64,000 bases of DNA from NCBI RefSeq assembly GCF_030297555.1, contig NZ_AP028136.1, forward strand, positions 1,302,001 through 1,366,000, read 5' to 3'. The notes below the pieces were generated by a model, which was not told the DNA's origin, searched no databases, and worked only from the letters and a program-made list of their open reading frames with translations. Numbering within the stretch: position 1 is the first letter of the stretch; each line of letters starts with the position of its first letter. Shown in pieces: positions 1 through 64,000 of the stretch. Both the position numbers and the translations under genes were made by a program. Source of the DNA: Polynucleobacter sp. HIN5 (GTDB lineage Bacteria; Pseudomonadota; Gammaproteobacteria; Burkholderiales; Burkholderiaceae).

Positions 1-357
1 TTGCAAGATCACCTGCTTGGCTGCTTGGGCGCCAATCCGGCCAAAGGCTAAGGATTCGATTTGCTCTTCAATGTAATCACCGGTCTCAATATCGGAGATT
101 TGCTCTTTGGCCTCAAATTGCAAAATTTCCTTATCGGGCTCTTGTAAACCAGCCTCATCAGGGACAACTAACCAACGTCGGAAGGTCTCGTACTCACCGC
201 TGGTGCGATCAATCGAAACCCGAATATCAACATCTTCGGTATACCGTTTCTTCGTTGCCGAGGCAAGCGCCAACTCAAGCGCTTCAAACACGATCTCACG
301 ATCAACATTTTTTTCACGGGCCAGGGCTTCTGCCAACATGAGAACTTCACGACTCAT
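1..357 (-). CDS. nusA: Transcription termination/antitermination factor NusA (N-terminal part, cut by window edge)
   Basis: Only the first 119 codons are inside the window. They begin [17 protein letters not shown] and read as the NusA N-terminal RNA-polymerase-binding domain, followed by the typical alternating beta region with [10 protein letters not shown] and GEYETFRRW. The S1 and KH domains lie beyond the left edge. The ATG at 357 overlaps the rimP stop by four bases (ATGA), so the two are translationally coupled in the classic rimP-nusA-infB order. NusA binds RNA polymerase and modulates pausing and Rho-dependent or intrinsic termination. Identification rests on sequence and on gene order; I am sure of it. 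Confidence 0.95.
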
Positions 358-845
358 GATTTTCTTCCTTTGAAATCAATAACAGGGACCAAACGAGCTT
401 TTTCTACTTCAGACAAACTAAATTCCAGTTCGGCCGGAGATCCATCACTCGCCTCAAATAACAAACTAAACTTTGCATCCGGTGTGTTGATAGCCCCAGA
501 TGTTAGGCCTTGCAACACTCCTTTAAAATTCTTTCGATTACCTACTGCAATTCGCAACTTCAGCTCAATCTCTAAACCTGCGAACCGAATAAAATCATCA
601 CCGGTCTTAATTGGCCGATCTAACCCGGGTGACGAGATCTCGAGTCGCTCGTACGGCACGTTCTCAACCGCGAAGGTGTAGGTCAACTGATGACTCACCT
701 TCTCGCAATCCTCAACAGTAATCATGCGCTCATAGTCGGGATTCTCAATCGTGACTCGCAATAAACCACGGCCTTCCCGCTCGATATCAACGAGCGAGTA
801 GCCCAAATTGCGCACCTCGGCAGAAATAATCTGCTGTTCCTTCAC
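354..845 (-). CDS. rimP: Ribosome maturation factor RimP
   Basis: RimP assists maturation of the 30S subunit. The protein shows the family core with [21 protein letters not shown] and the strongly conserved [13 protein letters not shown] motif, and ends VIDFKGRKS as in related betaproteobacteria. An ATG lies further upstream at 863. I prefer the GTG at 845 because GGGGAAG sits just upstream as a ribosome-binding site and the product then begins at [10 protein letters not shown], matching the usual N-terminus and giving 163 residues. It is the first gene of the rimP-nusA operon, and its stop overlaps the nusA start. The promoter should lie between 846 and the rluB terminator near 900. Confidence 0.93.
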
Positions 846-898
846 ATCTTCCCCACAAATCAACCGCTGTTATAAAACCGCATTTACAACGCATTTGG

Positions 899-926
899 CA
901 AAAAAAAATGGGCTTACAAGCCCATA
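899..926 (-). terminator. Rho-independent terminator of rluB
   Basis: On the minus strand, ATGGGCTTGTAAGCCCAT forms a hairpin (arms TGGGCT/AGCCCA, loop TGTA) and is followed directly by about nine T residues. It lies about 95 bases downstream of the rluB stop and just upstream of rimP, so it separates the two transcription units. Confidence 0.85.
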
Positions 927-1019
927 TTCCTCATTACCAGAACAGGCCAGCTTACGTTGATGTCAACATCAGCCGGTGTATGTGTGGATTATACCTGATT
1001 CAGAAAAATCACTGAGAAA

Positions 1020-2675
1020 TCAGAAACTTTCGCCTGAATTTCGGGGCTTGCGAGGGCCCTTGAACGGCTTACCCTTATTGGGTCGCCGCTGACCCCCCGT
1101 GCCATTGCCCGCTGGGGCGCTAAAGCCGCTGGCATGATGAACCTTTTGACCCTTCGAGCGGGGAGAGCCCGGTTTGCCTCCTTTGGAGTGCGAGGGTTTT
1201 TGCCCAAAGCCACCACGCCCTCCGCCACCATTTGCGCCTCGACCTTGACCGGGTAAGTGCGATACCCCATGTCCATGGTGAGTGGCTAGCGTGAGCGCCT
1301 CCTTGGATCCCCAATACGACACCGAGGTTTGCATTGGATCAGGCTGAAAGTTGGGATCGCTCGCCGGGTCCATTCGCGATGATCGACCCTGAGACTGACC
1401 CTTATCTTTTGCCATGTTTTGGGGCAGCTTCAGACCAGCCATACGCATCAGCTGCGCCACGCTCTCCATGGGCACTTCTTCCCACTTCCCGCGACGCAAA
1501 CGTGGTGGCAACATAAAAATGCCATAACGGGTTCGAATTAGACGTGACACCACATGACCAGTTGCCTCAAACATCCGACGCACTTCGCGATTACGTCCTT
1601 CGGTCAATGCAACCGAGTACCAACGATTCGCGCCATCACCACCGCCTTGACTCAAGCGCAAGAAACGCGCTTGTCCATCATCCAGCGTGATACCTGTTTT
1701 TAATTGTTCGGCAGACTCAGCCGATAGCTCACCCAAAATACGCACTGCGTATTCACGCTCAACTCCATAGCGTGGGTGCATCAAGCGATTGGCGAGTTCA
1801 CCCGAGGTCGTGAAGAGTAACAATCCCTCGGTGTTGAAATCCAAACGGCCCACAGCAATCCAGCGACCTTGGCGCGGTTTTGGTAAGCGATCAAACACGC
1901 TGGGTCGCCCTTCGGGGTCAGCCTGACTCACAATTTCTCCAGCGGGCTTGTGATACAGAATCACACGAGGTGGTTTTGTTGGGATCTTGCGGTGCACGAC
2001 CTTACCGTTGATGCGAACAATATCGCTCGGGCCAACACGCTGTCCAATATGGGCCGGCATACTGTTCACTGACACACGACCTTGAATAATCAGGTCTTCC
2101 ATCTCACGACGTGATCCCATTCCTGCGTCAGCCAAAACCTTGTGAAGCTTAACCGTATCCTCATCATCCGCATCATCATCTAAACCATCGAGATCCGACC
2201 AGACTTCGTCGCGCAAACTCAGAGGTAACTCATCGACGCTCGCAAATTGCAAACGCTCAAGATCACTTAAGGACTCGGGCTCCTCGGATTCTTCCTCGCC
2301 CGCCTTACCGGCGCGCCGCTCAACACCAGCCTCATGCGATATCTCTGCAGGATCATCACGAACGGCCTCAACAGGTTCAGGAGCCTCTAGAGCAGCATCA
2401 AACTCACCGGAGACTACGGCTGCAAACAAAGCTTCGGTCTCGGCGATTAGCTCAGGAGAGACTGATGCAGATGCCCTCGGATTTTCATTTGCGGAACCTC
2501 CGGAGTGACGCTTATTTTTATTGAACTTGCCTGGACGGGATTTGTTATTGAATTTATTAAACCGCCGCGGACCTCGATCTTTGCGTTGCTCAGCCCCATC
2601 ATCTCGTGAGGTGGAACCATCGGCTGTATCTGGACTCGTACCAACTTGGGAAGAATCGTTTTCAGGACTTGTCAT
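1020..2675 (-). CDS. rluB: 23S rRNA pseudouridine synthase RluB family, with long low-complexity tails
   Basis: This enzyme makes a pseudouridine in 23S rRNA. The core has an S4 RNA-binding domain at about residues 175-220 ([17 protein letters not shown]) and the RsuA/RluB catalytic motif [13 protein letters not shown] at about 275, whose Asp is the nucleophile. The core is flanked by a charged, disordered N-terminal arm of about 170 residues (K/R/N-rich, then acidic) and a Gly/Lys/Arg-rich C-terminal tail of about 150 residues, probably for RNA contact, as often seen in betaproteobacterial RluB. I take the ATG at 2675 (MTSPENDSS); it overlaps the end of scpB by 14 bases. Upstream in-frame ATGs lie deep inside scpB and are less likely. 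Confidence 0.9.
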
Positions 2676-3291
2676 TCTCAGAACTCTCAGTGGGCGACTC
2701 AAGCGGAATGACGGTCTCCACCGTGGCATCGGCATCAAACTCAATTACAGCTTGTCCTAATGCTTCTGCGGAGATGGAGCCATCCTCGAGCATGGGCAAA
2801 CTTTGTAAATCTTTTAAACCCAAATCGTCTAGAAATTGTTTGGTGGTGGCGTAGAGACCCGGTCGACCAATTGTTTCCTTGTGGCCGACCACTTCCACCC
2901 AGCCACGATCTTCCAACTGACGCATCACATTGCTGCTCACAACCACGCCACGCACTTCCTCAATTTCTCCACGAGTCACAGGCTGGCGATAGGCGATGAT
3001 CGCCAAGGTCTCAAGCACCGCCCGGGAATACTTAGGCGGCTTTTCTGGGGTGAGACGGTCCAAATACTCGCGCATCTGCAGACGGCTTTGAAAACGCCAG
3101 CCGGTTGCAATGCTGACAAGCTCCATCCCTTTTTCTTGCCATTCCCTCTGAATCTCTAACAAGATATTCTGCAGGTCTGCATTAGCCAAAGGTGGATCCA
3201 CAAAGAGTCGGCTTAGCTCATTTACCGTTAATGGTTCTTGGGCGCAAATTAAGGCGGTCTCGATGACGCGCTTGTAGTGATCGTTATCCAT
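2662..3291 (-). CDS. scpB: Segregation and condensation protein B (ScpB)
   Basis: ScpB is the winged-helix kleisin-associated subunit of the SMC-ScpAB condensin complex, which acts on the nucleoid. The sequence shows the two winged-helix units typical of the family, with the conserved stretch [26 protein letters not shown] and [18 protein letters not shown]. The ATG at 3291 (MDNDHYKR) is chosen over the TTG four codons upstream. Its tail is acidic and Ser/Thr-rich. It overlaps rluB by 14 bases, a pairing common in betaproteobacteria. scpA is not in the window, and the gene upstream is divergent. Confidence 0.92.
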
Positions 3292-3490
3292 ATGTTGTAT
3301 CAAACAGCCTAGCTATTGAGAGGCTTATTCACAATCGTCAAAAAAGGTTGGGGTGTTTCTGGACTGCGCGGGCATCACTCACAGCAATTCTTATTATGGG
3401 AAAAGGCCAGCCATCCAAGGAGGTCAAGTCGCTTGCGAAGCAATTTACACCTGTCCCTCCATTATAGGGTAGGGTCAATACAATAGCCAA

Positions 3491-4381
3491 ATGTCGCTAT
3501 TTTCTCCAAATCGTCGTGTGTTTTTGCAAGGCCTAGGTCTTGCTGGAATCGCCACCCTGCCCGCCTGCGGCTTGTTTCGTGAGAGTCCCAAACCTCCGGT
3601 CATTGCACTGGTTCTTGGCTCTGGCGCTGCCCGGGGCTTTGCCCACATTGGAGTGATCAAGGCCCTTGAGGCCCAGGGGGTTCGTCCAAATCTGGTGGTA
3701 GGAGCGAGCGCTGGAAGCGTGATTGCCGCTTTGTACGCCTCTGGTTATAGCGGTCTCGAGCTCAATCGGATTGGGCTCAATTTGGATGAGGCAGCCCTTG
3801 CGGACTGGGCCTACCCCTTTGCTGGACGCTTTGGTGGATTAATCAAAGGCGATGCATTGCAAAGCATGGTGAATCGCGAGGTCCAAAATAAAACCATCGA
3901 ACAAATGACCATGCCCCTCGGAATTGTTGCCACGGAATTACAAACCGGTAACGGTGTTCTGTTTCGTCGAGGCGATACCGGTTTAGCAGTGCGTGCATCC
4001 TGCGCTGTGCCCGGGGTCTTTCAGCCTGCACTGATTCAAGGACGTGAATATGTCGACGGCGGATTAGTTGCTCCCGTGCCAGTCCGTTATGCACATGAGA
4101 TGGGTGCCACTTTTGTGATTGCCGTCAATATCTCTTCCGATGCGAGCGCATTTAATGCCACGGGCACGCTTGGTTTATTACAACAGACCATCAGCATCAT
4201 GCAGCAGAGCATCAATCAATACGAGTTAGCAAAGGCAGATATTGTGATTACCCCTCAACTCAAGCAGATGGGGAGCGCTGACTTTAGAGCACGGAATGCC
4301 GCTATTCTTGCTGGCGAGCTTGCCACCCAAGAAAAAGTGGGTGAGATTAAAGAAAAGCTTCGGGAATTAAAAAGGAATTAA
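3491..4381 (+). CDS. Patatin-like phospholipase family lipoprotein
   Basis: A probable membrane-anchored lipid hydrolase of the patatin/RssA type. The N-terminus has a signal with RR at residues 8-9 (RRVFLQGLGLAGIATLPACG), ending in a lipobox (LPAC), so it should be exported and lipidated. The catalytic features are all present: oxyanion loop GSGAARG (about residues 42-48), nucleophile elbow GASAGS (about 71-76) and DGG (about 188) carrying the catalytic Asp. The substrate cannot be read from sequence. It is divergent from scpB; the 200-base gap between them should hold both promoters. Its stop overlaps that of the convergent NlpC/P60 gene by three bases. Confidence 0.88.
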   Translation: MSLFSPNRRVFLQGLGLAGIATLPACGLFRESPKPPVIALVLGSGAARGFAHIGVIKALEAQGVRPNLVVGASAGSVIAALYASGYSGLELNRIGLNLDEAALADWAYPFAGRFGGLIKGDALQSMVNREVQNKTIEQMTMPLGIVATELQTGNGVLFRRGDTGLAVRASCAVPGVFQPALIQGREYVDGGLVAPVPVRYAHEMGATFVIAVNISSDASAFNATGTLGLLQQTISIMQQSINQYELAKADIVITPQLKQMGSADFRARNAAILAGELATQEKVGEIKEKLRELKRN

Positions 4382-5031
4382 AGCTTACGTGGTTGGGCAC
4401 GTAACTTTTTTGCTTCCTGAATTAAGGCATTGCGCTCCGCATTGCTTAAATCATCGCTGCCATCTAGACGTCTAGCGCCATCAAAGCGCTTATCCCAATA
4501 AGCGCTTGCCAAATCATCAACCCGGACCGCAGAACCCTTGGATGGGGAGTGAATGAATTTGTTATCGCCCACATAAATGCCGACATGGGAGAAAGTTAAG
4601 CGCATCGTATTAAAGAACACTAAATCACCGGGCTCCAACTCCTCCCGAGAAATGGGCTTGCCCACTTTACTCATTTGCGATGACTTGGGTGGAAGTAAAA
4701 AACCTAATTTATCCCTAAACACAAATCGCACGAAACCACTTGCATCTAAACCGGATTGCGGCAGATCGCCATTCCAGCGATATCGTACCCCAATTAATTG
4801 CATCGCTTCATTAATGAGGACTTCAGTTTTGGTGGATACTGAATCAACCACTTGATGGGTAAACCGAGCAAAGTAGGAAGAGGCACCCTCAACCTGAACC
4901 TCTGGTTTTGAGGCCTCTTTGGCTGCTGCTTCAGCACCTGTATTGGCACCAGCAATCAATGTAAACCCGCCTAAAACCATGGCAGTCAGGAATTGAAAAG
5001 GTAAACGGATCATGTGCTTACGAATAGGCAT
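4378..5031 (-). CDS. NlpC/P60-family protein with catalytic Cys replaced by Ala
   Basis: The fold is that of exported NlpC/P60 peptidoglycan endopeptidases: a hydrophobic signal at residues 8-29, then the domain from about residue 70 with RYRWNGDLPQSGLDASGFVRF, LEPGDLVFF and FSHVGIYVGDNKFIHSP. In active members the motif reads D-C-S-G-F; here residue 97 is Ala (codon GCA at 4741-4743). The catalytic His149 region is intact. Cys to Ala needs at least two base changes, so a read error is unlikely. The protein may be a catalytically dead peptidoglycan-binding or regulatory homologue. It stands alone, convergent with the patatin gene. Confidence 0.87.
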   Translation of the reverse strand: MPIRKHMIRLPFQFLTAMVLGGFTLIAGANTGAEAAAKEASKPEVQVEGASSYFARFTHQVVDSVSTKTEVLINEAMQLIGVRYRWNGDLPQSGLDASGFVRFVFRDKLGFLLPPKSSQMSKVGKPISREELEPGDLVFFNTMRLTFSHVGIYVGDNKFIHSPSKGSAVRVDDLASAYWDKRFDGARRLDGSDDLSNAERNALIQEAKKLRAQPRKL

Positions 5032-5122
5032 GCAGGTATTCTAGCAAAACTAGGGCAAAAGGGAAAGCAAGTCAATCCCGAATATTGATGCTTAAGTATC
5101 TGTTTTATATGATTATTTGTTT

Positions 5123-6778
5123 CTAAGTCAGTTCAGCGGCCTTAAACAATCCTTTGGTGTAAGGCTCTTTGGGGTCACGAACCATGGCTTCGGTCTCGCC
5201 ATACTCAACCACCTCACCGGCTCGCAAAACCATGAGCTCATGCGACATCGCCCGAATCACCGCGAGATCATGACTAATGATGAGATAGGCTAGGTTGTAC
5301 TTCTTTTGAAGTTCACTGAGCAACTTTAAGACCTGTTTCTGGATCGAAACGTCCAGGGCCGAAGTGGGTTCATCGAGAACCAAAATTTGTGGCTTCAGAA
5401 TCAGTGCGCGCGCAATCGCAATCCGTTGGCGCTGCCCACCTGAAAACTCGTGGGGGTAACGCTGCATGGCAGAGCGATCCAAACCAACCTCCCGCAAGAT
5501 CTCAACCACTTTAGTCTCGCGTTCGCCGTGCGACAAATGTGGTTGATGGACATCCAAACCCTCCGACACAATCTGAAAAATGGTCATGCGTGGGGATAAA
5601 GAACCAAAGGGATCCTGAAAGATGACCTGCAAATGAGCGCGCATCGCACGACGCTCGATCGGAGTCAAGGATGACCACGATTGATCCAAGACGCAGACAT
5701 CACCCTCCACCTTAGCAGTTGTCTCACCGAGCAATCCCAAAATAGCCATCGCTAAGGTTGTTTTCCCGGAACCAGACTCCCCAATCACGCCGATCGTTTG
5801 GCCTTGTTTGAGTTTAAGACTTAAGGGCTTGAGTACCCGTTGGCGCTTAGTCTTGGTGAACCAATCTCGCCAGCGCATGCCGCCATTGGCAAAATTGGAT
5901 TGCGGGTACGAGACACTCAATTCATTAGCAGTTAATAGGACGGGAGCCAACGGTACAACTGGGAGTAGCTCGCGCTCAGGCTGACTGTTCACCAATTGTT
6001 CGGTATACGGATTGGTGGGGTTTGAGAAAACCTCATGGGTTGCCCCAGTCTCCACTAAGCACCCCTGATTTAAAACCCCTACCCTATTTGCAAAATGCCT
6101 CACTAAGTTAAGGTCATGGGTAATTAATAGAATCGCCATGCCGCCTCGCTCTTTCGCTTCCTCTTGCAGATCGCGCAGCAAATCCAAAATCTGGAGACGT
6201 AAACTCACATCCAAGGCGGTAGTTGGCTCATCGGCAATCAGCAAACGAGGTTTACATGCCAACGCCATCGCAATCATGGCGCGTTGACGTTGACCACCCG
6301 ACAACTGATGGGGATAGGCATAAAAACGTTCTTCGGGTTGCGGAATCCCAGTTTTCTTGAGGAGTGCGATGGCAGTATGGCGGCATTCCTCCATCGGCAT
6401 CAAAGGTTCATGCACTTGTACCGCTTCAACAATTTGATTGCCAATCGTAAATAGGGGATTGAGCGCAGTCATCGGCTCTTGAAAGATCATCGCAATCTCA
6501 CGCCCACGAATCTCCCGAATCCGTTCAATCGATAAGTCCAAGAGATTCTCTTCTTTGCCGTCCTCGCGTTGCCAGAGAATACGGCCCTGCAAATGAGCCC
6601 CTTCTGGGGTGAGGCGCAAAGGTGCCAATGCAGAGAGTGTTTTTCCGGAGCCGGATTCACCAACTAAGGCAATCCGCTCACCCGGCGCAATGCTCAGATC
6701 GAGTTCACGAACGGCATACTTCTCTCGCCGCCCAGCACCGAATGAAATCGAGAGTTGCTCGTAGCGCAATAAGCTCAT
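5123..6778 (-). CDS. yejF: ABC transporter ATP-binding protein YejF (two fused ATPase domains)
   Basis: The ATPase energising a peptide importer. Two complete nucleotide-binding domains are fused: Walker A GESGSGKT at about residues 38-45 and again at about 331-338, with signature motifs LSGGQRQRAMIAMALA and FSGGQRQRIAIARAL and a Walker B before each H-loop (LITHDLNLV, IISHDLAVI). The length of 551 fits YejF. The start ATG overlaps the stop of yejE by four bases. It is the last gene of the yejABEF operon. In Escherichia coli this system imports microcin C and oligopeptides; the natural substrate here is unknown. Confidence 0.92.
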   Translation of the reverse strand: MSLLRYEQLSISFGAGRREKYAVRELDLSIAPGERIALVGESGSGKTLSALAPLRLTPEGAHLQGRILWQREDGKEENLLDLSIERIREIRGREIAMIFQEPMTALNPLFTIGNQIVEAVQVHEPLMPMEECRHTAIALLKKTGIPQPEERFYAYPHQLSGGQRQRAMIAMALACKPRLLIADEPTTALDVSLRLQILDLLRDLQEEAKERGGMAILLITHDLNLVRHFANRVGVLNQGCLVETGATHEVFSNPTNPYTEQLVNSQPERELLPVVPLAPVLLTANELSVSYPQSNFANGGMRWRDWFTKTKRQRVLKPLSLKLKQGQTIGVIGESGSGKTTLAMAILGLLGETTAKVEGDVCVLDQSWSSLTPIERRAMRAHLQVIFQDPFGSLSPRMTIFQIVSEGLDVHQPHLSHGERETKVVEILREVGLDRSAMQRYPHEFSGGQRQRIAIARALILKPQILVLDEPTSALDVSIQKQVLKLLSELQKKYNLAYLIISHDLAVIRAMSHELMVLRAGEVVEYGETEAMVRDPKEPYTKGLFKAAELT

Positions 6779-7800
6779 ACGCGCGCGCCCGTTAATGGAT
6801 TGCTCTTGCGAGAATCAAATGCATCTCGCAATGCCTCGCCCATAAATGTCAATAAGAGCAAGGTGCCCCCGAGCATAACAAAGGTCGATACGGAAATCCA
6901 CCAGGCATCTAGATTTGCCTTGCCTTGCGATAGCAACTCTCCTAAGCTAGGGGTTCCGGGTGGTACTCCTAAACCCAAGAAATCCAAACTGGTAAGCGAC
7001 AAAATTGCTGCACTCATCCGAAATGGCAAAAAGGTAATAACGGGGGTTAAGCTGTTTGGCAAGATATGACGCCGCATAATCTGAGCATTCGTTAGCCCCA
7101 AGGCTTTGGCCGCGCGTACATACTCAAGAGCACGATTACGAAAGAACTCGGCGCGCACATAGTCGGATAAACCCATCCACCCAAATGCCGCTAACAAAAT
7201 AATCAAAAGGAGAACGCTAGGGTTAAAGATCGAAGCAAAAATAATCAGTAGATACAACTCGGGCATCGCCGACCAAATCTCAATGATGCGTTGGGTAATG
7301 AGATCAAAGCGTCCACCAAAAAATCCCATCAGCGCGCCGGTGAGCACTCCAACCACCACACCCACTGCAGTCAACGCGATGCCAAACAGAATGGATAAAC
7401 GAAATCCATAGATGAGGCGTGCCAATACATCACGCCCCCGATCATCGGTACCCAACCAGTTCTCCGCCGAGGGTGCTGCTGGATTAGGCTCTTTGGCAAA
7501 GTAATTGAGGGTCTCAAAACTATAGGGAATGAGGGGGTAAATGGCCCAGTTCGATCCATCGGTAATATTCTTTTTAATATCCGGATCGAGATAATCGGTG
7601 CGCGTCGCAAAGTCGCCACCAAAGACGGTCTCTGGATAATTTTTTACCAATGGGAAATAAAACTTACCCTCGTAGCGCACCACCAGAGGTTTGTCATTCG
7701 CGATCAACTCTGCGCATAAACTCAAACCAAACAGGATCGAGAATATCCATAAGCTGACATAGCCCAAGCGATTCGCTTTAAAGCGCAGCCATTTGCTCAC
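6775..7800 (-). CDS. yejE: ABC transporter permease YejE
   Basis: Inner-membrane permease of the Yej peptide importer. It has an N-terminal transmembrane segment (LGYVSLWIFSILFGLSLCAEL), a periplasmic stretch with the Yej-typical YFPLVKNYPETVFGGDF, and a binding-protein-dependent permease domain with the EAA-loop region EYVRAAKALGLTNAQIMRRHILPN that contacts YejF. I use the GTG at 7800, which overlaps the yejB stop (GTGA) and puts VSKWLRFKANRLG at the N-terminus; the upstream in-frame ATG lies well inside yejB. Confidence 0.92.
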   Translation of the reverse strand: MSKWLRFKANRLGYVSLWIFSILFGLSLCAELIANDKPLVVRYEGKFYFPLVKNYPETVFGGDFATRTDYLDPDIKKNITDGSNWAIYPLIPYSFETLNYFAKEPNPAAPSAENWLGTDDRGRDVLARLIYGFRLSILFGIALTAVGVVVGVLTGALMGFFGGRFDLITQRIIEIWSAMPELYLLIIFASIFNPSVLLLIILLAAFGWMGLSDYVRAEFFRNRALEYVRAAKALGLTNAQIMRRHILPNSLTPVITFLPFRMSAAILSLTSLDFLGLGVPPGTPSLGELLSQGKANLDAWWISVSTFVMLGGTLLLLTFMGEALRDAFDSRKSNPLTGARV

Positions 7801-8870
7801 GATCCACCCCCAGAGCCAAATTGGATACGGGGATCGACCAGCACATAGCAAAGATCAGAAATTAACTTTGTAATTAGGCCTATTAAGGTAAACAGATACA
7901 GTGTGCCAAACACTACGGGGTAGTCTCTGCGCATCACTGCTTCATAGGAAAGTAAACCTAGGCCATCTAAAGAAAATAAGGTCTCAATTAAGAGTGAGCC
8001 AGCAAAGAAGGCGCCAATAAATGCCGCAGGAAATCCAGTGATCAGCGGAATTAAGGCGTTCCGAAAGACATGCTTCCACAGCACCTTGTTCTCACTCACC
8101 CCTTTTGCTCGGGCGGTCAATACATACTGCTTACGAATCTCTTCTAAAAAAGAATTTTTGGTAAGCATCGTAATCACCGCAAAGCTTCCTAGCACGGATG
8201 CGGTGATGGGCAAGACCAAATGCCACAGATAATCCAATACTTTGCCAATCAGACTCAGCTCACTCCAGTTATCGGATGTCAAACCACGCAGAGGAAAGAT
8301 TTGCAGAAAGCTTCCTCCGCCAAAGAGCACCAAGAGCAATACCCCCAGGACAAAGCCCGGAATCGCATAGCCCACCAAAATCATCGTGCTGGTGACGCGA
8401 TCAAAACGCGTGCCGTCTCGCACTGCTTTGGCAATCCCCAGGGGGATCGATACTAAATAACTGATAAAGAAAGTCCAAAGGCCAATGCTAATCGAGACAG
8501 GTAGCTTTGAGATCACCAAATCCCAAACGCTTTTGTGTTGGTAATAGCTTTGCCCCAAATCAAACTGGGCAAAGCGTTTGAGCATCATGAAGTAGCGCTC
8601 AAGCGGTGGTTTATCAAACCCGTACAAGGCCTTTACTTGCTCAAGCCGCTCCGCATCCACTCCCTGACGCCCGCGATACGTCACGCCACCTCCCGAGGAC
8701 TCACCACCGACAGCTGCATCACCCTTGCCTTTGAGCTCAAGCATCAGTTGCTCCACAGGTCCGCCAGGAACAAATTGCACCACCACGAAGGTCAGGGTTA
8801 GAACCCCAAGCAAGGTGGGGATCATGAGCAAGATCCGCTTGATGATGTAGATCAGAATCTCGGAGTTCAT
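7797..8870 (-). CDS. yejB: ABC transporter permease YejB
   Basis: Second permease of the importer. The N-terminus IYIIKRILLMIPTLLGVLTLTFVVVQFVPGGPVEQ is the hallmark of the DppB/OppB/YejB class, followed by a periplasmic insert and a permease domain with QYVLTARAKGVSENKVLWKHVFRNALIP as the EAA loop. The ATG at 8870 (MNSEILIYI) overlaps the yejA stop by four bases and is preferred to an ATG 13 codons upstream. The tight overlaps throughout yejA-B-E-F suggest translational coupling. Confidence 0.92.
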   Translation of the reverse strand: MNSEILIYIIKRILLMIPTLLGVLTLTFVVVQFVPGGPVEQLMLELKGKGDAAVGGESSGGGVTYRGRQGVDAERLEQVKALYGFDKPPLERYFMMLKRFAQFDLGQSYYQHKSVWDLVISKLPVSISIGLWTFFISYLVSIPLGIAKAVRDGTRFDRVTSTMILVGYAIPGFVLGVLLLVLFGGGSFLQIFPLRGLTSDNWSELSLIGKVLDYLWHLVLPITASVLGSFAVITMLTKNSFLEEIRKQYVLTARAKGVSENKVLWKHVFRNALIPLITGFPAAFIGAFFAGSLLIETLFSLDGLGLLSYEAVMRRDYPVVFGTLYLFTLIGLITKLISDLCYVLVDPRIQFGSGGGS

Positions 8871-10756
8871 TTGCGTACCTCCTGTAACCACCAGGTTGAC
8901 AAAATCCATGATTCGGCGGAGTAATACAAAGGCGGATTGGGGTAGCCCATTTCTTTGCGGTATGCGATTCGATGGGTTGGGCTATACCAGTGCGGCACAA
9001 CATAGTAGCTGTTCCACAGCACGCGATCGAGTGAGCGCGTTGCGGCTTGCAACTGCTCCCTGGTTTCAGAGCGCACAATTGCATCAATCAGCGCATCCAC
9101 GACCGGTGATTGCACACCGATGACATTATCGGAACCTTTCTCTTTGGCTGCCGCACTTCCATAGCGATCGTAGAGCTCGTTCCCTGGGCTTTGGGTGTCC
9201 GGAAAGCGAATGGTGGTCATATCAAAATCATAGTCATCCATGCGTTTTTGATGAAGCGCAAAATCGCTGGTGCGGATATCCACCTTGATCCCTAACTTCT
9301 CAAGATTGCGCACATACGCGGTCAGAATCCGCAAAAAGAACGGCCCATCTTCGACGATTTCAAAACGAAATACCTCCCCTTTTGCATTACGGAGCGCGCC
9401 ATCGCGATAGGTCCACCCGGCTTCTGCCAATAACTCTTTGGCCTTGCGAAGATTGCTACGCAAACTACTGGGCGGCGCAGTGCTGGGCGCTGGCGGCATT
9501 GCCCCAAACACCGCCTCGGGTACCAATTGGGGATACTTCGCCTGCAAGGGCTTTAGGAGTTTGAGTTCGGCAGCAGTGGGCACGGTCTCACCCTCGTAGT
9601 TAGCACTCAAATCACTGTTCTGAAAATAACTTTCAATCCGACTGTATTGATCGTAGAAGAGTTGGCGATTGAGCCATTCAAAATCCAATGCATATCCAAG
9701 GGCTTTTCGAACTCGCACATCTTGAAAGATAGGACGACGCAAGTTCATCGCAAAACCCTGCATCCCAGCACCGTTGTGATTCGGAAACGCTTTTTTAATC
9801 AGAGTGCCATTGTTAAATTTAGGGCCCACATAACTCTTCGCCCAATTTTTAGCGCGGTACTCCACGAGCGCATCAAACTCGCCTGCTTTAAATGCTTCTA
9901 AGCGCACTGCATCATCGCTGTAGAGTTTGTAGACAATCCGATCAAAGTTAAAGAATCCCACCCGCACATTGACCTTATTGCCCCAGTAGTTCGGATTACG
10001 CTTATAGATCATGGATTTGCCTGCACGATACGATTCAATCACGTATGGGCCGCTACCGATTGGATGCTCAAAGGTAATCTTGTCAAAGGGAGTGTGACTG
10101 CCATCAGCTTTCTTGCCCCAGTTCTTGGAGAAAACGGGTATGCCGCCGACCATCAGAGGCAACTCGCTGTTGCGGGTCTTAAAGTCAAACCGAATTACAC
10201 GCTCCGATACCACCACCGCCTGCTTCACATCGGCATAAATGGTGCGGTATTGCGGATTGGCAAGCTTGCTCATGAGCGTATCAAAACTGTGTTTGACATC
10301 ATCCGCCAAAATTGGGCTGCCATCGGAGAACTGCGCCTCAGGTCTTAAACGAAAGGTCACCGACATCTGATCTGGCGCTACTTTTATATCTTCGGCGATT
10401 AAGCCGTAGACACTCGAGACCTCATCTGCACTGCTCACCGCCAATGACTCAAACATCAAAGCACCGATGCCAGGGGCAGTCACACCCCGCAAGGTGAAGG
10501 GGTTGAACTTATCAAAACTGGTGCGGCGGTCTGGATTGGGTAGCGTGAGTGTTCCACCGCGTGGCGCATTCGGATTGACATAGTCAAAATGGGCAAAACC
10601 ATCGGCATATTTGGGTTTGCCATATTGCGCGATGCCCTGAGCGGCCTCGACTCCCAGAGGGAAAATGAGCAGCCAGGAGAGTAGCGTAATCGCTATGAAC
10701 CGCCAATACGCCCCAAACTGGCTTGGCAATGATCGCAGGGGTAATTGGCTTAGCAT
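8867..10756 (-). CDS. yejA: Extracellular solute-binding protein YejA (family 5)
   Basis: Periplasmic substrate-binding protein of the Yej system. A signal sequence (about residues 18-38, FIAITLLSWLLIFPLGVEA) is followed by the YejA-typical start GIAQYGKPKYADGFAHFDYVNPNAPRGG and the family-5 fold (FNPFTLRGV, RLRPEAQFSDGSPILADDV, PIGSGPYVI). About 629 residues from the ATG at 10756, a usual length. It is the first gene of the yejABEF operon and is divergent from fabI, with only 48 bases between the two starts, so the promoters must overlap. Substrate is inferred to be peptides or peptide-like compounds. Confidence 0.9.
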   Translation of the reverse strand: MLSQLPLRSLPSQFGAYWRFIAITLLSWLLIFPLGVEAAQGIAQYGKPKYADGFAHFDYVNPNAPRGGTLTLPNPDRRTSFDKFNPFTLRGVTAPGIGALMFESLAVSSADEVSSVYGLIAEDIKVAPDQMSVTFRLRPEAQFSDGSPILADDVKHSFDTLMSKLANPQYRTIYADVKQAVVVSERVIRFDFKTRNSELPLMVGGIPVFSKNWGKKADGSHTPFDKITFEHPIGSGPYVIESYRAGKSMIYKRNPNYWGNKVNVRVGFFNFDRIVYKLYSDDAVRLEAFKAGEFDALVEYRAKNWAKSYVGPKFNNGTLIKKAFPNHNGAGMQGFAMNLRRPIFQDVRVRKALGYALDFEWLNRQLFYDQYSRIESYFQNSDLSANYEGETVPTAAELKLLKPLQAKYPQLVPEAVFGAMPPAPSTAPPSSLRSNLRKAKELLAEAGWTYRDGALRNAKGEVFRFEIVEDGPFFLRILTAYVRNLEKLGIKVDIRTSDFALHQKRMDDYDFDMTTIRFPDTQSPGNELYDRYGSAAAKEKGSDNVIGVQSPVVDALIDAIVRSETREQLQAATRSLDRVLWNSYYVVPHWYSPTHRIAYRKEMGYPNPPLYYSAESWILSTWWLQEVRK

Positions 10757-10804
10757 ATGCAACAATTGTAGATAGCAAATCAATTTTGAAGTAAAGGACT
10801 CATC

Positions 10805-11590
10805 ATGGCTTATTTAAGCGGTAAACGCATCCTCATTACCGGACTCCTCTCCAACCGCTCAATCGCCTATGGCATTGCTAAGGCCTGCCACCGCGAGGGT
10901 GCAGAACTGGCATTTACTTATGTGGGTGAGCGCTTTAAAGACCGCATCACAGAATTTGCTAAAGAATTCAATAGCTCACTCATTTTTGATTGCGATGTGG
11001 GTAGCGACGAGCAGATCCATGCTCTGTTTGAGGATCTTGGAAAATCCTGGCCCCAATTTGACGGCTTTGTGCACTCAATTGGATTTGCGCCTCGCGAGGC
11101 AATTGCTGGCGATTTTCTGGAGGGTTTGAGTCGGGAAGCATTCAAGATTGCTCACGATATCTCAGCGTATAGCTTTCCAGCAATGGCAAAAGAAGCGCTC
11201 CCCATGTTAAGCCCGAATGCCGCCCTTCTGACCCTAACTTATTTAGGTTCAATGCGTAACGTTCCCAACTACAACACCATGGGGCTAGCCAAAGCATCCC
11301 TCGAGGCATCGGTTCGATATTTAGCAGGCTCACTGGGACCCAAAGGCATTCGGGTCAATGGTATTTCAGCTGGTCCGATTAAAACTCTGGCCGCCTCCGG
11401 AATTAAAGGGTTTGGAAAAATTCTGGATGCGGTTGAAAAAACGGCTCCTCTACGACGCAATGTCACGGTGGATGATGTCGGCAATGCCGCCTCATTCTTG
11501 CTATCCGACTTAGCCAGCGGTATCACCGCTGAGATTATTTATGTCGACAACGGCTTTAGCCAAGTCGTTGGTGGCATGGACGAGGTTTAG
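10805..11590 (+). CDS. fabI: Enoyl-[acyl-carrier-protein] reductase (NADH) FabI
   Basis: Catalyses the last reduction of each fatty acid elongation cycle. The protein is a short-chain dehydrogenase with the FabI nucleotide-binding pattern ([17 protein letters not shown]). The active-site residues fall at the Escherichia coli numbering: Tyr146 in [10 protein letters not shown], and Tyr156 and Lys163 in [15 protein letters not shown] and the C-terminal [13 protein letters not shown] are also typical. Length 261 is normal. The stop is followed within three bases by the chromate transporter reading frame, so the two may be co-transcribed. Confidence 0.96.
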
Positions 11591-11592
11591 AA

Positions 11593-12945
11593 ATCGATTC
11601 TTCGAATCAAACCCAACCACAAATACCGCTGCGAGAGGCGCTAGCGTACTGGCTCAAACTCGGGTTTATTAGTTTTGGCGGACCAACCGCTCAGATTGCC
11701 ATGATGCATGATGAGCTGGTCGAGAAAAAACGTTGGATCTCCGAGCGTCGCTTTTTACATGCCCTTAATTACTGCATGCTGCTTCCTGGCCCTGAGGCTC
11801 AGCAACTAGCTACCTACTTGGGTTGGCTGATGCATCGAACCTGGGGCGGCATCCTGGCGGGCACCTTATTTATTTTGCCTTCGCTCTTAATTCTGATTGC
11901 ACTCTCATGGATTTATCTCGAGTTTGGTCAAACCCCTTTGATTGCTGCACTGTTTGAGGGAATCAAACCGGCGGTGACCGCGATTGTGATCGTGGCGGTC
12001 ATCCGCATTGCAAAACGCAGTATTCGTCACGCCATACTGGCTTGGCTTGCGTTTCTATCCTTTATCGCCATTTTTGTTTTTAATGTTCCGTTCCCACTCA
12101 TTATTGTGAGTGCTGGATTGATTGGATTTTGGTTGGGTCAGCGCCATCCAACCCTGTTTGTGCAACCGGCCCATATGCCATCGCATCACGGTGACTCCTC
12201 GATCAAAGCGCTCATCGATGATCACACTCCGACACCAGAGCATGCTCGTCATGACGCGACACGCCTTTATCGACACCTGAGTATTGGCGCTCTGTCATGG
12301 CTAATCCCAATCGTGGTCTTGATTCTGATTGAGGGTTGGAAGTCCCTCTATCCACAGATAGCGTGGTTTTTTACTAAAGCAGCATTCCTGACCTTTGGGG
12401 GTGCGTATGCAGTTTTACCTTACGTCTTTCAGGGCGCTGTCGAACATTACCAATGGTTAACTGCCCCACAAATGATGGACGGCTTGGCCTTGGGCGAGAC
12501 CAAACCAGGACCCCTCATCATGGTGGTCGCCTTTGTGGGCTTTCTAGCAGGATTTGCCAATGACACGGTTCTCGGTGGTTTGGGATTTTGGGGTGGCGCA
12601 CTCGGTGCCTTGGTGGCAACGTGGTTTACTTTTTTGCCATCCTTCCTATTTATTTTTCTGGGTGCCCCTTTGATTGAATCAACCCACGGTAATTTACGGT
12701 TTACCGCACCACTGACCGCAATCAGCGCAGCAGTGGTTGGTGTGATTGCCAACCTGGGTGTGTTCTTTGCATATCAGGTATTTTTTCCCAAGGGTTTCTC
12801 AGGCGGCTTATCGGTATTTGCACTTCTCATCTGTTTGGGGTCCTTAGTTCTCATGCTTCGATTCCAGTGGGGTGTGATTCGTATCTTAGGTCTAGCAGGA
12901 CTTTTGGGCATTCTTTTTGCAACTAATGGTGTGTTGTTTTCCTAA
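11593..12945 (+). CDS. chrA: Chromate transporter, ChrA family (long form); start codon non-canonical
   Basis: A membrane exporter of the CHR family with two homologous halves: the first with LKLGFISFGGPTAQIAMMHDELVEKKRW, the second with FTKAAFLTFGGAYAVLPYVFQGA; about ten transmembrane segments in all. The first in-frame ATG (11701) would remove the conserved LREALAYWLKLGFISFGGP region, so translation must begin upstream. Between the in-frame stop at 11557 and 11701 there is no ATG, GTG or TTG. The best candidate is ATC at 11593, seven bases after GAGG. CTG at 11629 is another. A base error (ATC for ATG) is possible. Whether chromate is the real substrate cannot be seen. Confidence 0.85.
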   Translation: MDSSNQTQPQIPLREALAYWLKLGFISFGGPTAQIAMMHDELVEKKRWISERRFLHALNYCMLLPGPEAQQLATYLGWLMHRTWGGILAGTLFILPSLLILIALSWIYLEFGQTPLIAALFEGIKPAVTAIVIVAVIRIAKRSIRHAILAWLAFLSFIAIFVFNVPFPLIIVSAGLIGFWLGQRHPTLFVQPAHMPSHHGDSSIKALIDDHTPTPEHARHDATRLYRHLSIGALSWLIPIVVLILIEGWKSLYPQIAWFFTKAAFLTFGGAYAVLPYVFQGAVEHYQWLTAPQMMDGLALGETKPGPLIMVVAFVGFLAGFANDTVLGGLGFWGGALGALVATWFTFLPSFLFIFLGAPLIESTHGNLRFTAPLTAISAAVVGVIANLGVFFAYQVFFPKGFSGGLSVFALLICLGSLVLMLRFQWGVIRILGLAGLLGILFATNGVLFS

Positions 12946-12965
12946 GGTTTGATCGATAAGCCTTG

Positions 12966-12979
12966 TGCCAAACTTGGCA
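12966..12979. promoter_or_regulatory. Palindrome TGCCAAACTTGGCA upstream of the MaoC-PrpD-CitE-Bug operon
   Basis: A perfect inverted repeat (arms TGCCAA/TTGGCA, two-base spacer) lies 10 bases before the likely start of the dehydratase gene, within a very short leader. It could be a regulator operator for the operon or part of the promoter (TTGTGCC ... CATAAT). No T-run follows, so it is not a terminator. Function is inference. Confidence 0.4.
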
Positions 12980-12989
12980 TAATGACGTC

Positions 12990-13865
12990 ATGAGAATTGA
13001 CGAAGCCACACTATCCCACCTTCAAGAGTGGATTGGTAAATCCGAGCGTTATCCAGATCAAGTGACCGCTGCACCTTACCGTGCTCTTTCCGCAACCCTT
13101 GACCGTAATGGTCCCGAGCCCAAACCGGGGGTCTTTCTGCCAGAGTTATGGCACTGGTTGTATTTCTTGCCGCATCCCCAGCAATCCGAAATCGGTTCGG
13201 ATGGTCATGCAAAACGAGGTGGCTTCTTGCCGCCTGTTCCACTTCCACGTCGCATGTGGGCCGGTGGTCGACTGCGTTGGGTGGGTGAACTGCAAATTGG
13301 TGATGCGATCGAACGCGTATCCACGATCAAGTCGGTCACTCACAAATCAGGGCGCACCGGTGATTTACTGTTTGTCTTGGTTGAGCATCAAATCTCCAAT
13401 CAAAAGGGGCTTGCTTTAACCGAAGAGCATGACATTGTGTACCGCGCAGCCCCAAGTCCTGATGAGAAACCGCCGGCTCCAACACCCGCTCCTCGCGATG
13501 CGCAGTGGACTAAAGTGATTAACCCTGGTCCGGTTCTTTTATTTCGCTACTCAGCACTCACCTTTAATGGGCACCGCATTCATTACGACCGCAGTTACGT
13601 CACGCAAGAGGAAGGTTACCCAGGCTTGATCGTGCACGGTCCCCTGATCGCCACACTCTTAGTGGATCTGGTTAGAGAACATCATCCCGGCAGAAAACTG
13701 CAATCCTTTGAGTTCAGAGCAATTCGTCCGACCTTTGATATCCATCGCATGAAAGTCAACGCCGCGTTAGATGGTAATGATCCTAGCGGCCAAACCTTGC
13801 GGGTCTGGGCAGAAGATCATGAAGGCTGGCTAACCATGCAAGCCAAAGCAATATTGAGTCCATGA
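12990..13865 (+). CDS. MaoC/HTD2-family acyl-CoA hydratase (mesaconyl-C4-CoA hydratase-like)
   Basis: A double hot-dog-type dehydratase/hydratase. The N-terminal half (PYRALSATLDRNGPEPKPG, LPELWHWLYFLP) and C-terminal MaoC-like half (ALTFNGHRIHYDRSYVTQEEGYPGLIVHGPLIATLL) match the family that includes mesaconyl-C4-CoA hydratase of the 3-hydroxypropionate cycle and HTD2-like proteins. The ATG at 12990 (MRIDEATL) is used rather than one nine codons upstream. Its stop overlaps the start of the MmgE/PrpD gene (ATGA). With the CitE-like lyase downstream it could hydrate a C5 unsaturated dicarboxyl-CoA to citramalyl-CoA; this is inference. Confidence 0.8.
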   Translation: MRIDEATLSHLQEWIGKSERYPDQVTAAPYRALSATLDRNGPEPKPGVFLPELWHWLYFLPHPQQSEIGSDGHAKRGGFLPPVPLPRRMWAGGRLRWVGELQIGDAIERVSTIKSVTHKSGRTGDLLFVLVEHQISNQKGLALTEEHDIVYRAAPSPDEKPPAPTPAPRDAQWTKVINPGPVLLFRYSALTFNGHRIHYDRSYVTQEEGYPGLIVHGPLIATLLVDLVREHHPGRKLQSFEFRAIRPTFDIHRMKVNAALDGNDPSGQTLRVWAEDHEGWLTMQAKAILSP

Positions 13866-15241
13866 CGATGGGCATTCATTACTCTGCTGAGCTAGCGCGC
13901 TTCGCAAGCCAATTGCAATTTGAGGATATTCCGGAAGATGTCATTGCACGGGCAGAAGATTTATTGGTTGATTGGTTTGCCTCTGCCATTGGTGGCAAAG
14001 GTGCAAAACCGGTTGAAATCATCACGCAATTTGCGCAATCGATGGGACCGGTATCGCAACCTGCAATTGCCGGGTCTGCTGAAATCATTGTGTCGCGCTC
14101 CATGTCAAGTCCATTTCTGGCGTGCTTAGCCAATGCTGCGGCATCGCACGTGGTTGAACAAGATGATGTTCATAATGGTTCGGTATTTCATCCAGGAACC
14201 ATCGTCTTTCCAGCAGCATTGGCACTTGCCCAAGCCAAGCAACTCAGTGGTCGCGAGTTCTTAACTGCTGCAGTGGTTGGCTATGAGGTCGGCATTCGTG
14301 TTGGTGAGTTCTTGGGCCGCTCCCACTACAAGATTTTTCACACCACGGGGACCGCTGGCACCCTATCGGCTGCAGCAACCGTTGGTCGTTTACTCAAATT
14401 GAGTCCGGAGCAAATGCTGCATGCCTTTGGTTCGGCTGGTACACAATCAGCTGGCCTTTGGGAGTTCTTGCGTGATGCAGCGGATTCCAAGCAACTGCAT
14501 ACTGCACACGCCAGCGCCACTGGCCTGATGTCTGCCTACTTGGCACAAGCCGGATTTACTGGTGCCCAGAAAATACTCGAGGGCGCACAAGGCCTCGCGG
14601 CAGGAACATCGACCGATGCCAACCCAGAAAAATTAATTGATCGCTTGGGTTCACGTTGGTGTTTGGCGGAGACCTCCTTTAAGTATCACGCCTCGTGTCG
14701 TCATACTCATCCTGCAGCCGATGCCTTATTGCAGGTGATTCAGAAACACGCTGTGAAGATGGATGAGATTGACCGCATTGAGACCCTAGTGCATCAAGGC
14801 GCCATCGATGTTCTTGGGCCCGCTAGTGATGCGACGACCTTGCACCAATCCAAATTTTCAATGGGCACGGTTCTTGCATTGATCTGCAAATTTGAATTTG
14901 CTGGTCTCGATGAGTTCGCCAAACACTTTAATGATCCCGAGATTTGCGCGCTGCGCAATCGGGTGAGCATGGTTTTGGATCCCGAGGTTGATCAGGCTTA
15001 CCCGCAGCGCTGGATTGGCAAGGTCAAGGTGTACCTTAAAAATGGTCGCGTTTATGAAGGCCGCGTCGATGAGCCCAAAGGTGATCCAGGCAATACGCTA
15101 TCGCGCGCTGAAATCGAAGAGAAAGCCCTGCGATTAGCTGCGTTTAGTGGTGGCGCTACCGAACCTGAAATGCGCAAAGCCATTGCATTGCTATTTGATA
15201 TTCGTCGGGCAAGTGCTGTCCCGTTTATCTTTTCTAAATAA
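13862..15241 (+). CDS. MmgE/PrpD family protein
   Basis: Member of the family that includes 2-methylcitrate dehydratase PrpD and cis-aconitate decarboxylase. Features seen: VEQDDVHNGSVFHPG, GYEVGIRVGEFLGRSHY, HTTGTAGTLSAAATVGRLL and SFKYHASCRHTHPAADALL, all characteristic of the active-site half of the family. The length of 459 is normal. It starts by a four-base overlap with the hydratase and is followed 11 bases later by the CitE-like gene. No prpB/prpC neighbours occur, so I do not call it PrpD of the methylcitrate cycle. Decarboxylation or dehydration of a small di- or tricarboxylate is likely. Confidence 0.85.
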   Translation: MTMGIHYSAELARFASQLQFEDIPEDVIARAEDLLVDWFASAIGGKGAKPVEIITQFAQSMGPVSQPAIAGSAEIIVSRSMSSPFLACLANAAASHVVEQDDVHNGSVFHPGTIVFPAALALAQAKQLSGREFLTAAVVGYEVGIRVGEFLGRSHYKIFHTTGTAGTLSAAATVGRLLKLSPEQMLHAFGSAGTQSAGLWEFLRDAADSKQLHTAHASATGLMSAYLAQAGFTGAQKILEGAQGLAAGTSTDANPEKLIDRLGSRWCLAETSFKYHASCRHTHPAADALLQVIQKHAVKMDEIDRIETLVHQGAIDVLGPASDATTLHQSKFSMGTVLALICKFEFAGLDEFAKHFNDPEICALRNRVSMVLDPEVDQAYPQRWIGKVKVYLKNGRVYEGRVDEPKGDPGNTLSRAEIEEKALRLAAFSGGATEPEMRKAIALLFDIRRASAVPFIFSK

Positions 15242-15252
15242 GGATTGCTGCC

Positions 15253-16098
15253 ATGAACCTTCCCCACTTACCACTAAGTGATGCATGTTGCTTTTTGTTT
15301 GTTCCAGCAAATCAACCCGAGCGTTACAGCAAAGCATTCGCAAGTGGAACACAGGGCGTGATTATTGATTTAGAGGATGCCGTTGGTCTAGATGACAAAC
15401 CGAAGGCACGTGATTTACTCAAACAGCATTGGTCATCAATTTCAGACTCTGATAAACAACGGCTTGTAGTTCGCTGCAATGCGCCAGGCTCACCATTGTA
15501 TGCGGCGGATTTGATATTAATTAAAGAGCTGCAAGTGCCCTGTCTCATGATTCCCAAAACGGAGACGCGCGATCATATCAATGGCGCTGCTGAAGAGCTA
15601 GCTAATACTGCATTCATTCCCATGATCGAGACCCCGCTTGGACTGCATCATCTAAATGAAATCGCGAGTTCGCAACAGGTCTTACGACTTGCGCTGGGTA
15701 ACTTTGACATGCAAGTTGAGCTTGGAATTAGCTGCGATGAGCATGAAACTGAATTGGATACCGCCCGATTCATGATGACTTTGGCCTCCAAATTAGCGCA
15801 AATAGCCCCGCCCATCGATGGGGTTACCCCCGCAATGGACGATGGAGTGAAAATTTTTGCACATGCACAAAAAGCCAAGCGCTTTGGCTTTGGCGCTAAG
15901 TTATGCATTCATCCAAAGCAAATACCCGTTGTAAAACAAGCGTTTACTCCCACTCCCCAAGAGATTGACTGGGCCCAGCGGGTGATTGCTGCAGATAGGG
16001 CCTCTGGAGGGCAAGCCGCCAAAGTGGATGGGAAAATGATCGATCGGCCGGTTGTCATGCTGGCGCGCCGTATCCAAAGTTTGGCTGGTAATCCCTAA
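15253..16098 (+). CDS. CitE/HpcH-HpaI-type CoA-ester lyase
   Basis: A TIM-barrel lyase of the citrate lyase beta subunit / malyl-CoA / citramalyl-CoA lyase family. Family marks: FVPANQPERYSKAFASG, VIIDLEDAVGLDDKP (metal region), VVRCNAPGSPLYAADL (CoA-binding Arg), FIPMIETPLG (metal-binding Glu) and GVTPAMDDG. In the second metal motif it reads GNFDMQVELG where many members have G-[ST]-E-D-F; the Asp is kept but the Glu is lost. Length 281. The genes for a citrate lyase complex (citD, citF) are absent, so a stand-alone CoA-ester lyase is more likely. It is the third gene of the operon. Confidence 0.85.
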   Translation: MNLPHLPLSDACCFLFVPANQPERYSKAFASGTQGVIIDLEDAVGLDDKPKARDLLKQHWSSISDSDKQRLVVRCNAPGSPLYAADLILIKELQVPCLMIPKTETRDHINGAAEELANTAFIPMIETPLGLHHLNEIASSQQVLRLALGNFDMQVELGISCDEHETELDTARFMMTLASKLAQIAPPIDGVTPAMDDGVKIFAHAQKAKRFGFGAKLCIHPKQIPVVKQAFTPTPQEIDWAQRVIAADRASGGQAAKVDGKMIDRPVVMLARRIQSLAGNP

Positions 16099-16159
16099 GT
16101 TTTTCGCTAAAAATCCGTGGCAAAATGGCGTTTGCTTTATCCCTTACGGAGACTTTTGA

Positions 16160-17146
16160 ATGAACTTGAAAAAACCTTTAAACACATTACTTGCTGCAGT
16201 GATGGGTGCTGGCTTGCTATTGACCGGCACTGCAAACGCACAAAAATACCCTGATAAGCCAATTAGCTTAGTGGTTCCGTTTGCTGCTGGTGGTCCAACC
16301 GATACGATTGCTCGTCTACTGGCAACCCAAATGAGTAAATCCTTGGGTCAATCCGTGATCGTTGAAAACGTTCCCGGTGCTGGTGGTACCGTTGCTTCTG
16401 CGAAAGTTGCTAAATCCAAACCCGATGGTTACACCATTTACATCCACCACATGGGTATGGCCACCGCTCAAGCTTTATATGACAAGTTGCCCTACGATCC
16501 ACTCAAAGATTTTGAGTACATCGGTCAAGTAGCTGATGTGCCAATGGTGCTCTTGGGTAGCAAAAACTTCCCACCGAATAACTTCAAAGAACTTGAGGCA
16601 TACATTCGTGCTAACAAAGACAAGGTAACGATGGCCAATGCAGGTCCAGGTGCCGTGTCCCAACTGTGCGGACTGATTTTCCAGAGCCGTTTAGGTGTGC
16701 GTGTGACAACCGTTCCTTATAAAGGTACTGGTCCTGCATTGACTGACCTAGTTGGCGGTCAAGTGAACATTTTGTGCGACCAAACTACCCAAACCATTCC
16801 GTTCATCAAAGACGGCAAGGTTAAGGTCTATGGCGTAACTACTCCCAAGCGTCTTTCTGCCCTCCCCAATGTTCCAACCTTGGATGAGCAAGGCATGAAA
16901 GGCTTTGATGTGAAGGTATGGCATGGTATTTATGCACCCCTTGGCACACCAAAACCTGTTCTCGAGAAACTCAATGCTGCCCTCAAGAAGGCATTGACCG
17001 ATCCTGATCTGAAGGCTCGCTTGGATTCTTCGAACATTGATATCGTTCCAGTTGCTAAGCAAAATGGTGAGTCACTCAAATCTCACTTGGATGCTGAAAT
17101 CAACCGTTGGGGTCCAATCATTCGTAAAGCCAACATTCCTGATTAA
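16160..17146 (+). CDS. Tripartite tricarboxylate transporter substrate-binding protein (Bug/TctC family)
   Basis: Periplasmic binding protein of the Bug family, greatly expanded in Burkholderiales. Signal peptide of about 27 residues ending TANA before QKYPDKPISLVVPFAAGGPTDTIAR, then VENVPGAGGTVASAKVAKSKPDG and VTTVPYKGTGPALTDLVGGQV, all family hallmarks. It closes the operon with the hydratase, MmgE/PrpD and CoA-lyase genes, suggesting that it binds the carboxylic acid these enzymes break down. The membrane partners TctA/TctB are not in the window, as is common for orphan Bug proteins. A clear terminator follows. Confidence 0.92.
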   Translation: MNLKKPLNTLLAAVMGAGLLLTGTANAQKYPDKPISLVVPFAAGGPTDTIARLLATQMSKSLGQSVIVENVPGAGGTVASAKVAKSKPDGYTIYIHHMGMATAQALYDKLPYDPLKDFEYIGQVADVPMVLLGSKNFPPNNFKELEAYIRANKDKVTMANAGPGAVSQLCGLIFQSRLGVRVTTVPYKGTGPALTDLVGGQVNILCDQTTQTIPFIKDGKVKVYGVTTPKRLSALPNVPTLDEQGMKGFDVKVWHGIYAPLGTPKPVLEKLNAALKKALTDPDLKARLDSSNIDIVPVAKQNGESLKSHLDAEINRWGPIIRKANIPD

Positions 17147-17170
17147 TTTGTTGCGCTTTCAATGAATCCA

Positions 17171-17197
17171 AGGCCGGTGCAAACCGGCCTTTTTATT
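17171..17197 (+). terminator. Rho-independent terminator after the Bug gene
   Basis: The arms AGGCCGGT and ACCGGCCT, with loop GCAA, are followed by a T-rich tract (TTTTATTT). It lies about 25 bases after the stop of the binding-protein gene and ends the hydratase-to-Bug operon. It also lies just past the convergent membrane-protein gene. Confidence 0.9.
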
Positions 17198-17203
17198 TGG
17201 GAA

Positions 17204-17881
17204 TTAGTCAAACATCCGACCGCGTTTGCGACGTGCCATCAAACTTGCATCAATACCCCATCCATCTGCATCCTCTGCTTGAGGTCTGCCCCAAATCACC
17301 CATCGAATACTCAGTCCAATTGCCCAGACTGCAAGAAATGGATCCAAGAGGTAATCCCATAAATTCATCGACTCATGCCAGTGAATGGACCAGGCAATCA
17401 CGGCAATCGATAACATCAGGGCCTCCCAAGAGTGCTTGGCAAAGAAATAAATTGCAGCAACTAACAAAACTGTTCCTACGAAAACGCTGGAGTGATAGCC
17501 CCACGCATAGGGATCAAACATAGTAAATCCCAAAGCAAAGGGATAAAAGAGGATAGCTACCACTGCAATCAGAATTGGAGTAATGCTTGTAATTCGAAAT
17601 GCATTCCACCCGGTCCATGTCAATACGATTAGTAGTAGACTCAAAATACTCAAATCACCGGTTACTCCCCGAATATAGGCAGCAAATGGCAAACTCCATG
17701 GGGCGCCAATTGCTGCAAACGGGGCAAGTAAAACGAGTGATGCAATGCTCACCAAGAGAAGTCCTGAAATAAACCCATGGCCGATATTGAGAGTGGCTCG
17801 AATCAGATGCAAAAAAATAATGCTGGTAATGAGACTAATCTCAATAAGCGGTAGTTGATGAATCAAGGTGGAGAAGGTCAT
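17204..17881 (-). CDS. Unrecognised multi-pass membrane protein
   Basis: I do not recognise the family. The 225 residues hold about six or seven hydrophobic segments (for example LITSIIFLHLIRATL, ISGLLLVSIASLVLLAPFAAIG, LSLLLIVLTWTGWNAF, ILIAVVAILFYPFALGF, VFVGTVLLVAAIYFFA), a His/Trp-rich stretch IHWHESMNLWDYLLDPFLAVWAIG and a basic tail (MARRKRGR). Its ATG overlaps the stop of the sialidase-like gene by four bases, so it belongs to the three-gene envelope group with that gene and the ArnT-like glycosyltransferase and may act with them on surface glycans. Function is unknown. Confidence 0.75.
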   Translation of the reverse strand: MTFSTLIHQLPLIEISLITSIIFLHLIRATLNIGHGFISGLLLVSIASLVLLAPFAAIGAPWSLPFAAYIRGVTGDLSILSLLLIVLTWTGWNAFRITSITPILIAVVAILFYPFALGFTMFDPYAWGYHSSVFVGTVLLVAAIYFFAKHSWEALMLSIAVIAWSIHWHESMNLWDYLLDPFLAVWAIGLSIRWVIWGRPQAEDADGWGIDASLMARRKRGRMFD

Positions 17882-19146
17882 GGGGTCTGATCCGTTTCTA
17901 CTTTTATATGCTGGAGATACGACTGTAAATTACCAACATCCCAAAGAATTGACTTGATTCGCTTGCGATTCCAGGTATAGACCAGTAGGACTTGACCTTG
18001 TTGATTCAAACTCATATAGGGATATGAAAACTCCTCCTTGGGATTGGTCGTTGAGGCGGTCTCATCCTCAAGCACCGCAATCGTCTTCCAGGGCGAGTAA
18101 TTGCTCTTTGCCGGCTGACTGCTATCCATTTGAGTCTGGCTGGGCCATGATGCCGCAAGGACCAAGCGATGACGTCCATGTTCCAAATCGTTAAAGACCA
18201 TCAAACGGGTTCGATCCGATAGCTCCACGCCGGTGATAGCTGCATTGGGATTGGGTAGACTTAAATCAGGCGCCAACTCCCAGCGCTCACCAGCGCTAGC
18301 GGTGTAGCTCACGGGTATTTGCTTAGCCCCCGTGCGGCGGGCTTGACGAAAATAAGCGCTCGCATGCTTGCCATCATCGATAAAGACAATGGGCTGTAAA
18401 GTACCGCGACCCGAGGTCATCCGTCGTTTGTCCAGCATCTGACCGGACGGATTAAGCCGCAATAACTCACCATATTTACCGATCCACTCGTGATAGACCG
18501 GGATTCCCATGGTGCCGTCCGCAAACAAAAACCCAGAACCCTTCACTAAAGTACTGAGGTTGACTAAGGGTGTGGTAATGAGTCGTTTGGGTCCAGTCCA
18601 AGTCAATCCATCATCATCAGAATGCATCACACTGATGGAGCTACCGGCCCAACCACCGATCGATACTGCCACCACATAAAGCTGCAGTTGGCCGTTGATA
18701 TTACGCATGGGCACAGGATTACCAAGTTTGGCAATGTATCGTCCGAGACTTGCTTGCGCGCCCTCTCGATCAAGGACCACGCTCGCTGGCCCCCATTGCT
18801 TGGTTATCGAATCCCACACCGCACTCAGAATCACCACATCGGCCGCACCCTCTCGGGAACCTGCAAACCAAAACGCGCGCCAGTTTCCATCCTTTAACGG
18901 AATGACGCTCGCCGCATGCACCGATGGTCTAGTCGTGTCAGGCAACCACTCCGTCAATCCATGCAATATAAGGGGGGTTGAGGCCGGCTTCGTTTTAAGT
19001 GTCGATGGGCTAGCAACACTAGTTACGTCTTTGCTAGTTTCTTCAACCGGCACCTGAAAATCCGCCCAGGCCGGATGCTCATCCAACTGAAAATACGCCA
19101 TTGCGGTTGCCACGATTAGGAATACAAATGCAAGTACCCGCATCAT
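17878..19146 (-). CDS. Sialidase-like (BNR-repeat) exported protein
   Basis: A predicted beta-propeller protein of the sialidase superfamily. An N-terminal hydrophobic segment (VLAFVFLIVATAMAYF) anchors or exports it. It shows the propeller-type phrases SVMHSDDDGLTWTGPKRL, GSGFLFADGTMGIPVYHEWIGKYGE and SYPYMSLNQQGQVLLVYTWNRKRIKSILWD. The start at 19146 overlaps the glycosyltransferase stop (ATGA). Similar proteins are annotated as exo-alpha-sialidase, but the true sugar specificity cannot be read here. In the operon with an ArnT-like transferase it probably trims or binds a surface glycan. Confidence 0.78.
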   Translation of the reverse strand: MMRVLAFVFLIVATAMAYFQLDEHPAWADFQVPVEETSKDVTSVASPSTLKTKPASTPLILHGLTEWLPDTTRPSVHAASVIPLKDGNWRAFWFAGSREGAADVVILSAVWDSITKQWGPASVVLDREGAQASLGRYIAKLGNPVPMRNINGQLQLYVVAVSIGGWAGSSISVMHSDDDGLTWTGPKRLITTPLVNLSTLVKGSGFLFADGTMGIPVYHEWIGKYGELLRLNPSGQMLDKRRMTSGRGTLQPIVFIDDGKHASAYFRQARRTGAKQIPVSYTASAGERWELAPDLSLPNPNAAITGVELSDRTRLMVFNDLEHGRHRLVLAASWPSQTQMDSSQPAKSNYSPWKTIAVLEDETASTTNPKEEFSYPYMSLNQQGQVLLVYTWNRKRIKSILWDVGNLQSYLQHIKVETDQTP

Positions 19147-20840
19147 CGGCATGCATCTTTCTCTGTGCCGGTATCCTTACCGATATTAAACGGGGCAAAT
19201 AAGATGTACTCTTTCACGAAGAGATTGTCGCTCACTTGACCCAATAGCATCGCCTTGATCTCATCGGATGAGTGTCGGGCACGCATCTCAAGGCGCTCAC
19301 CAATCACCTCGCAATCGGGGCAAGGGACAAACTTAGCATTCACCGGAGCCTGGACTGCAAAATAGGCATAGCGATTGGCTAGCTGGGTGAGGTTTTTAGC
19401 TTCACTTGCAGGATAGCCCTTGATTTCAGCACCTGGAATCAAAAAGCGGTACTCCTCATCCTTGGCCCGAAAGTCACAAGGGAACCATACCGTTTTACCT
19501 TGAAGTGCGGCAATGGTTTTCGTATCAAAGCGCCCTGCGGCTCCATCGAGTGGCATGATGCTACTACTTAAAGATAGAACGGTAAGAAAACAAGCTAGCA
19601 GCGTTGCTGTTTTGGTAAAACGAATCTGAAATAGCCCAAGCAAAACAATGGCAATTGCACCGAGAAGCAAGAACCAATGCCATATTGGATAGGACCAAAG
19701 ATGGATATTCCAAGAGAGCCATGCTAGAGCCACCAAGACAATACCCTGCAATAGCAAGCCAATCCAGAAGGTCCAGCGATTAAGTTGCTGCCAATGTATA
19801 GCCAATAAGATGGCAATCGCTGGCATGATCGGCAACAAATATCGACCAGAACGTTGACTTGGTAGAGAAAAGATAATGAAGAACACCGCGATCCAAATCC
19901 ACAGCAACTTTTCTTCAGTGCTGATTGGCTTGCGATCACGGATTGCCAGATAAAAAAGATTAAATACGGCGAATGCTAAAAATCCGGCATTTGCTACCCC
20001 AGTCACTAAGAGCATGCCCACGCTATCCCCACCCCAGGCAAAGTCTTTCAGGTAACTCGTATTCCTGGCAGCAAACTTACCTGCATTCTCACCAATCACG
20101 AATTCATTCCAGATCGCCAAGGGATCGGGATCGAATACAAACCACAGAGCAAATAAACCCAATGCAATCAGGCTGATCGAAATCACTTTGAGAAGGTCGC
20201 GCTGGATGCATTCTATCACCCGACGATCGCGCCATTGCCAATACCAGAGAGTTAATACCAGGCAGGCAGGAACAATATACGCCACCGACTTATAGAGTAG
20301 TGCGCAACCAAAGGCAAACCCTGTAATGAAAGGAAATACCAATTTAGACTCAGTGAGCCGCTTACCATTAATCAGTAGCAGAAAAAATGGGAGAGAAAGC
20401 CAAAAAATCTCTGGGGGTTCGGCTAGATAAGGACGCCCATAACGATAGGTATTAAAGAAGGCAAGCCAAATAACCCCTGCCAATACTCCAGCCGAGAGAT
20501 TTTTACTCATTGCGACTGCACTCAACACAATTAGGAGGGCAGTAAGTGCGGTGTACAACAAACTTGGCCAACGCAAATTGAAGAGCGACCATGCCTTGCC
20601 ATGATCGGTTGAGAGCATCCCCTGCCAGAACAACAATGGTGGCTTAGTATTTTTGATACCGACCATGTCTGACTGCAGCGGCAACCATGCATCGGATGCA
20701 TTGGTCATACGGACAATATGGGCGTAGGGGTACTCATCGCCATTCTTGGGCGCGAAACGACTATCGACCCCATAAAAATAGGTAACGCACGCCAAAACAA
20801 GTCCAAACAGAATCGAAGGAATGGAGATGGGCGCTTGCAT
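19143..20840 (-). CDS. Glycosyltransferase family 39 (ArnT-like) membrane protein
   Basis: An integral membrane transferase of the ArnT/PMT class, which uses polyprenyl-phosphate sugars at the outer face of the inner membrane. Seen: an early acidic motif KNGDEYPYAHIVRM followed by GIKNTKPPLLFWQGM, both typical of ArnT-like enzymes, then about eleven hydrophobic helices and a soluble C-terminal domain containing two Cys (VPCPDCEVIG). Length 565. First gene of the three-gene group; a CTAGGG-type palindrome lies 64 bases upstream of its start. The acceptor (lipid A or other glycan) is unknown. Confidence 0.82.
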   Translation of the reverse strand: MQAPISIPSILFGLVLACVTYFYGVDSRFAPKNGDEYPYAHIVRMTNASDAWLPLQSDMVGIKNTKPPLLFWQGMLSTDHGKAWSLFNLRWPSLLYTALTALLIVLSAVAMSKNLSAGVLAGVIWLAFFNTYRYGRPYLAEPPEIFWLSLPFFLLLINGKRLTESKLVFPFITGFAFGCALLYKSVAYIVPACLVLTLWYWQWRDRRVIECIQRDLLKVISISLIALGLFALWFVFDPDPLAIWNEFVIGENAGKFAARNTSYLKDFAWGGDSVGMLLVTGVANAGFLAFAVFNLFYLAIRDRKPISTEEKLLWIWIAVFFIIFSLPSQRSGRYLLPIMPAIAILLAIHWQQLNRWTFWIGLLLQGIVLVALAWLSWNIHLWSYPIWHWFLLLGAIAIVLLGLFQIRFTKTATLLACFLTVLSLSSSIMPLDGAAGRFDTKTIAALQGKTVWFPCDFRAKDEEYRFLIPGAEIKGYPASEAKNLTQLANRYAYFAVQAPVNAKFVPCPDCEVIGERLEMRARHSSDEIKAMLLGQVSDNLFVKEYILFAPFNIGKDTGTEKDACR

Positions 20841-21060
20841 AGCCGATAGTTTATTAGCCTACCATTTAGGACTCTTGAATTCCTGAATATATTTGCATTA
20901 AAACTAGGGAAAACCTTAATCCCAGGACATCCTCTGGGTTATATCATTATGACTAATAGGTATTAAATAGATGAGACATTCCCCAAAAAATTGCCTATCC
21001 ATCATTTAATATCACAAAAGCTTTTTGTTGTTCGCATGAAAACCAATGGAGATTATCAAA
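20841..21060. other. Divergent intergenic region between the glycosyltransferase and the sulfide dehydrogenase pair
   Basis: A 220-base AT-rich gap without a gene. It contains the element CTAGGGAAAACCTTA (20904-20918) and, directly after it, an inverted repeat CCCAG-N8-CTGGG (20921-20938). Promoters for both flanking transcription units must lie here. No TGT-N12-ACA site is seen. Confidence 0.6.
20904..20918. promoter_or_regulatory. Recurring element CTAGGGAAAACCTTA
   Basis: Nearly identical to the element before bchO (56432-56446), differing in one base, and related to those before bchF/aerR, bchC/crtF and bchH. It lies between the ArnT-like gene and the cytochrome c gene. It suggests that one of these units shares a regulator with the photosynthesis genes. 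Regulator unknown. Confidence 0.5.
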
Positions 21061-21399
21061 ATGCACTTTCCATCTGCACATAAGCTCAAAGTCATGGGGC
21101 TTAGCATCGGCACCTTAGGTCTACTATCTCTTAGTAGCTTGGCGGTTAGCCAAACCAGTCCAGCCAATATCAATCAACTTTCCTTGGCGGCTACCTGCGC
21201 CAATTGCCATGGCACGAATGGGGTTGGCGTTCCAAATGCAGGGATGCCACAAATTAATCATTTAACGCCCGATGCGATGTTGACTCAACTCAAAGCCTTT
21301 AAGAGCGGTGCTCGTTCGGGAACGATCATGCACCAATTAACTAAAGGCTATACCGATGAGCAACTCCAAACCATTGCCAATGTGCTTGGCAAAAAATAA
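21061..21399 (+). CDS. fccA: Monohaem cytochrome c, putative sulfide dehydrogenase cytochrome subunit
   Basis: A small exported c-type cytochrome. Signal sequence (about residues 8-31, ending LAVSQ), one haem-binding motif CANCH, and a distal Met probably in IMHQLTKGY or GMPQINHL. The start at 21061 is favoured because GGAG lies nine bases upstream; an ATG at 21046 has no such site. The next gene, 14 bases on, encodes the flavoprotein of a flavocytochrome c, so this should be its electron-accepting partner in the periplasm. It has one haem, like the Chlorobium and SoxE-type subunits rather than the dihaem Allochromatium form. Confidence 0.8.
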   Translation: MHFPSAHKLKVMGLSIGTLGLLSLSSLAVSQTSPANINQLSLAATCANCHGTNGVGVPNAGMPQINHLTPDAMLTQLKAFKSGARSGTIMHQLTKGYTDEQLQTIANVLGKK

Positions 21400-21413
21400 T
21401 TGAGGATAAAAAA

Positions 21414-22691
21414 ATGGATCGTCGTCACTTTCTAGGTGTTAGTTCAGCTGCTTCTCTCGGTGTGTTAGCTGGTTGCGCAAGCAGTCCTCCTGTCAATATC
21501 AGCAAAGCCAATGTGGTGGTCGTTGGCGGTGGTTATGGTGGAGCAACAGCCGCTAAGTATGTGCGGATGTTCTCAAACAATACTGCTCAAGTTACCTTAA
21601 TTGAACCCAATCCTGAGTTCATTTCTTGCCCATTGTCGAACCTAGTCGTTGGTGGCCACACCACCATTGCCAATATCTCGACCCCCTATGACAACTTAAC
21701 AAAGCGTCACGGCATTAAGATTGTGAAGGATATGGTGGCCTCCATTGATCCGAAGCAAAAGACTATTCGTCTTGCCTCTGGCGGCTCAATGAAGTATGAC
21801 AAGCTCATCCTATCACCTGGTATTGGTCTCATGATGGATACCATCAAAGGCTTGGATAAGGCTAACCAAGAAGGGGTTACGGTCCAAGCATGGAAAGCGG
21901 GCGCTGAAACCGTCTTGCTTCGCAAACAACTGGAGTCCATGAAAGATGGTGGCGTTTATGCCATCTCCATTCCGATGGCACCGTATCGCTGCCCTCCCGG
22001 ACCTTATGAGCGGGCCTGCCAAGTCGCCAGTTACTTTAAGCAATTTAAGCCAAAATCCAAGGTATTAATCTTGGATGCCAACGATGACGTGACCTCCAAA
22101 GGTGGCCTATTTAAGAAAGCCTGGGCGTCGATGTACCCCGGCATGATTGAATACCGTCCCAAGCACAACGTGATTGCAATTGATTCCAAGACTAAAACAC
22201 TGAAATTTGATGTTCAGGATGATGTCAAGGCTGACGTTCTAAACGTACTTCCTCTCATGCGCGCTGGTGACATTGCCATAAAGACTGGCATAGCCAACTC
22301 GAATGCCCGGTGGGTGAATGTCAATTACATCAATTTTGAATCCACTGCCGCCAAAGACATTCATGTTCTTGGTGACTCGATTCAGGTTGCGCCACTCATG
22401 CCTAAATCAGGCCATATGGCGAACTCGCATGCAAAGGTTGCGGCAGCGGCTGTGGTTGCTGAGCTCGGTGGCTTTGAAATTAATCAAGCGCCTGTGCTCA
22501 CCAATACCTGTTATAGCTTCGTTAATGCCGATGAGGTGGTTCACGTTGCTAGCGTCCATCAGTACGATGCCAAAGATAAGACCTTCAAGACCGTTCCCGG
22601 CTCCGGCGGTCTATCACCAGCCCCGACTAAGCTCGAGGGAGTCTATGCCTGGGGTTGGGCTCGCAACATTTGGGCAGACAGCCTGGGTTAA
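21414..22691 (+). CDS. fccB: Flavocytochrome c sulfide dehydrogenase, flavoprotein subunit
   Basis: Oxidises sulfide with FAD and passes electrons to the cytochrome encoded just upstream. It starts with a Tat-type signal (MDRRHFLGVSSAASLGVLAGC), then the FAD dinucleotide fold VVVVGGGYGGATAAKYVR. The two redox-active Cys regions are visible: EFISCPLSNLVVGG and YRCPPGPYERACQ. The C-terminal FCSD-type domain (VLTNTCYSFVNADEVVHVASVHQYD, ending VYAWGWARNIWADSLG) is present. Length 425 is normal. It sits directly next to the photosynthesis cluster. SoxF is an alternative name for the same family. Confidence 0.88.
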   Translation: MDRRHFLGVSSAASLGVLAGCASSPPVNISKANVVVVGGGYGGATAAKYVRMFSNNTAQVTLIEPNPEFISCPLSNLVVGGHTTIANISTPYDNLTKRHGIKIVKDMVASIDPKQKTIRLASGGSMKYDKLILSPGIGLMMDTIKGLDKANQEGVTVQAWKAGAETVLLRKQLESMKDGGVYAISIPMAPYRCPPGPYERACQVASYFKQFKPKSKVLILDANDDVTSKGGLFKKAWASMYPGMIEYRPKHNVIAIDSKTKTLKFDVQDDVKADVLNVLPLMRAGDIAIKTGIANSNARWVNVNYINFESTAAKDIHVLGDSIQVAPLMPKSGHMANSHAKVAAAAVVAELGGFEINQAPVLTNTCYSFVNADEVVHVASVHQYDAKDKTFKTVPGSGGLSPAPTKLEGVYAWGWARNIWADSLG

Positions 22692-22710
22692 TCAACCACC
22701 TGCCTTTGGA

Positions 22711-22741
22711 AAAGCCAAGCAATTCTGCTTGGCTTTTTTAT
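22711..22741 (+). terminator. Rho-independent terminator after the sulfide dehydrogenase genes
   Basis: The arms AAGCCAAGC and GCTTGGCTT, with loop AATTCT, are followed by a T run. It separates the sulfide dehydrogenase operon from the convergent end of the photosynthesis operon at tspO. The opposite strand also has a short T tract, so it may act in both directions. Confidence 0.9.
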
Positions 22742-23238
22742 TAGCCCCGACCGAATGGGCCATTTAATTGAATCGTGGTCCAGTTAAGAAGCATAGCCAC
22801 CGACACCCAGGCGAGGTATGGCAGCATCAAGAGGCTTGAGATGGGTGAGTATGAGCGGGTAGCGAGCACAATCGCTAATACCGAGAGCCATAGCCCAACC
22901 GCTTCAATCAAAGCCCAATCTGGTCGCTGCATCCGAAAATAAAGCACGCTCCAGATGAAATTGAATAGGCCATTCACGATGAAGAGAATGACCAACATGC
23001 GAATAGTTTCTTGATTGGGCGCGCGATGATACGCCATCACGAATGCAGCACCTGCAAGAATAAAAATGGTGGACCACATGGGACCAAATACCCAATCGGG
23101 CGGTTTCCAGGCCGGCTGCTGGAGGCTTTTGTACCACTCACCAATATCGGTTGCCCATGCTCCAGCTAATGCAAGTACTAAACCCCAAACAACAGCAAAA
23201 ATGATTGGCTTATAGTGCGCAAACCATTCTGCACTCAT
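22741..23238 (-). CDS. tspO: TspO/MBR family tryptophan-rich sensory protein
   Basis: An outer- or cell-membrane protein with five helices, related to mitochondrial translocator protein and known in Rhodobacter to bind porphyrins and modulate photosynthesis gene expression. Family marks: the Trp/Pro-rich PAWKPPDWVFGPMWSTIFILAGAAFVMAYHRA, FIVNGLFNFIWSVLYFRMQRPDWALIE and a final VAMLLNWTTIQLN. Length 165. Its ATG overlaps the bchP stop by four bases, so it is the last gene of the long bchF-to-tspO operon. TspO genes occur in many proteobacterial photosynthesis clusters. Confidence 0.93.
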   Translation of the reverse strand: MSAEWFAHYKPIIFAVVWGLVLALAGAWATDIGEWYKSLQQPAWKPPDWVFGPMWSTIFILAGAAFVMAYHRAPNQETIRMLVILFIVNGLFNFIWSVLYFRMQRPDWALIEAVGLWLSVLAIVLATRSYSPISSLLMLPYLAWVSVAMLLNWTTIQLNGPFGRG

Positions 23239-24440
23239 ACCTTCGCCATACCCAAAAGGTGGGCCATGTCTTTAAAGAAGATTTTGATGTGGGCCATGGG
23301 GTCTTTGCGAACTAATTTCTTATACATATACGACTCAAAGGTTAAACGTTGAACGTCTTTATCTTCGCACATTTTGACAAAACGCTCACGCCGCTTATCG
23401 TTGCCGTACCAAAAGCGTTGCATGATCCCCAGAACCAGAAATACTGTACCGTGCTCTTTCATGAAGCGCTTGCGTGCTTGGGCTAAGGCTTTGACATTCC
23501 CGGTCACCAATAACTCATGCACCGACTCAGCCGCTAATCGACCGCCCACCATGGCGTAATAAATCCCCTCTCCAGATGCGGGAGCAACAACTCCGGCGGC
23601 ATCGCCAGCCAAAATCACATCCCGATTGTTATCCCATTTTTTAAGAGGCTTCATGGGCAACGGTGCACCTTCATGACGGAGTAACTCAGTATTTTCTAAA
23701 TTAGTCAATTTCTTGAGTTGGCCAACGGCACTGCGTAATGAAAACCCTTTGTCCGCACTGCCAGTGCCAATGCTCATGGTATTGCCATGAGGAAAGATCC
23801 AGCCATAGAAGTCGGGGGATAGCGTTCCTTGATAAAACACATCGCACCGTGATCCGTCATAACCCTGAGGCGGTGCCTCAGGTACTCGAACAATCTCGTG
23901 ATAAGCAAATACGTAATCGACGTCTTTAGCCCCTGGGATTGCTTGGCGACCTACACCCGATTTCGCGCCGTCAGCGCCAATAATGGTCTTGGCACGAACC
24001 GCCCCAGTCTTCTCTGGCTCCGATCGATTGGCTGAGTGAATTCGATAGTGAACAATGGCAGTACCATCGGTATCGCGTGTGATCTTCTCAAAAATACCAG
24101 TACGACGTGTGGCGCCATCATTGGCCGCACGAACGCGTAACCATTCATCAAATTGATCACGATCGACCATTCCCACAAAGCCGCCATCAATCGGGATATC
24201 TACTTGGTTATTTTTTGGTGAGATCATACGGGCTGAACGGGCTTTAGCCACCAATAACTCATCAGGAATCCCAAAGTCTTTAATCAGACGCGGAGGAATT
24301 GCGCCACCACAGGGTTTGATTCGCCCTGCACGATCAAGCAATAAGACGGTGTGTCCCATTTTGGCAAGATCGCCTGCGGCAGTGGCCCCTGCGGGCCCAC
24401 CACCAACGACCACTGCATCAAAGGTTTCTAGGGTACTCAT
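23235..24440 (-). CDS. bchP: Geranylgeranyl reductase BchP
   Basis: Reduces the geranylgeranyl tail of bacteriochlorophyll to phytyl. FAD-dependent reductase with FDAVVVGGGPAGATAAGDLAK at residues 7-27, the BchP/ChlP signature KPCGGAIPPRLI, and GDAAGVVAPASGEGIYYAM for flavin binding. Length 401. I use the ATG at 24440 because it overlaps the stop of the pucC-like gene (ATGA) and gives the normal N-terminus MSTLETFDAVV; an upstream ATG adds ten unrelated residues. Confidence 0.96.
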   Translation of the reverse strand: MSTLETFDAVVVGGGPAGATAAGDLAKMGHTVLLLDRAGRIKPCGGAIPPRLIKDFGIPDELLVAKARSARMISPKNNQVDIPIDGGFVGMVDRDQFDEWLRVRAANDGATRRTGIFEKITRDTDGTAIVHYRIHSANRSEPEKTGAVRAKTIIGADGAKSGVGRQAIPGAKDVDYVFAYHEIVRVPEAPPQGYDGSRCDVFYQGTLSPDFYGWIFPHGNTMSIGTGSADKGFSLRSAVGQLKKLTNLENTELLRHEGAPLPMKPLKKWDNNRDVILAGDAAGVVAPASGEGIYYAMVGGRLAAESVHELLVTGNVKALAQARKRFMKEHGTVFLVLGIMQRFWYGNDKRRERFVKMCEDKDVQRLTFESYMYKKLVRKDPMAHIKIFFKDMAHLLGMAKV

Positions 24441-25795
24441 GATGATCCTCCACGGGAAATAAGCTGACAAGGGATTGATGATTCAAGCGACTGGGATTTG
24501 GAAATACGTTCAATGGGTCGGATATAAAACGACAGGATGGCAGCAGCCATAAATAAAATAGCTTCAATGAAGAACACACTTGCATAGGCTGTCACTGGGT
24601 CACCCAATAAATAGCGCGCAAGATCGCTTGCTCCGGTCCCTAAAATACCACCGAGACCAAAGGCAATCGCTTGCGCTGCGCCCCAAACGCCCATGCGAAC
24701 ACCCTCGCGACGCTCCCTGCCCATGCCGGCAAACTGCATCATGGAGCCAATCGCTGCGATTGAAAACGCGCCGTTGGATAAACCCAATATAAATACCGTG
24801 CTAAAAAATGGCCAACCGGGGCCCACTAATCCAGACATCACCAAACTCAACATGGCGAGCGATGAGGCAATACAACCGCCCACCGTCCACATCCGCAGGG
24901 ACGATAAATTGGGATTCTTACTTCTACTCGTAACAAATCCACACAAAAGCATTCCACAAAGTACGCCCGCGTGTTGAAGGCCCGATAGGCTCGTCGTTTC
25001 TCCAGGCATTAAACCAAATGCGGTACCTGCAAATGGCTCCAAGATCAGATCTTGCGAGCTATATGCCAACATTGAGATAAAGACAAATACGGTAAAGCGC
25101 CGTACCCGGGACTCTTGCCATACTTCCGCTAAGGCCTCTTTAAAGCGCAGTTTAGGTTCATTGGCGTTTTGTGCTGCTTGCGCCAACGATTTAGGCTCAA
25201 GCCCATGCAGGGCAATGAAGCTGACGACTAAGGCTAAGCACGACACCCCAAGCGAAACCATAATGAGGCGTTCAAAGGAAAATGGGTCGAGTAGTTTTCC
25301 GCTAATCCCCGCTGTCATGGCAAAGCCAAAGATCATCATGAGCCAAACACAGCTTGCGGCGGCGGCTTTGCGCTTTTCGTCCACGCGTTTTGCTAGGAGT
25401 ACCAGTAAAGCCGTACCACTTGCGCTTACTCCTAAACCAATCATCATGAAGGCAATGAAAGCAAGGCTAATACCCCAACTGACATCACGACTCATTAGAG
25501 CTACTGCACTTGCCGCTAACACTCCACCGCTCGCCAGTACTAACATCCCACCCTGAATCCAGGGCGTTGAACGGCCACTGCGATCCGATCCAAAACCCAT
25601 GCGGGGTCGAATAAATTGCACTAGATAATGCATTGCTACTAGTAATCCAGGCAGTAAGGCAGGAAGCGCGAGCTCAATCACCATCACTCGGTTCAAAACC
25701 GATGTGGTCAGAACCACGACTGCGCCTAAGGAGGCTTGTACAAGCCCTAAACGAGCAATCCCAAACCAATTGAGGGTGGTCGAATGTTGAGTCAT
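24437..25795 (-). CDS. PucC-family MFS transporter (orf428/bch2-like)
   Basis: A twelve-helix major facilitator of the BCH2/PucC family. Such proteins help insert bacteriochlorophyll into light-harvesting complexes. Seen: LNWFGIARLGLVQASLGAVVVLTTSVLNRVMVIELALPALLPG and FIRPRMGFGSDRSGRSTPWIQGG, the motif-A equivalent of the family. Length 452. It is the paralogue of lhaA at 30503-31945 and sits between bchG and bchP, the position of orf428 in Rhodobacter clusters. Overlaps of four bases with both neighbours show coupling. Confidence 0.9.
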   Translation of the reverse strand: MTQHSTTLNWFGIARLGLVQASLGAVVVLTTSVLNRVMVIELALPALLPGLLVAMHYLVQFIRPRMGFGSDRSGRSTPWIQGGMLVLASGGVLAASAVALMSRDVSWGISLAFIAFMMIGLGVSASGTALLVLLAKRVDEKRKAAAASCVWLMMIFGFAMTAGISGKLLDPFSFERLIMVSLGVSCLALVVSFIALHGLEPKSLAQAAQNANEPKLRFKEALAEVWQESRVRRFTVFVFISMLAYSSQDLILEPFAGTAFGLMPGETTSLSGLQHAGVLCGMLLCGFVTSRSKNPNLSSLRMWTVGGCIASSLAMLSLVMSGLVGPGWPFFSTVFILGLSNGAFSIAAIGSMMQFAGMGRERREGVRMGVWGAAQAIAFGLGGILGTGASDLARYLLGDPVTAYASVFFIEAILFMAAAILSFYIRPIERISKSQSLESSIPCQLISRGGSS

Positions 25796-26706
25796 ACTGA
25801 TCGACCCACCGCAAAGGCACTAATCATCATGCCACTCACAAATAATGGGACCCCAAAGCCGCTGAGGAATAAGGCCCTCTTGACCGGGTCTTCTAGGAAA
25901 TACTTCATCATGAGCAATTGCGCAATGATTAAGACTAAGATAGCCAATGCATGAAATGAGCTGCCATGCCAGTATAAGAATCCAACCACCAAATATTGCG
26001 GGACGATCATCATCAAGCAGGCATTCCATGCTGCTCCGTTAATACCCAATTGCACGGGCAATGAACGCACGCCCATTTGGCGATCGCCCTCAATCGACTT
26101 AAAGTCGTTCAAGGTCATAATGCCGTGCGCGCCAATGCTATAAAGCAGTGCTAAGGTTATCGATGCAGTTGATGGAAATACATCCCCCAACATCACTGCA
26201 GAACCAGTAAACCATGCAAGGCCTTCGTACGATAATCCGCAAGCTGCATTCCCCCACCAGCCATTTTGTTTGAGGCGCAACGGTGGTGCACTATATGCCC
26301 AAGCTAAGAGCAGGCCAATCAAGGTAGCAACAAATGCCCAGGGGCTAATCCACCATCCCACGAGCAGCGATAAACTGGTCCAAAGAATGGCAATGTATAG
26401 GCCCCAGCGTCCCGGCATGCGTCCTGACGGAATCGGACGATTGGGCTCATTAATCGCATCAACATGTCGATCAAACCAATCATTAATTGCCTGGCTAGTG
26501 GCGCATACCATCGGGCCGGCTAACAGAACACCGGCGAGTAAGATCTGCCAACGCTCTGTCATTGCCACACCGGTTGCAATGACTCCACAGGCAAATGCCC
26601 ACATGGGTGGAAACCACGTAATGGGCTTGAGCAACTCCAAGATTGCCAATGGAGTTGGCCAGGACCGTTGAGAAGATTGGTTTAAGACCGAAGTCCCCAT
26701 TTCCAT
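25792..26706 (-). CDS. bchG: Bacteriochlorophyll synthase BchG
   Basis: Attaches geranylgeranyl diphosphate to bacteriochlorophyllide a in the membrane. UbiA-type prenyltransferase with the Asp-rich motif NDWFDRHVDAINEPNRPIPSG at about residues 85-105 and a second motif NDFKSIEGDRQMG. Begins LELLKPITWFPPMWAFACG as in other BchG. About 304 residues from the ATG at 26706; an ATG six bases on is possible. The open frame extends further upstream into puhE but that stretch is unlike BchG. It overlaps the puhE end by about 25 bases. Confidence 0.95.
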   Translation of the reverse strand: MEMGTSVLNQSSQRSWPTPLAILELLKPITWFPPMWAFACGVIATGVAMTERWQILLAGVLLAGPMVCATSQAINDWFDRHVDAINEPNRPIPSGRMPGRWGLYIAILWTSLSLLVGWWISPWAFVATLIGLLLAWAYSAPPLRLKQNGWWGNAACGLSYEGLAWFTGSAVMLGDVFPSTASITLALLYSIGAHGIMTLNDFKSIEGDRQMGVRSLPVQLGINGAAWNACLMMIVPQYLVVGFLYWHGSSFHALAILVLIIAQLLMMKYFLEDPVKRALFLSGFGVPLFVSGMMISAFAVGRSV

Positions 26707-27443
26707 AATCCATCCGTTGAAAATGGTAAGACCATCATGATGTGCTCGAGAATTGCAAGCGATAGTAAAGTCGCCAAAATGGTCGACGACGCAATTTGAT
26801 ATGCATTGGCATTCGCAGCAAATGCGTGTTGCCAAAGAGGTAATGCCGCCAAACACGCCAAAAGAATCGAAATTGGTAATAAGGGGTTCATCGCTCGCTT
26901 GGTGAAGTAACTATGCATGTATTGAAGATGCACGGGTAAGAACTTCTCGTTTAGATTCAACACCCCTAAAAACACATTGAGCTTAGCGCTTTGCCGCATT
27001 GCCCAGAGGATGAGGAAGGTCCATAAGCCCACTAAATTACTGCCACCCCACGTTGCGATTGCTACGGCAACTCCGAGAACAATTAGAGCCAATTCATGAT
27101 GCGAGATGGTCTGAAACGCATAAAAAGCCTTACGCACACCCCTGCACTCAGCTGGGCATGGGGTGCGTCTGGAGCCAGTGACGTACCCCAATAAAAATCC
27201 AATCTCTTGCCAAGCCCAAACCAATAAAGCGCAAGTAAATCCGCAATACGCTCCAGCCACTGTATTGAGATTAGAACTGGTCTTTAGACCAACCAAGGCA
27301 AAGAGCAAAACCATGCCGCTCATCCAAAAAGTTGCCTGATGGGTCGAGCGTGGACGTTGATTAAGTAACAAAATGATTCCCGTACCAAACCACCATAAAA
27401 AGATGGTGTAGAGCATCGGAAAGAGAAAGCTACTCACGCTCAT
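26682..27443 (-). CDS. puhE: Photosynthetic complex assembly protein PuhE
   Basis: A polytopic membrane protein of about seven helices (DUF3623 family) that in Rhodobacter affects reaction-centre assembly and bacteriochlorophyll production. Typical parts: TIFLWWFGTGIILLLN, FWMSGMVLLFALVGL, AAYCGFTCALLVWAWQE-like stretch, SHHELALIVLGV and LNVFLGVLNLNEKFLPVHLQYM. Length 253. It starts six bases after the acsF stop and runs into bchG. Confidence 0.92.
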   Translation of the reverse strand: MSVSSFLFPMLYTIFLWWFGTGIILLLNQRPRSTHQATFWMSGMVLLFALVGLKTSSNLNTVAGAYCGFTCALLVWAWQEIGFLLGYVTGSRRTPCPAECRGVRKAFYAFQTISHHELALIVLGVAVAIATWGGSNLVGLWTFLILWAMRQSAKLNVFLGVLNLNEKFLPVHLQYMHSYFTKRAMNPLLPISILLACLAALPLWQHAFAANANAYQIASSTILATLLSLAILEHIMMVLPFSTDGLWKWGLRS

Positions 27444-27449
27444 CGTTTG

Positions 27450-28538
27450 TTACCAGCTGGGGACCAAGCGAACATTACGGGGTAACTCATGGTTGTGCAC
27501 GGGTAAGAAATAAGCGCGTGCAAAGACCAAACCGGCCCGCACTCCTAAGAGCGGTACCATGACTTTTGCCAAGAGACCACCACGGGCTTTATACACATCC
27601 ATTTTTTGGAATAAAGCCAGCATACGGTTCATGCACTCGTAAAACCGAGGGTCATCTAAGTTCAAGGTGACGGGGAATACCTGTTTGGTAATCTCATTGG
27701 TAATCCGCAAGACCTTTTTGTCATAGTCAGTAGGTGAGATTTGCATTGCTTTATATAACTGTGGTCGTGAATGATCGCGGACATACATCGTGCTATAGAC
27801 CGCTAAGCAAAAGAACCGAATCCAATATTTATTAAGCCCCGTTAATAAATGGGGATTAGCACGCATGATTAATGCAAAGGCTTCGCCGTGACGAAACTCA
27901 TCATTGCACCACCTCTCAAACCACAAAAAGATCGGATGAAAACGGAGCTCTGGTTTTTTCTCAAGCTCCCGAAAGATCGTGATGTACCTGGCGTATCCAA
28001 TCTTCTCGGAGAGATAGGTTGCATAGTAAATAAATTTTGGCTTGAAATATGTGTATTTTTTTGCCTTTGCCAAAAATCCGAGATCAATCCCAATATCAAA
28101 ATCCTTGAGCCATTGATTAATAAAACCCGCATGGCGCGACTCGTCACGAGCCATATAGCCATAGAGCAACTTCATATCCTCATTTTTGACCTTACGCTTA
28201 ATCTCGGCATACAAAATACATCCTGAAAACTCCGAGGTAATGGAGCTAATTAAGAAATCAACAAACTCGTCATAGAGTTCGGGATCCACATTGGAATAGT
28301 TCTTACTCATATCAGCAGGTCGCTGAAAATGATCTGAATTAATATCGGCTGCAAACTCAGCCATCAGAACATTCCATTCCGAGCGCAATGCATCAATGTT
28401 GGTGCGATCCACTTCGGCAAAGTCGGTGGTGTAAAACCGTGGACTCAACATGGCATCTTGCAATGCCCTCTTGGTTGAATCATTAATTTGCGGGGCCACT
28501 GGAATTTGATCTCGTAATAGGCTTTCTGCGGACTCCAT
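27450..28538 (-). CDS. acsF: Mg-protoporphyrin IX monomethyl ester oxidative (aerobic) cyclase AcsF
   Basis: A di-iron enzyme that forms the fifth (isocyclic) ring of bacteriochlorophyll using O2. Metal-ligand motifs are clear: ARDESRHAGFINQW and CNDEFRHGEAFALIMR, plus FSGCILYAEIKRK. The ATG at 28538 has GGAG six bases upstream and is preferred to a TTG at 28556 that overlaps the puhC stop. About 362 residues. Embedded in the puh genes, as in Rubrivivax. No anaerobic cyclase (bchE) is found in this window, so pigment synthesis seems to depend on oxygen. Confidence 0.96.
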   Translation of the reverse strand: MESAESLLRDQIPVAPQINDSTKRALQDAMLSPRFYTTDFAEVDRTNIDALRSEWNVLMAEFAADINSDHFQRPADMSKNYSNVDPELYDEFVDFLISSITSEFSGCILYAEIKRKVKNEDMKLLYGYMARDESRHAGFINQWLKDFDIGIDLGFLAKAKKYTYFKPKFIYYATYLSEKIGYARYITIFRELEKKPELRFHPIFLWFERWCNDEFRHGEAFALIMRANPHLLTGLNKYWIRFFCLAVYSTMYVRDHSRPQLYKAMQISPTDYDKKVLRITNEITKQVFPVTLNLDDPRFYECMNRMLALFQKMDVYKARGGLLAKVMVPLLGVRAGLVFARAYFLPVHNHELPRNVRLVPSW

Positions 28539-28552
28539 GTATTTCTCCAATA

Positions 28553-29008
28553 TCAACGTTGTTGGATTTGATTTGCATCCGTCCGAAGAAGGCGTGCAAA
28601 ATGCTGCGAATTAATCACCCCAAAGGACTCCAAATCAATCATGCGTCCTGTACTGGGGTCGGAAAGGGTCAAGCGCCCATCTTGACGGGCAATTAGCTCA
28701 AATGGAGGTTCGCTTCCGATCTCACGACGCTTGCGCTCTTGCGCTAGGGTTCTTAAAGCCCCACGCACAAAGCCTGCCTCTCCAGTAATGACATCGACTT
28801 GCTGCTTCGTTTGATAATCCACTACTGTAATTGAGCCATCAGCGCGATCTTCAAACCGTAATTGTTTGATGAGTGCTGCGGGCGCATCGGGATACCGCAC
28901 CATCTGTTGGGACTGCTGCGTTACCCAAGTAGCGAATACAACAAGCGCTCCAAGTGCGAGTGCGAGAACACTCGTTTTAGTCATTAAGGACGATGATGAA
29001 CGACTCAT
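28553..29008 (-). CDS. puhC: Photosynthetic complex assembly protein PuhC
   Basis: A membrane-anchored periplasmic protein needed for normal RC-LH1 assembly. One transmembrane helix at residues 11-29 (SVLALALGALVVFATWV), then a soluble domain with RFEDRADGSITVVDYQT, VITGEAGFVRGALRTLAQERKRR and LSDPSTGRMIDLESFG, typical of PuhC. Length 151. Its start overlaps the puhB stop by four bases. Confidence 0.93.
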   Translation of the reverse strand: MSRSSSSLMTKTSVLALALGALVVFATWVTQQSQQMVRYPDAPAALIKQLRFEDRADGSITVVDYQTKQQVDVITGEAGFVRGALRTLAQERKRREIGSEPPFELIARQDGRLTLSDPSTGRMIDLESFGVINSQHFARLLRTDANQIQQR

Positions 29009-29700
29009 GTGCGTGATTGAGAAACCTTTGCAATCGCCATACCCTGCCCATACGAACTAACTGGTGACTCGGACTGACCGATGGGCTGGGGGCGGAGTTC
29101 AACTTGATTCATCGTCGCCCAAGTATCTGCAAATAACTTAGCCACCTTGGCACCCTCTGGTACGCAGCGCAACATCGGCTCGGGGTGGGCTAACTTCCAG
29201 GCGCGGGCATGTGGCCACAGATGCAAGAACGGGATTTTGTCATCGGCATTGAGCTTGATGGGGATATCCGCACTACCATCAGGATAAATATGAACACCCG
29301 CTTGGGCCAAACGTTTGAGGGGTAAATTAAATGTAATCGTCAGCACAATCCCAATGCGCATCACCAAACGCCGATTGGTTAAGGTATACATCGTTGCATT
29401 CACTGACCAATAAGTAAGCAAGGCTAATAAAGTCAATGCGCAAAGCGACAATCCCAAGGCCCAAGCAAAGCCAGGCCATTCCTCAGCCCAGCCACCCGTA
29501 GAGCGACTAATCGCAATGATCTTGAGAACCACCATGGCAGAAAAGTAAAGCGCAAACCATTGCAAATGCGCCGCATGAAGTGCAAATGATTTGAGGTCTG
29601 GCTTTCCTTGCCACAGAATACGCTCGTTCTGAGGTAAAGGCTCAGGTAATCCGGGCTGTGCCTCGAACTCGTGCTCCGGGGATTGGTAGATCGTACTCAT
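29005..29700 (-). CDS. puhB: Photosynthetic complex assembly protein PuhB
   Basis: Membrane protein with a PH-like domain that assists reaction-centre assembly. Seen: HEFEAQPGLPEPLPQNERILWQGKPD at the start (the PuhB hallmark), three hydrophobic segments and the PH-type stretch TNRRLVMRIGIVLTITFNLPLKRL. Length 231. It lies five bases after puhA and overlaps puhC. Confidence 0.95.
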   Translation of the reverse strand: MSTIYQSPEHEFEAQPGLPEPLPQNERILWQGKPDLKSFALHAAHLQWFALYFSAMVVLKIIAISRSTGGWAEEWPGFAWALGLSLCALTLLALLTYWSVNATMYTLTNRRLVMRIGIVLTITFNLPLKRLAQAGVHIYPDGSADIPIKLNADDKIPFLHLWPHARAWKLAHPEPMLRCVPEGAKVAKLFADTWATMNQVELRPQPIGQSESPVSSYGQGMAIAKVSQSRT

Positions 29701-29705
29701 TCCAA

Positions 29706-30476
29706 TTACACCAATGGCTCACTGCGCTCAGGGGTGGCATATAAAGTACCCGCCCCAAAGTACGCCATGATTTTCTCCTCTTCGAGCAGGGTGATTTGCT
29801 CCATGCTCTTGGTCGCGGGTACATTGGCAAAGTGCTTACCTAAGACCGCTTTCACAGATACCTGATTGCGACCGACCCGAGCAAAGTTCATGGGCAACAG
29901 TACGCGACGAGCACCTGCTTCTGGGGTGGTCTCGAGCTCAAGATACCGAATCATCATCTCCAGACGATCAACCCAAATCTCTTTAATGGTTCCACCGCGG
30001 ACACCATCGGCGCCCACTACATTGAGACCACGCGGATCAATATCCTGTCTGGCCACACTAAAGTCACTCAACAAGCGCATTGGAAGAATGCGAGGACCAC
30101 CTTCTGGCATATGATCGGGTACATCAGCACGATTGGCGTATGCGCCTGGGCCAATGCCATCGAGCATTGGGTTACCAGTTGGCTCAATCGGAGCGCCATT
30201 CATCCCATTCGCTGGTCTAGCAGCCAAACGCTCTAAGGGTTCATCACGGGGTACCGTGACATCGCCACCGAATTGGGTCTTAAAGGTTTTTGGCTTAGGC
30301 ATCGCCGCAATGCCTTCGGCACGACGCACCTTACCCGCCTGATCGTACTCAAGCGGAAATCCCTCGCGTTTACTCTCAATGGTGAGGTAATAAATGAGGA
30401 TAGCGAAGAAAACCCAAAATGCATACAGGGCTAATTGCGCGACATCCACGTATTGTGTAATTGCTCCAGTTCCCAT
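29706..30476 (-). CDS. puhA: Photosynthetic reaction centre subunit H (PuhA)
   Basis: The H subunit caps the cytoplasmic side of the L-M core and guides proton uptake to QB. One N-terminal transmembrane helix (VAQLALYAFWVFFAILIYYLTIE), followed by ESKREGFPLEYD and the cytoplasmic beta domain with DPRGLNVVGADGVRGGTIKEIWVDR. Length 256 is normal. It follows lhaA by 26 bases in the usual lhaA-puhA order. Confidence 0.97.
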   Translation of the reverse strand: MGTGAITQYVDVAQLALYAFWVFFAILIYYLTIESKREGFPLEYDQAGKVRRAEGIAAMPKPKTFKTQFGGDVTVPRDEPLERLAARPANGMNGAPIEPTGNPMLDGIGPGAYANRADVPDHMPEGGPRILPMRLLSDFSVARQDIDPRGLNVVGADGVRGGTIKEIWVDRLEMMIRYLELETTPEAGARRVLLPMNFARVGRNQVSVKAVLGKHFANVPATKSMEQITLLEEEKIMAYFGAGTLYATPERSEPLV

Positions 30477-30502
30477 AACGTACTCCCCTCTTTAACAATG
30501 AA

Positions 30503-31945
30503 TTAGCTTGGAAACTCCGCTAATCCAAACTTCGAATCCGATAGCGTTGGCTTTGAACGTTTCATCATGACCAAAGGACCAATCGCAACTAAAGTTGCAA
30601 ACAACAAAAATAGTTCAATGTGATACACAAAGCTATAACCCGTTCCTGGTGAAACTAAAACGGATCCAAGCGATCCCGATACAGCTAAGCTGGAAACCAC
30701 ATCCCGAATCACTCCACCCAAACCAATCGCTAAACCTGCTGCAGTAGCACTCACTGCACCCCAGGCACCAATAACTAGACCATTCATTCCTAAGGAATCA
30801 AAACTCATCGCGGTTGCTAAGGTGCTAACAGCAAATAATCCGCCACCAAAACCAATCAAGAATGCGCCAACTCGAAATAAATTAGGTGCGAGTAGTGGCT
30901 CAGAGAAGATGACACAGGTAAAAGCAAAGATCCCACACAGAGCGCCAATCGCAGCCAAGCGGTGCGAATCAATTTGACGATTTAGGACCTTGGCTGCCAA
31001 CATAAATGCCAATAAGGCCCCGATTGAGGTCAAGCCGGTTAACAAGGTGGTAGCACTCACCGACAGATGAAGCACTTCGGCCCCATAAGGCTCTAAGATG
31101 ATGTCTTGCATGCTAAAGGCTGCGGTTCCCATCCCTAAAGCAATCAAGAAACGAATGACCTTGTCTTGCTTGGCAAATTGATTCCAAGATTCTTTAAAAC
31201 AAGTGATTGGCTCTTGACGGAGCTGCTCCTTCGTCTTCGGCTGGCGCGCCTCTTGCTTCCACAGCGCCATCAGATTTAGTACCATCGTCAGGGCTGCGGC
31301 GCCCTGCACCACTTGAATCAAACGCAGTGGTGAGAAGTTCGTTAGCAATAGTCCAAATATCACGCTACTGAAGACCATACCGACTAGGAACATCACATAC
31401 ATCAGGGCCACAACTCGAGGACGGGATTCCGTCGTTGCTAAATCGGAGGCCAGCGCTAAGCCTGCCGTTTGGGTAATTTGCATACCCGCACCAACCAATA
31501 GGAACGCCAGTGCTGCAGCAATGTAACTAAACCAGTGGGGCCAATTAGAATCGCCAGACAATAAGATCAAAGAGAATGGCATGATGGCAAGACCGCCGAA
31601 CTGTAACCAACTCCCTAGCCAAATATACGGAACGCGCTTCCAACCCAAAAAGGAGCGGTGGTGATCGCTCTTAAATCCCACTAGTGCGCGAAATGGTGAA
31701 AACAATAAAGGGAGTGCCACCATCAACGCGACGAGACTTGCGGGCACGCCCATCTCGACGATCATGACGCGATTGAGAGTACCGATCAGCATTACAGTCG
31801 CCATCCCTACTGATACTTGGAACAATGCCAAACGAAGCCATTTACTTAAAGGTAAATCCTTGGTTGCCACATCAGAAAAAGGCATGAACCGTGGCGAGAT
31901 TCGTCGCCAGGCCGAGAAAAGATTAAGGTTCATCACTCGCATCAT
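30503..31945 (-). CDS. lhaA: LH1 assembly protein LhaA (PucC-family MFS)
   Basis: A twelve-helix major-facilitator-type protein needed for assembly of the LH1 antenna. Family marks: LRLALFQVSVGMATVMLIGTLNRVMIVEMGVPASLV, ALVGFKSDHHRSFLGWKRVPYIW, and AFSMQDIILEPYGAEVL. Length 480. It sits between bchM and puhA, the standard LhaA position, which separates it from the second PucC-like protein encoded at 24437-25795. The start overlaps the bchM stop by four bases. Confidence 0.93.
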   Translation of the reverse strand: MMRVMNLNLFSAWRRISPRFMPFSDVATKDLPLSKWLRLALFQVSVGMATVMLIGTLNRVMIVEMGVPASLVALMVALPLLFSPFRALVGFKSDHHRSFLGWKRVPYIWLGSWLQFGGLAIMPFSLILLSGDSNWPHWFSYIAAALAFLLVGAGMQITQTAGLALASDLATTESRPRVVALMYVMFLVGMVFSSVIFGLLLTNFSPLRLIQVVQGAAALTMVLNLMALWKQEARQPKTKEQLRQEPITCFKESWNQFAKQDKVIRFLIALGMGTAAFSMQDIILEPYGAEVLHLSVSATTLLTGLTSIGALLAFMLAAKVLNRQIDSHRLAAIGALCGIFAFTCVIFSEPLLAPNLFRVGAFLIGFGGGLFAVSTLATAMSFDSLGMNGLVIGAWGAVSATAAGLAIGLGGVIRDVVSSLAVSGSLGSVLVSPGTGYSFVYHIELFLLFATLVAIGPLVMMKRSKPTLSDSKFGLAEFPS

Positions 31946-32640
31946 CGACTTAGTACCATCGCCTGCGAAATATAAAACCCGCGTGCAATCTTTTGGGTCG
32001 CATCAATCTTCCAGGTACTCAGATCAGGCTCGCGTGTAATTAACTTCGCCAGCGTTTGCTCAGCAACTGGCTCAATAAAAGGTGCACGATCACCGCGTGG
32101 AAATAAACGTCCTACGGCAATCATGGTGGATAAAAATGGGTTCTTAGGTGCAAACGTGAATGCAATACGTTGCCGAGTCCGTTGCGCGAGTCCTGCAAGC
32201 GCCGTCGTAATATCGCGGCGATGGTAATGAATCATGGAATCCATACAAACCACGTGATCAAAATCACCCAAGGACGGGTCTAACATGTCCCCAGCAAAGA
32301 ACTCAATTGAGCCCTGACCCAAGTCCGTCGGTAAGCGCTCGCGTGCCAAGTCAATCAAGGTTGGCGAGATATCGGTGGCCATCACTTGCGCACCGCGCTT
32401 GGCCAATTCGACCGCGAGTGCACCGGTCCCACAACCCGCATCCAAAACCCGCTGTCCATGGAGGTCATTAGGCAAGTAACTTAGAAGGACATTGCGCATC
32501 TCATCGCGCCCTGCCCGTACGGTTTTACGAATACCACTGACTGGTGCAGTGGAGGTTAATTTTGCCCAGGCATCAAACGCAGTACGGTCAAAGTACTGCT
32601 GCAACTGACTGCGTTTTTCAAGATACGAATGCTCCTGCAT
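31942..32640 (-). CDS. bchM: Mg-protoporphyrin IX O-methyltransferase BchM
   Basis: Methylates the C13 propionate of Mg-protoporphyrin IX with S-adenosylmethionine. SAM-binding motif VLDAGCGTGALAVELAKRG at about residues 68-86, then ATDISPTLIDLARERLP and the BchM-typical HYHRRDITTALAGLA. The N-terminal YFDRTAFDAWAKLTS also fits the family. Length 232. In the usual bchHLM arrangement bchH would lie two genes upstream; here bchL directly precedes it by 13 bases and bchH is elsewhere. Confidence 0.95.
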   Translation of the reverse strand: MQEHSYLEKRSQLQQYFDRTAFDAWAKLTSTAPVSGIRKTVRAGRDEMRNVLLSYLPNDLHGQRVLDAGCGTGALAVELAKRGAQVMATDISPTLIDLARERLPTDLGQGSIEFFAGDMLDPSLGDFDHVVCMDSMIHYHRRDITTALAGLAQRTRQRIAFTFAPKNPFLSTMIAVGRLFPRGDRAPFIEPVAEQTLAKLITREPDLSTWKIDATQKIARGFYISQAMVLSR

Positions 32641-32653
32641 GGCGAGCCCCTAA

Positions 32654-33577
<924 letters not shown>

Positions 33578-35176
33578 TTAGCGTCCAAAATGGGCTTTTG
33601 CGTCGTACAAAGTTTCTAAAGAAATCGTTGGTAAACCGCGCTCAATCGCAAAGCGCTCGGTATTGCGTTTTGCCTTACCGCGCACAAAAAATGGGATCTT
33701 ATTTAATTCTCTCTGTGCCTCTGGCTCCCACACACTCTCTGTGACTGGTGCGCCATTAGCAACCGCTACCTCAGGAACCGGTGTGGGTTCAGACGCGACA
33801 TTCGCTTCATTCGCAGGAGTGCGCTGATGTCCATGGCCCAAGTGTGACGGGGCTGCGCCATCATGAAACTCAAAGTCCTCACGGAACATACCAATCAAGT
33901 GCTCCTCTAAGCCCATCATTAATGGATGGACCCAGGTATCAAAGAGAACATTGGCCCCCTCAAACCCCATTTGTGGCGAATAACGTGCCGGGAAGTCCTG
34001 CACATGAATTGGTGCTGAGATGACGGCACACGGAATCTTCAGACGTTTTGCAATGTGGCGCTCCATCTGACTACCCAAAATCAACTCGGGCTGTAATTCG
34101 GTAATACGCTGCTCGACCTCTAGGTAATCATCTGTAATCAAGGCTTCAATACCGTACTGACTTGCAGCCTCTCGTACTTCCCTAGCTAACTCTCGACTAT
34201 AGGTACCAAGACCAACGACTTGGAAGCCCATTTCCTGCGACGCGACTTTTGCAGCTGCAATTGCATGGGTTGCATCACCAAAAATAAAGACGCGTTTATT
34301 GGTTAAATAGGTTGAGTCAACCGACAAGGCGTACCAGCGAGCACGCGAACGTTTAGTCAGCTCCTCGATATCACAATGGATTTGTGCAAGCGTACACACT
34401 TCCTCAATGAAAGCTCGTGTTGCATTAAATCCGATTGGGATGGTTTTCGTACTGGGTTGCCCGAAGTTTTTACTTAACCACTGGGCTGCACTATTAGCCA
34501 CCTCGGGATAGAGCACCACGTTAAAGTCTGCCTCATGCAAGCGTGAAATGTCTTCAGGTTTAGCACCCAAGGGTGCGACAACATTGACTCTCACACCAAT
34601 CTGTCGTAGTAGCTTCCGAATTTCCACCAAATCATCGCGATGCCGAAATCCCAAAGCAGTTGGCCCCAAGATATTGCAACTCGGTGGCAATCCAGGGGCT
34701 CGTGGTTTGCGCTTCTCTCCTGGAGGTAAAACGTAATCTTTACCTAACAAGCGCACCATTTGATAGAAAGTTTCCGCTGCGCCCCAGTTCTCTTTCTTTT
34801 GGTAGGCAGGCAATTCCAATGGCAATACAGGAACCGATAACTGCAGTGCAGCTGCTAATCCACCCGGATCATCCTGAATCAATTCAGCGGTACACGATGC
34901 ACCAACCATAAGTAGGTCTGGCTTAAAGCGTGCATATGCAGAACGTGCCGCATCTTTGAACAACTCAGCGGTATCCCCACCAAGGTCTCGAGCCTGAAAG
35001 GTGGTGTAGGTCACCGGTGGGCGCTTGTTCATGCGCTCGATCATGGTAAAGAGCAAGTCCGCATAGGTATCACCTTGCGGTGCATGCAAGACGTAATGCA
35101 CTCCCTCCATCGCAGTAGCAATGCGCATCGCGCCAATGTGCGGAGGTCCTTCGTAGGTCCAGAGCGTTAATTTCAT
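33578..35176 (-). CDS. bchB: Light-independent protochlorophyllide reductase subunit BchB
   Basis: NifK-like catalytic subunit that with BchN holds the NB [4Fe-4S] cluster. Begins [20 protein letters not shown] and has Asp36 in [12 protein letters not shown], the unusual aspartate cluster ligand known from Rhodobacter. Other marks: [20 protein letters not shown] and [22 protein letters not shown] flexible Pro/Ala/Val-rich linker at about residues 440-490 leads to the C-terminal domain ending in [14 protein letters not shown]. Length 532. Confidence 0.97.
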
Positions 35177-35184
35177 GAGCTCCC

Positions 35185-36974
<1,790 letters not shown>

Positions 36975-37013
36975 GTGCTTTTTTCCTTACGCAGCCTGGC
37001 TCCTATATAAATA

Positions 37014-37031
37014 TGTAAACCTAAGTTTACG
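37014..37031. promoter_or_regulatory. Near-match PpsR/CrtJ site
   Basis: TGTAAACCTAAGTTTACG is TGT-N12-ACG, one base from the TGT-N12-ACA consensus, with a perfect inner palindrome GTAAACCTAAGTTTAC apart from its centre. It lies 40 bases upstream of the bchF start, where a repressor would block the promoter. Confidence 0.6.
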
Positions 37032-37050
37032 CTTTTTTATGTAGACAAAT

Positions 37051-37067
37051 CTAGGAATAAACCCTTA
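37051..37067. promoter_or_regulatory. Recurring CTAGG...CCCTTA element (first copy at bchF/aerR)
   Basis: CTAGGAATAAACCCTTA resembles the elements before bchO, bchC, bchH and the sulfide dehydrogenase pair. It lies four bases from the perfect PpsR-type site at 37072. Function unknown. Confidence 0.45.
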
Positions 37068-37071
37068 TTAG

Positions 37072-37089
37072 TGTCAAATTATTTTGACA
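37072..37089. promoter_or_regulatory. PpsR/CrtJ binding site (perfect TGT-N12-ACA)
   Basis: TGTCAAATTATTTTGACA matches the PpsR/CrtJ consensus exactly and is almost fully palindromic. It lies between bchF and the aerR gene, together with a near-match 40 bases to the left, as expected for cooperative binding by PpsR, which is encoded at 38181-39596. Confidence 0.8.
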
Positions 37090-37099
37090 GTTTAGGATC

Positions 37100-37115
37100 C
37101 TAGTGGTAAACCTTA
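37100..37115. promoter_or_regulatory. Recurring CTAG...CCTTA element (second copy at bchF/aerR)
   Basis: CTAGTGGTAAACCTTA is a weaker relative of the CTAGGGAAAACCCTA element. It lies eleven bases right of the PpsR-type site. Function unknown. Confidence 0.35.
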
Positions 37116-37258
37116 TGGAAATTGGTCAAAAAAGGAAGGTTTTTGGCCTGCACTAGCCTATTTTTAGTTGGATTTCTAGAAAGAATTACCTAAAAAAAGG
37201 TGCTTGGAGTGCAATAAATATTGCATCGCAACATATGTAAATGGCTTAGGGGTTAAGA

Positions 37259-38155
37259 GTGGATCAATTTAATCTACCGAGAAACGGTAATCAGGCAGCA
37301 GAAGGCAAGGAAGGCCAAACATGGCACAGAAAACCACGCTTCAATACCGAGATTTCCAAAAAAATGGATTCGCCCAGCACCCATGAGCTCACCAATCTAC
37401 TCAACAAAACCATAGAGGCACAAATCATTCCCCGCCTCCTCATGCAACATGGTCTGAATCGTCCTGAGGCTGATTCTAAGAAAGCTGGGATGCCAATATC
37501 CAGCGATGAGGTTAAACACTTTGCCGAATTGCTCATCCATAGCTCAAACGATATTTGCCTTGGATATATTCAAGTCTTGCGTCTTGAAGGTCGGGGCTTA
37601 AATGAGATCTATCTCGACTTAATTGCACCTGCGGCAAGACGCCTAGGTTGCTATTGGGAGCTCGATGAGCAAAGTTTTACAACCGTGACCCTCGCCCTCG
37701 GTCGGGTTCAGCGAATCATGCAAGAACTTAGTCCGGACTTTCGAAATAATGAAAGTGAATACAAGACCCACTCAGGGAAGGCCTTGTTATTTGCAATGCC
37801 CCACTCTCAACACACCATGGGTGTATTGATGTTGAGCGAGTTCTTTATCCAAGCAGGTTGGGATGTCACAACAGTAGCCAACCCCTCCAGCGAAGAAATC
37901 CTGTCGCTATGCCGCGAGCAAGCATTTGATATTGTTGGAATCTCGATTTCATATGAGCTGCAATGGGATGCCATGCAGGAATTAGTCAAAGCAATCCGGC
38001 AATGTTCGGCTAATTCGCAAATTGGGATTATGGCCGGGGGTGCGCTCTTTAATGCAAAGCCAGATTTAATAAATCAGTGCAACGCTGATATCTGTACCTT
38101 GAGTGCCCCAGATGCAGTAATTGCCGCTGAGAATATCTTAAAATCGCGTGTTTGA
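37259..38155 (+). CDS. aerR: AerR/PpaA-like cobalamin-binding regulator (first paralogue)
   Basis: A B12-binding-domain protein related to AerR (Rhodobacter capsulatus) and PpaA (R. sphaeroides), which act as PpsR/CrtJ antirepressors. A helical N-terminal part (IEAQIIPRLLMQHG, LDLIAPAARRLGCYWELDEQSFTTVTLALGRVQRIM) precedes a Rossmann-like B12 domain with HSQHTMGVLMLSEFFIQAGWDVT, keeping the H-x-x-G of the cobalamin motif, and IGIMAGGALFNAKPDL. Start GTG at 37259 with AGGGG nine bases before; an internal ATG at 37364 is an alternative. It lies 25 bases upstream of ppsR, so they are probably co-expressed. A related gene occurs at 61650-62621. Confidence 0.88.
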   Translation: MDQFNLPRNGNQAAEGKEGQTWHRKPRFNTEISKKMDSPSTHELTNLLNKTIEAQIIPRLLMQHGLNRPEADSKKAGMPISSDEVKHFAELLIHSSNDICLGYIQVLRLEGRGLNEIYLDLIAPAARRLGCYWELDEQSFTTVTLALGRVQRIMQELSPDFRNNESEYKTHSGKALLFAMPHSQHTMGVLMLSEFFIQAGWDVTTVANPSSEEILSLCREQAFDIVGISISYELQWDAMQELVKAIRQCSANSQIGIMAGGALFNAKPDLINQCNADICTLSAPDAVIAAENILKSRV

Positions 38156-38180
38156 GAAAAACCATTAAAAGACTAAGTCC

Positions 38181-39596
38181 GTGACCAATATTGCCAGCAC
38201 CGCCCACACTTTTGGGCAGTTAAACCCCGAGGAGATTGCCAATCTCGTCGAGGCCTCGGCAGACATCTCACTGACACTCAATTCAGCGGGCGTGATTCAG
38301 AGTATTGCCTTTGGTAACCCAGATCTACGAAGTCCGAATTTAGAAAACTGGGTTGGTAAATCCTGGATTGATATGGTCACGGTAGAGAGCCGTCCGAAGA
38401 TTCAGGCGCTCTTAACAGATGCCAATGAATCCTCGCTCTCACGTTTTCGGCAAATTAATGTTCCAATGCCTGGGGCGAGTGATTTGCCCCTACTCTGCGC
38501 AACACTAAAAATCGGTAGTTCAGGTCAAATCATTGCGCTCGCTAGGGATTTACGAGAAATCTCTCTGTTACAACAACGTCTAGTCGACGCTCAGCAAGCG
38601 ATTGAACGTGATTACACTCGCCTACGTCAACTCGAAACCCGCTATCGAGTTTTATTCGAAATGGCCTCAGAGGCCGTACTCGTTCTTGATGCGAACACCT
38701 TCAAGATTGTTGAGGCGAATCCACGAGCTGCTGATTTATTGAGCGAATCCATTAAAAAACTCAATGGTCGTTCTCTAATTGATTATTTAGCCAAAGGTGA
38801 TCGGATTCAGGCGCAGTCTTTGTTGAGCAAGGTTGCCTATACCAATACCGCCGCTGATTTAAATACTAAATTACTGAATGGCCAAGAGGCATTTTTATCG
38901 GCTGCACCATTTCGCAATGAAAATCAATCTTTGCTATTAATTACGATTAAGCGCTCTGGTGAATTCATTGACCGTCAAGACGCTAGCGCACAATCATTAG
39001 TCATCCAAGCGCTTGAGAATGCACCCGATGGCTTTATCGTGACAAACTCAGCAGGAAAAATACTAACAGCTAATCAAGCCTTTTTACGCTTGATCATGGC
39101 GGATAAGCTCGACCAAATCTTAAATGAGCCCCTCGAGCGCTGGCTCGAGCGTTCGAGCGTCGATTTGCGTGTCATGCTCTCCAATCTTCAAGAAAAAGGA
39201 TCGATTAAGTTATTTGCAACATCGATTCGCGATTCCTTTGGTACCCTGCATCCGGTTGAGATCTCCGCTGTATCAGTCTCTTACCCACATTCCTGCTTAG
39301 GATTTACGATTCGCGAGGTTGGATCACGGATTCGCTCGAAGATCCAACCCGAAGAATCCATTACCCGTTCGAGCGAGGAACTCACGCAACTGGTTGGGCG
39401 TTTACCCTTAAAAGAAATTATTAATGAGACCACTGATTTGATTGAGCAGCTTTGCATTAAAGCTGCATTGGAGCTCACACGTGGTAATCGCGTCTCAGCC
39501 TCAGAGATGCTGGGCTTGTCACGGCAAAGTCTCTACATCAAATTACGTAAATACAATCTGAGCGATCAAAGCAAAGATAGCGACATCGAGGAATAA
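38181..39596 (+). CDS. ppsR: Photosynthesis gene repressor PpsR/CrtJ
   Basis: Transcription factor that represses bch, crt and puc-type genes under oxygen. Layout: N-terminal PAS (about 15-120), a Gln-rich coiled linker (LLQQRLVDAQQAIERDYTRL), two more PAS domains (about 150-260 and 275-390) and a Fis-type helix-turn-helix at the C-terminus (RVSASEMLGLSRQSLYIKLRKY). Cys425 in EQLCIKAALEL corresponds to redox Cys424/Cys420 of the Rhodobacter proteins, but no Cys occurs between about residues 120 and 370, so the usual inter-PAS partner cysteine is absent. Start GTG at 38181. Followed two bases later by crtA. Confidence 0.94.
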   Translation: MTNIASTAHTFGQLNPEEIANLVEASADISLTLNSAGVIQSIAFGNPDLRSPNLENWVGKSWIDMVTVESRPKIQALLTDANESSLSRFRQINVPMPGASDLPLLCATLKIGSSGQIIALARDLREISLLQQRLVDAQQAIERDYTRLRQLETRYRVLFEMASEAVLVLDANTFKIVEANPRAADLLSESIKKLNGRSLIDYLAKGDRIQAQSLLSKVAYTNTAADLNTKLLNGQEAFLSAAPFRNENQSLLLITIKRSGEFIDRQDASAQSLVIQALENAPDGFIVTNSAGKILTANQAFLRLIMADKLDQILNEPLERWLERSSVDLRVMLSNLQEKGSIKLFATSIRDSFGTLHPVEISAVSVSYPHSCLGFTIREVGSRIRSKIQPEESITRSSEELTQLVGRLPLKEIINETTDLIEQLCIKAALELTRGNRVSASEMLGLSRQSLYIKLRKYNLSDQSKDSDIEE

Positions 39597-39597
39597 G

Positions 39598-40284
39598 ATG
39601 TCATCACAGGTAGCGGTCATGAGCTTGGTCAGCATCCAACCGCAAGCCAAACTCGCTGGTATTGCCCGGCTCATGTTTAATCGATTTAGCACCTATCGAC
39701 CCAAAGGCTTAGTCCTACAAAAGCACATGGGGTCTGGCAAAAATGCAGGGTTCTCCGTGAGCCCCAGTGGGACTCATCAGGGTCTATTCAGCCTCTTTGA
39801 TTCTTTAGAGCATGCGAATGTATTTATTTGCGAATCGCCTTTGCTCAAGTGGTATCAAGACCATGCCCATGAACTATTTACCGTCAAACTGCGTGCTTAT
39901 TCAGTTAAAGGCCAATGGTCTGGCCATCAATTAAGTGAATCCATTGCGCCACCAAGCTCGGGACCGATTGCTTCGCTCACGCGCGCATCGATTAAACCCT
40001 CAAAAGCGGTCTCGTTTTGGACGAAAGCACCACCTGCCGAAGTCGATTTATTGCATACCGATGGCTGCTTGATTTCTGCAGGTGTAGGTGAGGCACCGAT
40101 CTTGCGGCAAGCGACTTTTACGATCTGGGAATCGCAAGCCGCTATGGACGCCTATGCCCGCTCTGGTGCTCATTTAGCTGCGATCAAATCGGCCATGCAA
40201 GGCCAATACTTTTCTGAATCCATGTTTGTGCGCTTTCAACCATTTGACGCAACCGGTTCATGGAAAGGAAGAACGCTTGCCTAA
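39598..40284 (+). CDS. crtA: Spheroidene monooxygenase CrtA
   Basis: Introduces the keto group that turns spheroidene into spheroidenone when oxygen is present. The sequence contains the family features RLMFNRFSTYRPKGLVLQKHMGSGKNAGFSVSPSGTHQGLF, FWTKAPPAEVDLLHTDGCLISAGVGEAPILRQATFTIWES and SESMFVRFQPFDATGSWKGR. Length 228. It follows ppsR by two bases and overlaps crtD by eight. In Rubrivivax crtA, crtD and crtC are similarly grouped. Confidence 0.93.
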   Translation: MSSQVAVMSLVSIQPQAKLAGIARLMFNRFSTYRPKGLVLQKHMGSGKNAGFSVSPSGTHQGLFSLFDSLEHANVFICESPLLKWYQDHAHELFTVKLRAYSVKGQWSGHQLSESIAPPSSGPIASLTRASIKPSKAVSFWTKAPPAEVDLLHTDGCLISAGVGEAPILRQATFTIWESQAAMDAYARSGAHLAAIKSAMQGQYFSESMFVRFQPFDATGSWKGRTLA

Positions 40285-41824
40285 ATCCCTTGGTAATCAA
40301 CCCATTGTGGTGATCGGTGGCGGCATCGGTGGCTTAGTAAGTGCTCTTGAGCTTGCTTGTGCGGGTCTTGAGGTCATCGTGGTTGAGAAAGAGCAGCAGC
40401 TCGGGGGGAAGATTCGGCAAATTGACTGTGCCGGTCATGGAGTGGATTCCGGGCCTACGGTATTTACTATGCGCTGGGTCTTTGATGGCATCTTTGCCAA
40501 TGCAGGCACACGACTAGAAGATGTGCTACGAATAGAGCCTCTCAAAATTTTAGCCCGCCATGCCTGGAGCAAATCCGAGCACTTGGATCTCTTTGCAGAT
40601 CGCGAGCAATCGGCCAAAGCGATTGAGGATTTTGCTGGTGTTGCAGAGGCACGACGCTTCCTTGATTTTTGTGAGCAAACCCGCAAACTCTATCGCGCCC
40701 TGGAAAAGCCGTATATGTTGTCGCAACGCCCCTCTATGATGGGCATGATGAGCGATTTAGGGCCGACTGGCTCGAAGGCTCTTTATGAGATTGGTCTATT
40801 TAATGATCTTTGGAAAAGTTTAGGTCGTTACTTTAAAGACCCGCGCTTACATCAACTCTTTGGTCGCTACGCCACCTATTGCGGTTCCTCACCGTTTCAA
40901 GCACCTGCAACCCTGATGCTCATCGCAGATGTAGAAATGCAAGGAGTGTGGGCTGTGCAAGGCGGCATGATTGCTATTACGCAAGCACTCACTGATCTAG
41001 CACGCGCCAAAGGTGTGCGCTTTATCTGCGGTGTTAACTGCGATGAGATTTTGCAACGAAACCGGAAGGTCTCAGGAGTGCGCTTAAGCAATGGTGAGAC
41101 GATTCAAACGCAAGCGGTTATCTTTAATGGTGATGCGATGGCCCTGCAAACTGGCTTATTGGGTAAGGCCAATCGTCACGCTTCCCCAATTACCCAAACC
41201 ACTCGATCACTCTCTGCGATTACCTGGTCAATGTACGCAAAGCCACACGGTTTTCCTCTAATTCGGCACAACGTATTCTTTGACTCAGACTACGATAGCG
41301 AGTTCACGGATATTTTCTACCGCAAGCGTTTGCCACAAAAGCCAACGGTTTACATTTGCGCCCAAGATCAAACCGATCGTCATCTTTCGCATCCGGATGG
41401 AGAGCGACTCTTGTGTTTAGTCAATGCACCAGCCACTGGCGATCACCAACAACCCACTTTATCTGAGATTGAATCATGTCAAGAAAAATCCCTTTCCCTA
41501 CTCGAACATTGTGGCCTCAATCTCTCCTTGGCGGATGCAACGGTGACACGCACTTCGCCTCAGGAGTTTCATCGCCTCTTTCCAGCAACGGGTGGGGCTC
41601 TTTATGGCCAAGCCAATCACGGCTGGATGGATACCTTTCGACGGCCAGCAGCCCAAACAGCAATACCGGGTCTTTATCTAGCGGGGGGCAGCGCGCATCC
41701 GGGAGCGGGAGTACCCATGGCAGCCCTATCAGGTCGTATGGCGGCCGCAACCCTGATGGGTCACCTCGGTTTGACCAAGCGGTCGGGTCGGGTGCTTATC
41801 TCTGGTGGTACGTCGACGCTTTAA
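40277..41824 (+). CDS. crtD: Hydroxyneurosporene/methoxyneurosporene dehydrogenase CrtD
   Basis: FAD-dependent carotenoid 3,4-desaturase. N-terminal dinucleotide fold PIVVIGGGIGGLVSALELA, then QLGGKIRQIDCAGHGVDSGPTVFTM and C-terminal GLYLAGGSAHPGAGVPMAALSGRMAA, the family signature. I use the TTG at 40277 because GGAAG lies six bases before it and it directly couples to the end of crtA; an ATG at 40226 lies inside crtA. The last 21 residues (after ATLMGHLG) look unlike CrtD and overlap the crtC frame, which is shifted by one base; see crtC. Confidence 0.92.
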   Translation: MPKSLGNQPIVVIGGGIGGLVSALELACAGLEVIVVEKEQQLGGKIRQIDCAGHGVDSGPTVFTMRWVFDGIFANAGTRLEDVLRIEPLKILARHAWSKSEHLDLFADREQSAKAIEDFAGVAEARRFLDFCEQTRKLYRALEKPYMLSQRPSMMGMMSDLGPTGSKALYEIGLFNDLWKSLGRYFKDPRLHQLFGRYATYCGSSPFQAPATLMLIADVEMQGVWAVQGGMIAITQALTDLARAKGVRFICGVNCDEILQRNRKVSGVRLSNGETIQTQAVIFNGDAMALQTGLLGKANRHASPITQTTRSLSAITWSMYAKPHGFPLIRHNVFFDSDYDSEFTDIFYRKRLPQKPTVYICAQDQTDRHLSHPDGERLLCLVNAPATGDHQQPTLSEIESCQEKSLSLLEHCGLNLSLADATVTRTSPQEFHRLFPATGGALYGQANHGWMDTFRRPAAQTAIPGLYLAGGSAHPGAGVPMAALSGRMAAATLMGHLGLTKRSGRVLISGGTSTL

Positions 41825-42693
41825 GTGATGATGGCCAGCATGGTCTGGTGATGATTGCGTTTGTAGGGAGCGTGTTCTCTCCCTACTATGCCTTAGCACG
41901 CCGTCGCCACACCCAAGTCAATCCAGAAAATCATTGCGCGATTAATTTAGCGATCTACAGTCCGGGTAATAAACGCTGGACCATGACCGAGCGTAGCGCA
42001 GCGAGTATTTCTCGCAATCAAACTGAGTTTGTGATTGGACCTAGCAGCCTCCATTGGAATGGTGACCATTTGCGGGTTGATTTTGTGGAACGCGCTGTTC
42101 CCTTTGGTCAACGCGTCGTTGGGCACTTCAAACTATACCCAAAACAATTATTTAATTTCTCGACCCATCTGGATGATCAGCACAAGCATCGTTGGGGACC
42201 CTTGGCTCCTGCTGCTCGGATTGAGGTTGAACTGGAATCTCCCAACATCAAGTGGCAGGGGAATGCATATTTTGATTCCAATGAGGGGGACGAACCGATT
42301 GCAATTCCGTTTAAGGATTGGGATTGGTCGCGCGCTCAGTTAAGTGGAGAGCGTACTGCAGTCATTTATGATGTTCGCCAACGTAATGGGGTGGAGCGGG
42401 TGCTGGGGTTGATTTTTACTCCCGATGGTCGCATTGAACATTTTGAACCCCCTCCTCGCCAAGCCTTACCCAAAACTGGTTGGCGGATTCAGAGGCAAAT
42501 GCGCAACCCCAAGGATGCCCAACTAAAGATATTGGAAACTCTAGAAGATACGCCCTTTTATGCACGCTCAGTTCTCAGTAGTGAACTATTCGGTGAGCGC
42601 GTGACTTCATTTCATGAGACGCTTGATGTACCCCGGCTCTCATCCTGGGCCGTGCAGTTTATGTTGCCGTGGCGGATGCCGAGGGTTAGGTAA
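41728..42693 (+). CDS. crtC: Hydroxyneurosporene synthase (carotenoid 1,2-hydratase) CrtC; start unclear, possible frameshift with crtD
   Basis: Adds water to the 1,2 double bond of neurosporene/lycopene. CrtC homology begins at RFDQAVGSGAYLWWYVDALSDDGQHGL (from about 41767) and continues AFVGSVFSPYYALARRR, NPENHCAINLAIYSP and HRWGPLAPAARIEVELE to the end. The only in-frame ATG upstream is at 41476, deep inside crtD, and the 80 residues it adds are Ser/Gly-rich shadow sequence. No GTG or TTG lies near; ATC at 41728 is the closest non-standard candidate. One extra G in the G-run at 41758-41760 would give ATG-GGG-TCA in frame and also fuse CrtD to CrtC. Start therefore uncertain. Confidence 0.85.
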   Translation: MRSYGGRNPDGSPRFDQAVGSGAYLWWYVDALSDDGQHGLVMIAFVGSVFSPYYALARRRHTQVNPENHCAINLAIYSPGNKRWTMTERSAASISRNQTEFVIGPSSLHWNGDHLRVDFVERAVPFGQRVVGHFKLYPKQLFNFSTHLDDQHKHRWGPLAPAARIEVELESPNIKWQGNAYFDSNEGDEPIAIPFKDWDWSRAQLSGERTAVIYDVRQRNGVERVLGLIFTPDGRIEHFEPPPRQALPKTGWRIQRQMRNPKDAQLKILETLEDTPFYARSVLSSELFGERVTSFHETLDVPRLSSWAVQFMLPWRMPRVR

Positions 42694-42704
42694 TTAATTC
42701 GTGA

Positions 42705-43772
42705 TTAACGAAGTGGTTGAATAAAACGATCGGCCACGGTCATTTCTGCCTCTCGCTTTCGCTCTTCCACACGCTCGAGCAGGTCAACAACCCAGGTAAG
42801 TCTCTCGTGGATCGTTCCACCGTAATGACGGATGTGCGGCGTTTTATTCACCGCCTCAATTAAGAACTGAACCGAGGGATGTGCTTGTGGGTTAAAGCGT
42901 CGGATCGAGAACTTCGCAATGATGGCTGAAGTGGCATGGGTTAATAAGACCAGTTTGCGCTGCTTGGAGACCACTGCACGGACCGACACCGAGTCAAGGT
43001 TGAGACGCTCGACTTCACGACCAATCTCTGCATAAATGAGACGTGCTGCAGCAATCGCTGGGCGACAGTCCCACGGCAAGTCACTGATCCCGATCTCTGC
43101 TTGGGTATAGAGTTTATCGGCCTCTTTGAGAAGCCGCGCCACGACGCGCGAGATTGCCTCATTAAATTGCGGGTTTGCCAACCACTTGCTGGGATCGAGT
43201 CCCTCTTCGCGCATCCACTCGATGGGTAAATAGATCCGGCCGTTCATCGCATCTTCACCGACATCACGAGCAATATTGGTTAATTGCATCGCGAGTCCGA
43301 GCTCACAGGCGCGCGCCACGGTCTCTGGCTCACGTTTTCCCATGATCAAACACATCATGGCGCCAACCGTACCTGCAACGCGTGAGCAGTAATCGAGTAA
43401 CTCATCAAAGGTCTCGTAAGTTCGGTATTGCGTATCCCAGGCGTACCCCTCAATCAATGCGAGTGGTAATTCTTTGGGAATATCAAAGGCGCGCACCACC
43501 TCTGCCAAAGCCCGATCTGCCGCTTCATCAATGGGTTGACCTAGGTAGATAGCATCTAATCGCTCTTGAAGCGTGATGATGGATTGCTCAGTTGCGTCTG
43601 CTGCATCAGCAATATCATCCGTGATCCGACAAAATGCGTAGAGAGCCGTAGCGGGATCGCGTACTCGACTTGGTAATACGCGCGAGGCAGCAAAGAAAGA
43701 TTTGGAGCCATCGCGCATGGTTTCTACGCATTCATTGAGATCCTCATCAAAGCGCTTGGAGCTGCGATTCAT
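42705..43772 (-). CDS. crtB: Phytoene synthase CrtB
   Basis: Condenses two geranylgeranyl diphosphates to phytoene. Both Asp-rich motifs are seen: CRITDDIADAAD and LTNIARDVGEDAMNGRIYLPIEWM. Also SKSFFAASRVLPSRVRDPATALYAFCR at the start. Length 355. The start overlaps the crtI stop by four bases, the standard crtIB pair. It is the last gene of the superoperon and converges on crtC with eleven bases between the stops. Confidence 0.96.
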   Translation of the reverse strand: MNRSSKRFDEDLNECVETMRDGSKSFFAASRVLPSRVRDPATALYAFCRITDDIADAADATEQSIITLQERLDAIYLGQPIDEAADRALAEVVRAFDIPKELPLALIEGYAWDTQYRTYETFDELLDYCSRVAGTVGAMMCLIMGKREPETVARACELGLAMQLTNIARDVGEDAMNGRIYLPIEWMREEGLDPSKWLANPQFNEAISRVVARLLKEADKLYTQAEIGISDLPWDCRPAIAAARLIYAEIGREVERLNLDSVSVRAVVSKQRKLVLLTHATSAIIAKFSIRRFNPQAHPSVQFLIEAVNKTPHIRHYGGTIHERLTWVVDLLERVEERKREAEMTVADRFIQPLR

Positions 43773-45298
43773 TGTGCATACCCCTTGGCCACATTAATTG
43801 GATGCGGAACTACTGACATTAAGGCCTTCGCCGACGACAAAACACCCGGAATTCCGGCCCCAGGATGGGTGCCGGCTCCCACCATATAAAGTCCTTTGAC
43901 ATCCTCGCTGCGGTTATGGGGTCTAAACCACGCACTTTGTAACAAGAGTGGCTCAAAGCCAAAGGCCGCCCCTTTGACCGATAACAACCGATCCTGAAAA
44001 TCCTGTGGGGTGGTGCAAAACGAGGTGGTGAGATGCTTTTGAAAGCCAGGTAATACCGATTGATCGAGATACTCTGCAATGGCTTGTCGATATGGCTCGG
44101 CAGTCTCTTGCCAGTTCGTGCCACTGTCTAAATTCGGCACAGGTGACAAGACATAAAAGGTGTCATGGCCAGCAGGTGCAAGACTCGGATCGGTCGCGGT
44201 GGGTCGGTGCAAATAGAGACTGAAATCCTTGGCGAGCACTTTGCGCTTGAAGATATCTTCCAGCAACTCGCGGTAACGCTTGCCCAGCAAAATCATATGG
44301 TGTGGTACATCCGGGTATTGCTGATTCGTTCCGAAGTACCAAACAAATAAACTCATTGAATATTTGCTACGTGCTACTTTTTTATCAGTCCATACTTTGC
44401 GATGCTGTGGTTCAATCAGTTTCTGATAGGTCCAGGCGGCATCGGCATTTGAAACGACGATATCCGCTGGTACAAAATTACCATCTTCTAGCGTGATTCC
44501 AACGGCTTTACCATCACGCACCTCGATGCGCTTTACTTCCTGATTGCATTGCACATCCACCCCTAAATCAGCCAATAGACGAACTAAGCCCTTAATTAAT
44601 GATCCAGTTCCGCCCATGGCTGAGAACACGCCGTGTTTACGTTCCAAGGAATTAATCAGTGAATACACTGCGGTTACCGAGAACGGATTACCACCAATCA
44701 GCAGTGGATGAAAACTCATCACCTGGCGTAACTTGTCATTCTTTAAATGCCTTGCAACCAGTGTGTAGATGCTCTCCCAAGCTTTCATTTTCACCATGGA
44801 TGGAAAGGCCTCGAATAAATCACTTAGGGAGTCAAAGGCGACATTGCTAAGTTCTTCAAAGCCCAGTTGATAGCATTTCTCGGCCTCCGCTAGAAAGCGA
44901 TCGTAGCCCGGTAAGTCGGCTGGACTGAACTTAGCAACCTCATCACGCATGCGCTTAAGATCACCGGTGTAATCAAAATGACTGCCATCGTCAAACCGAA
45001 TCCGATAAAACGGATCCATCAGTCGTAGATCCACATCATTTTCGAGTTTTTCACCGCATAGCTCCCATAACTCCTCGAGAAGAAAGGGAGCGGTAATGAT
45101 GGTGGGCCCGGCATCAAAGGTATAGCCATCACGCTCATACACATAAGCGCGACCACCCGGCTTATCGAGCTTCTCGAATACCTTAACCCGATACCCTTTA
45201 TGAGAAAGTCGAATGGCTGCGGCTAAGCCACCAAAACCACTCCCAATCACCACCGCAATCGGGCGGTCATCACTGGGCAGATAGGTTCGTTTGAGCAT
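43769..45298 (-). CDS. crtI: Phytoene desaturase CrtI
   Basis: FAD enzyme that desaturates phytoene to neurosporene or lycopene. N-terminal AVVIGSGFGGLAAAIRLSHKGY and FEKLDKPGGRAYVYERDGYTFDAGPTIITAP, C-terminal GLYMVGAGTHPGAGIPGVLSSAK are family signatures. Length 509. Whether it makes three or four desaturations cannot be told, so spheroidene or spirilloxanthin end products remain open, though crtA favours spheroidenone. It is preceded by a terminator-like hairpin after pufC, so its expression may be partly separate. Confidence 0.96.
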   Translation of the reverse strand: MLKRTYLPSDDRPIAVVIGSGFGGLAAAIRLSHKGYRVKVFEKLDKPGGRAYVYERDGYTFDAGPTIITAPFLLEELWELCGEKLENDVDLRLMDPFYRIRFDDGSHFDYTGDLKRMRDEVAKFSPADLPGYDRFLAEAEKCYQLGFEELSNVAFDSLSDLFEAFPSMVKMKAWESIYTLVARHLKNDKLRQVMSFHPLLIGGNPFSVTAVYSLINSLERKHGVFSAMGGTGSLIKGLVRLLADLGVDVQCNQEVKRIEVRDGKAVGITLEDGNFVPADIVVSNADAAWTYQKLIEPQHRKVWTDKKVARSKYSMSLFVWYFGTNQQYPDVPHHMILLGKRYRELLEDIFKRKVLAKDFSLYLHRPTATDPSLAPAGHDTFYVLSPVPNLDSGTNWQETAEPYRQAIAEYLDQSVLPGFQKHLTTSFCTTPQDFQDRLLSVKGAAFGFEPLLLQSAWFRPHNRSEDVKGLYMVGAGTHPGAGIPGVLSSAKALMSVVPHPINVAKGYAQ

Positions 45299-45313
45299 GA
45301 CTTCCTAATTTAG

Positions 45314-45341
45314 AAAAAAATGGCGCCACGAAGGACGCCAT
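45314..45341 (-). terminator. Terminator-like hairpin between pufC and crtI
   Basis: On the minus strand ATGGCG ... CGCCAT forms a stem around TCCTTCGTGG and is followed by seven T residues. It lies 22 bases after the pufC stop. It may end most puf transcripts or stabilise their 3-prime end, so crtI-crtB would be expressed at a lower level or from another promoter. Confidence 0.75.
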
Positions 45342-45362
45342 AAGTACCGGTTACATCATTCC

Positions 45363-46424
45363 TTACTTCATCGCGACAGTATTGCTCTTCTCGGCAGGCT
45401 TTGGAGCGACGCGTGGTGCTGGCGTGCCTGTCAAGAATGGATAATCTTTAAGCATCGAAACTCCATAGAGAGGTTTATAAGCTCCCTGATGGCAGGTTGC
45501 GCAATTCGCCTTCGCTACATCCCCTTCAGGCCCCAATCGATGGGCCGGAAATACATTGGTGATGGGCACCATGTAATTGTTATTGATATCACGTGCCATG
45601 CGAATGCCATACCATGCGGTCATCCGCTGCGGTGGACTTTGTGACCACTCGGGCATCGAGCGGGTATTGTGGCAATAAGCGCAGTTCACTCCCAACGAGG
45701 TCGACATATGCACCATCAAGCCAAATACCTTTTCGGTATCCTGAATACTGTTCTTATTGCCTGTCGGTAAAGCGGTGGGCCCATTCATACGAATGTTTTC
45801 CGCTTTTAATAAGTATGGGGTAAATGGGTCATAGGGTAAATCACTCCCACCAACCGATGCGGAAGGCGTATTTTGACCATTCTTACCGCTCAAGAATCCA
45901 CTACCCTGCGGCTTGGCTGGATCGGTAAACCAAACGTTTTGTGGAATATTGTTACCGCGGTGGCAGGTATAACAGGTGACTCCAGTCTCTGCGACGTGTG
46001 ATTTCCATTCAACGTTAATGCGTTGGGTCATCTGGATCATCTTGCGCGAGACAATTTTTGTGTAATTGGCGTCCTCTGCAAAATTTGCGACGTTATGGCA
46101 GTACGCACAGCCCTGCTCAGGCGCGACCCAACTGGTCATTGCCACCATAAAGTTCGTAAACTGGGCAACACTCAAGTTTCCTAAGACTTTGACGTTCTTA
46201 TAAACGGCTCCTGCTTTGGGGCCATTAGGGTCAGCAGGAATCCCTGCGGGGACCTCATTCTTTTCGGCCTGCGCCTCTAGCGTCCGTGGGTTATAAACCA
46301 TTGCCATACCCGTACCCCGGAATCCATTCTGCACCGATTCGATGGGTGGGCGCTCACACGCGGTCAATAATAATGTGGTGCCAATCAGAGCAGCAATGCT
46401 CAATATGCGTTGAATTGAGTTCAT
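45363..46424 (-). CDS. pufC: Reaction centre tetrahaem cytochrome c subunit PufC
   Basis: Periplasmic electron donor to the special pair. A lipoprotein signal with lipobox LLTAC (Cys23) anchors it. Four haem motifs are present: CAYCH (about residue 105), CYTCH (about 150), CAYCH (about 247) and CATCH (about 306). Length 353. It follows pufM by nine bases. Electrons may come from soluble cytochromes or HiPIP not seen here. Confidence 0.96.
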   Translation of the reverse strand: MNSIQRILSIAALIGTTLLLTACERPPIESVQNGFRGTGMAMVYNPRTLEAQAEKNEVPAGIPADPNGPKAGAVYKNVKVLGNLSVAQFTNFMVAMTSWVAPEQGCAYCHNVANFAEDANYTKIVSRKMIQMTQRINVEWKSHVAETGVTCYTCHRGNNIPQNVWFTDPAKPQGSGFLSGKNGQNTPSASVGGSDLPYDPFTPYLLKAENIRMNGPTALPTGNKNSIQDTEKVFGLMVHMSTSLGVNCAYCHNTRSMPEWSQSPPQRMTAWYGIRMARDINNNYMVPITNVFPAHRLGPEGDVAKANCATCHQGAYKPLYGVSMLKDYPFLTGTPAPRVAPKPAEKSNTVAMK

Positions 46425-46433
46425 GATGGCTCC

Positions 46434-47432
46434 TTATTTGGCGACGGGTGGAGGTGGCACGAATGTCGCTGCTGGATCAACCGTGGGGATGCTATACACA
46501 TCAGGGTATGCGGGTGCAACCCCATGCTTGACTGCCCACAAGTACCAGTTATCCACCACCGTACCCGTTAATAAAATTCCGATGCCACCTGTCAGTGGTA
46601 CCAATACGGCAAACCACCAGGCCCAACGGTGGATGGACTCCATCGTGGCATTAAAGCCCATGGTCCATCTCCAAAACAGTCCGGCACGCTCCGATGCAGT
46701 ACCGCGATCGACAATTTGCTCAATCTCGCGCTCACCACCATAGCGACCAACCGCTAAGATAGTGGCGCCGTGCATGGCAAATAACAACGCTGATCCATAA
46801 AGGAAGGCAATGGAGAGCATATGAAATGGGTTGTAAAACAAATTACCGTAACGCAAAGAGAATGCAGCGGTCCAATCGAGGTGCGAGAAGATACCAAAAG
46901 GTACGCCTTCGCTCCAGCTACCAACCAATAGCGGTCTTAAGAATCCCAAGACTAGGAACAACCAAATGGCAGAAAGGAATGCCCATGCGATATGCGTACC
47001 CATACCAAGCGCAACTGCGCGTCGGTAGGTGCGCCACCACCACAACAAGACCGATGCGGTTAAGAATGCACCAGCCATCATCCACCAACCACCCTCAGCA
47101 AGTGGCATATTTAAACTCAAGCCGTGCTTAGGTAACGGAGGATCGAGCGATAACCAAAACAGTTGGCGAATGAACTGGATAGGATCCCAGTTGACCGAGG
47201 CCAACATGTTCCAGCCAATAATCTGAAAGCCAATCATGCCAAAGAATAAGGAAGCAATCCCAATCGTTCCTAAATAAATCGGGCCGATCTGGGCATTCCC
47301 TAAACGCCCAAATAAATGGACTAAAAATGGTTTGCCAATACGCTCACGCTCATCCTTTCTGGGATTAAGCGGTGAGCCATGATGCGGTTCAGCGACAACC
47401 TGAACCTGAGTGAATAAATTTTGATAGTCCAT
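46434..47432 (-). CDS. pufM: Photosynthetic reaction centre subunit M (PufM)
   Basis: One of the two core subunits that bind the special pair bacteriochlorophylls and QA. Five helices; typical starts [16 protein letters not shown] and [25 protein letters not shown], the stretch [29 protein letters not shown], and [41 protein letters not shown] with the metal- and quinone-site residues. Length 332, normal for forms with a cytochrome subunit. It lies 21 bases after pufL. Confidence 0.97.
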
Positions 47433-47453
47433 ATCGTTATCCCTCGATTCTTC

Positions 47454-48278
47454 TTATGACCAAATGGGGAGGTTTAGCCACCAACCCCACCACTCTGGCC
47501 AACCACGAGTCCAAAATGGTCCACTAATGACAATGCAAACTGCGCTCCAAAATACTGCAGCTAAGGCTAAGAACAAGCCGAGTCGGTGAATACCCAAAGT
47601 GCCGACGGAGTAGCCAATCAAATCCCGAAAGAAGGTGTCTTCATGTTCGGGGGTTTTCACAAACTCGCCCTTTTGCGGATTCGTTGACGACAACACCAGG
47701 GCGCCATGCATGGCAAGCGCGAGGGTTGTCGTGAAAAATAAGGTGATCGCAATCATGTGCGCGGGGTTGTAATGAAAATGTAGGTATTGATAACCAACGT
47801 TTGAGACCCAATCAAGGTGACTCAAGATGCCGTATGGGAACCCATGACCCCAAGCGCCCATCAATACGGGGCGAATCACAACCAGTGTGAAATAACCAAA
47901 GACCGCGACGGAGAAGGCAAACGGTACATGAAAACCCATACCCAATTTGCGACAGATCTCCACTTCACGCAGCGCCCAAGACCCAAATGCGCCTAAGGCA
48001 CAAATCGTAATGAGTTGCCACAGCCCGCCTTCCATGAGTGGAGCGGGTGCCAGGCCATACTTTAAATCGGGTGGGGCAATATTAATTTGCCACAAGTTCC
48101 ATGTTGGCCCTTGCGATGCGCCCCACAAAATGAGCGCAGTACCTAAAAAGGCAAAGAAGATCGTGGTGATACCAAAAAATCCGACATAAAAAGGGCCTAC
48201 CCAAAAGTCGAATAAATCTCCGCCAACCAGGGTTCCCCCTCGTACTCGGTACTTTCGTTCAAAGCTGAGCATGGCCAT
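47454..48278 (-). CDS. pufL: Photosynthetic reaction centre subunit L (PufL)
   Basis: Core subunit binding special pair pigments and QB. Begins [20 protein letters not shown] and [14 protein letters not shown], with [29 protein letters not shown] carrying His ligands, and [38 protein letters not shown] at the quinone side. Length 274. A strong hairpin separates it from pufA, probably balancing antenna and reaction-centre levels. Confidence 0.97.
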
Positions 48279-48299
48279 TTTTTAGTCCTTCCTTAAATT

Positions 48300-48338
48300 G
48301 GTAGATAAGACTCGATGCGTGGTCAAGTCTTATCCACC
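48300..48338 (-). ncRNA. Intercistronic mRNA hairpin between pufA and pufL
   Basis: On the minus strand a stem of GTGGATAAGACT with AGTCTTATCTACC (nine paired bases, one mismatch, three more pairs) closes a 13-base loop. No T-run follows. In Rhodobacter, hairpins at this place protect the pufBA message and set the LH1 to reaction-centre ratio; the same role is inferred here. Confidence 0.7.
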
Positions 48339-48357
48339 ACGGTTTTCATGATGCGTA

Positions 48358-48561
48358 CTACTTTGCTGCTGGTGCTGCTGGTGGGGTTGCAGAACCCGTA
48401 CCTGTTTTTGCTTTGTACTGGGTTTGACTTAAACCATCTAACCAGTTAAAGCGCACGGTGCTCAGCAAAATCAAATGAATCATTGCTGCTAAACCGAACA
48501 GGAAGATTCCTTGAATAGCCATAGCCCGTAATGGGTCATATAGTTTCCAAATTCTCCACAT
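48358..48561 (-). CDS. pufA: LH1 antenna alpha subunit PufA
   Basis: Single-helix antenna polypeptide. Begins MWRIWKLYDPLRAMA, has helix IQGIFLFGLAAMIHLILLST with His29 ligating bacteriochlorophyll, and the downstream FNWLDG Trp region that hydrogen-bonds the pigment. The C-terminus is a Pro/Ala-rich tail (SATPPAAPAAK). Length 67. AGGAG lies eight bases before the ATG. Unusually, it is separated from pufB by another small gene. Confidence 0.96.
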   Translation of the reverse strand: MWRIWKLYDPLRAMAIQGIFLFGLAAMIHLILLSTVRFNWLDGLSQTQYKAKTGTGSATPPAAPAAK

Positions 48562-48571
48562 GGTATTTCTC

Positions 48572-48796
48572 CTAAGTTAAATACGACATAAAGCTATAAA
48601 CTGCAGACCTTACGCCGTCGATCATTGACTTCTCTTCGGATCCTGGTAACCAGGATCTCCACTGACCCGGTAGGAACACAGTAAAGAGTGCGAGTACAAA
48701 ACACACCACAAAACACAAGACAAAAATCGTCTTGAACGTGATTGAATCGTTCTTAGCGATCTCTTGTACCGAGTGGTTTAAATGGATATCTTTCAT
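48572..48796 (-). CDS. Small single-helix membrane protein encoded between pufB and pufA (unrecognised)
   Basis: A 74-residue protein with a polar start (MKDIHLNHSVQEIAKNDS), one transmembrane helix at about 22-42 (KTIFVLCFVVCFVLALFTVFL) and a C-terminal part with the aromatic motif QWRSWLPG and an amphipathic end (IDGVRSAVYSFMSYLT). No His lies in the helix, so it is not a normal antenna alpha or beta chain. AAGGTAAC lies just before the ATG; gaps are 30 bases to pufB and 10 to pufA, so it is surely translated with them. It does not look like PufX or PufQ to me. It may be an RC-LH1 accessory subunit or assembly factor; inference. Confidence 0.85.
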   Translation of the reverse strand: MKDIHLNHSVQEIAKNDSITFKTIFVLCFVVCFVLALFTVFLPGQWRSWLPGSEEKSMIDGVRSAVYSFMSYLT

Positions 48797-48826
48797 ATCG
48801 TTACCTTTACGTTGTTACTTCCGATT

Positions 48827-48976
48827 TCAGTAGAACCAAGGACGCCAAGCCCACACCAAAATGTGAGCAATGACCGCTATTGCAGTAAACCCGACCAAAC
48901 CTTGGACATAAAACTGGTGAAATTCTTTCGCCTCGTCGTCGGTAAGACCAGAAATAGAGCCTCTGTGATCACTCAT
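48827..48976 (-). CDS. pufB: LH1 antenna beta subunit PufB
   Basis: Single-helix antenna polypeptide of 49 residues. Contains [17 protein letters not shown] with His20, helix [22 protein letters not shown] with His38 as pigment ligand, and the C-terminal WAWRPW belt. The ATG at 48976 has a strong GGAGGG ribosome site seven bases before it; the upstream in-frame ATG would add 28 unrelated residues. First structural gene of the puf set. Confidence 0.96.
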
Positions 48977-48997
48977 TCGAGATCCCTCCTTCAAAAT

Positions 48998-49059
48998 TAG
49001 CCTTTCGGCTAGCACCGCGCAAAGCCCGCGCGACAAGGGCATATGGCAGTGAACTGCCA
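48998..49059 (-). ncRNA. Three consecutive stem-loops in the bchZ-pufB leader
   Basis: Three hairpins lie in a row: TAGCC-N4-GGCTA (48998-49011), CGCGC-N7-GCGCG (49016-49032) and TGGCAGT-GA-ACTGCCA (49044-49059). None has a T-run. They probably mark an RNA processing or stability region that separates abundant puf mRNA from upstream bch mRNA. The puf promoter itself may lie within bchZ, as in other phototrophs; I see no certain promoter. Confidence 0.6.
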
Positions 49060-49087
49060 CATTGGGGATGGATGAAAGTAGTCATAT

Positions 49088-50566
49088 TCATACTTTCTCC
49101 GATATCGGGTTAGGTACTTTCTCTTGCATAATCTCTGGACAGGAAAGACGAACGCGCTCTGCGGTTACGCGCGCCTCTCCAGAGGATTCGGTATCGCGCT
49201 CGACACGATCACGCAATTGCTTAGCAGCCGAGATTTGTACCAGTACAGGTTGCTTCTGAACATAATTGGCGACCATGGTTTGCGCGTCGCTGTCCCACAT
49301 AAAGGCATTCGCCGCTTGACCGCGTGCCAAAGTGGAGTCGACCTTATCCATCTCCGTACCCAGAGGCAAGATATGGAATAAAGCATCAAAGAGTCCATTG
49401 CAAAACTCTTGGATTAAATAGGTTGCACCGGCGTATCCCATAAATGGCGTACCGGTGTGACGCCGAATGATTGCGCCAGGGAACGATGCGGGGATATACA
49501 TTCCCTTGCCACCCGCTTCGGCTAGATACATCCGCTCGTTGTAACTTCCAAAGAGGACAAGAGGTGCCTTTTCTTTGACTAACCTTCGAATTTCCTCGCT
49601 ATCCGTTTTCTGACCAGGCTTACGGGAAATGGCGAAGCTGCAGGGCAATCCCATCTCTTCACTGAAGAAATGCGAAATCCCGCGCGTGTAGGTCTCGTTT
49701 GCAACGATCGCAAAGTTTGCGGTACCAAAAAAGTCTTGAGTCACCGAGCGCCATAGATCCCAAATCGGTTTAATCGTGGTGTGCTTTTCACGCTCAATAA
49801 ATGGCTCGGGATCAAGATCCAATAACTCACCCAATTTACGCAAAAACTTAGTCGTGCTATGCAGACCAATGGGCGCCTGTAAATAAGGGCGATCTAAAGC
49901 TTCGCAGAGCATGCGACCAAACTCACGGTACATACAAATGTTGACATCGGCTTCGACCAAGCGCGATACATCGGCTAAGTGGCTACCGAGTGGGAACACC
50001 ATATTAATCTCAGCACCAATTCCTTGGACCAAGCGGCGGATCTCCGCCAAATCGCTTGGCATATTAAACGTGCCATACGCTGGTCCAATAATATTGACGC
50101 GGGGCTTCTCCCCTTCTTTACGAGGTTTACGTGCCGGCACATTCTTAATGCCATACTCCGACCACAACCAATACATGGCGCGATTAGCGCACTGCCATTG
50201 GTCTTCATCAATGGTGCGTGGTAAGAAGCGAGCAATTGCGGTTCCTTCGGGAGTAACACCCCCACCAATCATCTCAGCAATTGATCCGGTCACCACCACT
50301 GCTGGCAAATCGGGATCCAAAGTAGCGTGGGCACGTTTCATGGAACCTTCGGTGCCCTCACGTCCCAATTGTTCTTCAGCCAATCCGGTGACCACGATCG
50401 GTAACTCATGCGGTGGCAGAGCATCGGTGTAGTGCAAGACTGAGGTAACGGGTAAGTTCTCACAACCCACCGGTCCATCGATCACCACTTGCAATCCCTT
50501 GATAGCCGTAAACACATATACGGCTCCCCAATAGCCGCCGGCACGATCGTGATCAATGACGTACAT
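49088..50566 (-). CDS. bchZ: Chlorophyllide a reductase subunit BchZ
   Basis: NifK-like subunit of chlorophyllide a oxidoreductase, which makes the bacteriochlorin ring. Seen: [62 protein letters not shown] type start, with the cluster Cys in [10 protein letters not shown], and [30 protein letters not shown]. Length 492. The ATG shares one base with the bchY stop (TGATG). Confidence 0.96.
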
Positions 50567-52101
50567 CAGATCATCTCCTCGGCTTTGCGTTTTTTGATTG
50601 CCTTCTCAAGCTTGCGACGGGTCTCGGCTTTGAACTCAGGGCGATCTTTGGGAACGCTTTCCCAAACACCCGCATTGTGACTAGCACCAACCTCACCGAA
50701 GAAGGCTTTCATCTCATCAAAGCGCGCTTGATTTCCAATGGCGGCATTAATCACTTGAGCGAGTGATCCAGCGCCTGCAGGACCCATCAAGGGGCGCGCA
50801 GAAATGAGGTTTGTGAAATACAGACTGGGAATCGATGCTTGCTTGGCAGCTTGTACCACCGGCGTTGTGCCAATCGCCAAATCGGGTTGGTACTCGGCCA
50901 TCGCCGCCAAATCCTGTTCGAGCGACGCACGAAACTGCACCTGTACACCTTTTGCTTCTAACCATTCCCGATCCGCATCACTCCACACAGTACGTGGACA
51001 GGCGGATCCAACATAGCGAACATCCGCACCGCTCTCAATTAGTAAGCGTGCGACTAGGAGTTCGGACCCTTCGTAACCGCTTAAGGTAATGCGACCTTTA
51101 ATCGGGGTTGCGCCAAGGACGGCTTTAATTGCTGGCAAGATTTTGTGTTTGGCGGCATTGATTCGGTCTTGCGGTGTGTTGGTTGCTTTACCAATTGCTT
51201 CCAACCATGCCGCAGTGCCTTCATATCCAACCGGGGCAGATCCAACAATCGGACGACCTGCGGCTTCAAACTCCCGAATGCTGGCTGTATAAAACGGATG
51301 AATCGCAGCCACTGCTTTGCAATCGAGCGCTTGATACAGCTCACGCCATTCGCGGGTTGGTACTGTGGCGCCTACTGCAAGATCCATGGGCTCCAACATC
51401 GCACCAATCACTGCGGGATCGGCTGGGAACATCTCACCCAAAAGGGTGATGGTGGGTTTGGTTTGCACACCAGTGCGAGGTGCTTGCACGGGACCCGCCA
51501 TAATTTCGTGGCGAGCGTATTGCAACATGGCGCCGGCTAAGACATCTTTTGCCTCGGCATGGGTTGGCACACCAAATCCAGGTACATCGATACCGATAAT
51601 GCGTACGCCATTAATTTCTTTAGGAAGTAATTGCAGTGGTACACCACTGGCAGTGGGGACACATAAATTAATAATGACAATCGCATCGTACTTACTGGGA
51701 TCCGCCTGTTCGTGCACCGAATCCCGAATATCTTCAAACAGTTTTCCAGTGACCAAGGTCTCAGAATTAAATGGCACATAACCAACGCTGCGTCGTGCCC
51801 CATAAAAATGCGATGTAAACGTTAAGCCGTAAACACAGCAGGCAGAGCCTGACAAAATCGTAGCGGTGCGGCGCATGCGCAAACCAACACGCAATGATCC
51901 AAAGGCTGGGCACATACTCTGTGGTTGATCGTGCGGACCCTTGGGATAGTCCTGGGCATAACGTTGCAATACCTCGCCCTTGCCCGATGATTTCGCCGCA
52001 TCCATCATTTGCTTTTCACCCGCATGACATCCCAATCCATCGCCTTTGGACGGATCGTTGACCAACTGCTCTGGCACGATGGGAATGATGGGCTTACTCA
52101 T
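50566..52101 (-). CDS. bchY: Chlorophyllide a reductase subunit BchY
   Basis: NifD-like partner of BchZ. Cluster cysteines appear in [56 protein letters not shown]. Other marks: [21 protein letters not shown] and [20 protein letters not shown]. About 511 residues from the ATG at 52101 (MSKPIIPI), four bases after bchX; an ATG ten codons upstream lies inside bchX. Confidence 0.96.
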
Positions 52102-52105
52102 GAAC

Positions 52106-53128
52106 TTAAACTTTGTCGTACACCACTTCAAGGGTTTTCTTCACCACCGCGTCTTTGCCCATCATGTCGACTTCGGTAGCGGGCTCAAGAACGTAGTCGC
52201 GACCGGTAATGTCCGATGAGAAAAGTCCTAAGAGATCGTCTTGGCTCAGTGGCTTGGGTCGCACCGGCGGTGCATCTGCAACATTGGTCGCCAGCTCTTC
52301 AAAGAGTGGGCCCCACTGCGTACCAGGGCGGCCGATGATTTCATAGCTAGCACTTTTACGACGAATATCTTCGTGCGCAGGAATGGCAGCCAAGACTGGG
52401 ATGCCAACTTTTTCTGCAAAGGCTTGAGCTTCGCCGGTGCTGTCATCCTTATTGATCACCATTCCAGCCACACCGACATTGCCGCCCAACTTACGGAAAT
52501 ACTCCACGGCGGAGCAAACATTGTTTGCTACATAGAGGGATTGCAAATCATTGCTACCCACCACAATCACTTTTTGGCACATGTCCCGTGCAATCGGCAA
52601 TCCAAATCCACCACACACCACATCGCCTAAGAAATCCAACAAGACGTAATCAAAACCCCAGTCATGAAATCCCAACTTCTCAAGGGTTTCAAAACCGTGG
52701 ATGATGCCGCGCCCTCCGCAACCGCGCCCTACTTCGGGGCCACCGAGCTCCATCGCAAATACACCATCGCGTTTGAAGCACACATCACCAATCGAAACTG
52801 CATCACCCGATAACTTTTTCTTCGAGGAGGTTTCAATAATAGTGGGGCATGCTTTACCTCCAAACAATAAGGAGGTGGTATCGCTCTTTGGATCGCAACC
52901 AATCAGCAATACCTTCTTACCTTGCTGGGCCATCATGTATGAAAGATTAGCGAGGGTAAAACTTTTCCCAATTCCGCCCTTGCCATAAATGGCAATAATT
53001 TGTGTTTCTTTGGTGACGGGTCCTTTGTGGACTGGATCCGGTTCCATGTCAGCCTCTTTTTTGAGATTGACAAATTGCACCGTTGCTTCGGCTGGCACAC
53101 CTTCTAATTTTGCGGTTGCTGGACTCAT
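52106..53128 (-). CDS. bchX: Chlorophyllide a reductase iron protein BchX
   Basis: NifH-like ATPase that feeds electrons to BchYZ. P-loop [19 protein letters not shown], cluster ligands in GGPEVGRGCGGRGI and [13 protein letters not shown]. About 340 residues from the ATG at 53128, which overlaps the bchC stop by four bases. It is the paralogue of bchL in this window. Confidence 0.96.
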   Translation of the reverse strand: MSPATAKLEGVPAEATVQFVNLKKEADMEPDPVHKGPVTKETQIIAIYGKGGIGKSFTLANLSYMMAQQGKKVLLIGCDPKSDTTSLLFGGKACPTIIETSSKKKLSGDAVSIGDVCFKRDGVFAMELGGPEVGRGCGGRGIIHGFETLEKLGFHDWGFDYVLLDFLGDVVCGGFGLPIARDMCQKVIVVGSNDLQSLYVANNVCSAVEYFRKLGGNVGVAGMVINKDDSTGEAQAFAEKVGIPVLAAIPAHEDIRRKSASYEIIGRPGTQWGPLFEELATNVADAPPVRPKPLSQDDLLGLFSSDITGRDYVLEPATEVDMMGKDAVVKKTLEVVYDKV

Positions 53129-54075
53129 TGCAAGGTTCTCCAATCAAGGACCATCTTTAAACAATCTTTATCGCTAAACGCTTGGCGATAGGCTTTATCC
53201 GCATGTGCTGGTGAGGCATGATGCGTAATCAATCCATCTAATGAGAGCCGACCCGACTCGGCTAAGTGTTTCACAGCCAATAAATCTTTAGGCTGCCATT
53301 GCGCTGCCACCCGAATCCGTGCTTCACGCATAAACGCCTGCGGAAATGAGAATGTCATTGGCGCGTCATAAAAACCCGCCAAGACAATCTCACCGCCAGG
53401 AGCCAAACATGAAATCAAGGTATCGAGTAGCGCTGCGTCACCACTCACATCGACAATCGTTTTGTAATAGCGCTTTTGATCTGCTTTTGGGTCAATTACC
53501 TCGTAGCCAATTGCTCCAGTGCGGCGATCGGCATCGGTTTCCCAAACCACTGGTGTTTTGCCGGCAAGCACCGCAATGCGCGCAATGAGACGACCTAAAA
53601 CACCGTGACCAATAATCAAATCAGGCTGTTGACTCCATTCAGCCGATGTGACGTGATGCGCTGTCGCTGCTAAGGCAAACAAAACGGCTTCTGCGCCTAA
53701 CTTGTTGTCCACACCAATCACTCGACTTGCTGGCACAACCACGCGTGATGCCGCGCCGCCGAAGAGGCCTTTCACATCACCGAAGCACCGCGCCCCTGGA
53801 ACAAATACGCGTTGGCCAGGCTGATACCCAGACCGAATTCCTGCTTGATAAATTTTGCCGACCGACTCATAGCCCGGTACCAGTGGATAACCCATGCCCG
53901 GGAAGTGGGGCATGCGCCCACTCCATAGAAGTTTTTCAGTACCTGTACTAATACCGCTCCATTCAATATCAACCACAACATCCGTCTCTGTGACGGGTGA
54001 TAACTTCAGCTCACTCAAGACAACGCTCTCGGGCTTCTCGAGCACGATGGCCTTTGCTTGATAGATTGTGTTCAT
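53125..54075 (-). CDS. bchC: Bacteriochlorophyllide a dehydrogenase BchC
   Basis: Oxidises the C3 hydroxyethyl group to the acetyl group of bacteriochlorophyllide a. A zinc-alcohol-dehydrogenase-type protein with the BchC start QAKAIVLEKPESVVLSELKL, EWSGISTGTEKLLWSGRMPHFPGMGYPLVPGYESVG, and nucleotide-fold region LIIGHGVLGRLIARIAVLAG. Length 316. First gene of bchCXYZ-puf; a promoter with two PpsR sites lies directly upstream. Confidence 0.95.
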   Translation of the reverse strand: MNTIYQAKAIVLEKPESVVLSELKLSPVTETDVVVDIEWSGISTGTEKLLWSGRMPHFPGMGYPLVPGYESVGKIYQAGIRSGYQPGQRVFVPGARCFGDVKGLFGGAASRVVVPASRVIGVDNKLGAEAVLFALAATAHHVTSAEWSQQPDLIIGHGVLGRLIARIAVLAGKTPVVWETDADRRTGAIGYEVIDPKADQKRYYKTIVDVSGDAALLDTLISCLAPGGEIVLAGFYDAPMTFSFPQAFMREARIRVAAQWQPKDLLAVKHLAESGRLSLDGLITHHASPAHADKAYRQAFSDKDCLKMVLDWRTLQ

Positions 54076-54077
54076 AG

Positions 54078-54095
54078 TGTCATTTCTTATTTACA
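54078..54095. promoter_or_regulatory. PpsR/CrtJ site 1 upstream of bchC
   Basis: TGTCATTTCTTATTTACA matches TGT-N12-ACA exactly. It begins three bases upstream of the bchC start codon, so it overlaps the leader. It is one of a tandem pair. Confidence 0.7.
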
Positions 54096-54104
54096 TATTT
54101 TATG

Positions 54105-54122
54105 TGTAAATATTTATTTACA
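54105..54122. promoter_or_regulatory. PpsR/CrtJ site 2 upstream of bchC
   Basis: TGTAAATATTTATTTACA matches TGT-N12-ACA and is nearly palindromic. Nine bases separate it from site 1, close to the spacing I recall for the Rhodobacter capsulatus bchC promoter, where CrtJ binds two palindromes cooperatively. Confidence 0.8.
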
Positions 54123-54156
54123 TGACTCATTCTTCACCACTTTGGGGATAATTTAT

Positions 54157-54183
54157 CTAGGGGTTTCTACTGATGACCCCTAG
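54157..54183. promoter_or_regulatory. Perfect inverted repeat CTAGGGGT-N11-ACCCCTAG between crtF and bchC
   Basis: Eight-base perfect arms with an 11-base spacer. The arms resemble the CTAGGG...CCCTA element at other photosynthesis promoters but with a longer spacer. It lies 82 bases upstream of the bchC start and 41 bases after crtF. It could be an operator or activator site for bchC, or a hairpin in the crtF-bchC read-through RNA. No T-run supports a terminator. Confidence 0.55.
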
Positions 54184-54223
54184 TATTTACAAGGCTTTTT
54201 GGGCAAAAATCGACTTTTAGACT

Positions 54224-55408
54224 CTAAGCCACTGAAATCATTGGCTTTTTACAATGCAAGATCTGTGCATTCAAGGGGATAGCGGATGGCAATAGGCGAA
54301 CAGCCTCAAAGCCGGCCTCGATCAGCATTTGGGTAATTTCGGCTTGCGAACGGGGCCTTCCCCGCCCCATCGCCAGCAGATAGAAGCCAAAATACGCATC
54401 CCCCATTGCCTCTTGGCCTGGGGTATCGGCCATCGGCTCAGCCAGAATTAGACTTGCTCCCGGCTCTAAAGCATTGAAAACATTACGTAATAGGATTTTG
54501 ACCCGGGAGTCATCGTGATCAAAAATGACTCGGATGAGCGTAGCAACATCCGCACCCTTGGGTAACGCCCCATCGAAAAAATTTCCACCAATCGCTTCGA
54601 TGCGATTCGTTAGATCTGTTTTGGCAATCTGAGTACTCGCTAACTCAGCAACGCCAGGAAGATCAAAAATCGTGCACCGCAACTGCGGGTAAAGTCTTGC
54701 AAGTTGAGTCGCAAACGCGCCCTGTCCACCACCAATGTCCAGTAAATGACGGTGCTTAGTAAATGAGTAGGCATCGATCACTTCGGCAGTGACCAAAGGT
54801 TGGGTGTGCGCCATCAGCTTTGAATAGTTCGCAACGCGCTCGGCCGATAATGATTCTGGTTTGGGATCGTGGGCGTGATCGATATAGGGCCAATACTCGG
54901 CCATCGCCGCTTTCCCAGAAATATCACCGCGCAAGAGTGCTAACGGATCTTGCAGATCACGATAGAAATCGCCGTGATGAATGATCATATCGACGAGTGC
55001 ACGATTACCAACTAAAGGCGCTCCTAGCATGCCAAGTGCATAGTGCTCGTTGTCGCGTTTTGTTAAAAGACGAATGGCAACTGCTGCGTCGAGTAAACGA
55101 TTGAGGCCTGCGGGCGGTAACGCAATGCGCTCTTGCAATTGTGCTTTAGACAAAGAGCCGTTTGCGAGCAATTCAAAAAGATTGACTTTCACACAGGCCA
55201 ATAAAATTTGGGAGTACACAAAGCCCGCCATTACATCAAAGAGTGCAGAGGCTTGACGCCGCACGACCCAGCGTGTCAATGGAAAGCGCGCAGCCCAGCG
55301 CTGAAATCGGGGTGAGGCAATGACACTATTTCGCCAATCGGCGAAGGTGTCTTTCAATGAGCGGTGATGGGTTTGCGTGTCTTCGGACACACGCTCAGAC
55401 AGTGGCAT
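54224..55408 (-). CDS. crtF: Demethylspheroidene O-methyltransferase CrtF
   Basis: Methylates the 1-hydroxy group of the carotenoid with SAM. Has the N-terminal dimerisation part typical of CrtF (FDVMAGFVYSQILLACVKVNLFELLANGSLSKAQL), SAM motif HLLDIGGGQGAFATQLARLYP at about residue 185, and LILAEPMADTPGQEAMGDAYFGFYLLAMGRGRPRS. Length 394. It overlaps the crtE end by 14 bases and leads into bchC after a 148-base regulatory gap. Confidence 0.95.
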   Translation of the reverse strand: MPLSERVSEDTQTHHRSLKDTFADWRNSVIASPRFQRWAARFPLTRWVVRRQASALFDVMAGFVYSQILLACVKVNLFELLANGSLSKAQLQERIALPPAGLNRLLDAAVAIRLLTKRDNEHYALGMLGAPLVGNRALVDMIIHHGDFYRDLQDPLALLRGDISGKAAMAEYWPYIDHAHDPKPESLSAERVANYSKLMAHTQPLVTAEVIDAYSFTKHRHLLDIGGGQGAFATQLARLYPQLRCTIFDLPGVAELASTQIAKTDLTNRIEAIGGNFFDGALPKGADVATLIRVIFDHDDSRVKILLRNVFNALEPGASLILAEPMADTPGQEAMGDAYFGFYLLAMGRGRPRSQAEITQMLIEAGFEAVRLLPSAIPLNAQILHCKKPMISVA

Positions 55409-56315
55409 GGTGATGCAGCGGTCGACTCGTATTGATAAACCATGCTTCGGGAATCAAGCGTTCTGCCTCTTTTGCGACCAGAGCGCGTAGCATCTTCTCG
55501 CCTTTACACGACGGTATCGAATGAATTGCTTTGTATACCAACTCATCAAAATGCTGAACTGCGCCCACCAATCCAAGATCTCGCGCAGAGCTTGGTCGAT
55601 CATGGGCTAAATCTTGGCCTTGTGGTTTACCCATCGTTGCTTGATCAGCTAATACATCGCGAATGTCATCGGCCACTTGATAGGCTTCACCCAACCACTC
55701 ACCGAGTGGTTTCCAAGTATCAGCATCCGCTCCTGCGGCTTGCGCGCCTGCTGCGGTTGCAGCCTCAAAGAGTGAACCGGTTTTTTCTTTTTGGTATTGC
55801 GACAGTTGGACTTTGGATTCGCACTCCCAGGCTTGACCCGACACAATCCCGTGCGGCGCACCCACCGAGGCAGCGATCGTTTTTAGAAGTGGTGCTAAGC
55901 GCAGTGGTGAGCGCATGCTGCACGAAGCCATGTACTGAAATGCCAACACAATCAGCGCATCACCCGTAAGCACGGCAATGCGTTCACCAAATGCAGCGTG
56001 TACGGATGGCTGCCCACGACGCACCATCGCATTATCAAAACAGGGTAAGTCATCGTGCACTAGTGATGCGCAATGCAAAAGTTCAATCGCGCCTGCGGCC
56101 GCAATCGATAAATCCGGATCATCATCCCCGCAGGCGGCGGCGACCGCTAAACATAGTTGCGGCCGAATCCGTGCTCCACCTGGGAATACCGCATGATGCA
56201 AAGCCCTTTGTAAATTTTGTGGGGCTGTCTTAGACTCTGCGATGGCAAGCGCTTGATGCAAGCCCTTTTCAATACGCTGCTGCATCGCGTGACTGGGGCT
56301 GATTTTTGAGCTCAT
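55395..56315 (-). CDS. crtE: Geranylgeranyl diphosphate synthase CrtE
   Basis: Supplies the C20 precursor for carotenoids and the bacteriochlorophyll tail. Both Asp-rich motifs are present: SLVHDDLPCFDNAMVRRG and YQVADDIRDVL; HHAVFPGGARIRPQLC near the start is typical. Length 306. First gene of the minus-strand superoperon, with a PpsR site 45 bases upstream in the region shared with bchO. Confidence 0.95.
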   Translation of the reverse strand: MSSKISPSHAMQQRIEKGLHQALAIAESKTAPQNLQRALHHAVFPGGARIRPQLCLAVAAACGDDDPDLSIAAAGAIELLHCASLVHDDLPCFDNAMVRRGQPSVHAAFGERIAVLTGDALIVLAFQYMASCSMRSPLRLAPLLKTIAASVGAPHGIVSGQAWECESKVQLSQYQKEKTGSLFEAATAAGAQAAGADADTWKPLGEWLGEAYQVADDIRDVLADQATMGKPQGQDLAHDRPSSARDLGLVGAVQHFDELVYKAIHSIPSCKGEKMLRALVAKEAERLIPEAWFINTSRPLHHHATV

Positions 56316-56359
56316 GACCGGCTTTCAGAGTTAATCGGGTCGCAATACGGGTAAAAAAG

Positions 56360-56377
56360 TGTAAATATTTTTTTACA
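56360..56377. promoter_or_regulatory. PpsR/CrtJ site between crtE and bchO
   Basis: TGTAAATATTTTTTTACA fits TGT-N12-ACA exactly. It lies 45 bases upstream of crtE and 70 bases upstream of bchO, so it may repress both divergent units. Confidence 0.8.
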
Positions 56378-56431
56378 CTTATCATGATGATGAATATAGT
56401 CAGCTAATGCAAGAGGGTCAATCAATCATAT

Positions 56432-56446
56432 CTAGGGAAAACCCTA
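56432..56446. promoter_or_regulatory. Recurring element CTAGGGAAAACCCTA directly before bchO
   Basis: A palindrome (CTAGGG/TAGGG arms around AAAA) that ends at the base before the bchO ATG and contains the only ribosome-binding-like AGGG. A protein or RNA fold here would block initiation. It is the best copy of a motif also found at 20904, 37051, 37100, 54157 (long spacer) and 62760. Confidence 0.55.
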
Positions 56447-57319
56447 ATGAGCTCCATTAATCGCATTCCCTACGACTGGCCAAACCGCCAAATTAGCCGC
56501 TCCGTCACCGTGGGCGATCTCACCTGGCATGCCCAAATCTCAGGCAAAGGGCCGGTAATTTTGTTACTGCATGGCACCGGTTCCTCCACACACTCTTGGG
56601 GCGAGCTCACGCCTTTACTCAATCAAGAGGCGCAAGTTCTTAGCGTCGATTTACCAGGGCACGCCTTTACTCTGGGAGCTTCAGTGGATTCCTTACGACT
56701 CGAGCAGATCGCAAGTAATTTGATTGCATTGATTGGCGAACTCAAAATGGCATGGCCAACCATGGTCGTTGGTCATTCTGCTGGCGCTCCCCTAGCACTC
56801 GCCTTTGCTAATCTGGCACCCACTAAACCACAAGTCATTATTGGTCTCAATCCCTCACTGATTCCGCCGCCGCCGAGCTACACCCAATTTTTTGGACCCA
56901 TGTTGGGACCAGTCACTAAATCGGCTACTCTGGCATCGATTCTGGCAAAGCTTGCACCGCTCTCAGGCATGACCGATCGATTACTAGATTCCACCAATAC
57001 CAATTTGCCTGAAACAAATCGCAACTACTATCGACGCCTGTTTCAATCCCCTGAGCATGTGCGCGGCGCCATGAACTTTATGGCTTCAGCCAATATTGAT
57101 CAAGTACTCAAAGCAGGTGCAAACCTTCCAAGCAAGTTAATTTGGGTGATTGGTGAGAGCGATCAGTGGGTTCCAGAAAATGGCTTGAAGAAAATCATCA
57201 AGCAATACTTTCCGAAATCAACCGTGATCCATTGGTCAGGCGGTCATATCATGCACGAAGTGGAAACGACCAAGACCGCTGATTTAATCTTGAGTGAACT
57301 AAGAGCGCTTAAGAAGTAA
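56447..57319 (+). CDS. bchO: Magnesium chelatase accessory protein BchO (alpha/beta hydrolase)
   Basis: An alpha/beta-hydrolase-fold protein found with bchID in many phototrophs and thought to help Mg insertion. Seen: ILLLHGTGSSTHSWGELTPLL (oxyanion region), nucleophile elbow VVGHSAGAPLALAF with Ser at about 108, and SGGHIMHEVETTKTADLI with the catalytic His. N-terminal YDWPNRQISRSVTVGDLTWHAQ is BchO-like. Length 290. Convergent with bchD, six bases between stops. Confidence 0.93.
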   Translation: MSSINRIPYDWPNRQISRSVTVGDLTWHAQISGKGPVILLLHGTGSSTHSWGELTPLLNQEAQVLSVDLPGHAFTLGASVDSLRLEQIASNLIALIGELKMAWPTMVVGHSAGAPLALAFANLAPTKPQVIIGLNPSLIPPPPSYTQFFGPMLGPVTKSATLASILAKLAPLSGMTDRLLDSTNTNLPETNRNYYRRLFQSPEHVRGAMNFMASANIDQVLKAGANLPSKLIWVIGESDQWVPENGLKKIIKQYFPKSTVIHWSGGHIMHEVETTKTADLILSELRALKK

Positions 57320-57325
57320 TTGGAT

Positions 57326-59125
57326 TCAGGTGTGCAGGACACCTAAAACCGCTTGCGAGAGTTCGTGTGCGCGCGCATGCGGTAGAGGTAAATAGTACGA
57401 ACCAATCAGTCGGGCAATCTGTTGACCCTCCTCGCGCGCTTGCGGCGAGGTATCAATCCATAAACTGCGTACCTTCATCTGCGATGCTAATTTAGCGGAT
57501 TGCTCCGCATCGATTTGCGCTTGAGTTCGCCCCGGTGTGCCATCACGTGCAATATTGGCGCGGCCATCGGTTAGGAATACCAAAGTGGGGGTCATCCCTT
57601 TTTTGAGCGATCCCTTCGCCAGTGCAAAGGCCGTATCAATCGCAAGGGCTAGTGGTGTGCCGCCACCACCGGGTAGTGATGCTAAAGAGCGCTTCGCTCT
57701 GACCAAGGAACGAGTTGGGCTTAGCAAAAGTTCTGCTTCGCTTCCCCGAAAACTAATCAGTGCCACCTGATCGCGTCGCACATAGCACTCCGCTAACAAC
57801 AACTCAACCGCACCCTTTGCTTCGGCTAGTCGATTAATCGCCGAAGACCCAGAAGCATCAACCACAAAGGTTGTGAGTGTTTGATTGCGTTGTCGATAGC
57901 GCTTGACGCGTAGATCATCCTTGCGAATGAGAATTTTTGGCTGATACGGATTCTGACTACTCTTAAGTTGGGCTTGACGAATCCGCTGCCAGGGTACTGC
58001 GGCGCGCAGGGTGTCCATCAAACTCAGTCGTTGATTGCCAGAGGGCATACCAGGCTTTGAACCCATTGGTCGACCGCGTTGACTGCTTAATTGGCTGGTA
58101 CCTGCCTTGCCAGCAGAATGATTTTTTTGTCGTACCAACGCGAGTTGAGTGAGTCGATCAAGCAGCTCACGAGGGATCGCTGCTTGCGCCGCATCTAATA
58201 CTTGATCTTCAAGAACTTCAGTCTCTTGATTCTGAGATTGAGTCTCTTCTGAATTCGCTTCCTCGTTTTGTTCAGGAGTTGGTTCAGGATTGGGCTCATC
58301 CTCAGCTTGAGTCTCGTCGGTCGCATTGGGTAATTGGGTTGCTCTTGGCAATAACACCAGGGTCACCGCGCGCTCAAGATGTTCTTGGCTGGGCTCTCTC
58401 TCATGCCACTCGAGATCCATGGCTGCCAAGTACCGCGCAGTTCTGACTGTAAATTGCACCGCACGCAAGGAAATAATGCCTAACTGCGCCGCAATTCCGA
58501 CGAGGGCGGCGTATTGCTCATCACTGAGCATGATTTGTTCAGCCCGCTCTTGAATCGATGTGCGATCGAGATCAATGAACTCCGCATCGAGTTTGACGTC
58601 TGGTAGGTCATGCCATGCGATTGAATCTAAATTAATATAAAACGCGCAGCGCTCGATCAATTTTGGATTCACACTCTCGTCCTCTTCAATACTTTCATCA
58701 AGGGCAACTACACCCATGGCGCATGCGATGCGTTCTCCATGTCCATCACGCTCAACCTGAATGGCGCCATGATCGAGGGCAGTCGCAATACGGGCTACTG
58801 TTCCTGCTTCGAGGCGTTCAGCCATTGGCAGAATCACGAGACTTTGATCGCAGTGACTTAAGAGCCCCGGTCGAAAGATTGGCTTACCAGAAATGATGGT
58901 AGCCTCAATATCCAAGCCACCGAGTAAGTTCTCGTCCGAGATACCGCTGGGGATCTTTCGTATGGGTGTTACTAAACCATGATGGCGTGCAAGTTGCTCA
59001 AGTGTTTGTAACCACCGCTCTCGGACAGATCCTGAGCGTGCGTGTACGATCACCCCACCAAACACATGGGGCGCAAGTGTGATTAACTGTGCAACCTGTA
59101 AACAGGTCAACCAGTAAGGGTTCAT
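57326..59125 (-). CDS. bchD: Magnesium chelatase subunit D (BchD)
   Basis: ATPase-related scaffold of Mg-chelatase. The N-terminal AAA+ domain lacks a proper Walker A, followed at about 270-310 by an acidic Pro/Glu/Gln-rich linker (EDEPNPEPTPEQNEEANSEE) and a C-terminal integrin-I/VWA domain with MIDAS motif FVVDASGSSAINR and LVFLTDGRANIARDG. Length 599. It begins three bases after bchI. Confidence 0.95.
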   Translation of the reverse strand: MNPYWLTCLQVAQLITLAPHVFGGVIVHARSGSVRERWLQTLEQLARHHGLVTPIRKIPSGISDENLLGGLDIEATIISGKPIFRPGLLSHCDQSLVILPMAERLEAGTVARIATALDHGAIQVERDGHGERIACAMGVVALDESIEEDESVNPKLIERCAFYINLDSIAWHDLPDVKLDAEFIDLDRTSIQERAEQIMLSDEQYAALVGIAAQLGIISLRAVQFTVRTARYLAAMDLEWHEREPSQEHLERAVTLVLLPRATQLPNATDETQAEDEPNPEPTPEQNEEANSEETQSQNQETEVLEDQVLDAAQAAIPRELLDRLTQLALVRQKNHSAGKAGTSQLSSQRGRPMGSKPGMPSGNQRLSLMDTLRAAVPWQRIRQAQLKSSQNPYQPKILIRKDDLRVKRYRQRNQTLTTFVVDASGSSAINRLAEAKGAVELLLAECYVRRDQVALISFRGSEAELLLSPTRSLVRAKRSLASLPGGGGTPLALAIDTAFALAKGSLKKGMTPTLVFLTDGRANIARDGTPGRTQAQIDAEQSAKLASQMKVRSLWIDTSPQAREEGQQIARLIGSYYLPLPHARAHELSQAVLGVLHT

Positions 59126-59128
59126 GCT

Positions 59129-60148
59129 TTAGGAAAACAACTCATCAAGTGCCCGTTGCACACGCGTTGCTGAGCTCGATTCGTCGAGAGGATTGCGACG
59201 TAAGCGATGCTGGAGTGCGGGTACTGCAATGCGCTTGAGATGATCGCGCGTGACTTTATTCTTTCCATCGAGCGCAGCAACTGCACGCGAGGCGCGCAAG
59301 AGCGTGAGCTCGCCGCGTAGGCCATCGGTACCCAGATGGGCGCAGAGCGTACTCGCATCGTGTAGTAATTTGTCATCAACTTTCACACTCGCGAGTTTCT
59401 TACGCGCACTTGCCATCATCACCCGAATCTTCGCATCTTCTTGATCCCAGATCTTCATGAAGGCCTCGGGGTTACGCTCAAAGGCATCGCGTCGTTTAAT
59501 GATCTCGACACGGCTGGGCATATCCGTTGGAGTTTTGACTTCAACGGCTAGACCAAAGCGATCTAAGAGTTGGGGGCGCAACTCGCCCTCCTCGGGATTG
59601 CCGCTGCCCACCAATACAAATCGGGCGGGATGGCGCACACTTAAACCCTCACGCTCCACCACATTCTGTCCCGAGGCTGCGACATCAATGAGTAGATCAA
59701 CCAAGTGATCGTCTAACAGATTAACCTCATCGATATACAAAAATCCACGATTGGCTTTTGCCAACAAGCCGGGCTCAAAGGCCTTCTCACCAAGTGTTAG
59801 GGCTTTTTCAATATCCAACGCACCCAGCACCCGGTCCTCGGTCGCGCCCAAAGGAAGATCAATGACCGGGACGGGGCGCTGCTCCGTTTTGGGCTTAGCT
59901 TTTGCTCCCGCACCACAAATAGGACAGAGACCTGCCATGGCTTTGGGGTCACAGCCATACGCACAGTCTTTGACAACGGTCATCATTGGTAGCAATGCTG
60001 CCAGTCCACGAACTGCCGTCGATTTACCAGTCCCTCGATCACCCATCACCAAGACACCCCCCACGCTCGGTTCGAGTGCGGCCACCAAAATGGCGAGTTT
60101 CATATCCTCTTGGCCCACAATGGCTGAGAATGGGTAATTACGGGTCAT
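59129..60148 (-). CDS. bchI: Magnesium chelatase ATPase subunit I (BchI)
   Basis: AAA+ motor of Mg-chelatase. Walker A MGDRGTGKSTAVRG at about 35-48, Walker B NRGFLYIDEVNLLDDHLVD, sensor LVGSGNPEEGELRPQLLDRFGL. An insert after the Walker A helix carries Cys residues (DCAYGCDPKAMAGLCPICG), including a CxxC pair. Length 339. It leads the bchI-bchD pair, with no PpsR-type site upstream. Confidence 0.96.
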   Translation of the reverse strand: MTRNYPFSAIVGQEDMKLAILVAALEPSVGGVLVMGDRGTGKSTAVRGLAALLPMMTVVKDCAYGCDPKAMAGLCPICGAGAKAKPKTEQRPVPVIDLPLGATEDRVLGALDIEKALTLGEKAFEPGLLAKANRGFLYIDEVNLLDDHLVDLLIDVAASGQNVVEREGLSVRHPARFVLVGSGNPEEGELRPQLLDRFGLAVEVKTPTDMPSRVEIIKRRDAFERNPEAFMKIWDQEDAKIRVMMASARKKLASVKVDDKLLHDASTLCAHLGTDGLRGELTLLRASRAVAALDGKNKVTRDHLKRIAVPALQHRLRRNPLDESSSATRVQRALDELFS

Positions 60149-60242
60149 GCAACCGCTCCTTCAATAAACTTTAACGATTTATTGCTAAATTAAGGTTAAA
60201 TATAAGGCATCTAACGGGCAATGAGTCCAATTGAGGAAAACG

Positions 60243-60701
60243 ATGAGCGATAACAAGCCAAAAGACATTAAAAACGTGGAGCATCGGATTGAGTCTTGGC
60301 TCATTCCCACGGGCAATCTCTTTGTTTCTTTATTTCATCGAATTGCCTTATTTGCAATCGGGGCGGCTACGGTTTGGGCAGCTGGGATGAGTTTCTTTGA
60401 AATGATGCAAAAGCCCTATGCTTCGGTCCAAGATTTACTCCTTCTCTTTATTTATTTAGAAATTGGTGCGATGGTCGGAATTTACTTTAAGACCAATCAC
60501 ATGCCTGTACGTTTCTTGATCTACATTGCCATTACCGCAGTCACGCGCCTCATTATTGATCTGGTTGGTACGAAGCATGAGGCGGATATGGGCATCTTGC
60601 TAATGGGCTTAACCATTTTGGTCTTAGCGCTCGCCAATGCACTCGTTCGCTATGCCTCTAATAAATTTCCGAGTAAGCCCGATCAACACGGCGGAGAATA
60701 A
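60243..60701 (+). CDS. psiE: PsiE-like membrane protein (phosphate-starvation-inducible family)
   Basis: A small membrane protein of four helices: FHRIALFAIGAATVWAAGMSFF, VQDLLLLFIYLEIGAMVGIYF, VRFLIYIAITAVTRLIIDL and ILLMGLTILVLALANALVRYA. The FIYLEIGAMVGIYFKTNHMPVRFLIY core matches the PsiE family. The ATG at 60243 follows AGGAAAACG. About 152 residues. Function is unknown in general. It sits divergently from bchI and two bases before the aldolase gene, inside the photosynthesis cluster. Confidence 0.82.
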   Translation: MSDNKPKDIKNVEHRIESWLIPTGNLFVSLFHRIALFAIGAATVWAAGMSFFEMMQKPYASVQDLLLLFIYLEIGAMVGIYFKTNHMPVRFLIYIAITAVTRLIIDLVGTKHEADMGILLMGLTILVLALANALVRYASNKFPSKPDQHGGE

Positions 60702-60703
60702 AT

Positions 60704-61432
60704 GTGAGTCCTGCCGAGCGGCTAACGCGGATTGATTTAGCGGCCTGTTACCGCTTATGTGCATTTGAGGGCTGGGATGATCTCATTTATACCCACATCT
60801 CAGCGACCGTTCCCGGCGAGCCCAATCATTACCTCATCAATCCCTTTGGCTACCAGTTTGATGAAATCACCGCATCTAATTTGGTCAAGGTCAATACTAA
60901 GGGCGAGATTGTGGATCCTAACTCACCTTACCGCGTCAATCCTACGGGCTTTGCAATCCATGGAGCAGTGCATCGCGCCCGTCCTAATGCGAACTGTGTG
61001 ATGCATCTGCATAACACCGCTGGGATTGCAGTATCAGCCCAGGAGAATGGTTTATTACCACTCTCGCAGCATGCCATGCGCTTTATGGGGCATCTTGGTT
61101 ACCATGAGTACGAAGGGGTTGCACTCACCGAATCGGAAGGAAAACGCCTTACTCAATCCCTCGGTAAACACCCTGCCATGCTATTGCGTAACCACGGAAC
61201 ACTCACCGTAGGTCGTACGATCGGTGAGGCCTATATGGTGATGGCCACTCTAATTAAAGCCTGCGAGATTCAAATTGCTGCTCTATCGAGTCCACAATTG
61301 CATCTACCCAAGCAAAGTGTGATCCAAAAAGCTGCCGATGAATTACATGACAGCGGTGCTGAAGAAGGAATACTCGAATGGCCTGCGCTACTGCGAATGC
61401 TCGATCGCTTTGATGAGAGCTATAAAGATTAA
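60704..61432 (+). CDS. Class II aldolase/adducin family protein
   Basis: Zinc-dependent aldolase-like fold. Seen: RIDLAACYRLCAFEGWDDLIYTHISATVPG, INPFGYQFDEITASNLVKV, Zn-ligand motif CVMHLHNTAG and a third His in LLRNHGTLTVG. Length 242. Start GTG at 60704 with GGAG upstream. Substrate cannot be told. Members of this subgroup are often of unknown role. Likely in an operon with the PsiE-like and tautomerase genes. Confidence 0.87.
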   Translation: MSPAERLTRIDLAACYRLCAFEGWDDLIYTHISATVPGEPNHYLINPFGYQFDEITASNLVKVNTKGEIVDPNSPYRVNPTGFAIHGAVHRARPNANCVMHLHNTAGIAVSAQENGLLPLSQHAMRFMGHLGYHEYEGVALTESEGKRLTQSLGKHPAMLLRNHGTLTVGRTIGEAYMVMATLIKACEIQIAALSSPQLHLPKQSVIQKAADELHDSGAEEGILEWPALLRMLDRFDESYKD

Positions 61433-61460
61433 TTAACTAAATAACGAATAAGGAACCTAT

Positions 61461-61649
61461 ATGCCCACATTTAATGTGCAAATGTTTGAAGGACGAACGG
61501 TCGAGCAAAAGCGCAACTTTGTTGCCGAAGTAACCCGCGTCACCTGTGAGACCTTAGGATGCAGCCCTGGATCGGTCGACATCATCATCACCGATGTGAA
61601 GAAAGAAGACTGGGCGACCGGTGGTAAGTTATGGTGTGATGCGGATTAA
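61461..61649 (+). CDS. 4-oxalocrotonate tautomerase family protein
   Basis: A 62-residue tautomerase. After removal of Met the N-terminal Pro (MPTFNVQMFEG) is the catalytic base; the basic residue in GRTVEQKRNF and the C-terminal DWATGGKLW also fit. It probably forms a hexamer. Stop abuts the stop of the convergent aerR-like gene. Confidence 0.88.
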   Translation: MPTFNVQMFEGRTVEQKRNFVAEVTRVTCETLGCSPGSVDIIITDVKKEDWATGGKLWCDAD

Positions 61650-62621
61650 TTAGTGCTTTGATTTCTGCAAGAAAAACTCGGCTTGCGCTAGGGCTTCCTC
61701 CGCATCCAAGCCCACAATATCGGCCTGCACTTCCTGTTTGAGCTCGGGTCTTGCATTAAAAATGGGGCCGCCTACCATCACCCCAATCGTTGGATTCAGC
61801 GATTCGGCTTTGAGTAAGTTGATAAACCGATGTAAGGCCGGTAGTTGATCCTCGGTACTGACTGAGAGCCCAACTAAATCGACATGCTGCGTCTTCACGG
61901 CAACAACGATATCGGCTTGCGTTGCCGCTAACTCACCCCACACCTTCCATCCGGCTCTTCGAAAAAACTCTGAAACCATAAAGAGTCCTAAGGTATGCTG
62001 CGATCCGGGCAATGGAACCAATACCGCATGTGGTGCTTGATCGTCGGTGCGCGCGAACTCCTGAAAGAGCGGACTAAAGTCATAAATCAATTGCTTGATA
62101 CGCCAAATACCAGTAGTCACTTGAGTAAAGCTAGCGCTGTCCTCCACCCACATCACGCCTAAACGTCTCGCGACTGGAGCTAATAAACGAAGGTAGATTT
62201 CATCAAGGGGCACACCTTGTTCGTAGAGAGCTTGCACGAACTCAGCGGCTTTCGTTGCATCGTCACGCAATACTAACTGCGTAAGCTCATCAACCCGTAG
62301 GGGATCATTGAGTCGAACATTCATCAGCGGTGAACGATTGGCCTCAATCGCACTGCTGTGAGCCACCAATAGACGTGGGATCACATTGGTCTCAATGGTT
62401 TGCATCAACCAATCCAGATGTTCCTGCGGACCTGCTTTGAGACTTAATGGCTGATTTCCAATATCGACCGCTAATTGCTTGACGCGCTGATCGTGAGAAT
62501 GACTTAGGTTATCTTCTGCACAGGCATCCCATTCAGCCCTTTGGGGGTTGACCTTTTGTTGCTCCTCACTTTTGGAAAATAATTTTTCCTTAATGAGGCC
62601 TGCATATCGCCTTAGAGGCAT
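61650..62621 (-). CDS. AerR/PpaA-like cobalamin-binding regulator (second paralogue)
   Basis: Related to the protein encoded at 37259-38155. N-terminal variable arm (about 70 residues), helical part with IETNVIPRLLVAH and LLAPVARRLGVMWVEDSASFTQVTTGIWRIKQL, then a B12-type domain with PLPGSQHTLGLFMVSEFFRRAGW and IGVMVGGPIFNARPEL. The H-x-x-G motif is kept; the Glu-His pair of CarH-type photoreceptors is absent. Length 323. It is divergent from bchH with a PpsR-type site between, so it may sense light/B12 and tune bchH or PpsR. Which of the two paralogues is the true AerR is unclear. Confidence 0.86.
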   Translation of the reverse strand: MPLRRYAGLIKEKLFSKSEEQQKVNPQRAEWDACAEDNLSHSHDQRVKQLAVDIGNQPLSLKAGPQEHLDWLMQTIETNVIPRLLVAHSSAIEANRSPLMNVRLNDPLRVDELTQLVLRDDATKAAEFVQALYEQGVPLDEIYLRLLAPVARRLGVMWVEDSASFTQVTTGIWRIKQLIYDFSPLFQEFARTDDQAPHAVLVPLPGSQHTLGLFMVSEFFRRAGWKVWGELAATQADIVVAVKTQHVDLVGLSVSTEDQLPALHRFINLLKAESLNPTIGVMVGGPIFNARPELKQEVQADIVGLDAEEALAQAEFFLQKSKH

Positions 62622-62759
62622 GCGTTCTCCGATTTTCTATCTGTGGCGCTTCCATTTAGGCTAGCCAAGCTGCACTGAAAATCAGGCCTATTTTTTGCGT
62701 CGTTGCGTACAGTTTCTTTATAGATCCTTCAGGGGTATCAAGCCATGAATGTTTACTTT

Positions 62760-62775
62760 TAAGGGTTAACCCTAG
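62760..62775. promoter_or_regulatory. Recurring element (minus strand CTAGGGTTAACCCTTA) before bchH
   Basis: Plus strand TAAGGGTTAACCCTAG; the 12-base core AGGGTTAACCCT is a perfect palindrome. Same design as the element before bchO (CTAGGG-N4-CCCTA). It is 95 bases upstream of bchH and 138 upstream of the aerR-like gene. Confidence 0.55.
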
Positions 62776-62800
62776 TTTTAATGGGTAATACAGAACTAAG

Positions 62801-62818
62801 TGTCAATATAAGTTGACA
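62801..62818. promoter_or_regulatory. PpsR/CrtJ site upstream of bchH
   Basis: TGTCAATATAAGTTGACA fits TGT-N12-ACA exactly, with palindromic ends TGTCAA/TTGACA. It lies 52 bases upstream of the bchH start. This keeps bchH under the same repressor though it has moved away from bchB-bchL. Confidence 0.8.
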
Positions 62819-62870
62819 CATTTAGCACAATTCAATATAAAAAGAGGAGTCCCACCCGAGTTAGGCAGCT

Positions 62871-64000
62871 ATGGCCGTTCAATCCAAGTCCAAGAAGGAA
62901 GCCGTTCCCATTCGTTTGGTATTGGTGACCATGGACACGCACTTAAATAGTGCGGCACGACGCGCCCAATTTCAGCTTCAACGAGTCATTCCAGGTCTGT
63001 CATTACAGATTCATGCCGCTAGTGAATTTACCGGCAATCCTGAGTTAATTGAGAAGGCAGTGCACGACATTGCCCATGGCGATATTGTGCTCGCCACCAT
63101 GTTATTCATGGAAGATCACTACCTTCCAGTGTTTGAAGCTTTAAAAGCGAGGCGCGACGATTGCGATGCGCTGGTCTGCGCTATGTCAGCTGGGGATGTG
63201 GTGAAGCTCACCAAGATTGGTAAGCTTGATATGAGTAAGCCCGCCAGTGGGCCGATGGCAATCCTCAAGAAACTGCGCCCCAAACCCAAGACCGAGGGCG
63301 AGAAGCAAACCAGTTCGGGCGCCAAACAAATGAAGGTATTGCGACTCATTCCGCAAATCCTCAAATGGATTCCGGGGACGGCACAAGACGTGCGGGTGTA
63401 TTTTTTAACCCTGCAGTATTGGTTGGGTGGTTCGGAAGAAAACTTATTCAATCTCTTTAGTTACCTCATCAACCGTTACGCCTCCGGTCCGCGGGAAGTC
63501 CTGCGTGGTTTGGCAAAGCCCACCGATCCCGTGGAGTATCCCGATCTGGGTGTCTATCACCCGCGCATGAAAAATCGTCTGAGTGAAAAACTCTCTGACC
63601 TTCCTAAAGTAATCTCCGATAACAAACGTCGTGGTCGGGTTGGTCTTTTATTACTGCGCTCCTATTTAGTTTCTGGCAACAGTGGTCACTACGATCCCGT
63701 GATTGCTGCATTAGAAGCCCATGGCTTGCAAGTGGTGCCCGCTTTTGCTGCGGGTCTTGATGCGCGCCCTGCCATTGATACCTATTTCATGAAAAACAAT
63801 CAGGTGACGGTCGATGCGGTGATCTCACTGACCGGCTTCTCCTTAGTTGGTGGCCCAGCGTACAACGATGCCAAAGCAGCTGAGGAAGTGCTTGCTACGC
63901 TTGATGTGCCTTACATCGCAGCCCACCCCGTGGAGTTCCAAACACTTACCCAATGGGGCGGCTCCGATCGTGGTTTGATGCCAGTCGAGAGCACCATCAT
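62871..64000 (+). CDS. bchH: Magnesium chelatase subunit H (BchH), N-terminal part, cut by window edge
   Basis: The large porphyrin-binding subunit of Mg-chelatase; about 376 of roughly 1200 residues are in the window. Seen: PIRLVLVTMDTHLNSAARRAQFQL, GDIVLATMLFMEDHYLPV, TLQYWLGGSEENLFNLFSYLINRYASG, GRVGLLLLRSYLVSGNSGHYDPVIAALEAHGLQVVPAFAAGLDARPAID, all BchH/ChlH features. Start ATG at 62871 gives MAVQSKSKKE. It is placed alone next to an aerR-like gene rather than within bchFNBHLM. Confidence 0.96.
   Translation, partial: MAVQSKSKKEAVPIRLVLVTMDTHLNSAARRAQFQLQRVIPGLSLQIHAASEFTGNPELIEKAVHDIAHGDIVLATMLFMEDHYLPVFEALKARRDDCDALVCAMSAGDVVKLTKIGKLDMSKPASGPMAILKKLRPKPKTEGEKQTSSGAKQMKVLRLIPQILKWIPGTAQDVRVYFLTLQYWLGGSEENLFNLFSYLINRYASGPREVLRGLAKPTDPVEYPDLGVYHPRMKNRLSEKLSDLPKVISDNKRRGRVGLLLLRSYLVSGNSGHYDPVIAALEAHGLQVVPAFAAGLDARPAIDTYFMKNNQVTVDAVISLTGFSLVGGPAYNDAKAAEEVLATLDVPYIAAHPVEFQTLTQWGGSDRGLMPVESTI

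What the first reader, a model, noticed from the sequence alone, without database searches (positions are those of the whole stretch)
20904..62775. A recurring palindromic element (CTAGGG-N4-CCYTWA) marks the photosynthesis promoters and the sulfide dehydrogenase region
Copies: 20904 CTAGGGAAAACCTTA, 37051 CTAGGAATAAACCCTTA, 37100 CTAGTGGTAAACCTTA, 56432 CTAGGGAAAACCCTA, 62760 (minus) CTAGGGTTAACCCTTA, and a long-spacer version at 54157-54183 with arms CTAGGGGT/ACCCCTAG. All lie in control regions, five of six next to a TGT-N12-ACA site. I found no equally good copy inside coding sequence, though I could not scan exhaustively. This suggests a second regulator (perhaps a LuxR/FixJ-type response regulator, a guess) controlling the whole phototrophy regulon and possibly sulfide oxidation.
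Basis: seen in the sequence. Interest (0 to 1): 0.8.

Follow-up and report, generated by a model that had tools for sequence, protein, structure and literature searches.

The report
Shared switch for phototrophy and formate
A short palindromic DNA element beside several photosynthesis promoters of this lake bacterium is a conserved control site, and the same site sits in front of the formate-oxidation genes of its relatives whether or not they are phototrophic, so one unidentified general regulator probably ties light use to formate and sulfide oxidation.

Summary
They recur at the orthologous promoters of five relatives. In seven more diverged photosynthesis clusters of the genus such sites are 24-fold denser near PpsR boxes than elsewhere, matched by 0 of 200 permuted motifs (matrix not blind). 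The core is AGGGTWWACCCT. Main new result: it is not a phototrophy motif. The core lies upstream of the NAD-formate dehydrogenase (fds) operon in 29 of 29 genomes with an intact fds gene, 13 with PpsR and 16 without. In 13 of 13 PpsR-less genomes with fds given, the fds site is the only exact match (11) or one of two (2); a genome with broken fds has none. Best reading: operator of a genus-wide regulator whose most constant target is fds and which, in phototrophs, also serves bchH, crtE/bchO, bchF/aerR, bchC and sulfide dehydrogenase promoters. The regulator is unidentified; a FixJ-like response regulator (kinase-regulator-folD) is the leading candidate, about 0.3. Helical phasing to PpsR boxes was not significant. 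The long-spacer copy is not conserved as a unit.

The parts
20904..20919 (+). motif copy CTAGGGAAAACCTTAA upstream of cytochrome c (21046) and FCSD flavoprotein (21414); no PpsR box nearby
   Evidence: 16/16 invariant in six genomes
37051..37067 (+). motif copy CTAGGAATAAACCCTTA (N5 spacer) between bchF and aerR
   Evidence: 15/17 invariant
37100..37115 (+). weak motif-like copy CTAGTGGTAAACCTTA between bchF and aerR
   Evidence: 14/16 invariant; not among sites scoring 10 or more
54157..54183 (+). long-spacer copy upstream of bchC; the left part CTAGGGGTTTCTACT is better kept, the right arm is not
   Evidence: 19/27 invariant
56432..56447 (+). motif copy CTAGGGAAAACCCTAA between crtE (-) and bchO (+); its last base is the first of the bchO start codon
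62760..62775 (-). motif copy (TAAGGGTTAACCCTAG on +) between the second B12-binding gene (-) and bchH (+)
   Evidence: 14/16 invariant
37072..37089 (.). PpsR-type box TGT-N12-ACA (bchF/aerR)
54078..54095 (.). PpsR-type box (bchC)
54105..54122 (.). PpsR-type box (bchC)
56360..56377 (.). PpsR-type box (crtE)
62801..62818 (.). PpsR-type box (bchH); its last six bases are TTGACA, 17 bp before TATAAA
21046..21399 (+). small cytochrome c gene, first gene after the FCSD site
   Evidence: PF00034
21414..22691 (+). flavocytochrome c sulfide dehydrogenase flavoprotein
   Evidence: PF21706, PF09242
36486..36974 (-). bchF
   Evidence: TIGR02020
37259..38155 (+). AerR/PpaA-like B12-binding protein
   Evidence: PF02310; the AerR name is inferred from its place before ppsR
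38181..39596 (+). ppsR
   Evidence: TIGR02040
53125..54075 (-). bchC
   Evidence: TIGR01202
55395..56315 (-). crtE-like prenyl diphosphate synthase (below the curated cut-offs; name by position)
56447..57319 (+). bchO
   Evidence: TIGR03056
61650..62621 (-). second B12-binding, AerR-like protein, divergent from bchH
   Evidence: PF02310
62871..64000 (+). bchH, running out of the window (genome 1364871-1368689); name inferred from length and position, not scanned against a family library

Best explanation
The element is the operator of one genus-wide transcription factor that binds a two-fold symmetric site, core AGGGTWWACCCT (degenerate and N5-spaced in some photosynthesis promoters). Its most constant target across Polynucleobacter is the NAD-linked formate dehydrogenase operon; in phototrophs it also serves several photosynthesis promoters and the FCSD operon. 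At bchH, crtE and bchC it lies on the promoter-distal side of the PpsR box; at bchH that box ends in a -35-like TTGACA (17 bp before TATAAA), so the copy would be centred near -80. By position it is most likely an upstream activator working against PpsR repression. At fds it sits 25-26 bp (36 in four genomes) from a TTGA-N6-TCAA box of the FNR/FixK type. Shown: the sites, their conservation, their association with these genes. Inferred: that a protein binds, that it activates, and which protein. Best candidate (about 0.3) is the FixJ-like response regulator of a kinase-regulator-folD locus.
For: Recurrence at five promoters in six type 1 genomes. In seven type 2 clusters, 20 sites in 11.8 kb near PpsR boxes against 28 in 400 kb elsewhere; 0 of 200 permuted motifs reach this. 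Six type 2 genomes have a second hemA in the cluster; in G396, G324 and G349 a site lies 35-36 bp from its PpsR box. Exact core upstream of fds in 29 of 29 genomes with an intact gene, in poorly conserved flanks; of 13 PpsR-less genomes with fds, 11 have the fds site as the only match and 2 have one more; G094 (fds broken) and G127 (no fds) have none. Genus-wide 336 exact core matches against 89 for the reversed control, in 166 against 71 of 186 genomes. A Rhodoferax MAG has the exact core between bchO and crtE. FixJ lead: the published site shares a half-site (shuffle p 1.9e-4, chosen after the fact); the regulator's best solved relative is FixJ 5xso; a relative was found in 28 of 29 genomes searched, 26 of them at 63-100% identity.
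Against: No binding data. With one mismatch the 16-mer is not enriched in G000, and in G339 four of nine exact 16-mers are in coding frames. Four of the five short sites are only at the 81st-90th percentile of conservation in their regions. The half-site matrix was set by hand after I had seen type 2 sequences, so one search is not blind. In the 80 wider bchC loci, 9 of 200 permuted motifs give as many near-box hits. Phasing was not significant, p about 0.11. Against FixJ: the regulator is kept in genomes with zero exact cores (G094, G127, G413, G415-G417), and no site scoring 9 or more precedes its kinase in G000 or G339, though G253 has one scoring 9.9. GntR proteins are in 16 of 16 genomes searched, and most other regulator families were not searched.
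Confidence: 0.68

Rival explanations
1. Same operator and regulon, but the regulator is not FixJ-like: for example a GntR-family or another dimeric regulator that senses formate or a central metabolite.
For: The arms GGGT..ACCC would suit a GntR-like inverted repeat (recalled, not tested); GntR proteins are in 16 of 16 genomes searched. The FixJ-like regulator is kept where exact cores are absent.
Against: No regulator gene was recognised by eye among the open frames around fds in L310 and L311 (not all were scanned against a library). The published FixJ site shares the half-site.
Confidence: 0.45
2. One reading: a regulator dedicated to phototrophy controlling the whole phototrophy regulon.
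For: Sites cluster at photosynthesis promoters and the FCSD operon.
Against: The exact core is at fds in 16 of 16 PpsR-less genomes with intact fds. Not every photosynthesis promoter has a high-scoring site. Of the three LuxR-type genes of G000, the 1445282 class has no orthologue among the LuxR hits of G253 and G012, the 1617742 class none among those of G339, and the 1001934 class is genus-wide.
Confidence: 0.07
3. The element is a second recognition sequence of the PpsR-AerR complex.
For: Close to PpsR boxes; two AerR-like genes in the cluster; AerR extends the CrtJ footprint at bchC in Rhodobacter (PMC5362033, passages read).
Against: Occurs at fds in genomes without PpsR (PpsR in 13 of 398 family genomes) and at FCSD without a PpsR box. 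The published extension runs downstream into bchC, with hypersensitive sites about 20 bp upstream.
Confidence: 0.03
4. Chance clustering of a short palindrome.
For: One-mismatch matches are as common as for the reversed pattern in G000; some exact 16-mers in G339 lie in coding frames.
Against: Recurrence at orthologous promoters, 29 of 29 fds promoters, permutation control, genus-wide excess.
Confidence: 0.02

Closest known systems
FixJ binding site (S. meliloti fixK, TAAGTAATTTCCCTTA; PMC4999443, passages read)
   Same: 16 bp; half-site CCCTTA identical; 12 of 16 positions equal to TAAGGGTTTACCCTTA, the best of four copies compared (others 7-9 of 16)
   Different: Here both arms are AGGG/CCCT; targets (fds, bch/crt, FCSD) are not fixK or nifA; no binding shown; no FixL-type haem sensor shown
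PpsR/CrtJ box TGT-N12-ACA
   Same: Lies at the same photosynthesis promoters
   Different: Different sequence; the element also occurs without PpsR boxes and in genomes without PpsR
FNR/FixK box TTGA-N6-TCAA
   Same: Accompanies the element at fds in 26 of 29 genomes
   Different: Different sequence; a neighbour, not the element itself
FdsR control of fds (formate-inducible in Cupriavidus, PMC7057948; LysR family in Methylosinus, PMC3615186; passages read)
   Same: A formate dehydrogenase operon with its own control
   Different: No LysR gene recognised beside fds here (by eye); an AGGG..CCCT inverted repeat is not the usual LysR T-N11-A form (recalled)

Membership tests
FixJ-type operator | Half-site and 16-bp layout of the published FixJ site | tested here: inconclusive
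   Shared half-site CCCTTA, matrix score 7.8, shuffle p 1.9e-4, chosen after the fact
FixJ-type operator | A FixJ-like response regulator present in every genome that has the site | tested here: inconclusive
   Relative found in 28 of 29 genomes (26 at 63-100% identity, two at 45-48%); the miss, G402, has 3 exact matches and is in many contigs. Also present where exact matches are 0, so it does not discriminate
FixJ-type operator | Binding by a FixJ-family protein | not testable with these tools
   Needs EMSA or DAP-seq
PpsR/CrtJ box | TGT-N12-ACA | tested here: not met
   The motif copies are a different sequence lying beside such boxes
Phototrophy-specific regulon | Site absent from non-phototrophic relatives | tested here: not met
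   Core upstream of fds in 16 of 16 PpsR-less genomes with intact fds among the 33 genomes given
Operator of one regulon | Same core at orthologous promoters while flanks diverge | tested here: met
   FCSD site 16/16 invariant against 44% outside, the other short sites less outstanding; fds core kept in 29 of 29
Operator of one regulon | Fixed helical phase to the partner box | tested here: inconclusive
   17 hand-picked distances, R 0.36 at 10.5 bp, p about 0.11; at fds 25-26 and 36 bp classes, one at 50
GntR-type operator | GntR regulator encoded beside the target | tested here: inconclusive
   None recognised by eye in the open frames around fds; a remote GntR gene is not excluded

The most novel reading that the evidence does not exclude
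A FixJ-family two-component system of formate and energy metabolism, resident in Polynucleobacter and perhaps in related Burkholderiales, has been recruited into the photosynthesis clusters as an activator opposing PpsR, so that light harvesting, formate oxidation and sulfide oxidation are switched together under one signal.
Probability: 0.27. Interest if true: 0.72.

Novelty: new member of a known kind. Interest (0 to 1): 0.55.

Why it matters
What decides when aerobic anoxygenic phototrophs of the Betaproteobacteria make their photosystem, beyond PpsR, is little known (my judgement). A conserved operator shared by photosynthesis, sulfide dehydrogenase and formate dehydrogenase promoters would show how a patchily distributed photosynthesis cluster is wired into a resident energy regulon, and it gives a short DNA bait with which the regulator can be fished out. 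In the listings of my paper searches I saw no description of this motif in a bacterium; the library holds only open-licence papers, one search listed 40 of 55 papers that hold the core letters, and I opened few of the listed papers.

Tried and rejected
Helical phasing to the PpsR box looked striking by eye (about 22, 31, 42, 52, 71 bp) but failed the test (p about 0.11) and is not claimed. The hit before hemA (genome 119275) lies in an open frame running the other way, and the five type 1 relatives read CTAGGGGAAAACCCA there; I treat it as coding conservation, not an operator. The hit at 1369303 lies inside the frame downstream of bchH and the one at 364053 inside dnaG. The FixJ-like gene at genome 1445282 was a candidate, but none of the LuxR hits of G253 (three) and G012 (two), which have the sites, is its orthologue. 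A third possible element, TTGC-N3-GCAA near aerR, was noted, not pursued. A paper search for the core letters gave no bacterial regulator among the 40 listed of 55.

Rows dropped before counts: G094 (broken fds) and G127, G156, G163 (paralogue only) are outside 29 of 29. In one search two loci (L306, L308) were missed by the start pattern; their sites come. In one search the 17 distances were picked by hand, about one per promoter and lineage; at least one (bchC type 1) comes from a hit under the threshold. 'Non-phototroph' means no PpsR match at E 1e-30; photosynthesis genes themselves were not searched in those genomes.
Full report
What was checked. The window lies in a 1.88 Mb genome of the genus Polynucleobacter: the genus search holds a genome (G422) with the same match coordinates as that of the named P. 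campilacus record, locus L071. The window carries a photosynthesis gene cluster with bchF, ppsR, crt and puf genes, bchC, crtE, bchO, bchD, bchI and two B12-binding genes.

Is it more than chance? One-mismatch matches to the 16-mer YWAGGG-N4-CCYTWR are no more common in G000 than matches to the reversed pattern (102+92 against 108+109). Exact matches are five: three reader sites (20904, 56432, 62760), one upstream of a small open frame (728483) and one beside a gene read by eye as alaS (1513052), all outside long genes. In the relative G339 there are nine exact matches, four of them inside long open frames, so this pattern alone is not clean. Because it was refined on the sites, the better test is conservation. 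PpsR was found in 13 of 398 family genomes, all in this genus. In the six type 1 clusters the sites recur at the same promoters; the FCSD site is invariant at 16/16 positions while 44% of the other columns of that region are invariant; the remaining short sites are at the 81st to 90th percentile of their regions. G339 keeps the bchO site with a one-base longer spacer.

More distant clusters. Seven type 2 clusters have partly different gene orders and 36-57% identity to this PpsR. Some of their bchF, bchC, bchH and crtE promoters again show such sites. With a fixed hand-made half-site matrix, type 2 clusters give 20 sites in 11,835 bp near PpsR boxes and 28 in 400,165 bp elsewhere; 0 of 200 permuted matrices reach that. 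The matrix was written after I had looked at these sequences, so the test is not blind. Six of the seven type 2 genomes also have a second hemA inside the cluster. Four of the six (G396, G363, G324, G349) show a PpsR-type box and a GGGTTTTCCC-like site before it, scored 35-36 bp from the box in G396, G324 and G349; G388 and G392 do not show them. In the 80 bchC loci kept the signal is weaker: 13 near-box sites in 10 records, with 9 of 200 permuted motifs giving as many, though none with as high a near/elsewhere ratio. Several of these loci are Polynucleobacter-like. A few Rhodoferax- and Comamonas-labelled MAGs show TAAGGGTTTACCC- or CAGGGTTT-like sites before the PpsR box of bchC, and one Rhodoferax MAG has the exact core between bchO and crtE.

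The unexpected target. One off-cluster hit, genome 1273742, lies upstream of a 600-residue NuoE/NuoF-like subunit followed by a 965-residue molybdopterin oxidoreductase, which I read as the NAD-linked formate dehydrogenase operon (fds). A search of 33 genus genomes found the intact gene in 29; G094 has it broken, and G127, G156 and G163 have only a 40-41% paralogue. Upstream of it the core AGGGTWWACCCT is present in 29 of 29, 13 genomes with PpsR and 16 without. An exact search of 27 genomes shows how sharp this is. Of 17 PpsR-less genomes, 13 have fds: 11 have a single match, the fds site, and two have one further match. Of the other four, G094 and G127 have none, G156 has one and G163 four, at other places. 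The ten PpsR genomes in that call have one to six, fds in ten of ten. Totals are 49 matches against 15 for the reversed pattern (counts summed). Over 186 genus genomes the core occurs 336 times against 89 for the reversed pattern, in 166 against 71 genomes.

The fds promoter. Next to the core lies TTGA-N6-TCAA, like the FnrN/FixK box quoted in PMC4999443 (passages read). Centre distances are 25 in 15 genomes, 26 in six, 36 in four, 50 in one, and no box in three. The step from 25 to 36 is about one helical turn, but it may be one event in one lineage.

Mechanism. At bchH the PpsR box ends in TTGACA, 17 bp before TATAAA, so the element centred at 62767.5 would lie near -80 (inference; no start site is mapped). 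At bchH, crtE and bchC it lies on the promoter-distal side of the PpsR box. This suggests an upstream activator whose effect PpsR can veto. At bchO the element touches the start codon, so there a repressing role for bchO or an activating role for the divergent crtE is equally open. Helical phase to PpsR boxes was tested and is not significant (17 values, R 0.36, p about 0.11).

Which protein. Three LuxR-type genes were found in G000. The FixJ-like gene at 1445282 has no orthologue among the three LuxR hits of G253 and the two of G012, although both genomes have the sites. The gene at 1617742 has orthologues in G253 and G012 (74-75%) but none among the two LuxR hits of G339. The third, next to a PAS histidine kinase and folD (folD by eye), is genus-wide; its best solved relative is FixJ 5xso (E 1.7e-48), and relatives at 63-100% identity were found in 26 of 29 genomes, weaker ones in two more, none in G402. 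The published FixJ site TAAGTAATTTCCCTTA shares the CCCTTA half-site and scores 7.8 with the matrix (shuffle p 1.9e-4, post hoc). Against it: the protein is kept in genomes without any exact core, and no site scoring 9 or more precedes its kinase in G000 or G339; in G253 one scoring 9.9 lies just before it. GntR proteins occur in 16 of 16 genomes searched, and most regulator families were not searched. I put the FixJ-like protein at about 0.3.

Other targets, less certain. In some genomes exact cores also lie beside acetyltransferase-like (GNAT) genes, upstream of a short open frame, and near bchN/bchB at the edge of two type 2 clusters. Only two of these acetyltransferases were confirmed by a family scan; the rest is by eye, and none of it was tested statistically.

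Verdict. The element is most likely an operator of a second regulator, but that regulator belongs to general metabolism, with fds as its most constant target, and photosynthesis and sulfide oxidation as added targets in phototrophs.

Noticed in passing
window 61650-62621 and 37259-38155: Two AerR-like B12-binding proteins in one photosynthesis cluster, one divergent from bchH and one before ppsR.
   Followed up: partly
window 37221-37231: A TTGC-N3-GCAA element (AATATTGCATCGCAACATA) 38-41 bp before aerR in all six type 1 genomes; a similar one before bchF in G253.
   Followed up: partly
window 37014-37031: TGTAAACCTAAGTTTACG, a near-PpsR box missed by the strict TGT-N12-ACA pattern.
   Followed up: no
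L280-L308, fds upstream regions: TTGA-N6-TCAA box 25, 26, 36 or 50 bp from the core in 26 of 29 genomes.
   Followed up: partly
L048-L065 (six type 2 clusters): Six of seven type 2 genomes carry a second hemA in the cluster; four of the six show a PpsR-type box and a motif-like site before it.
   Followed up: partly
L014:2300-2500; L346:2537-2728: The core lies before short open frames, apparently with related stretches (AWSEAR and AWAEAK, read by eye), in G000 and G396, and beside acetyltransferase-like genes in several genomes.
   Followed up: no
G501 and G538 (genus search): Two 3.1 Mb genus genomes have nine and six exact cores, above the usual one to three; context not read.
   Followed up: no
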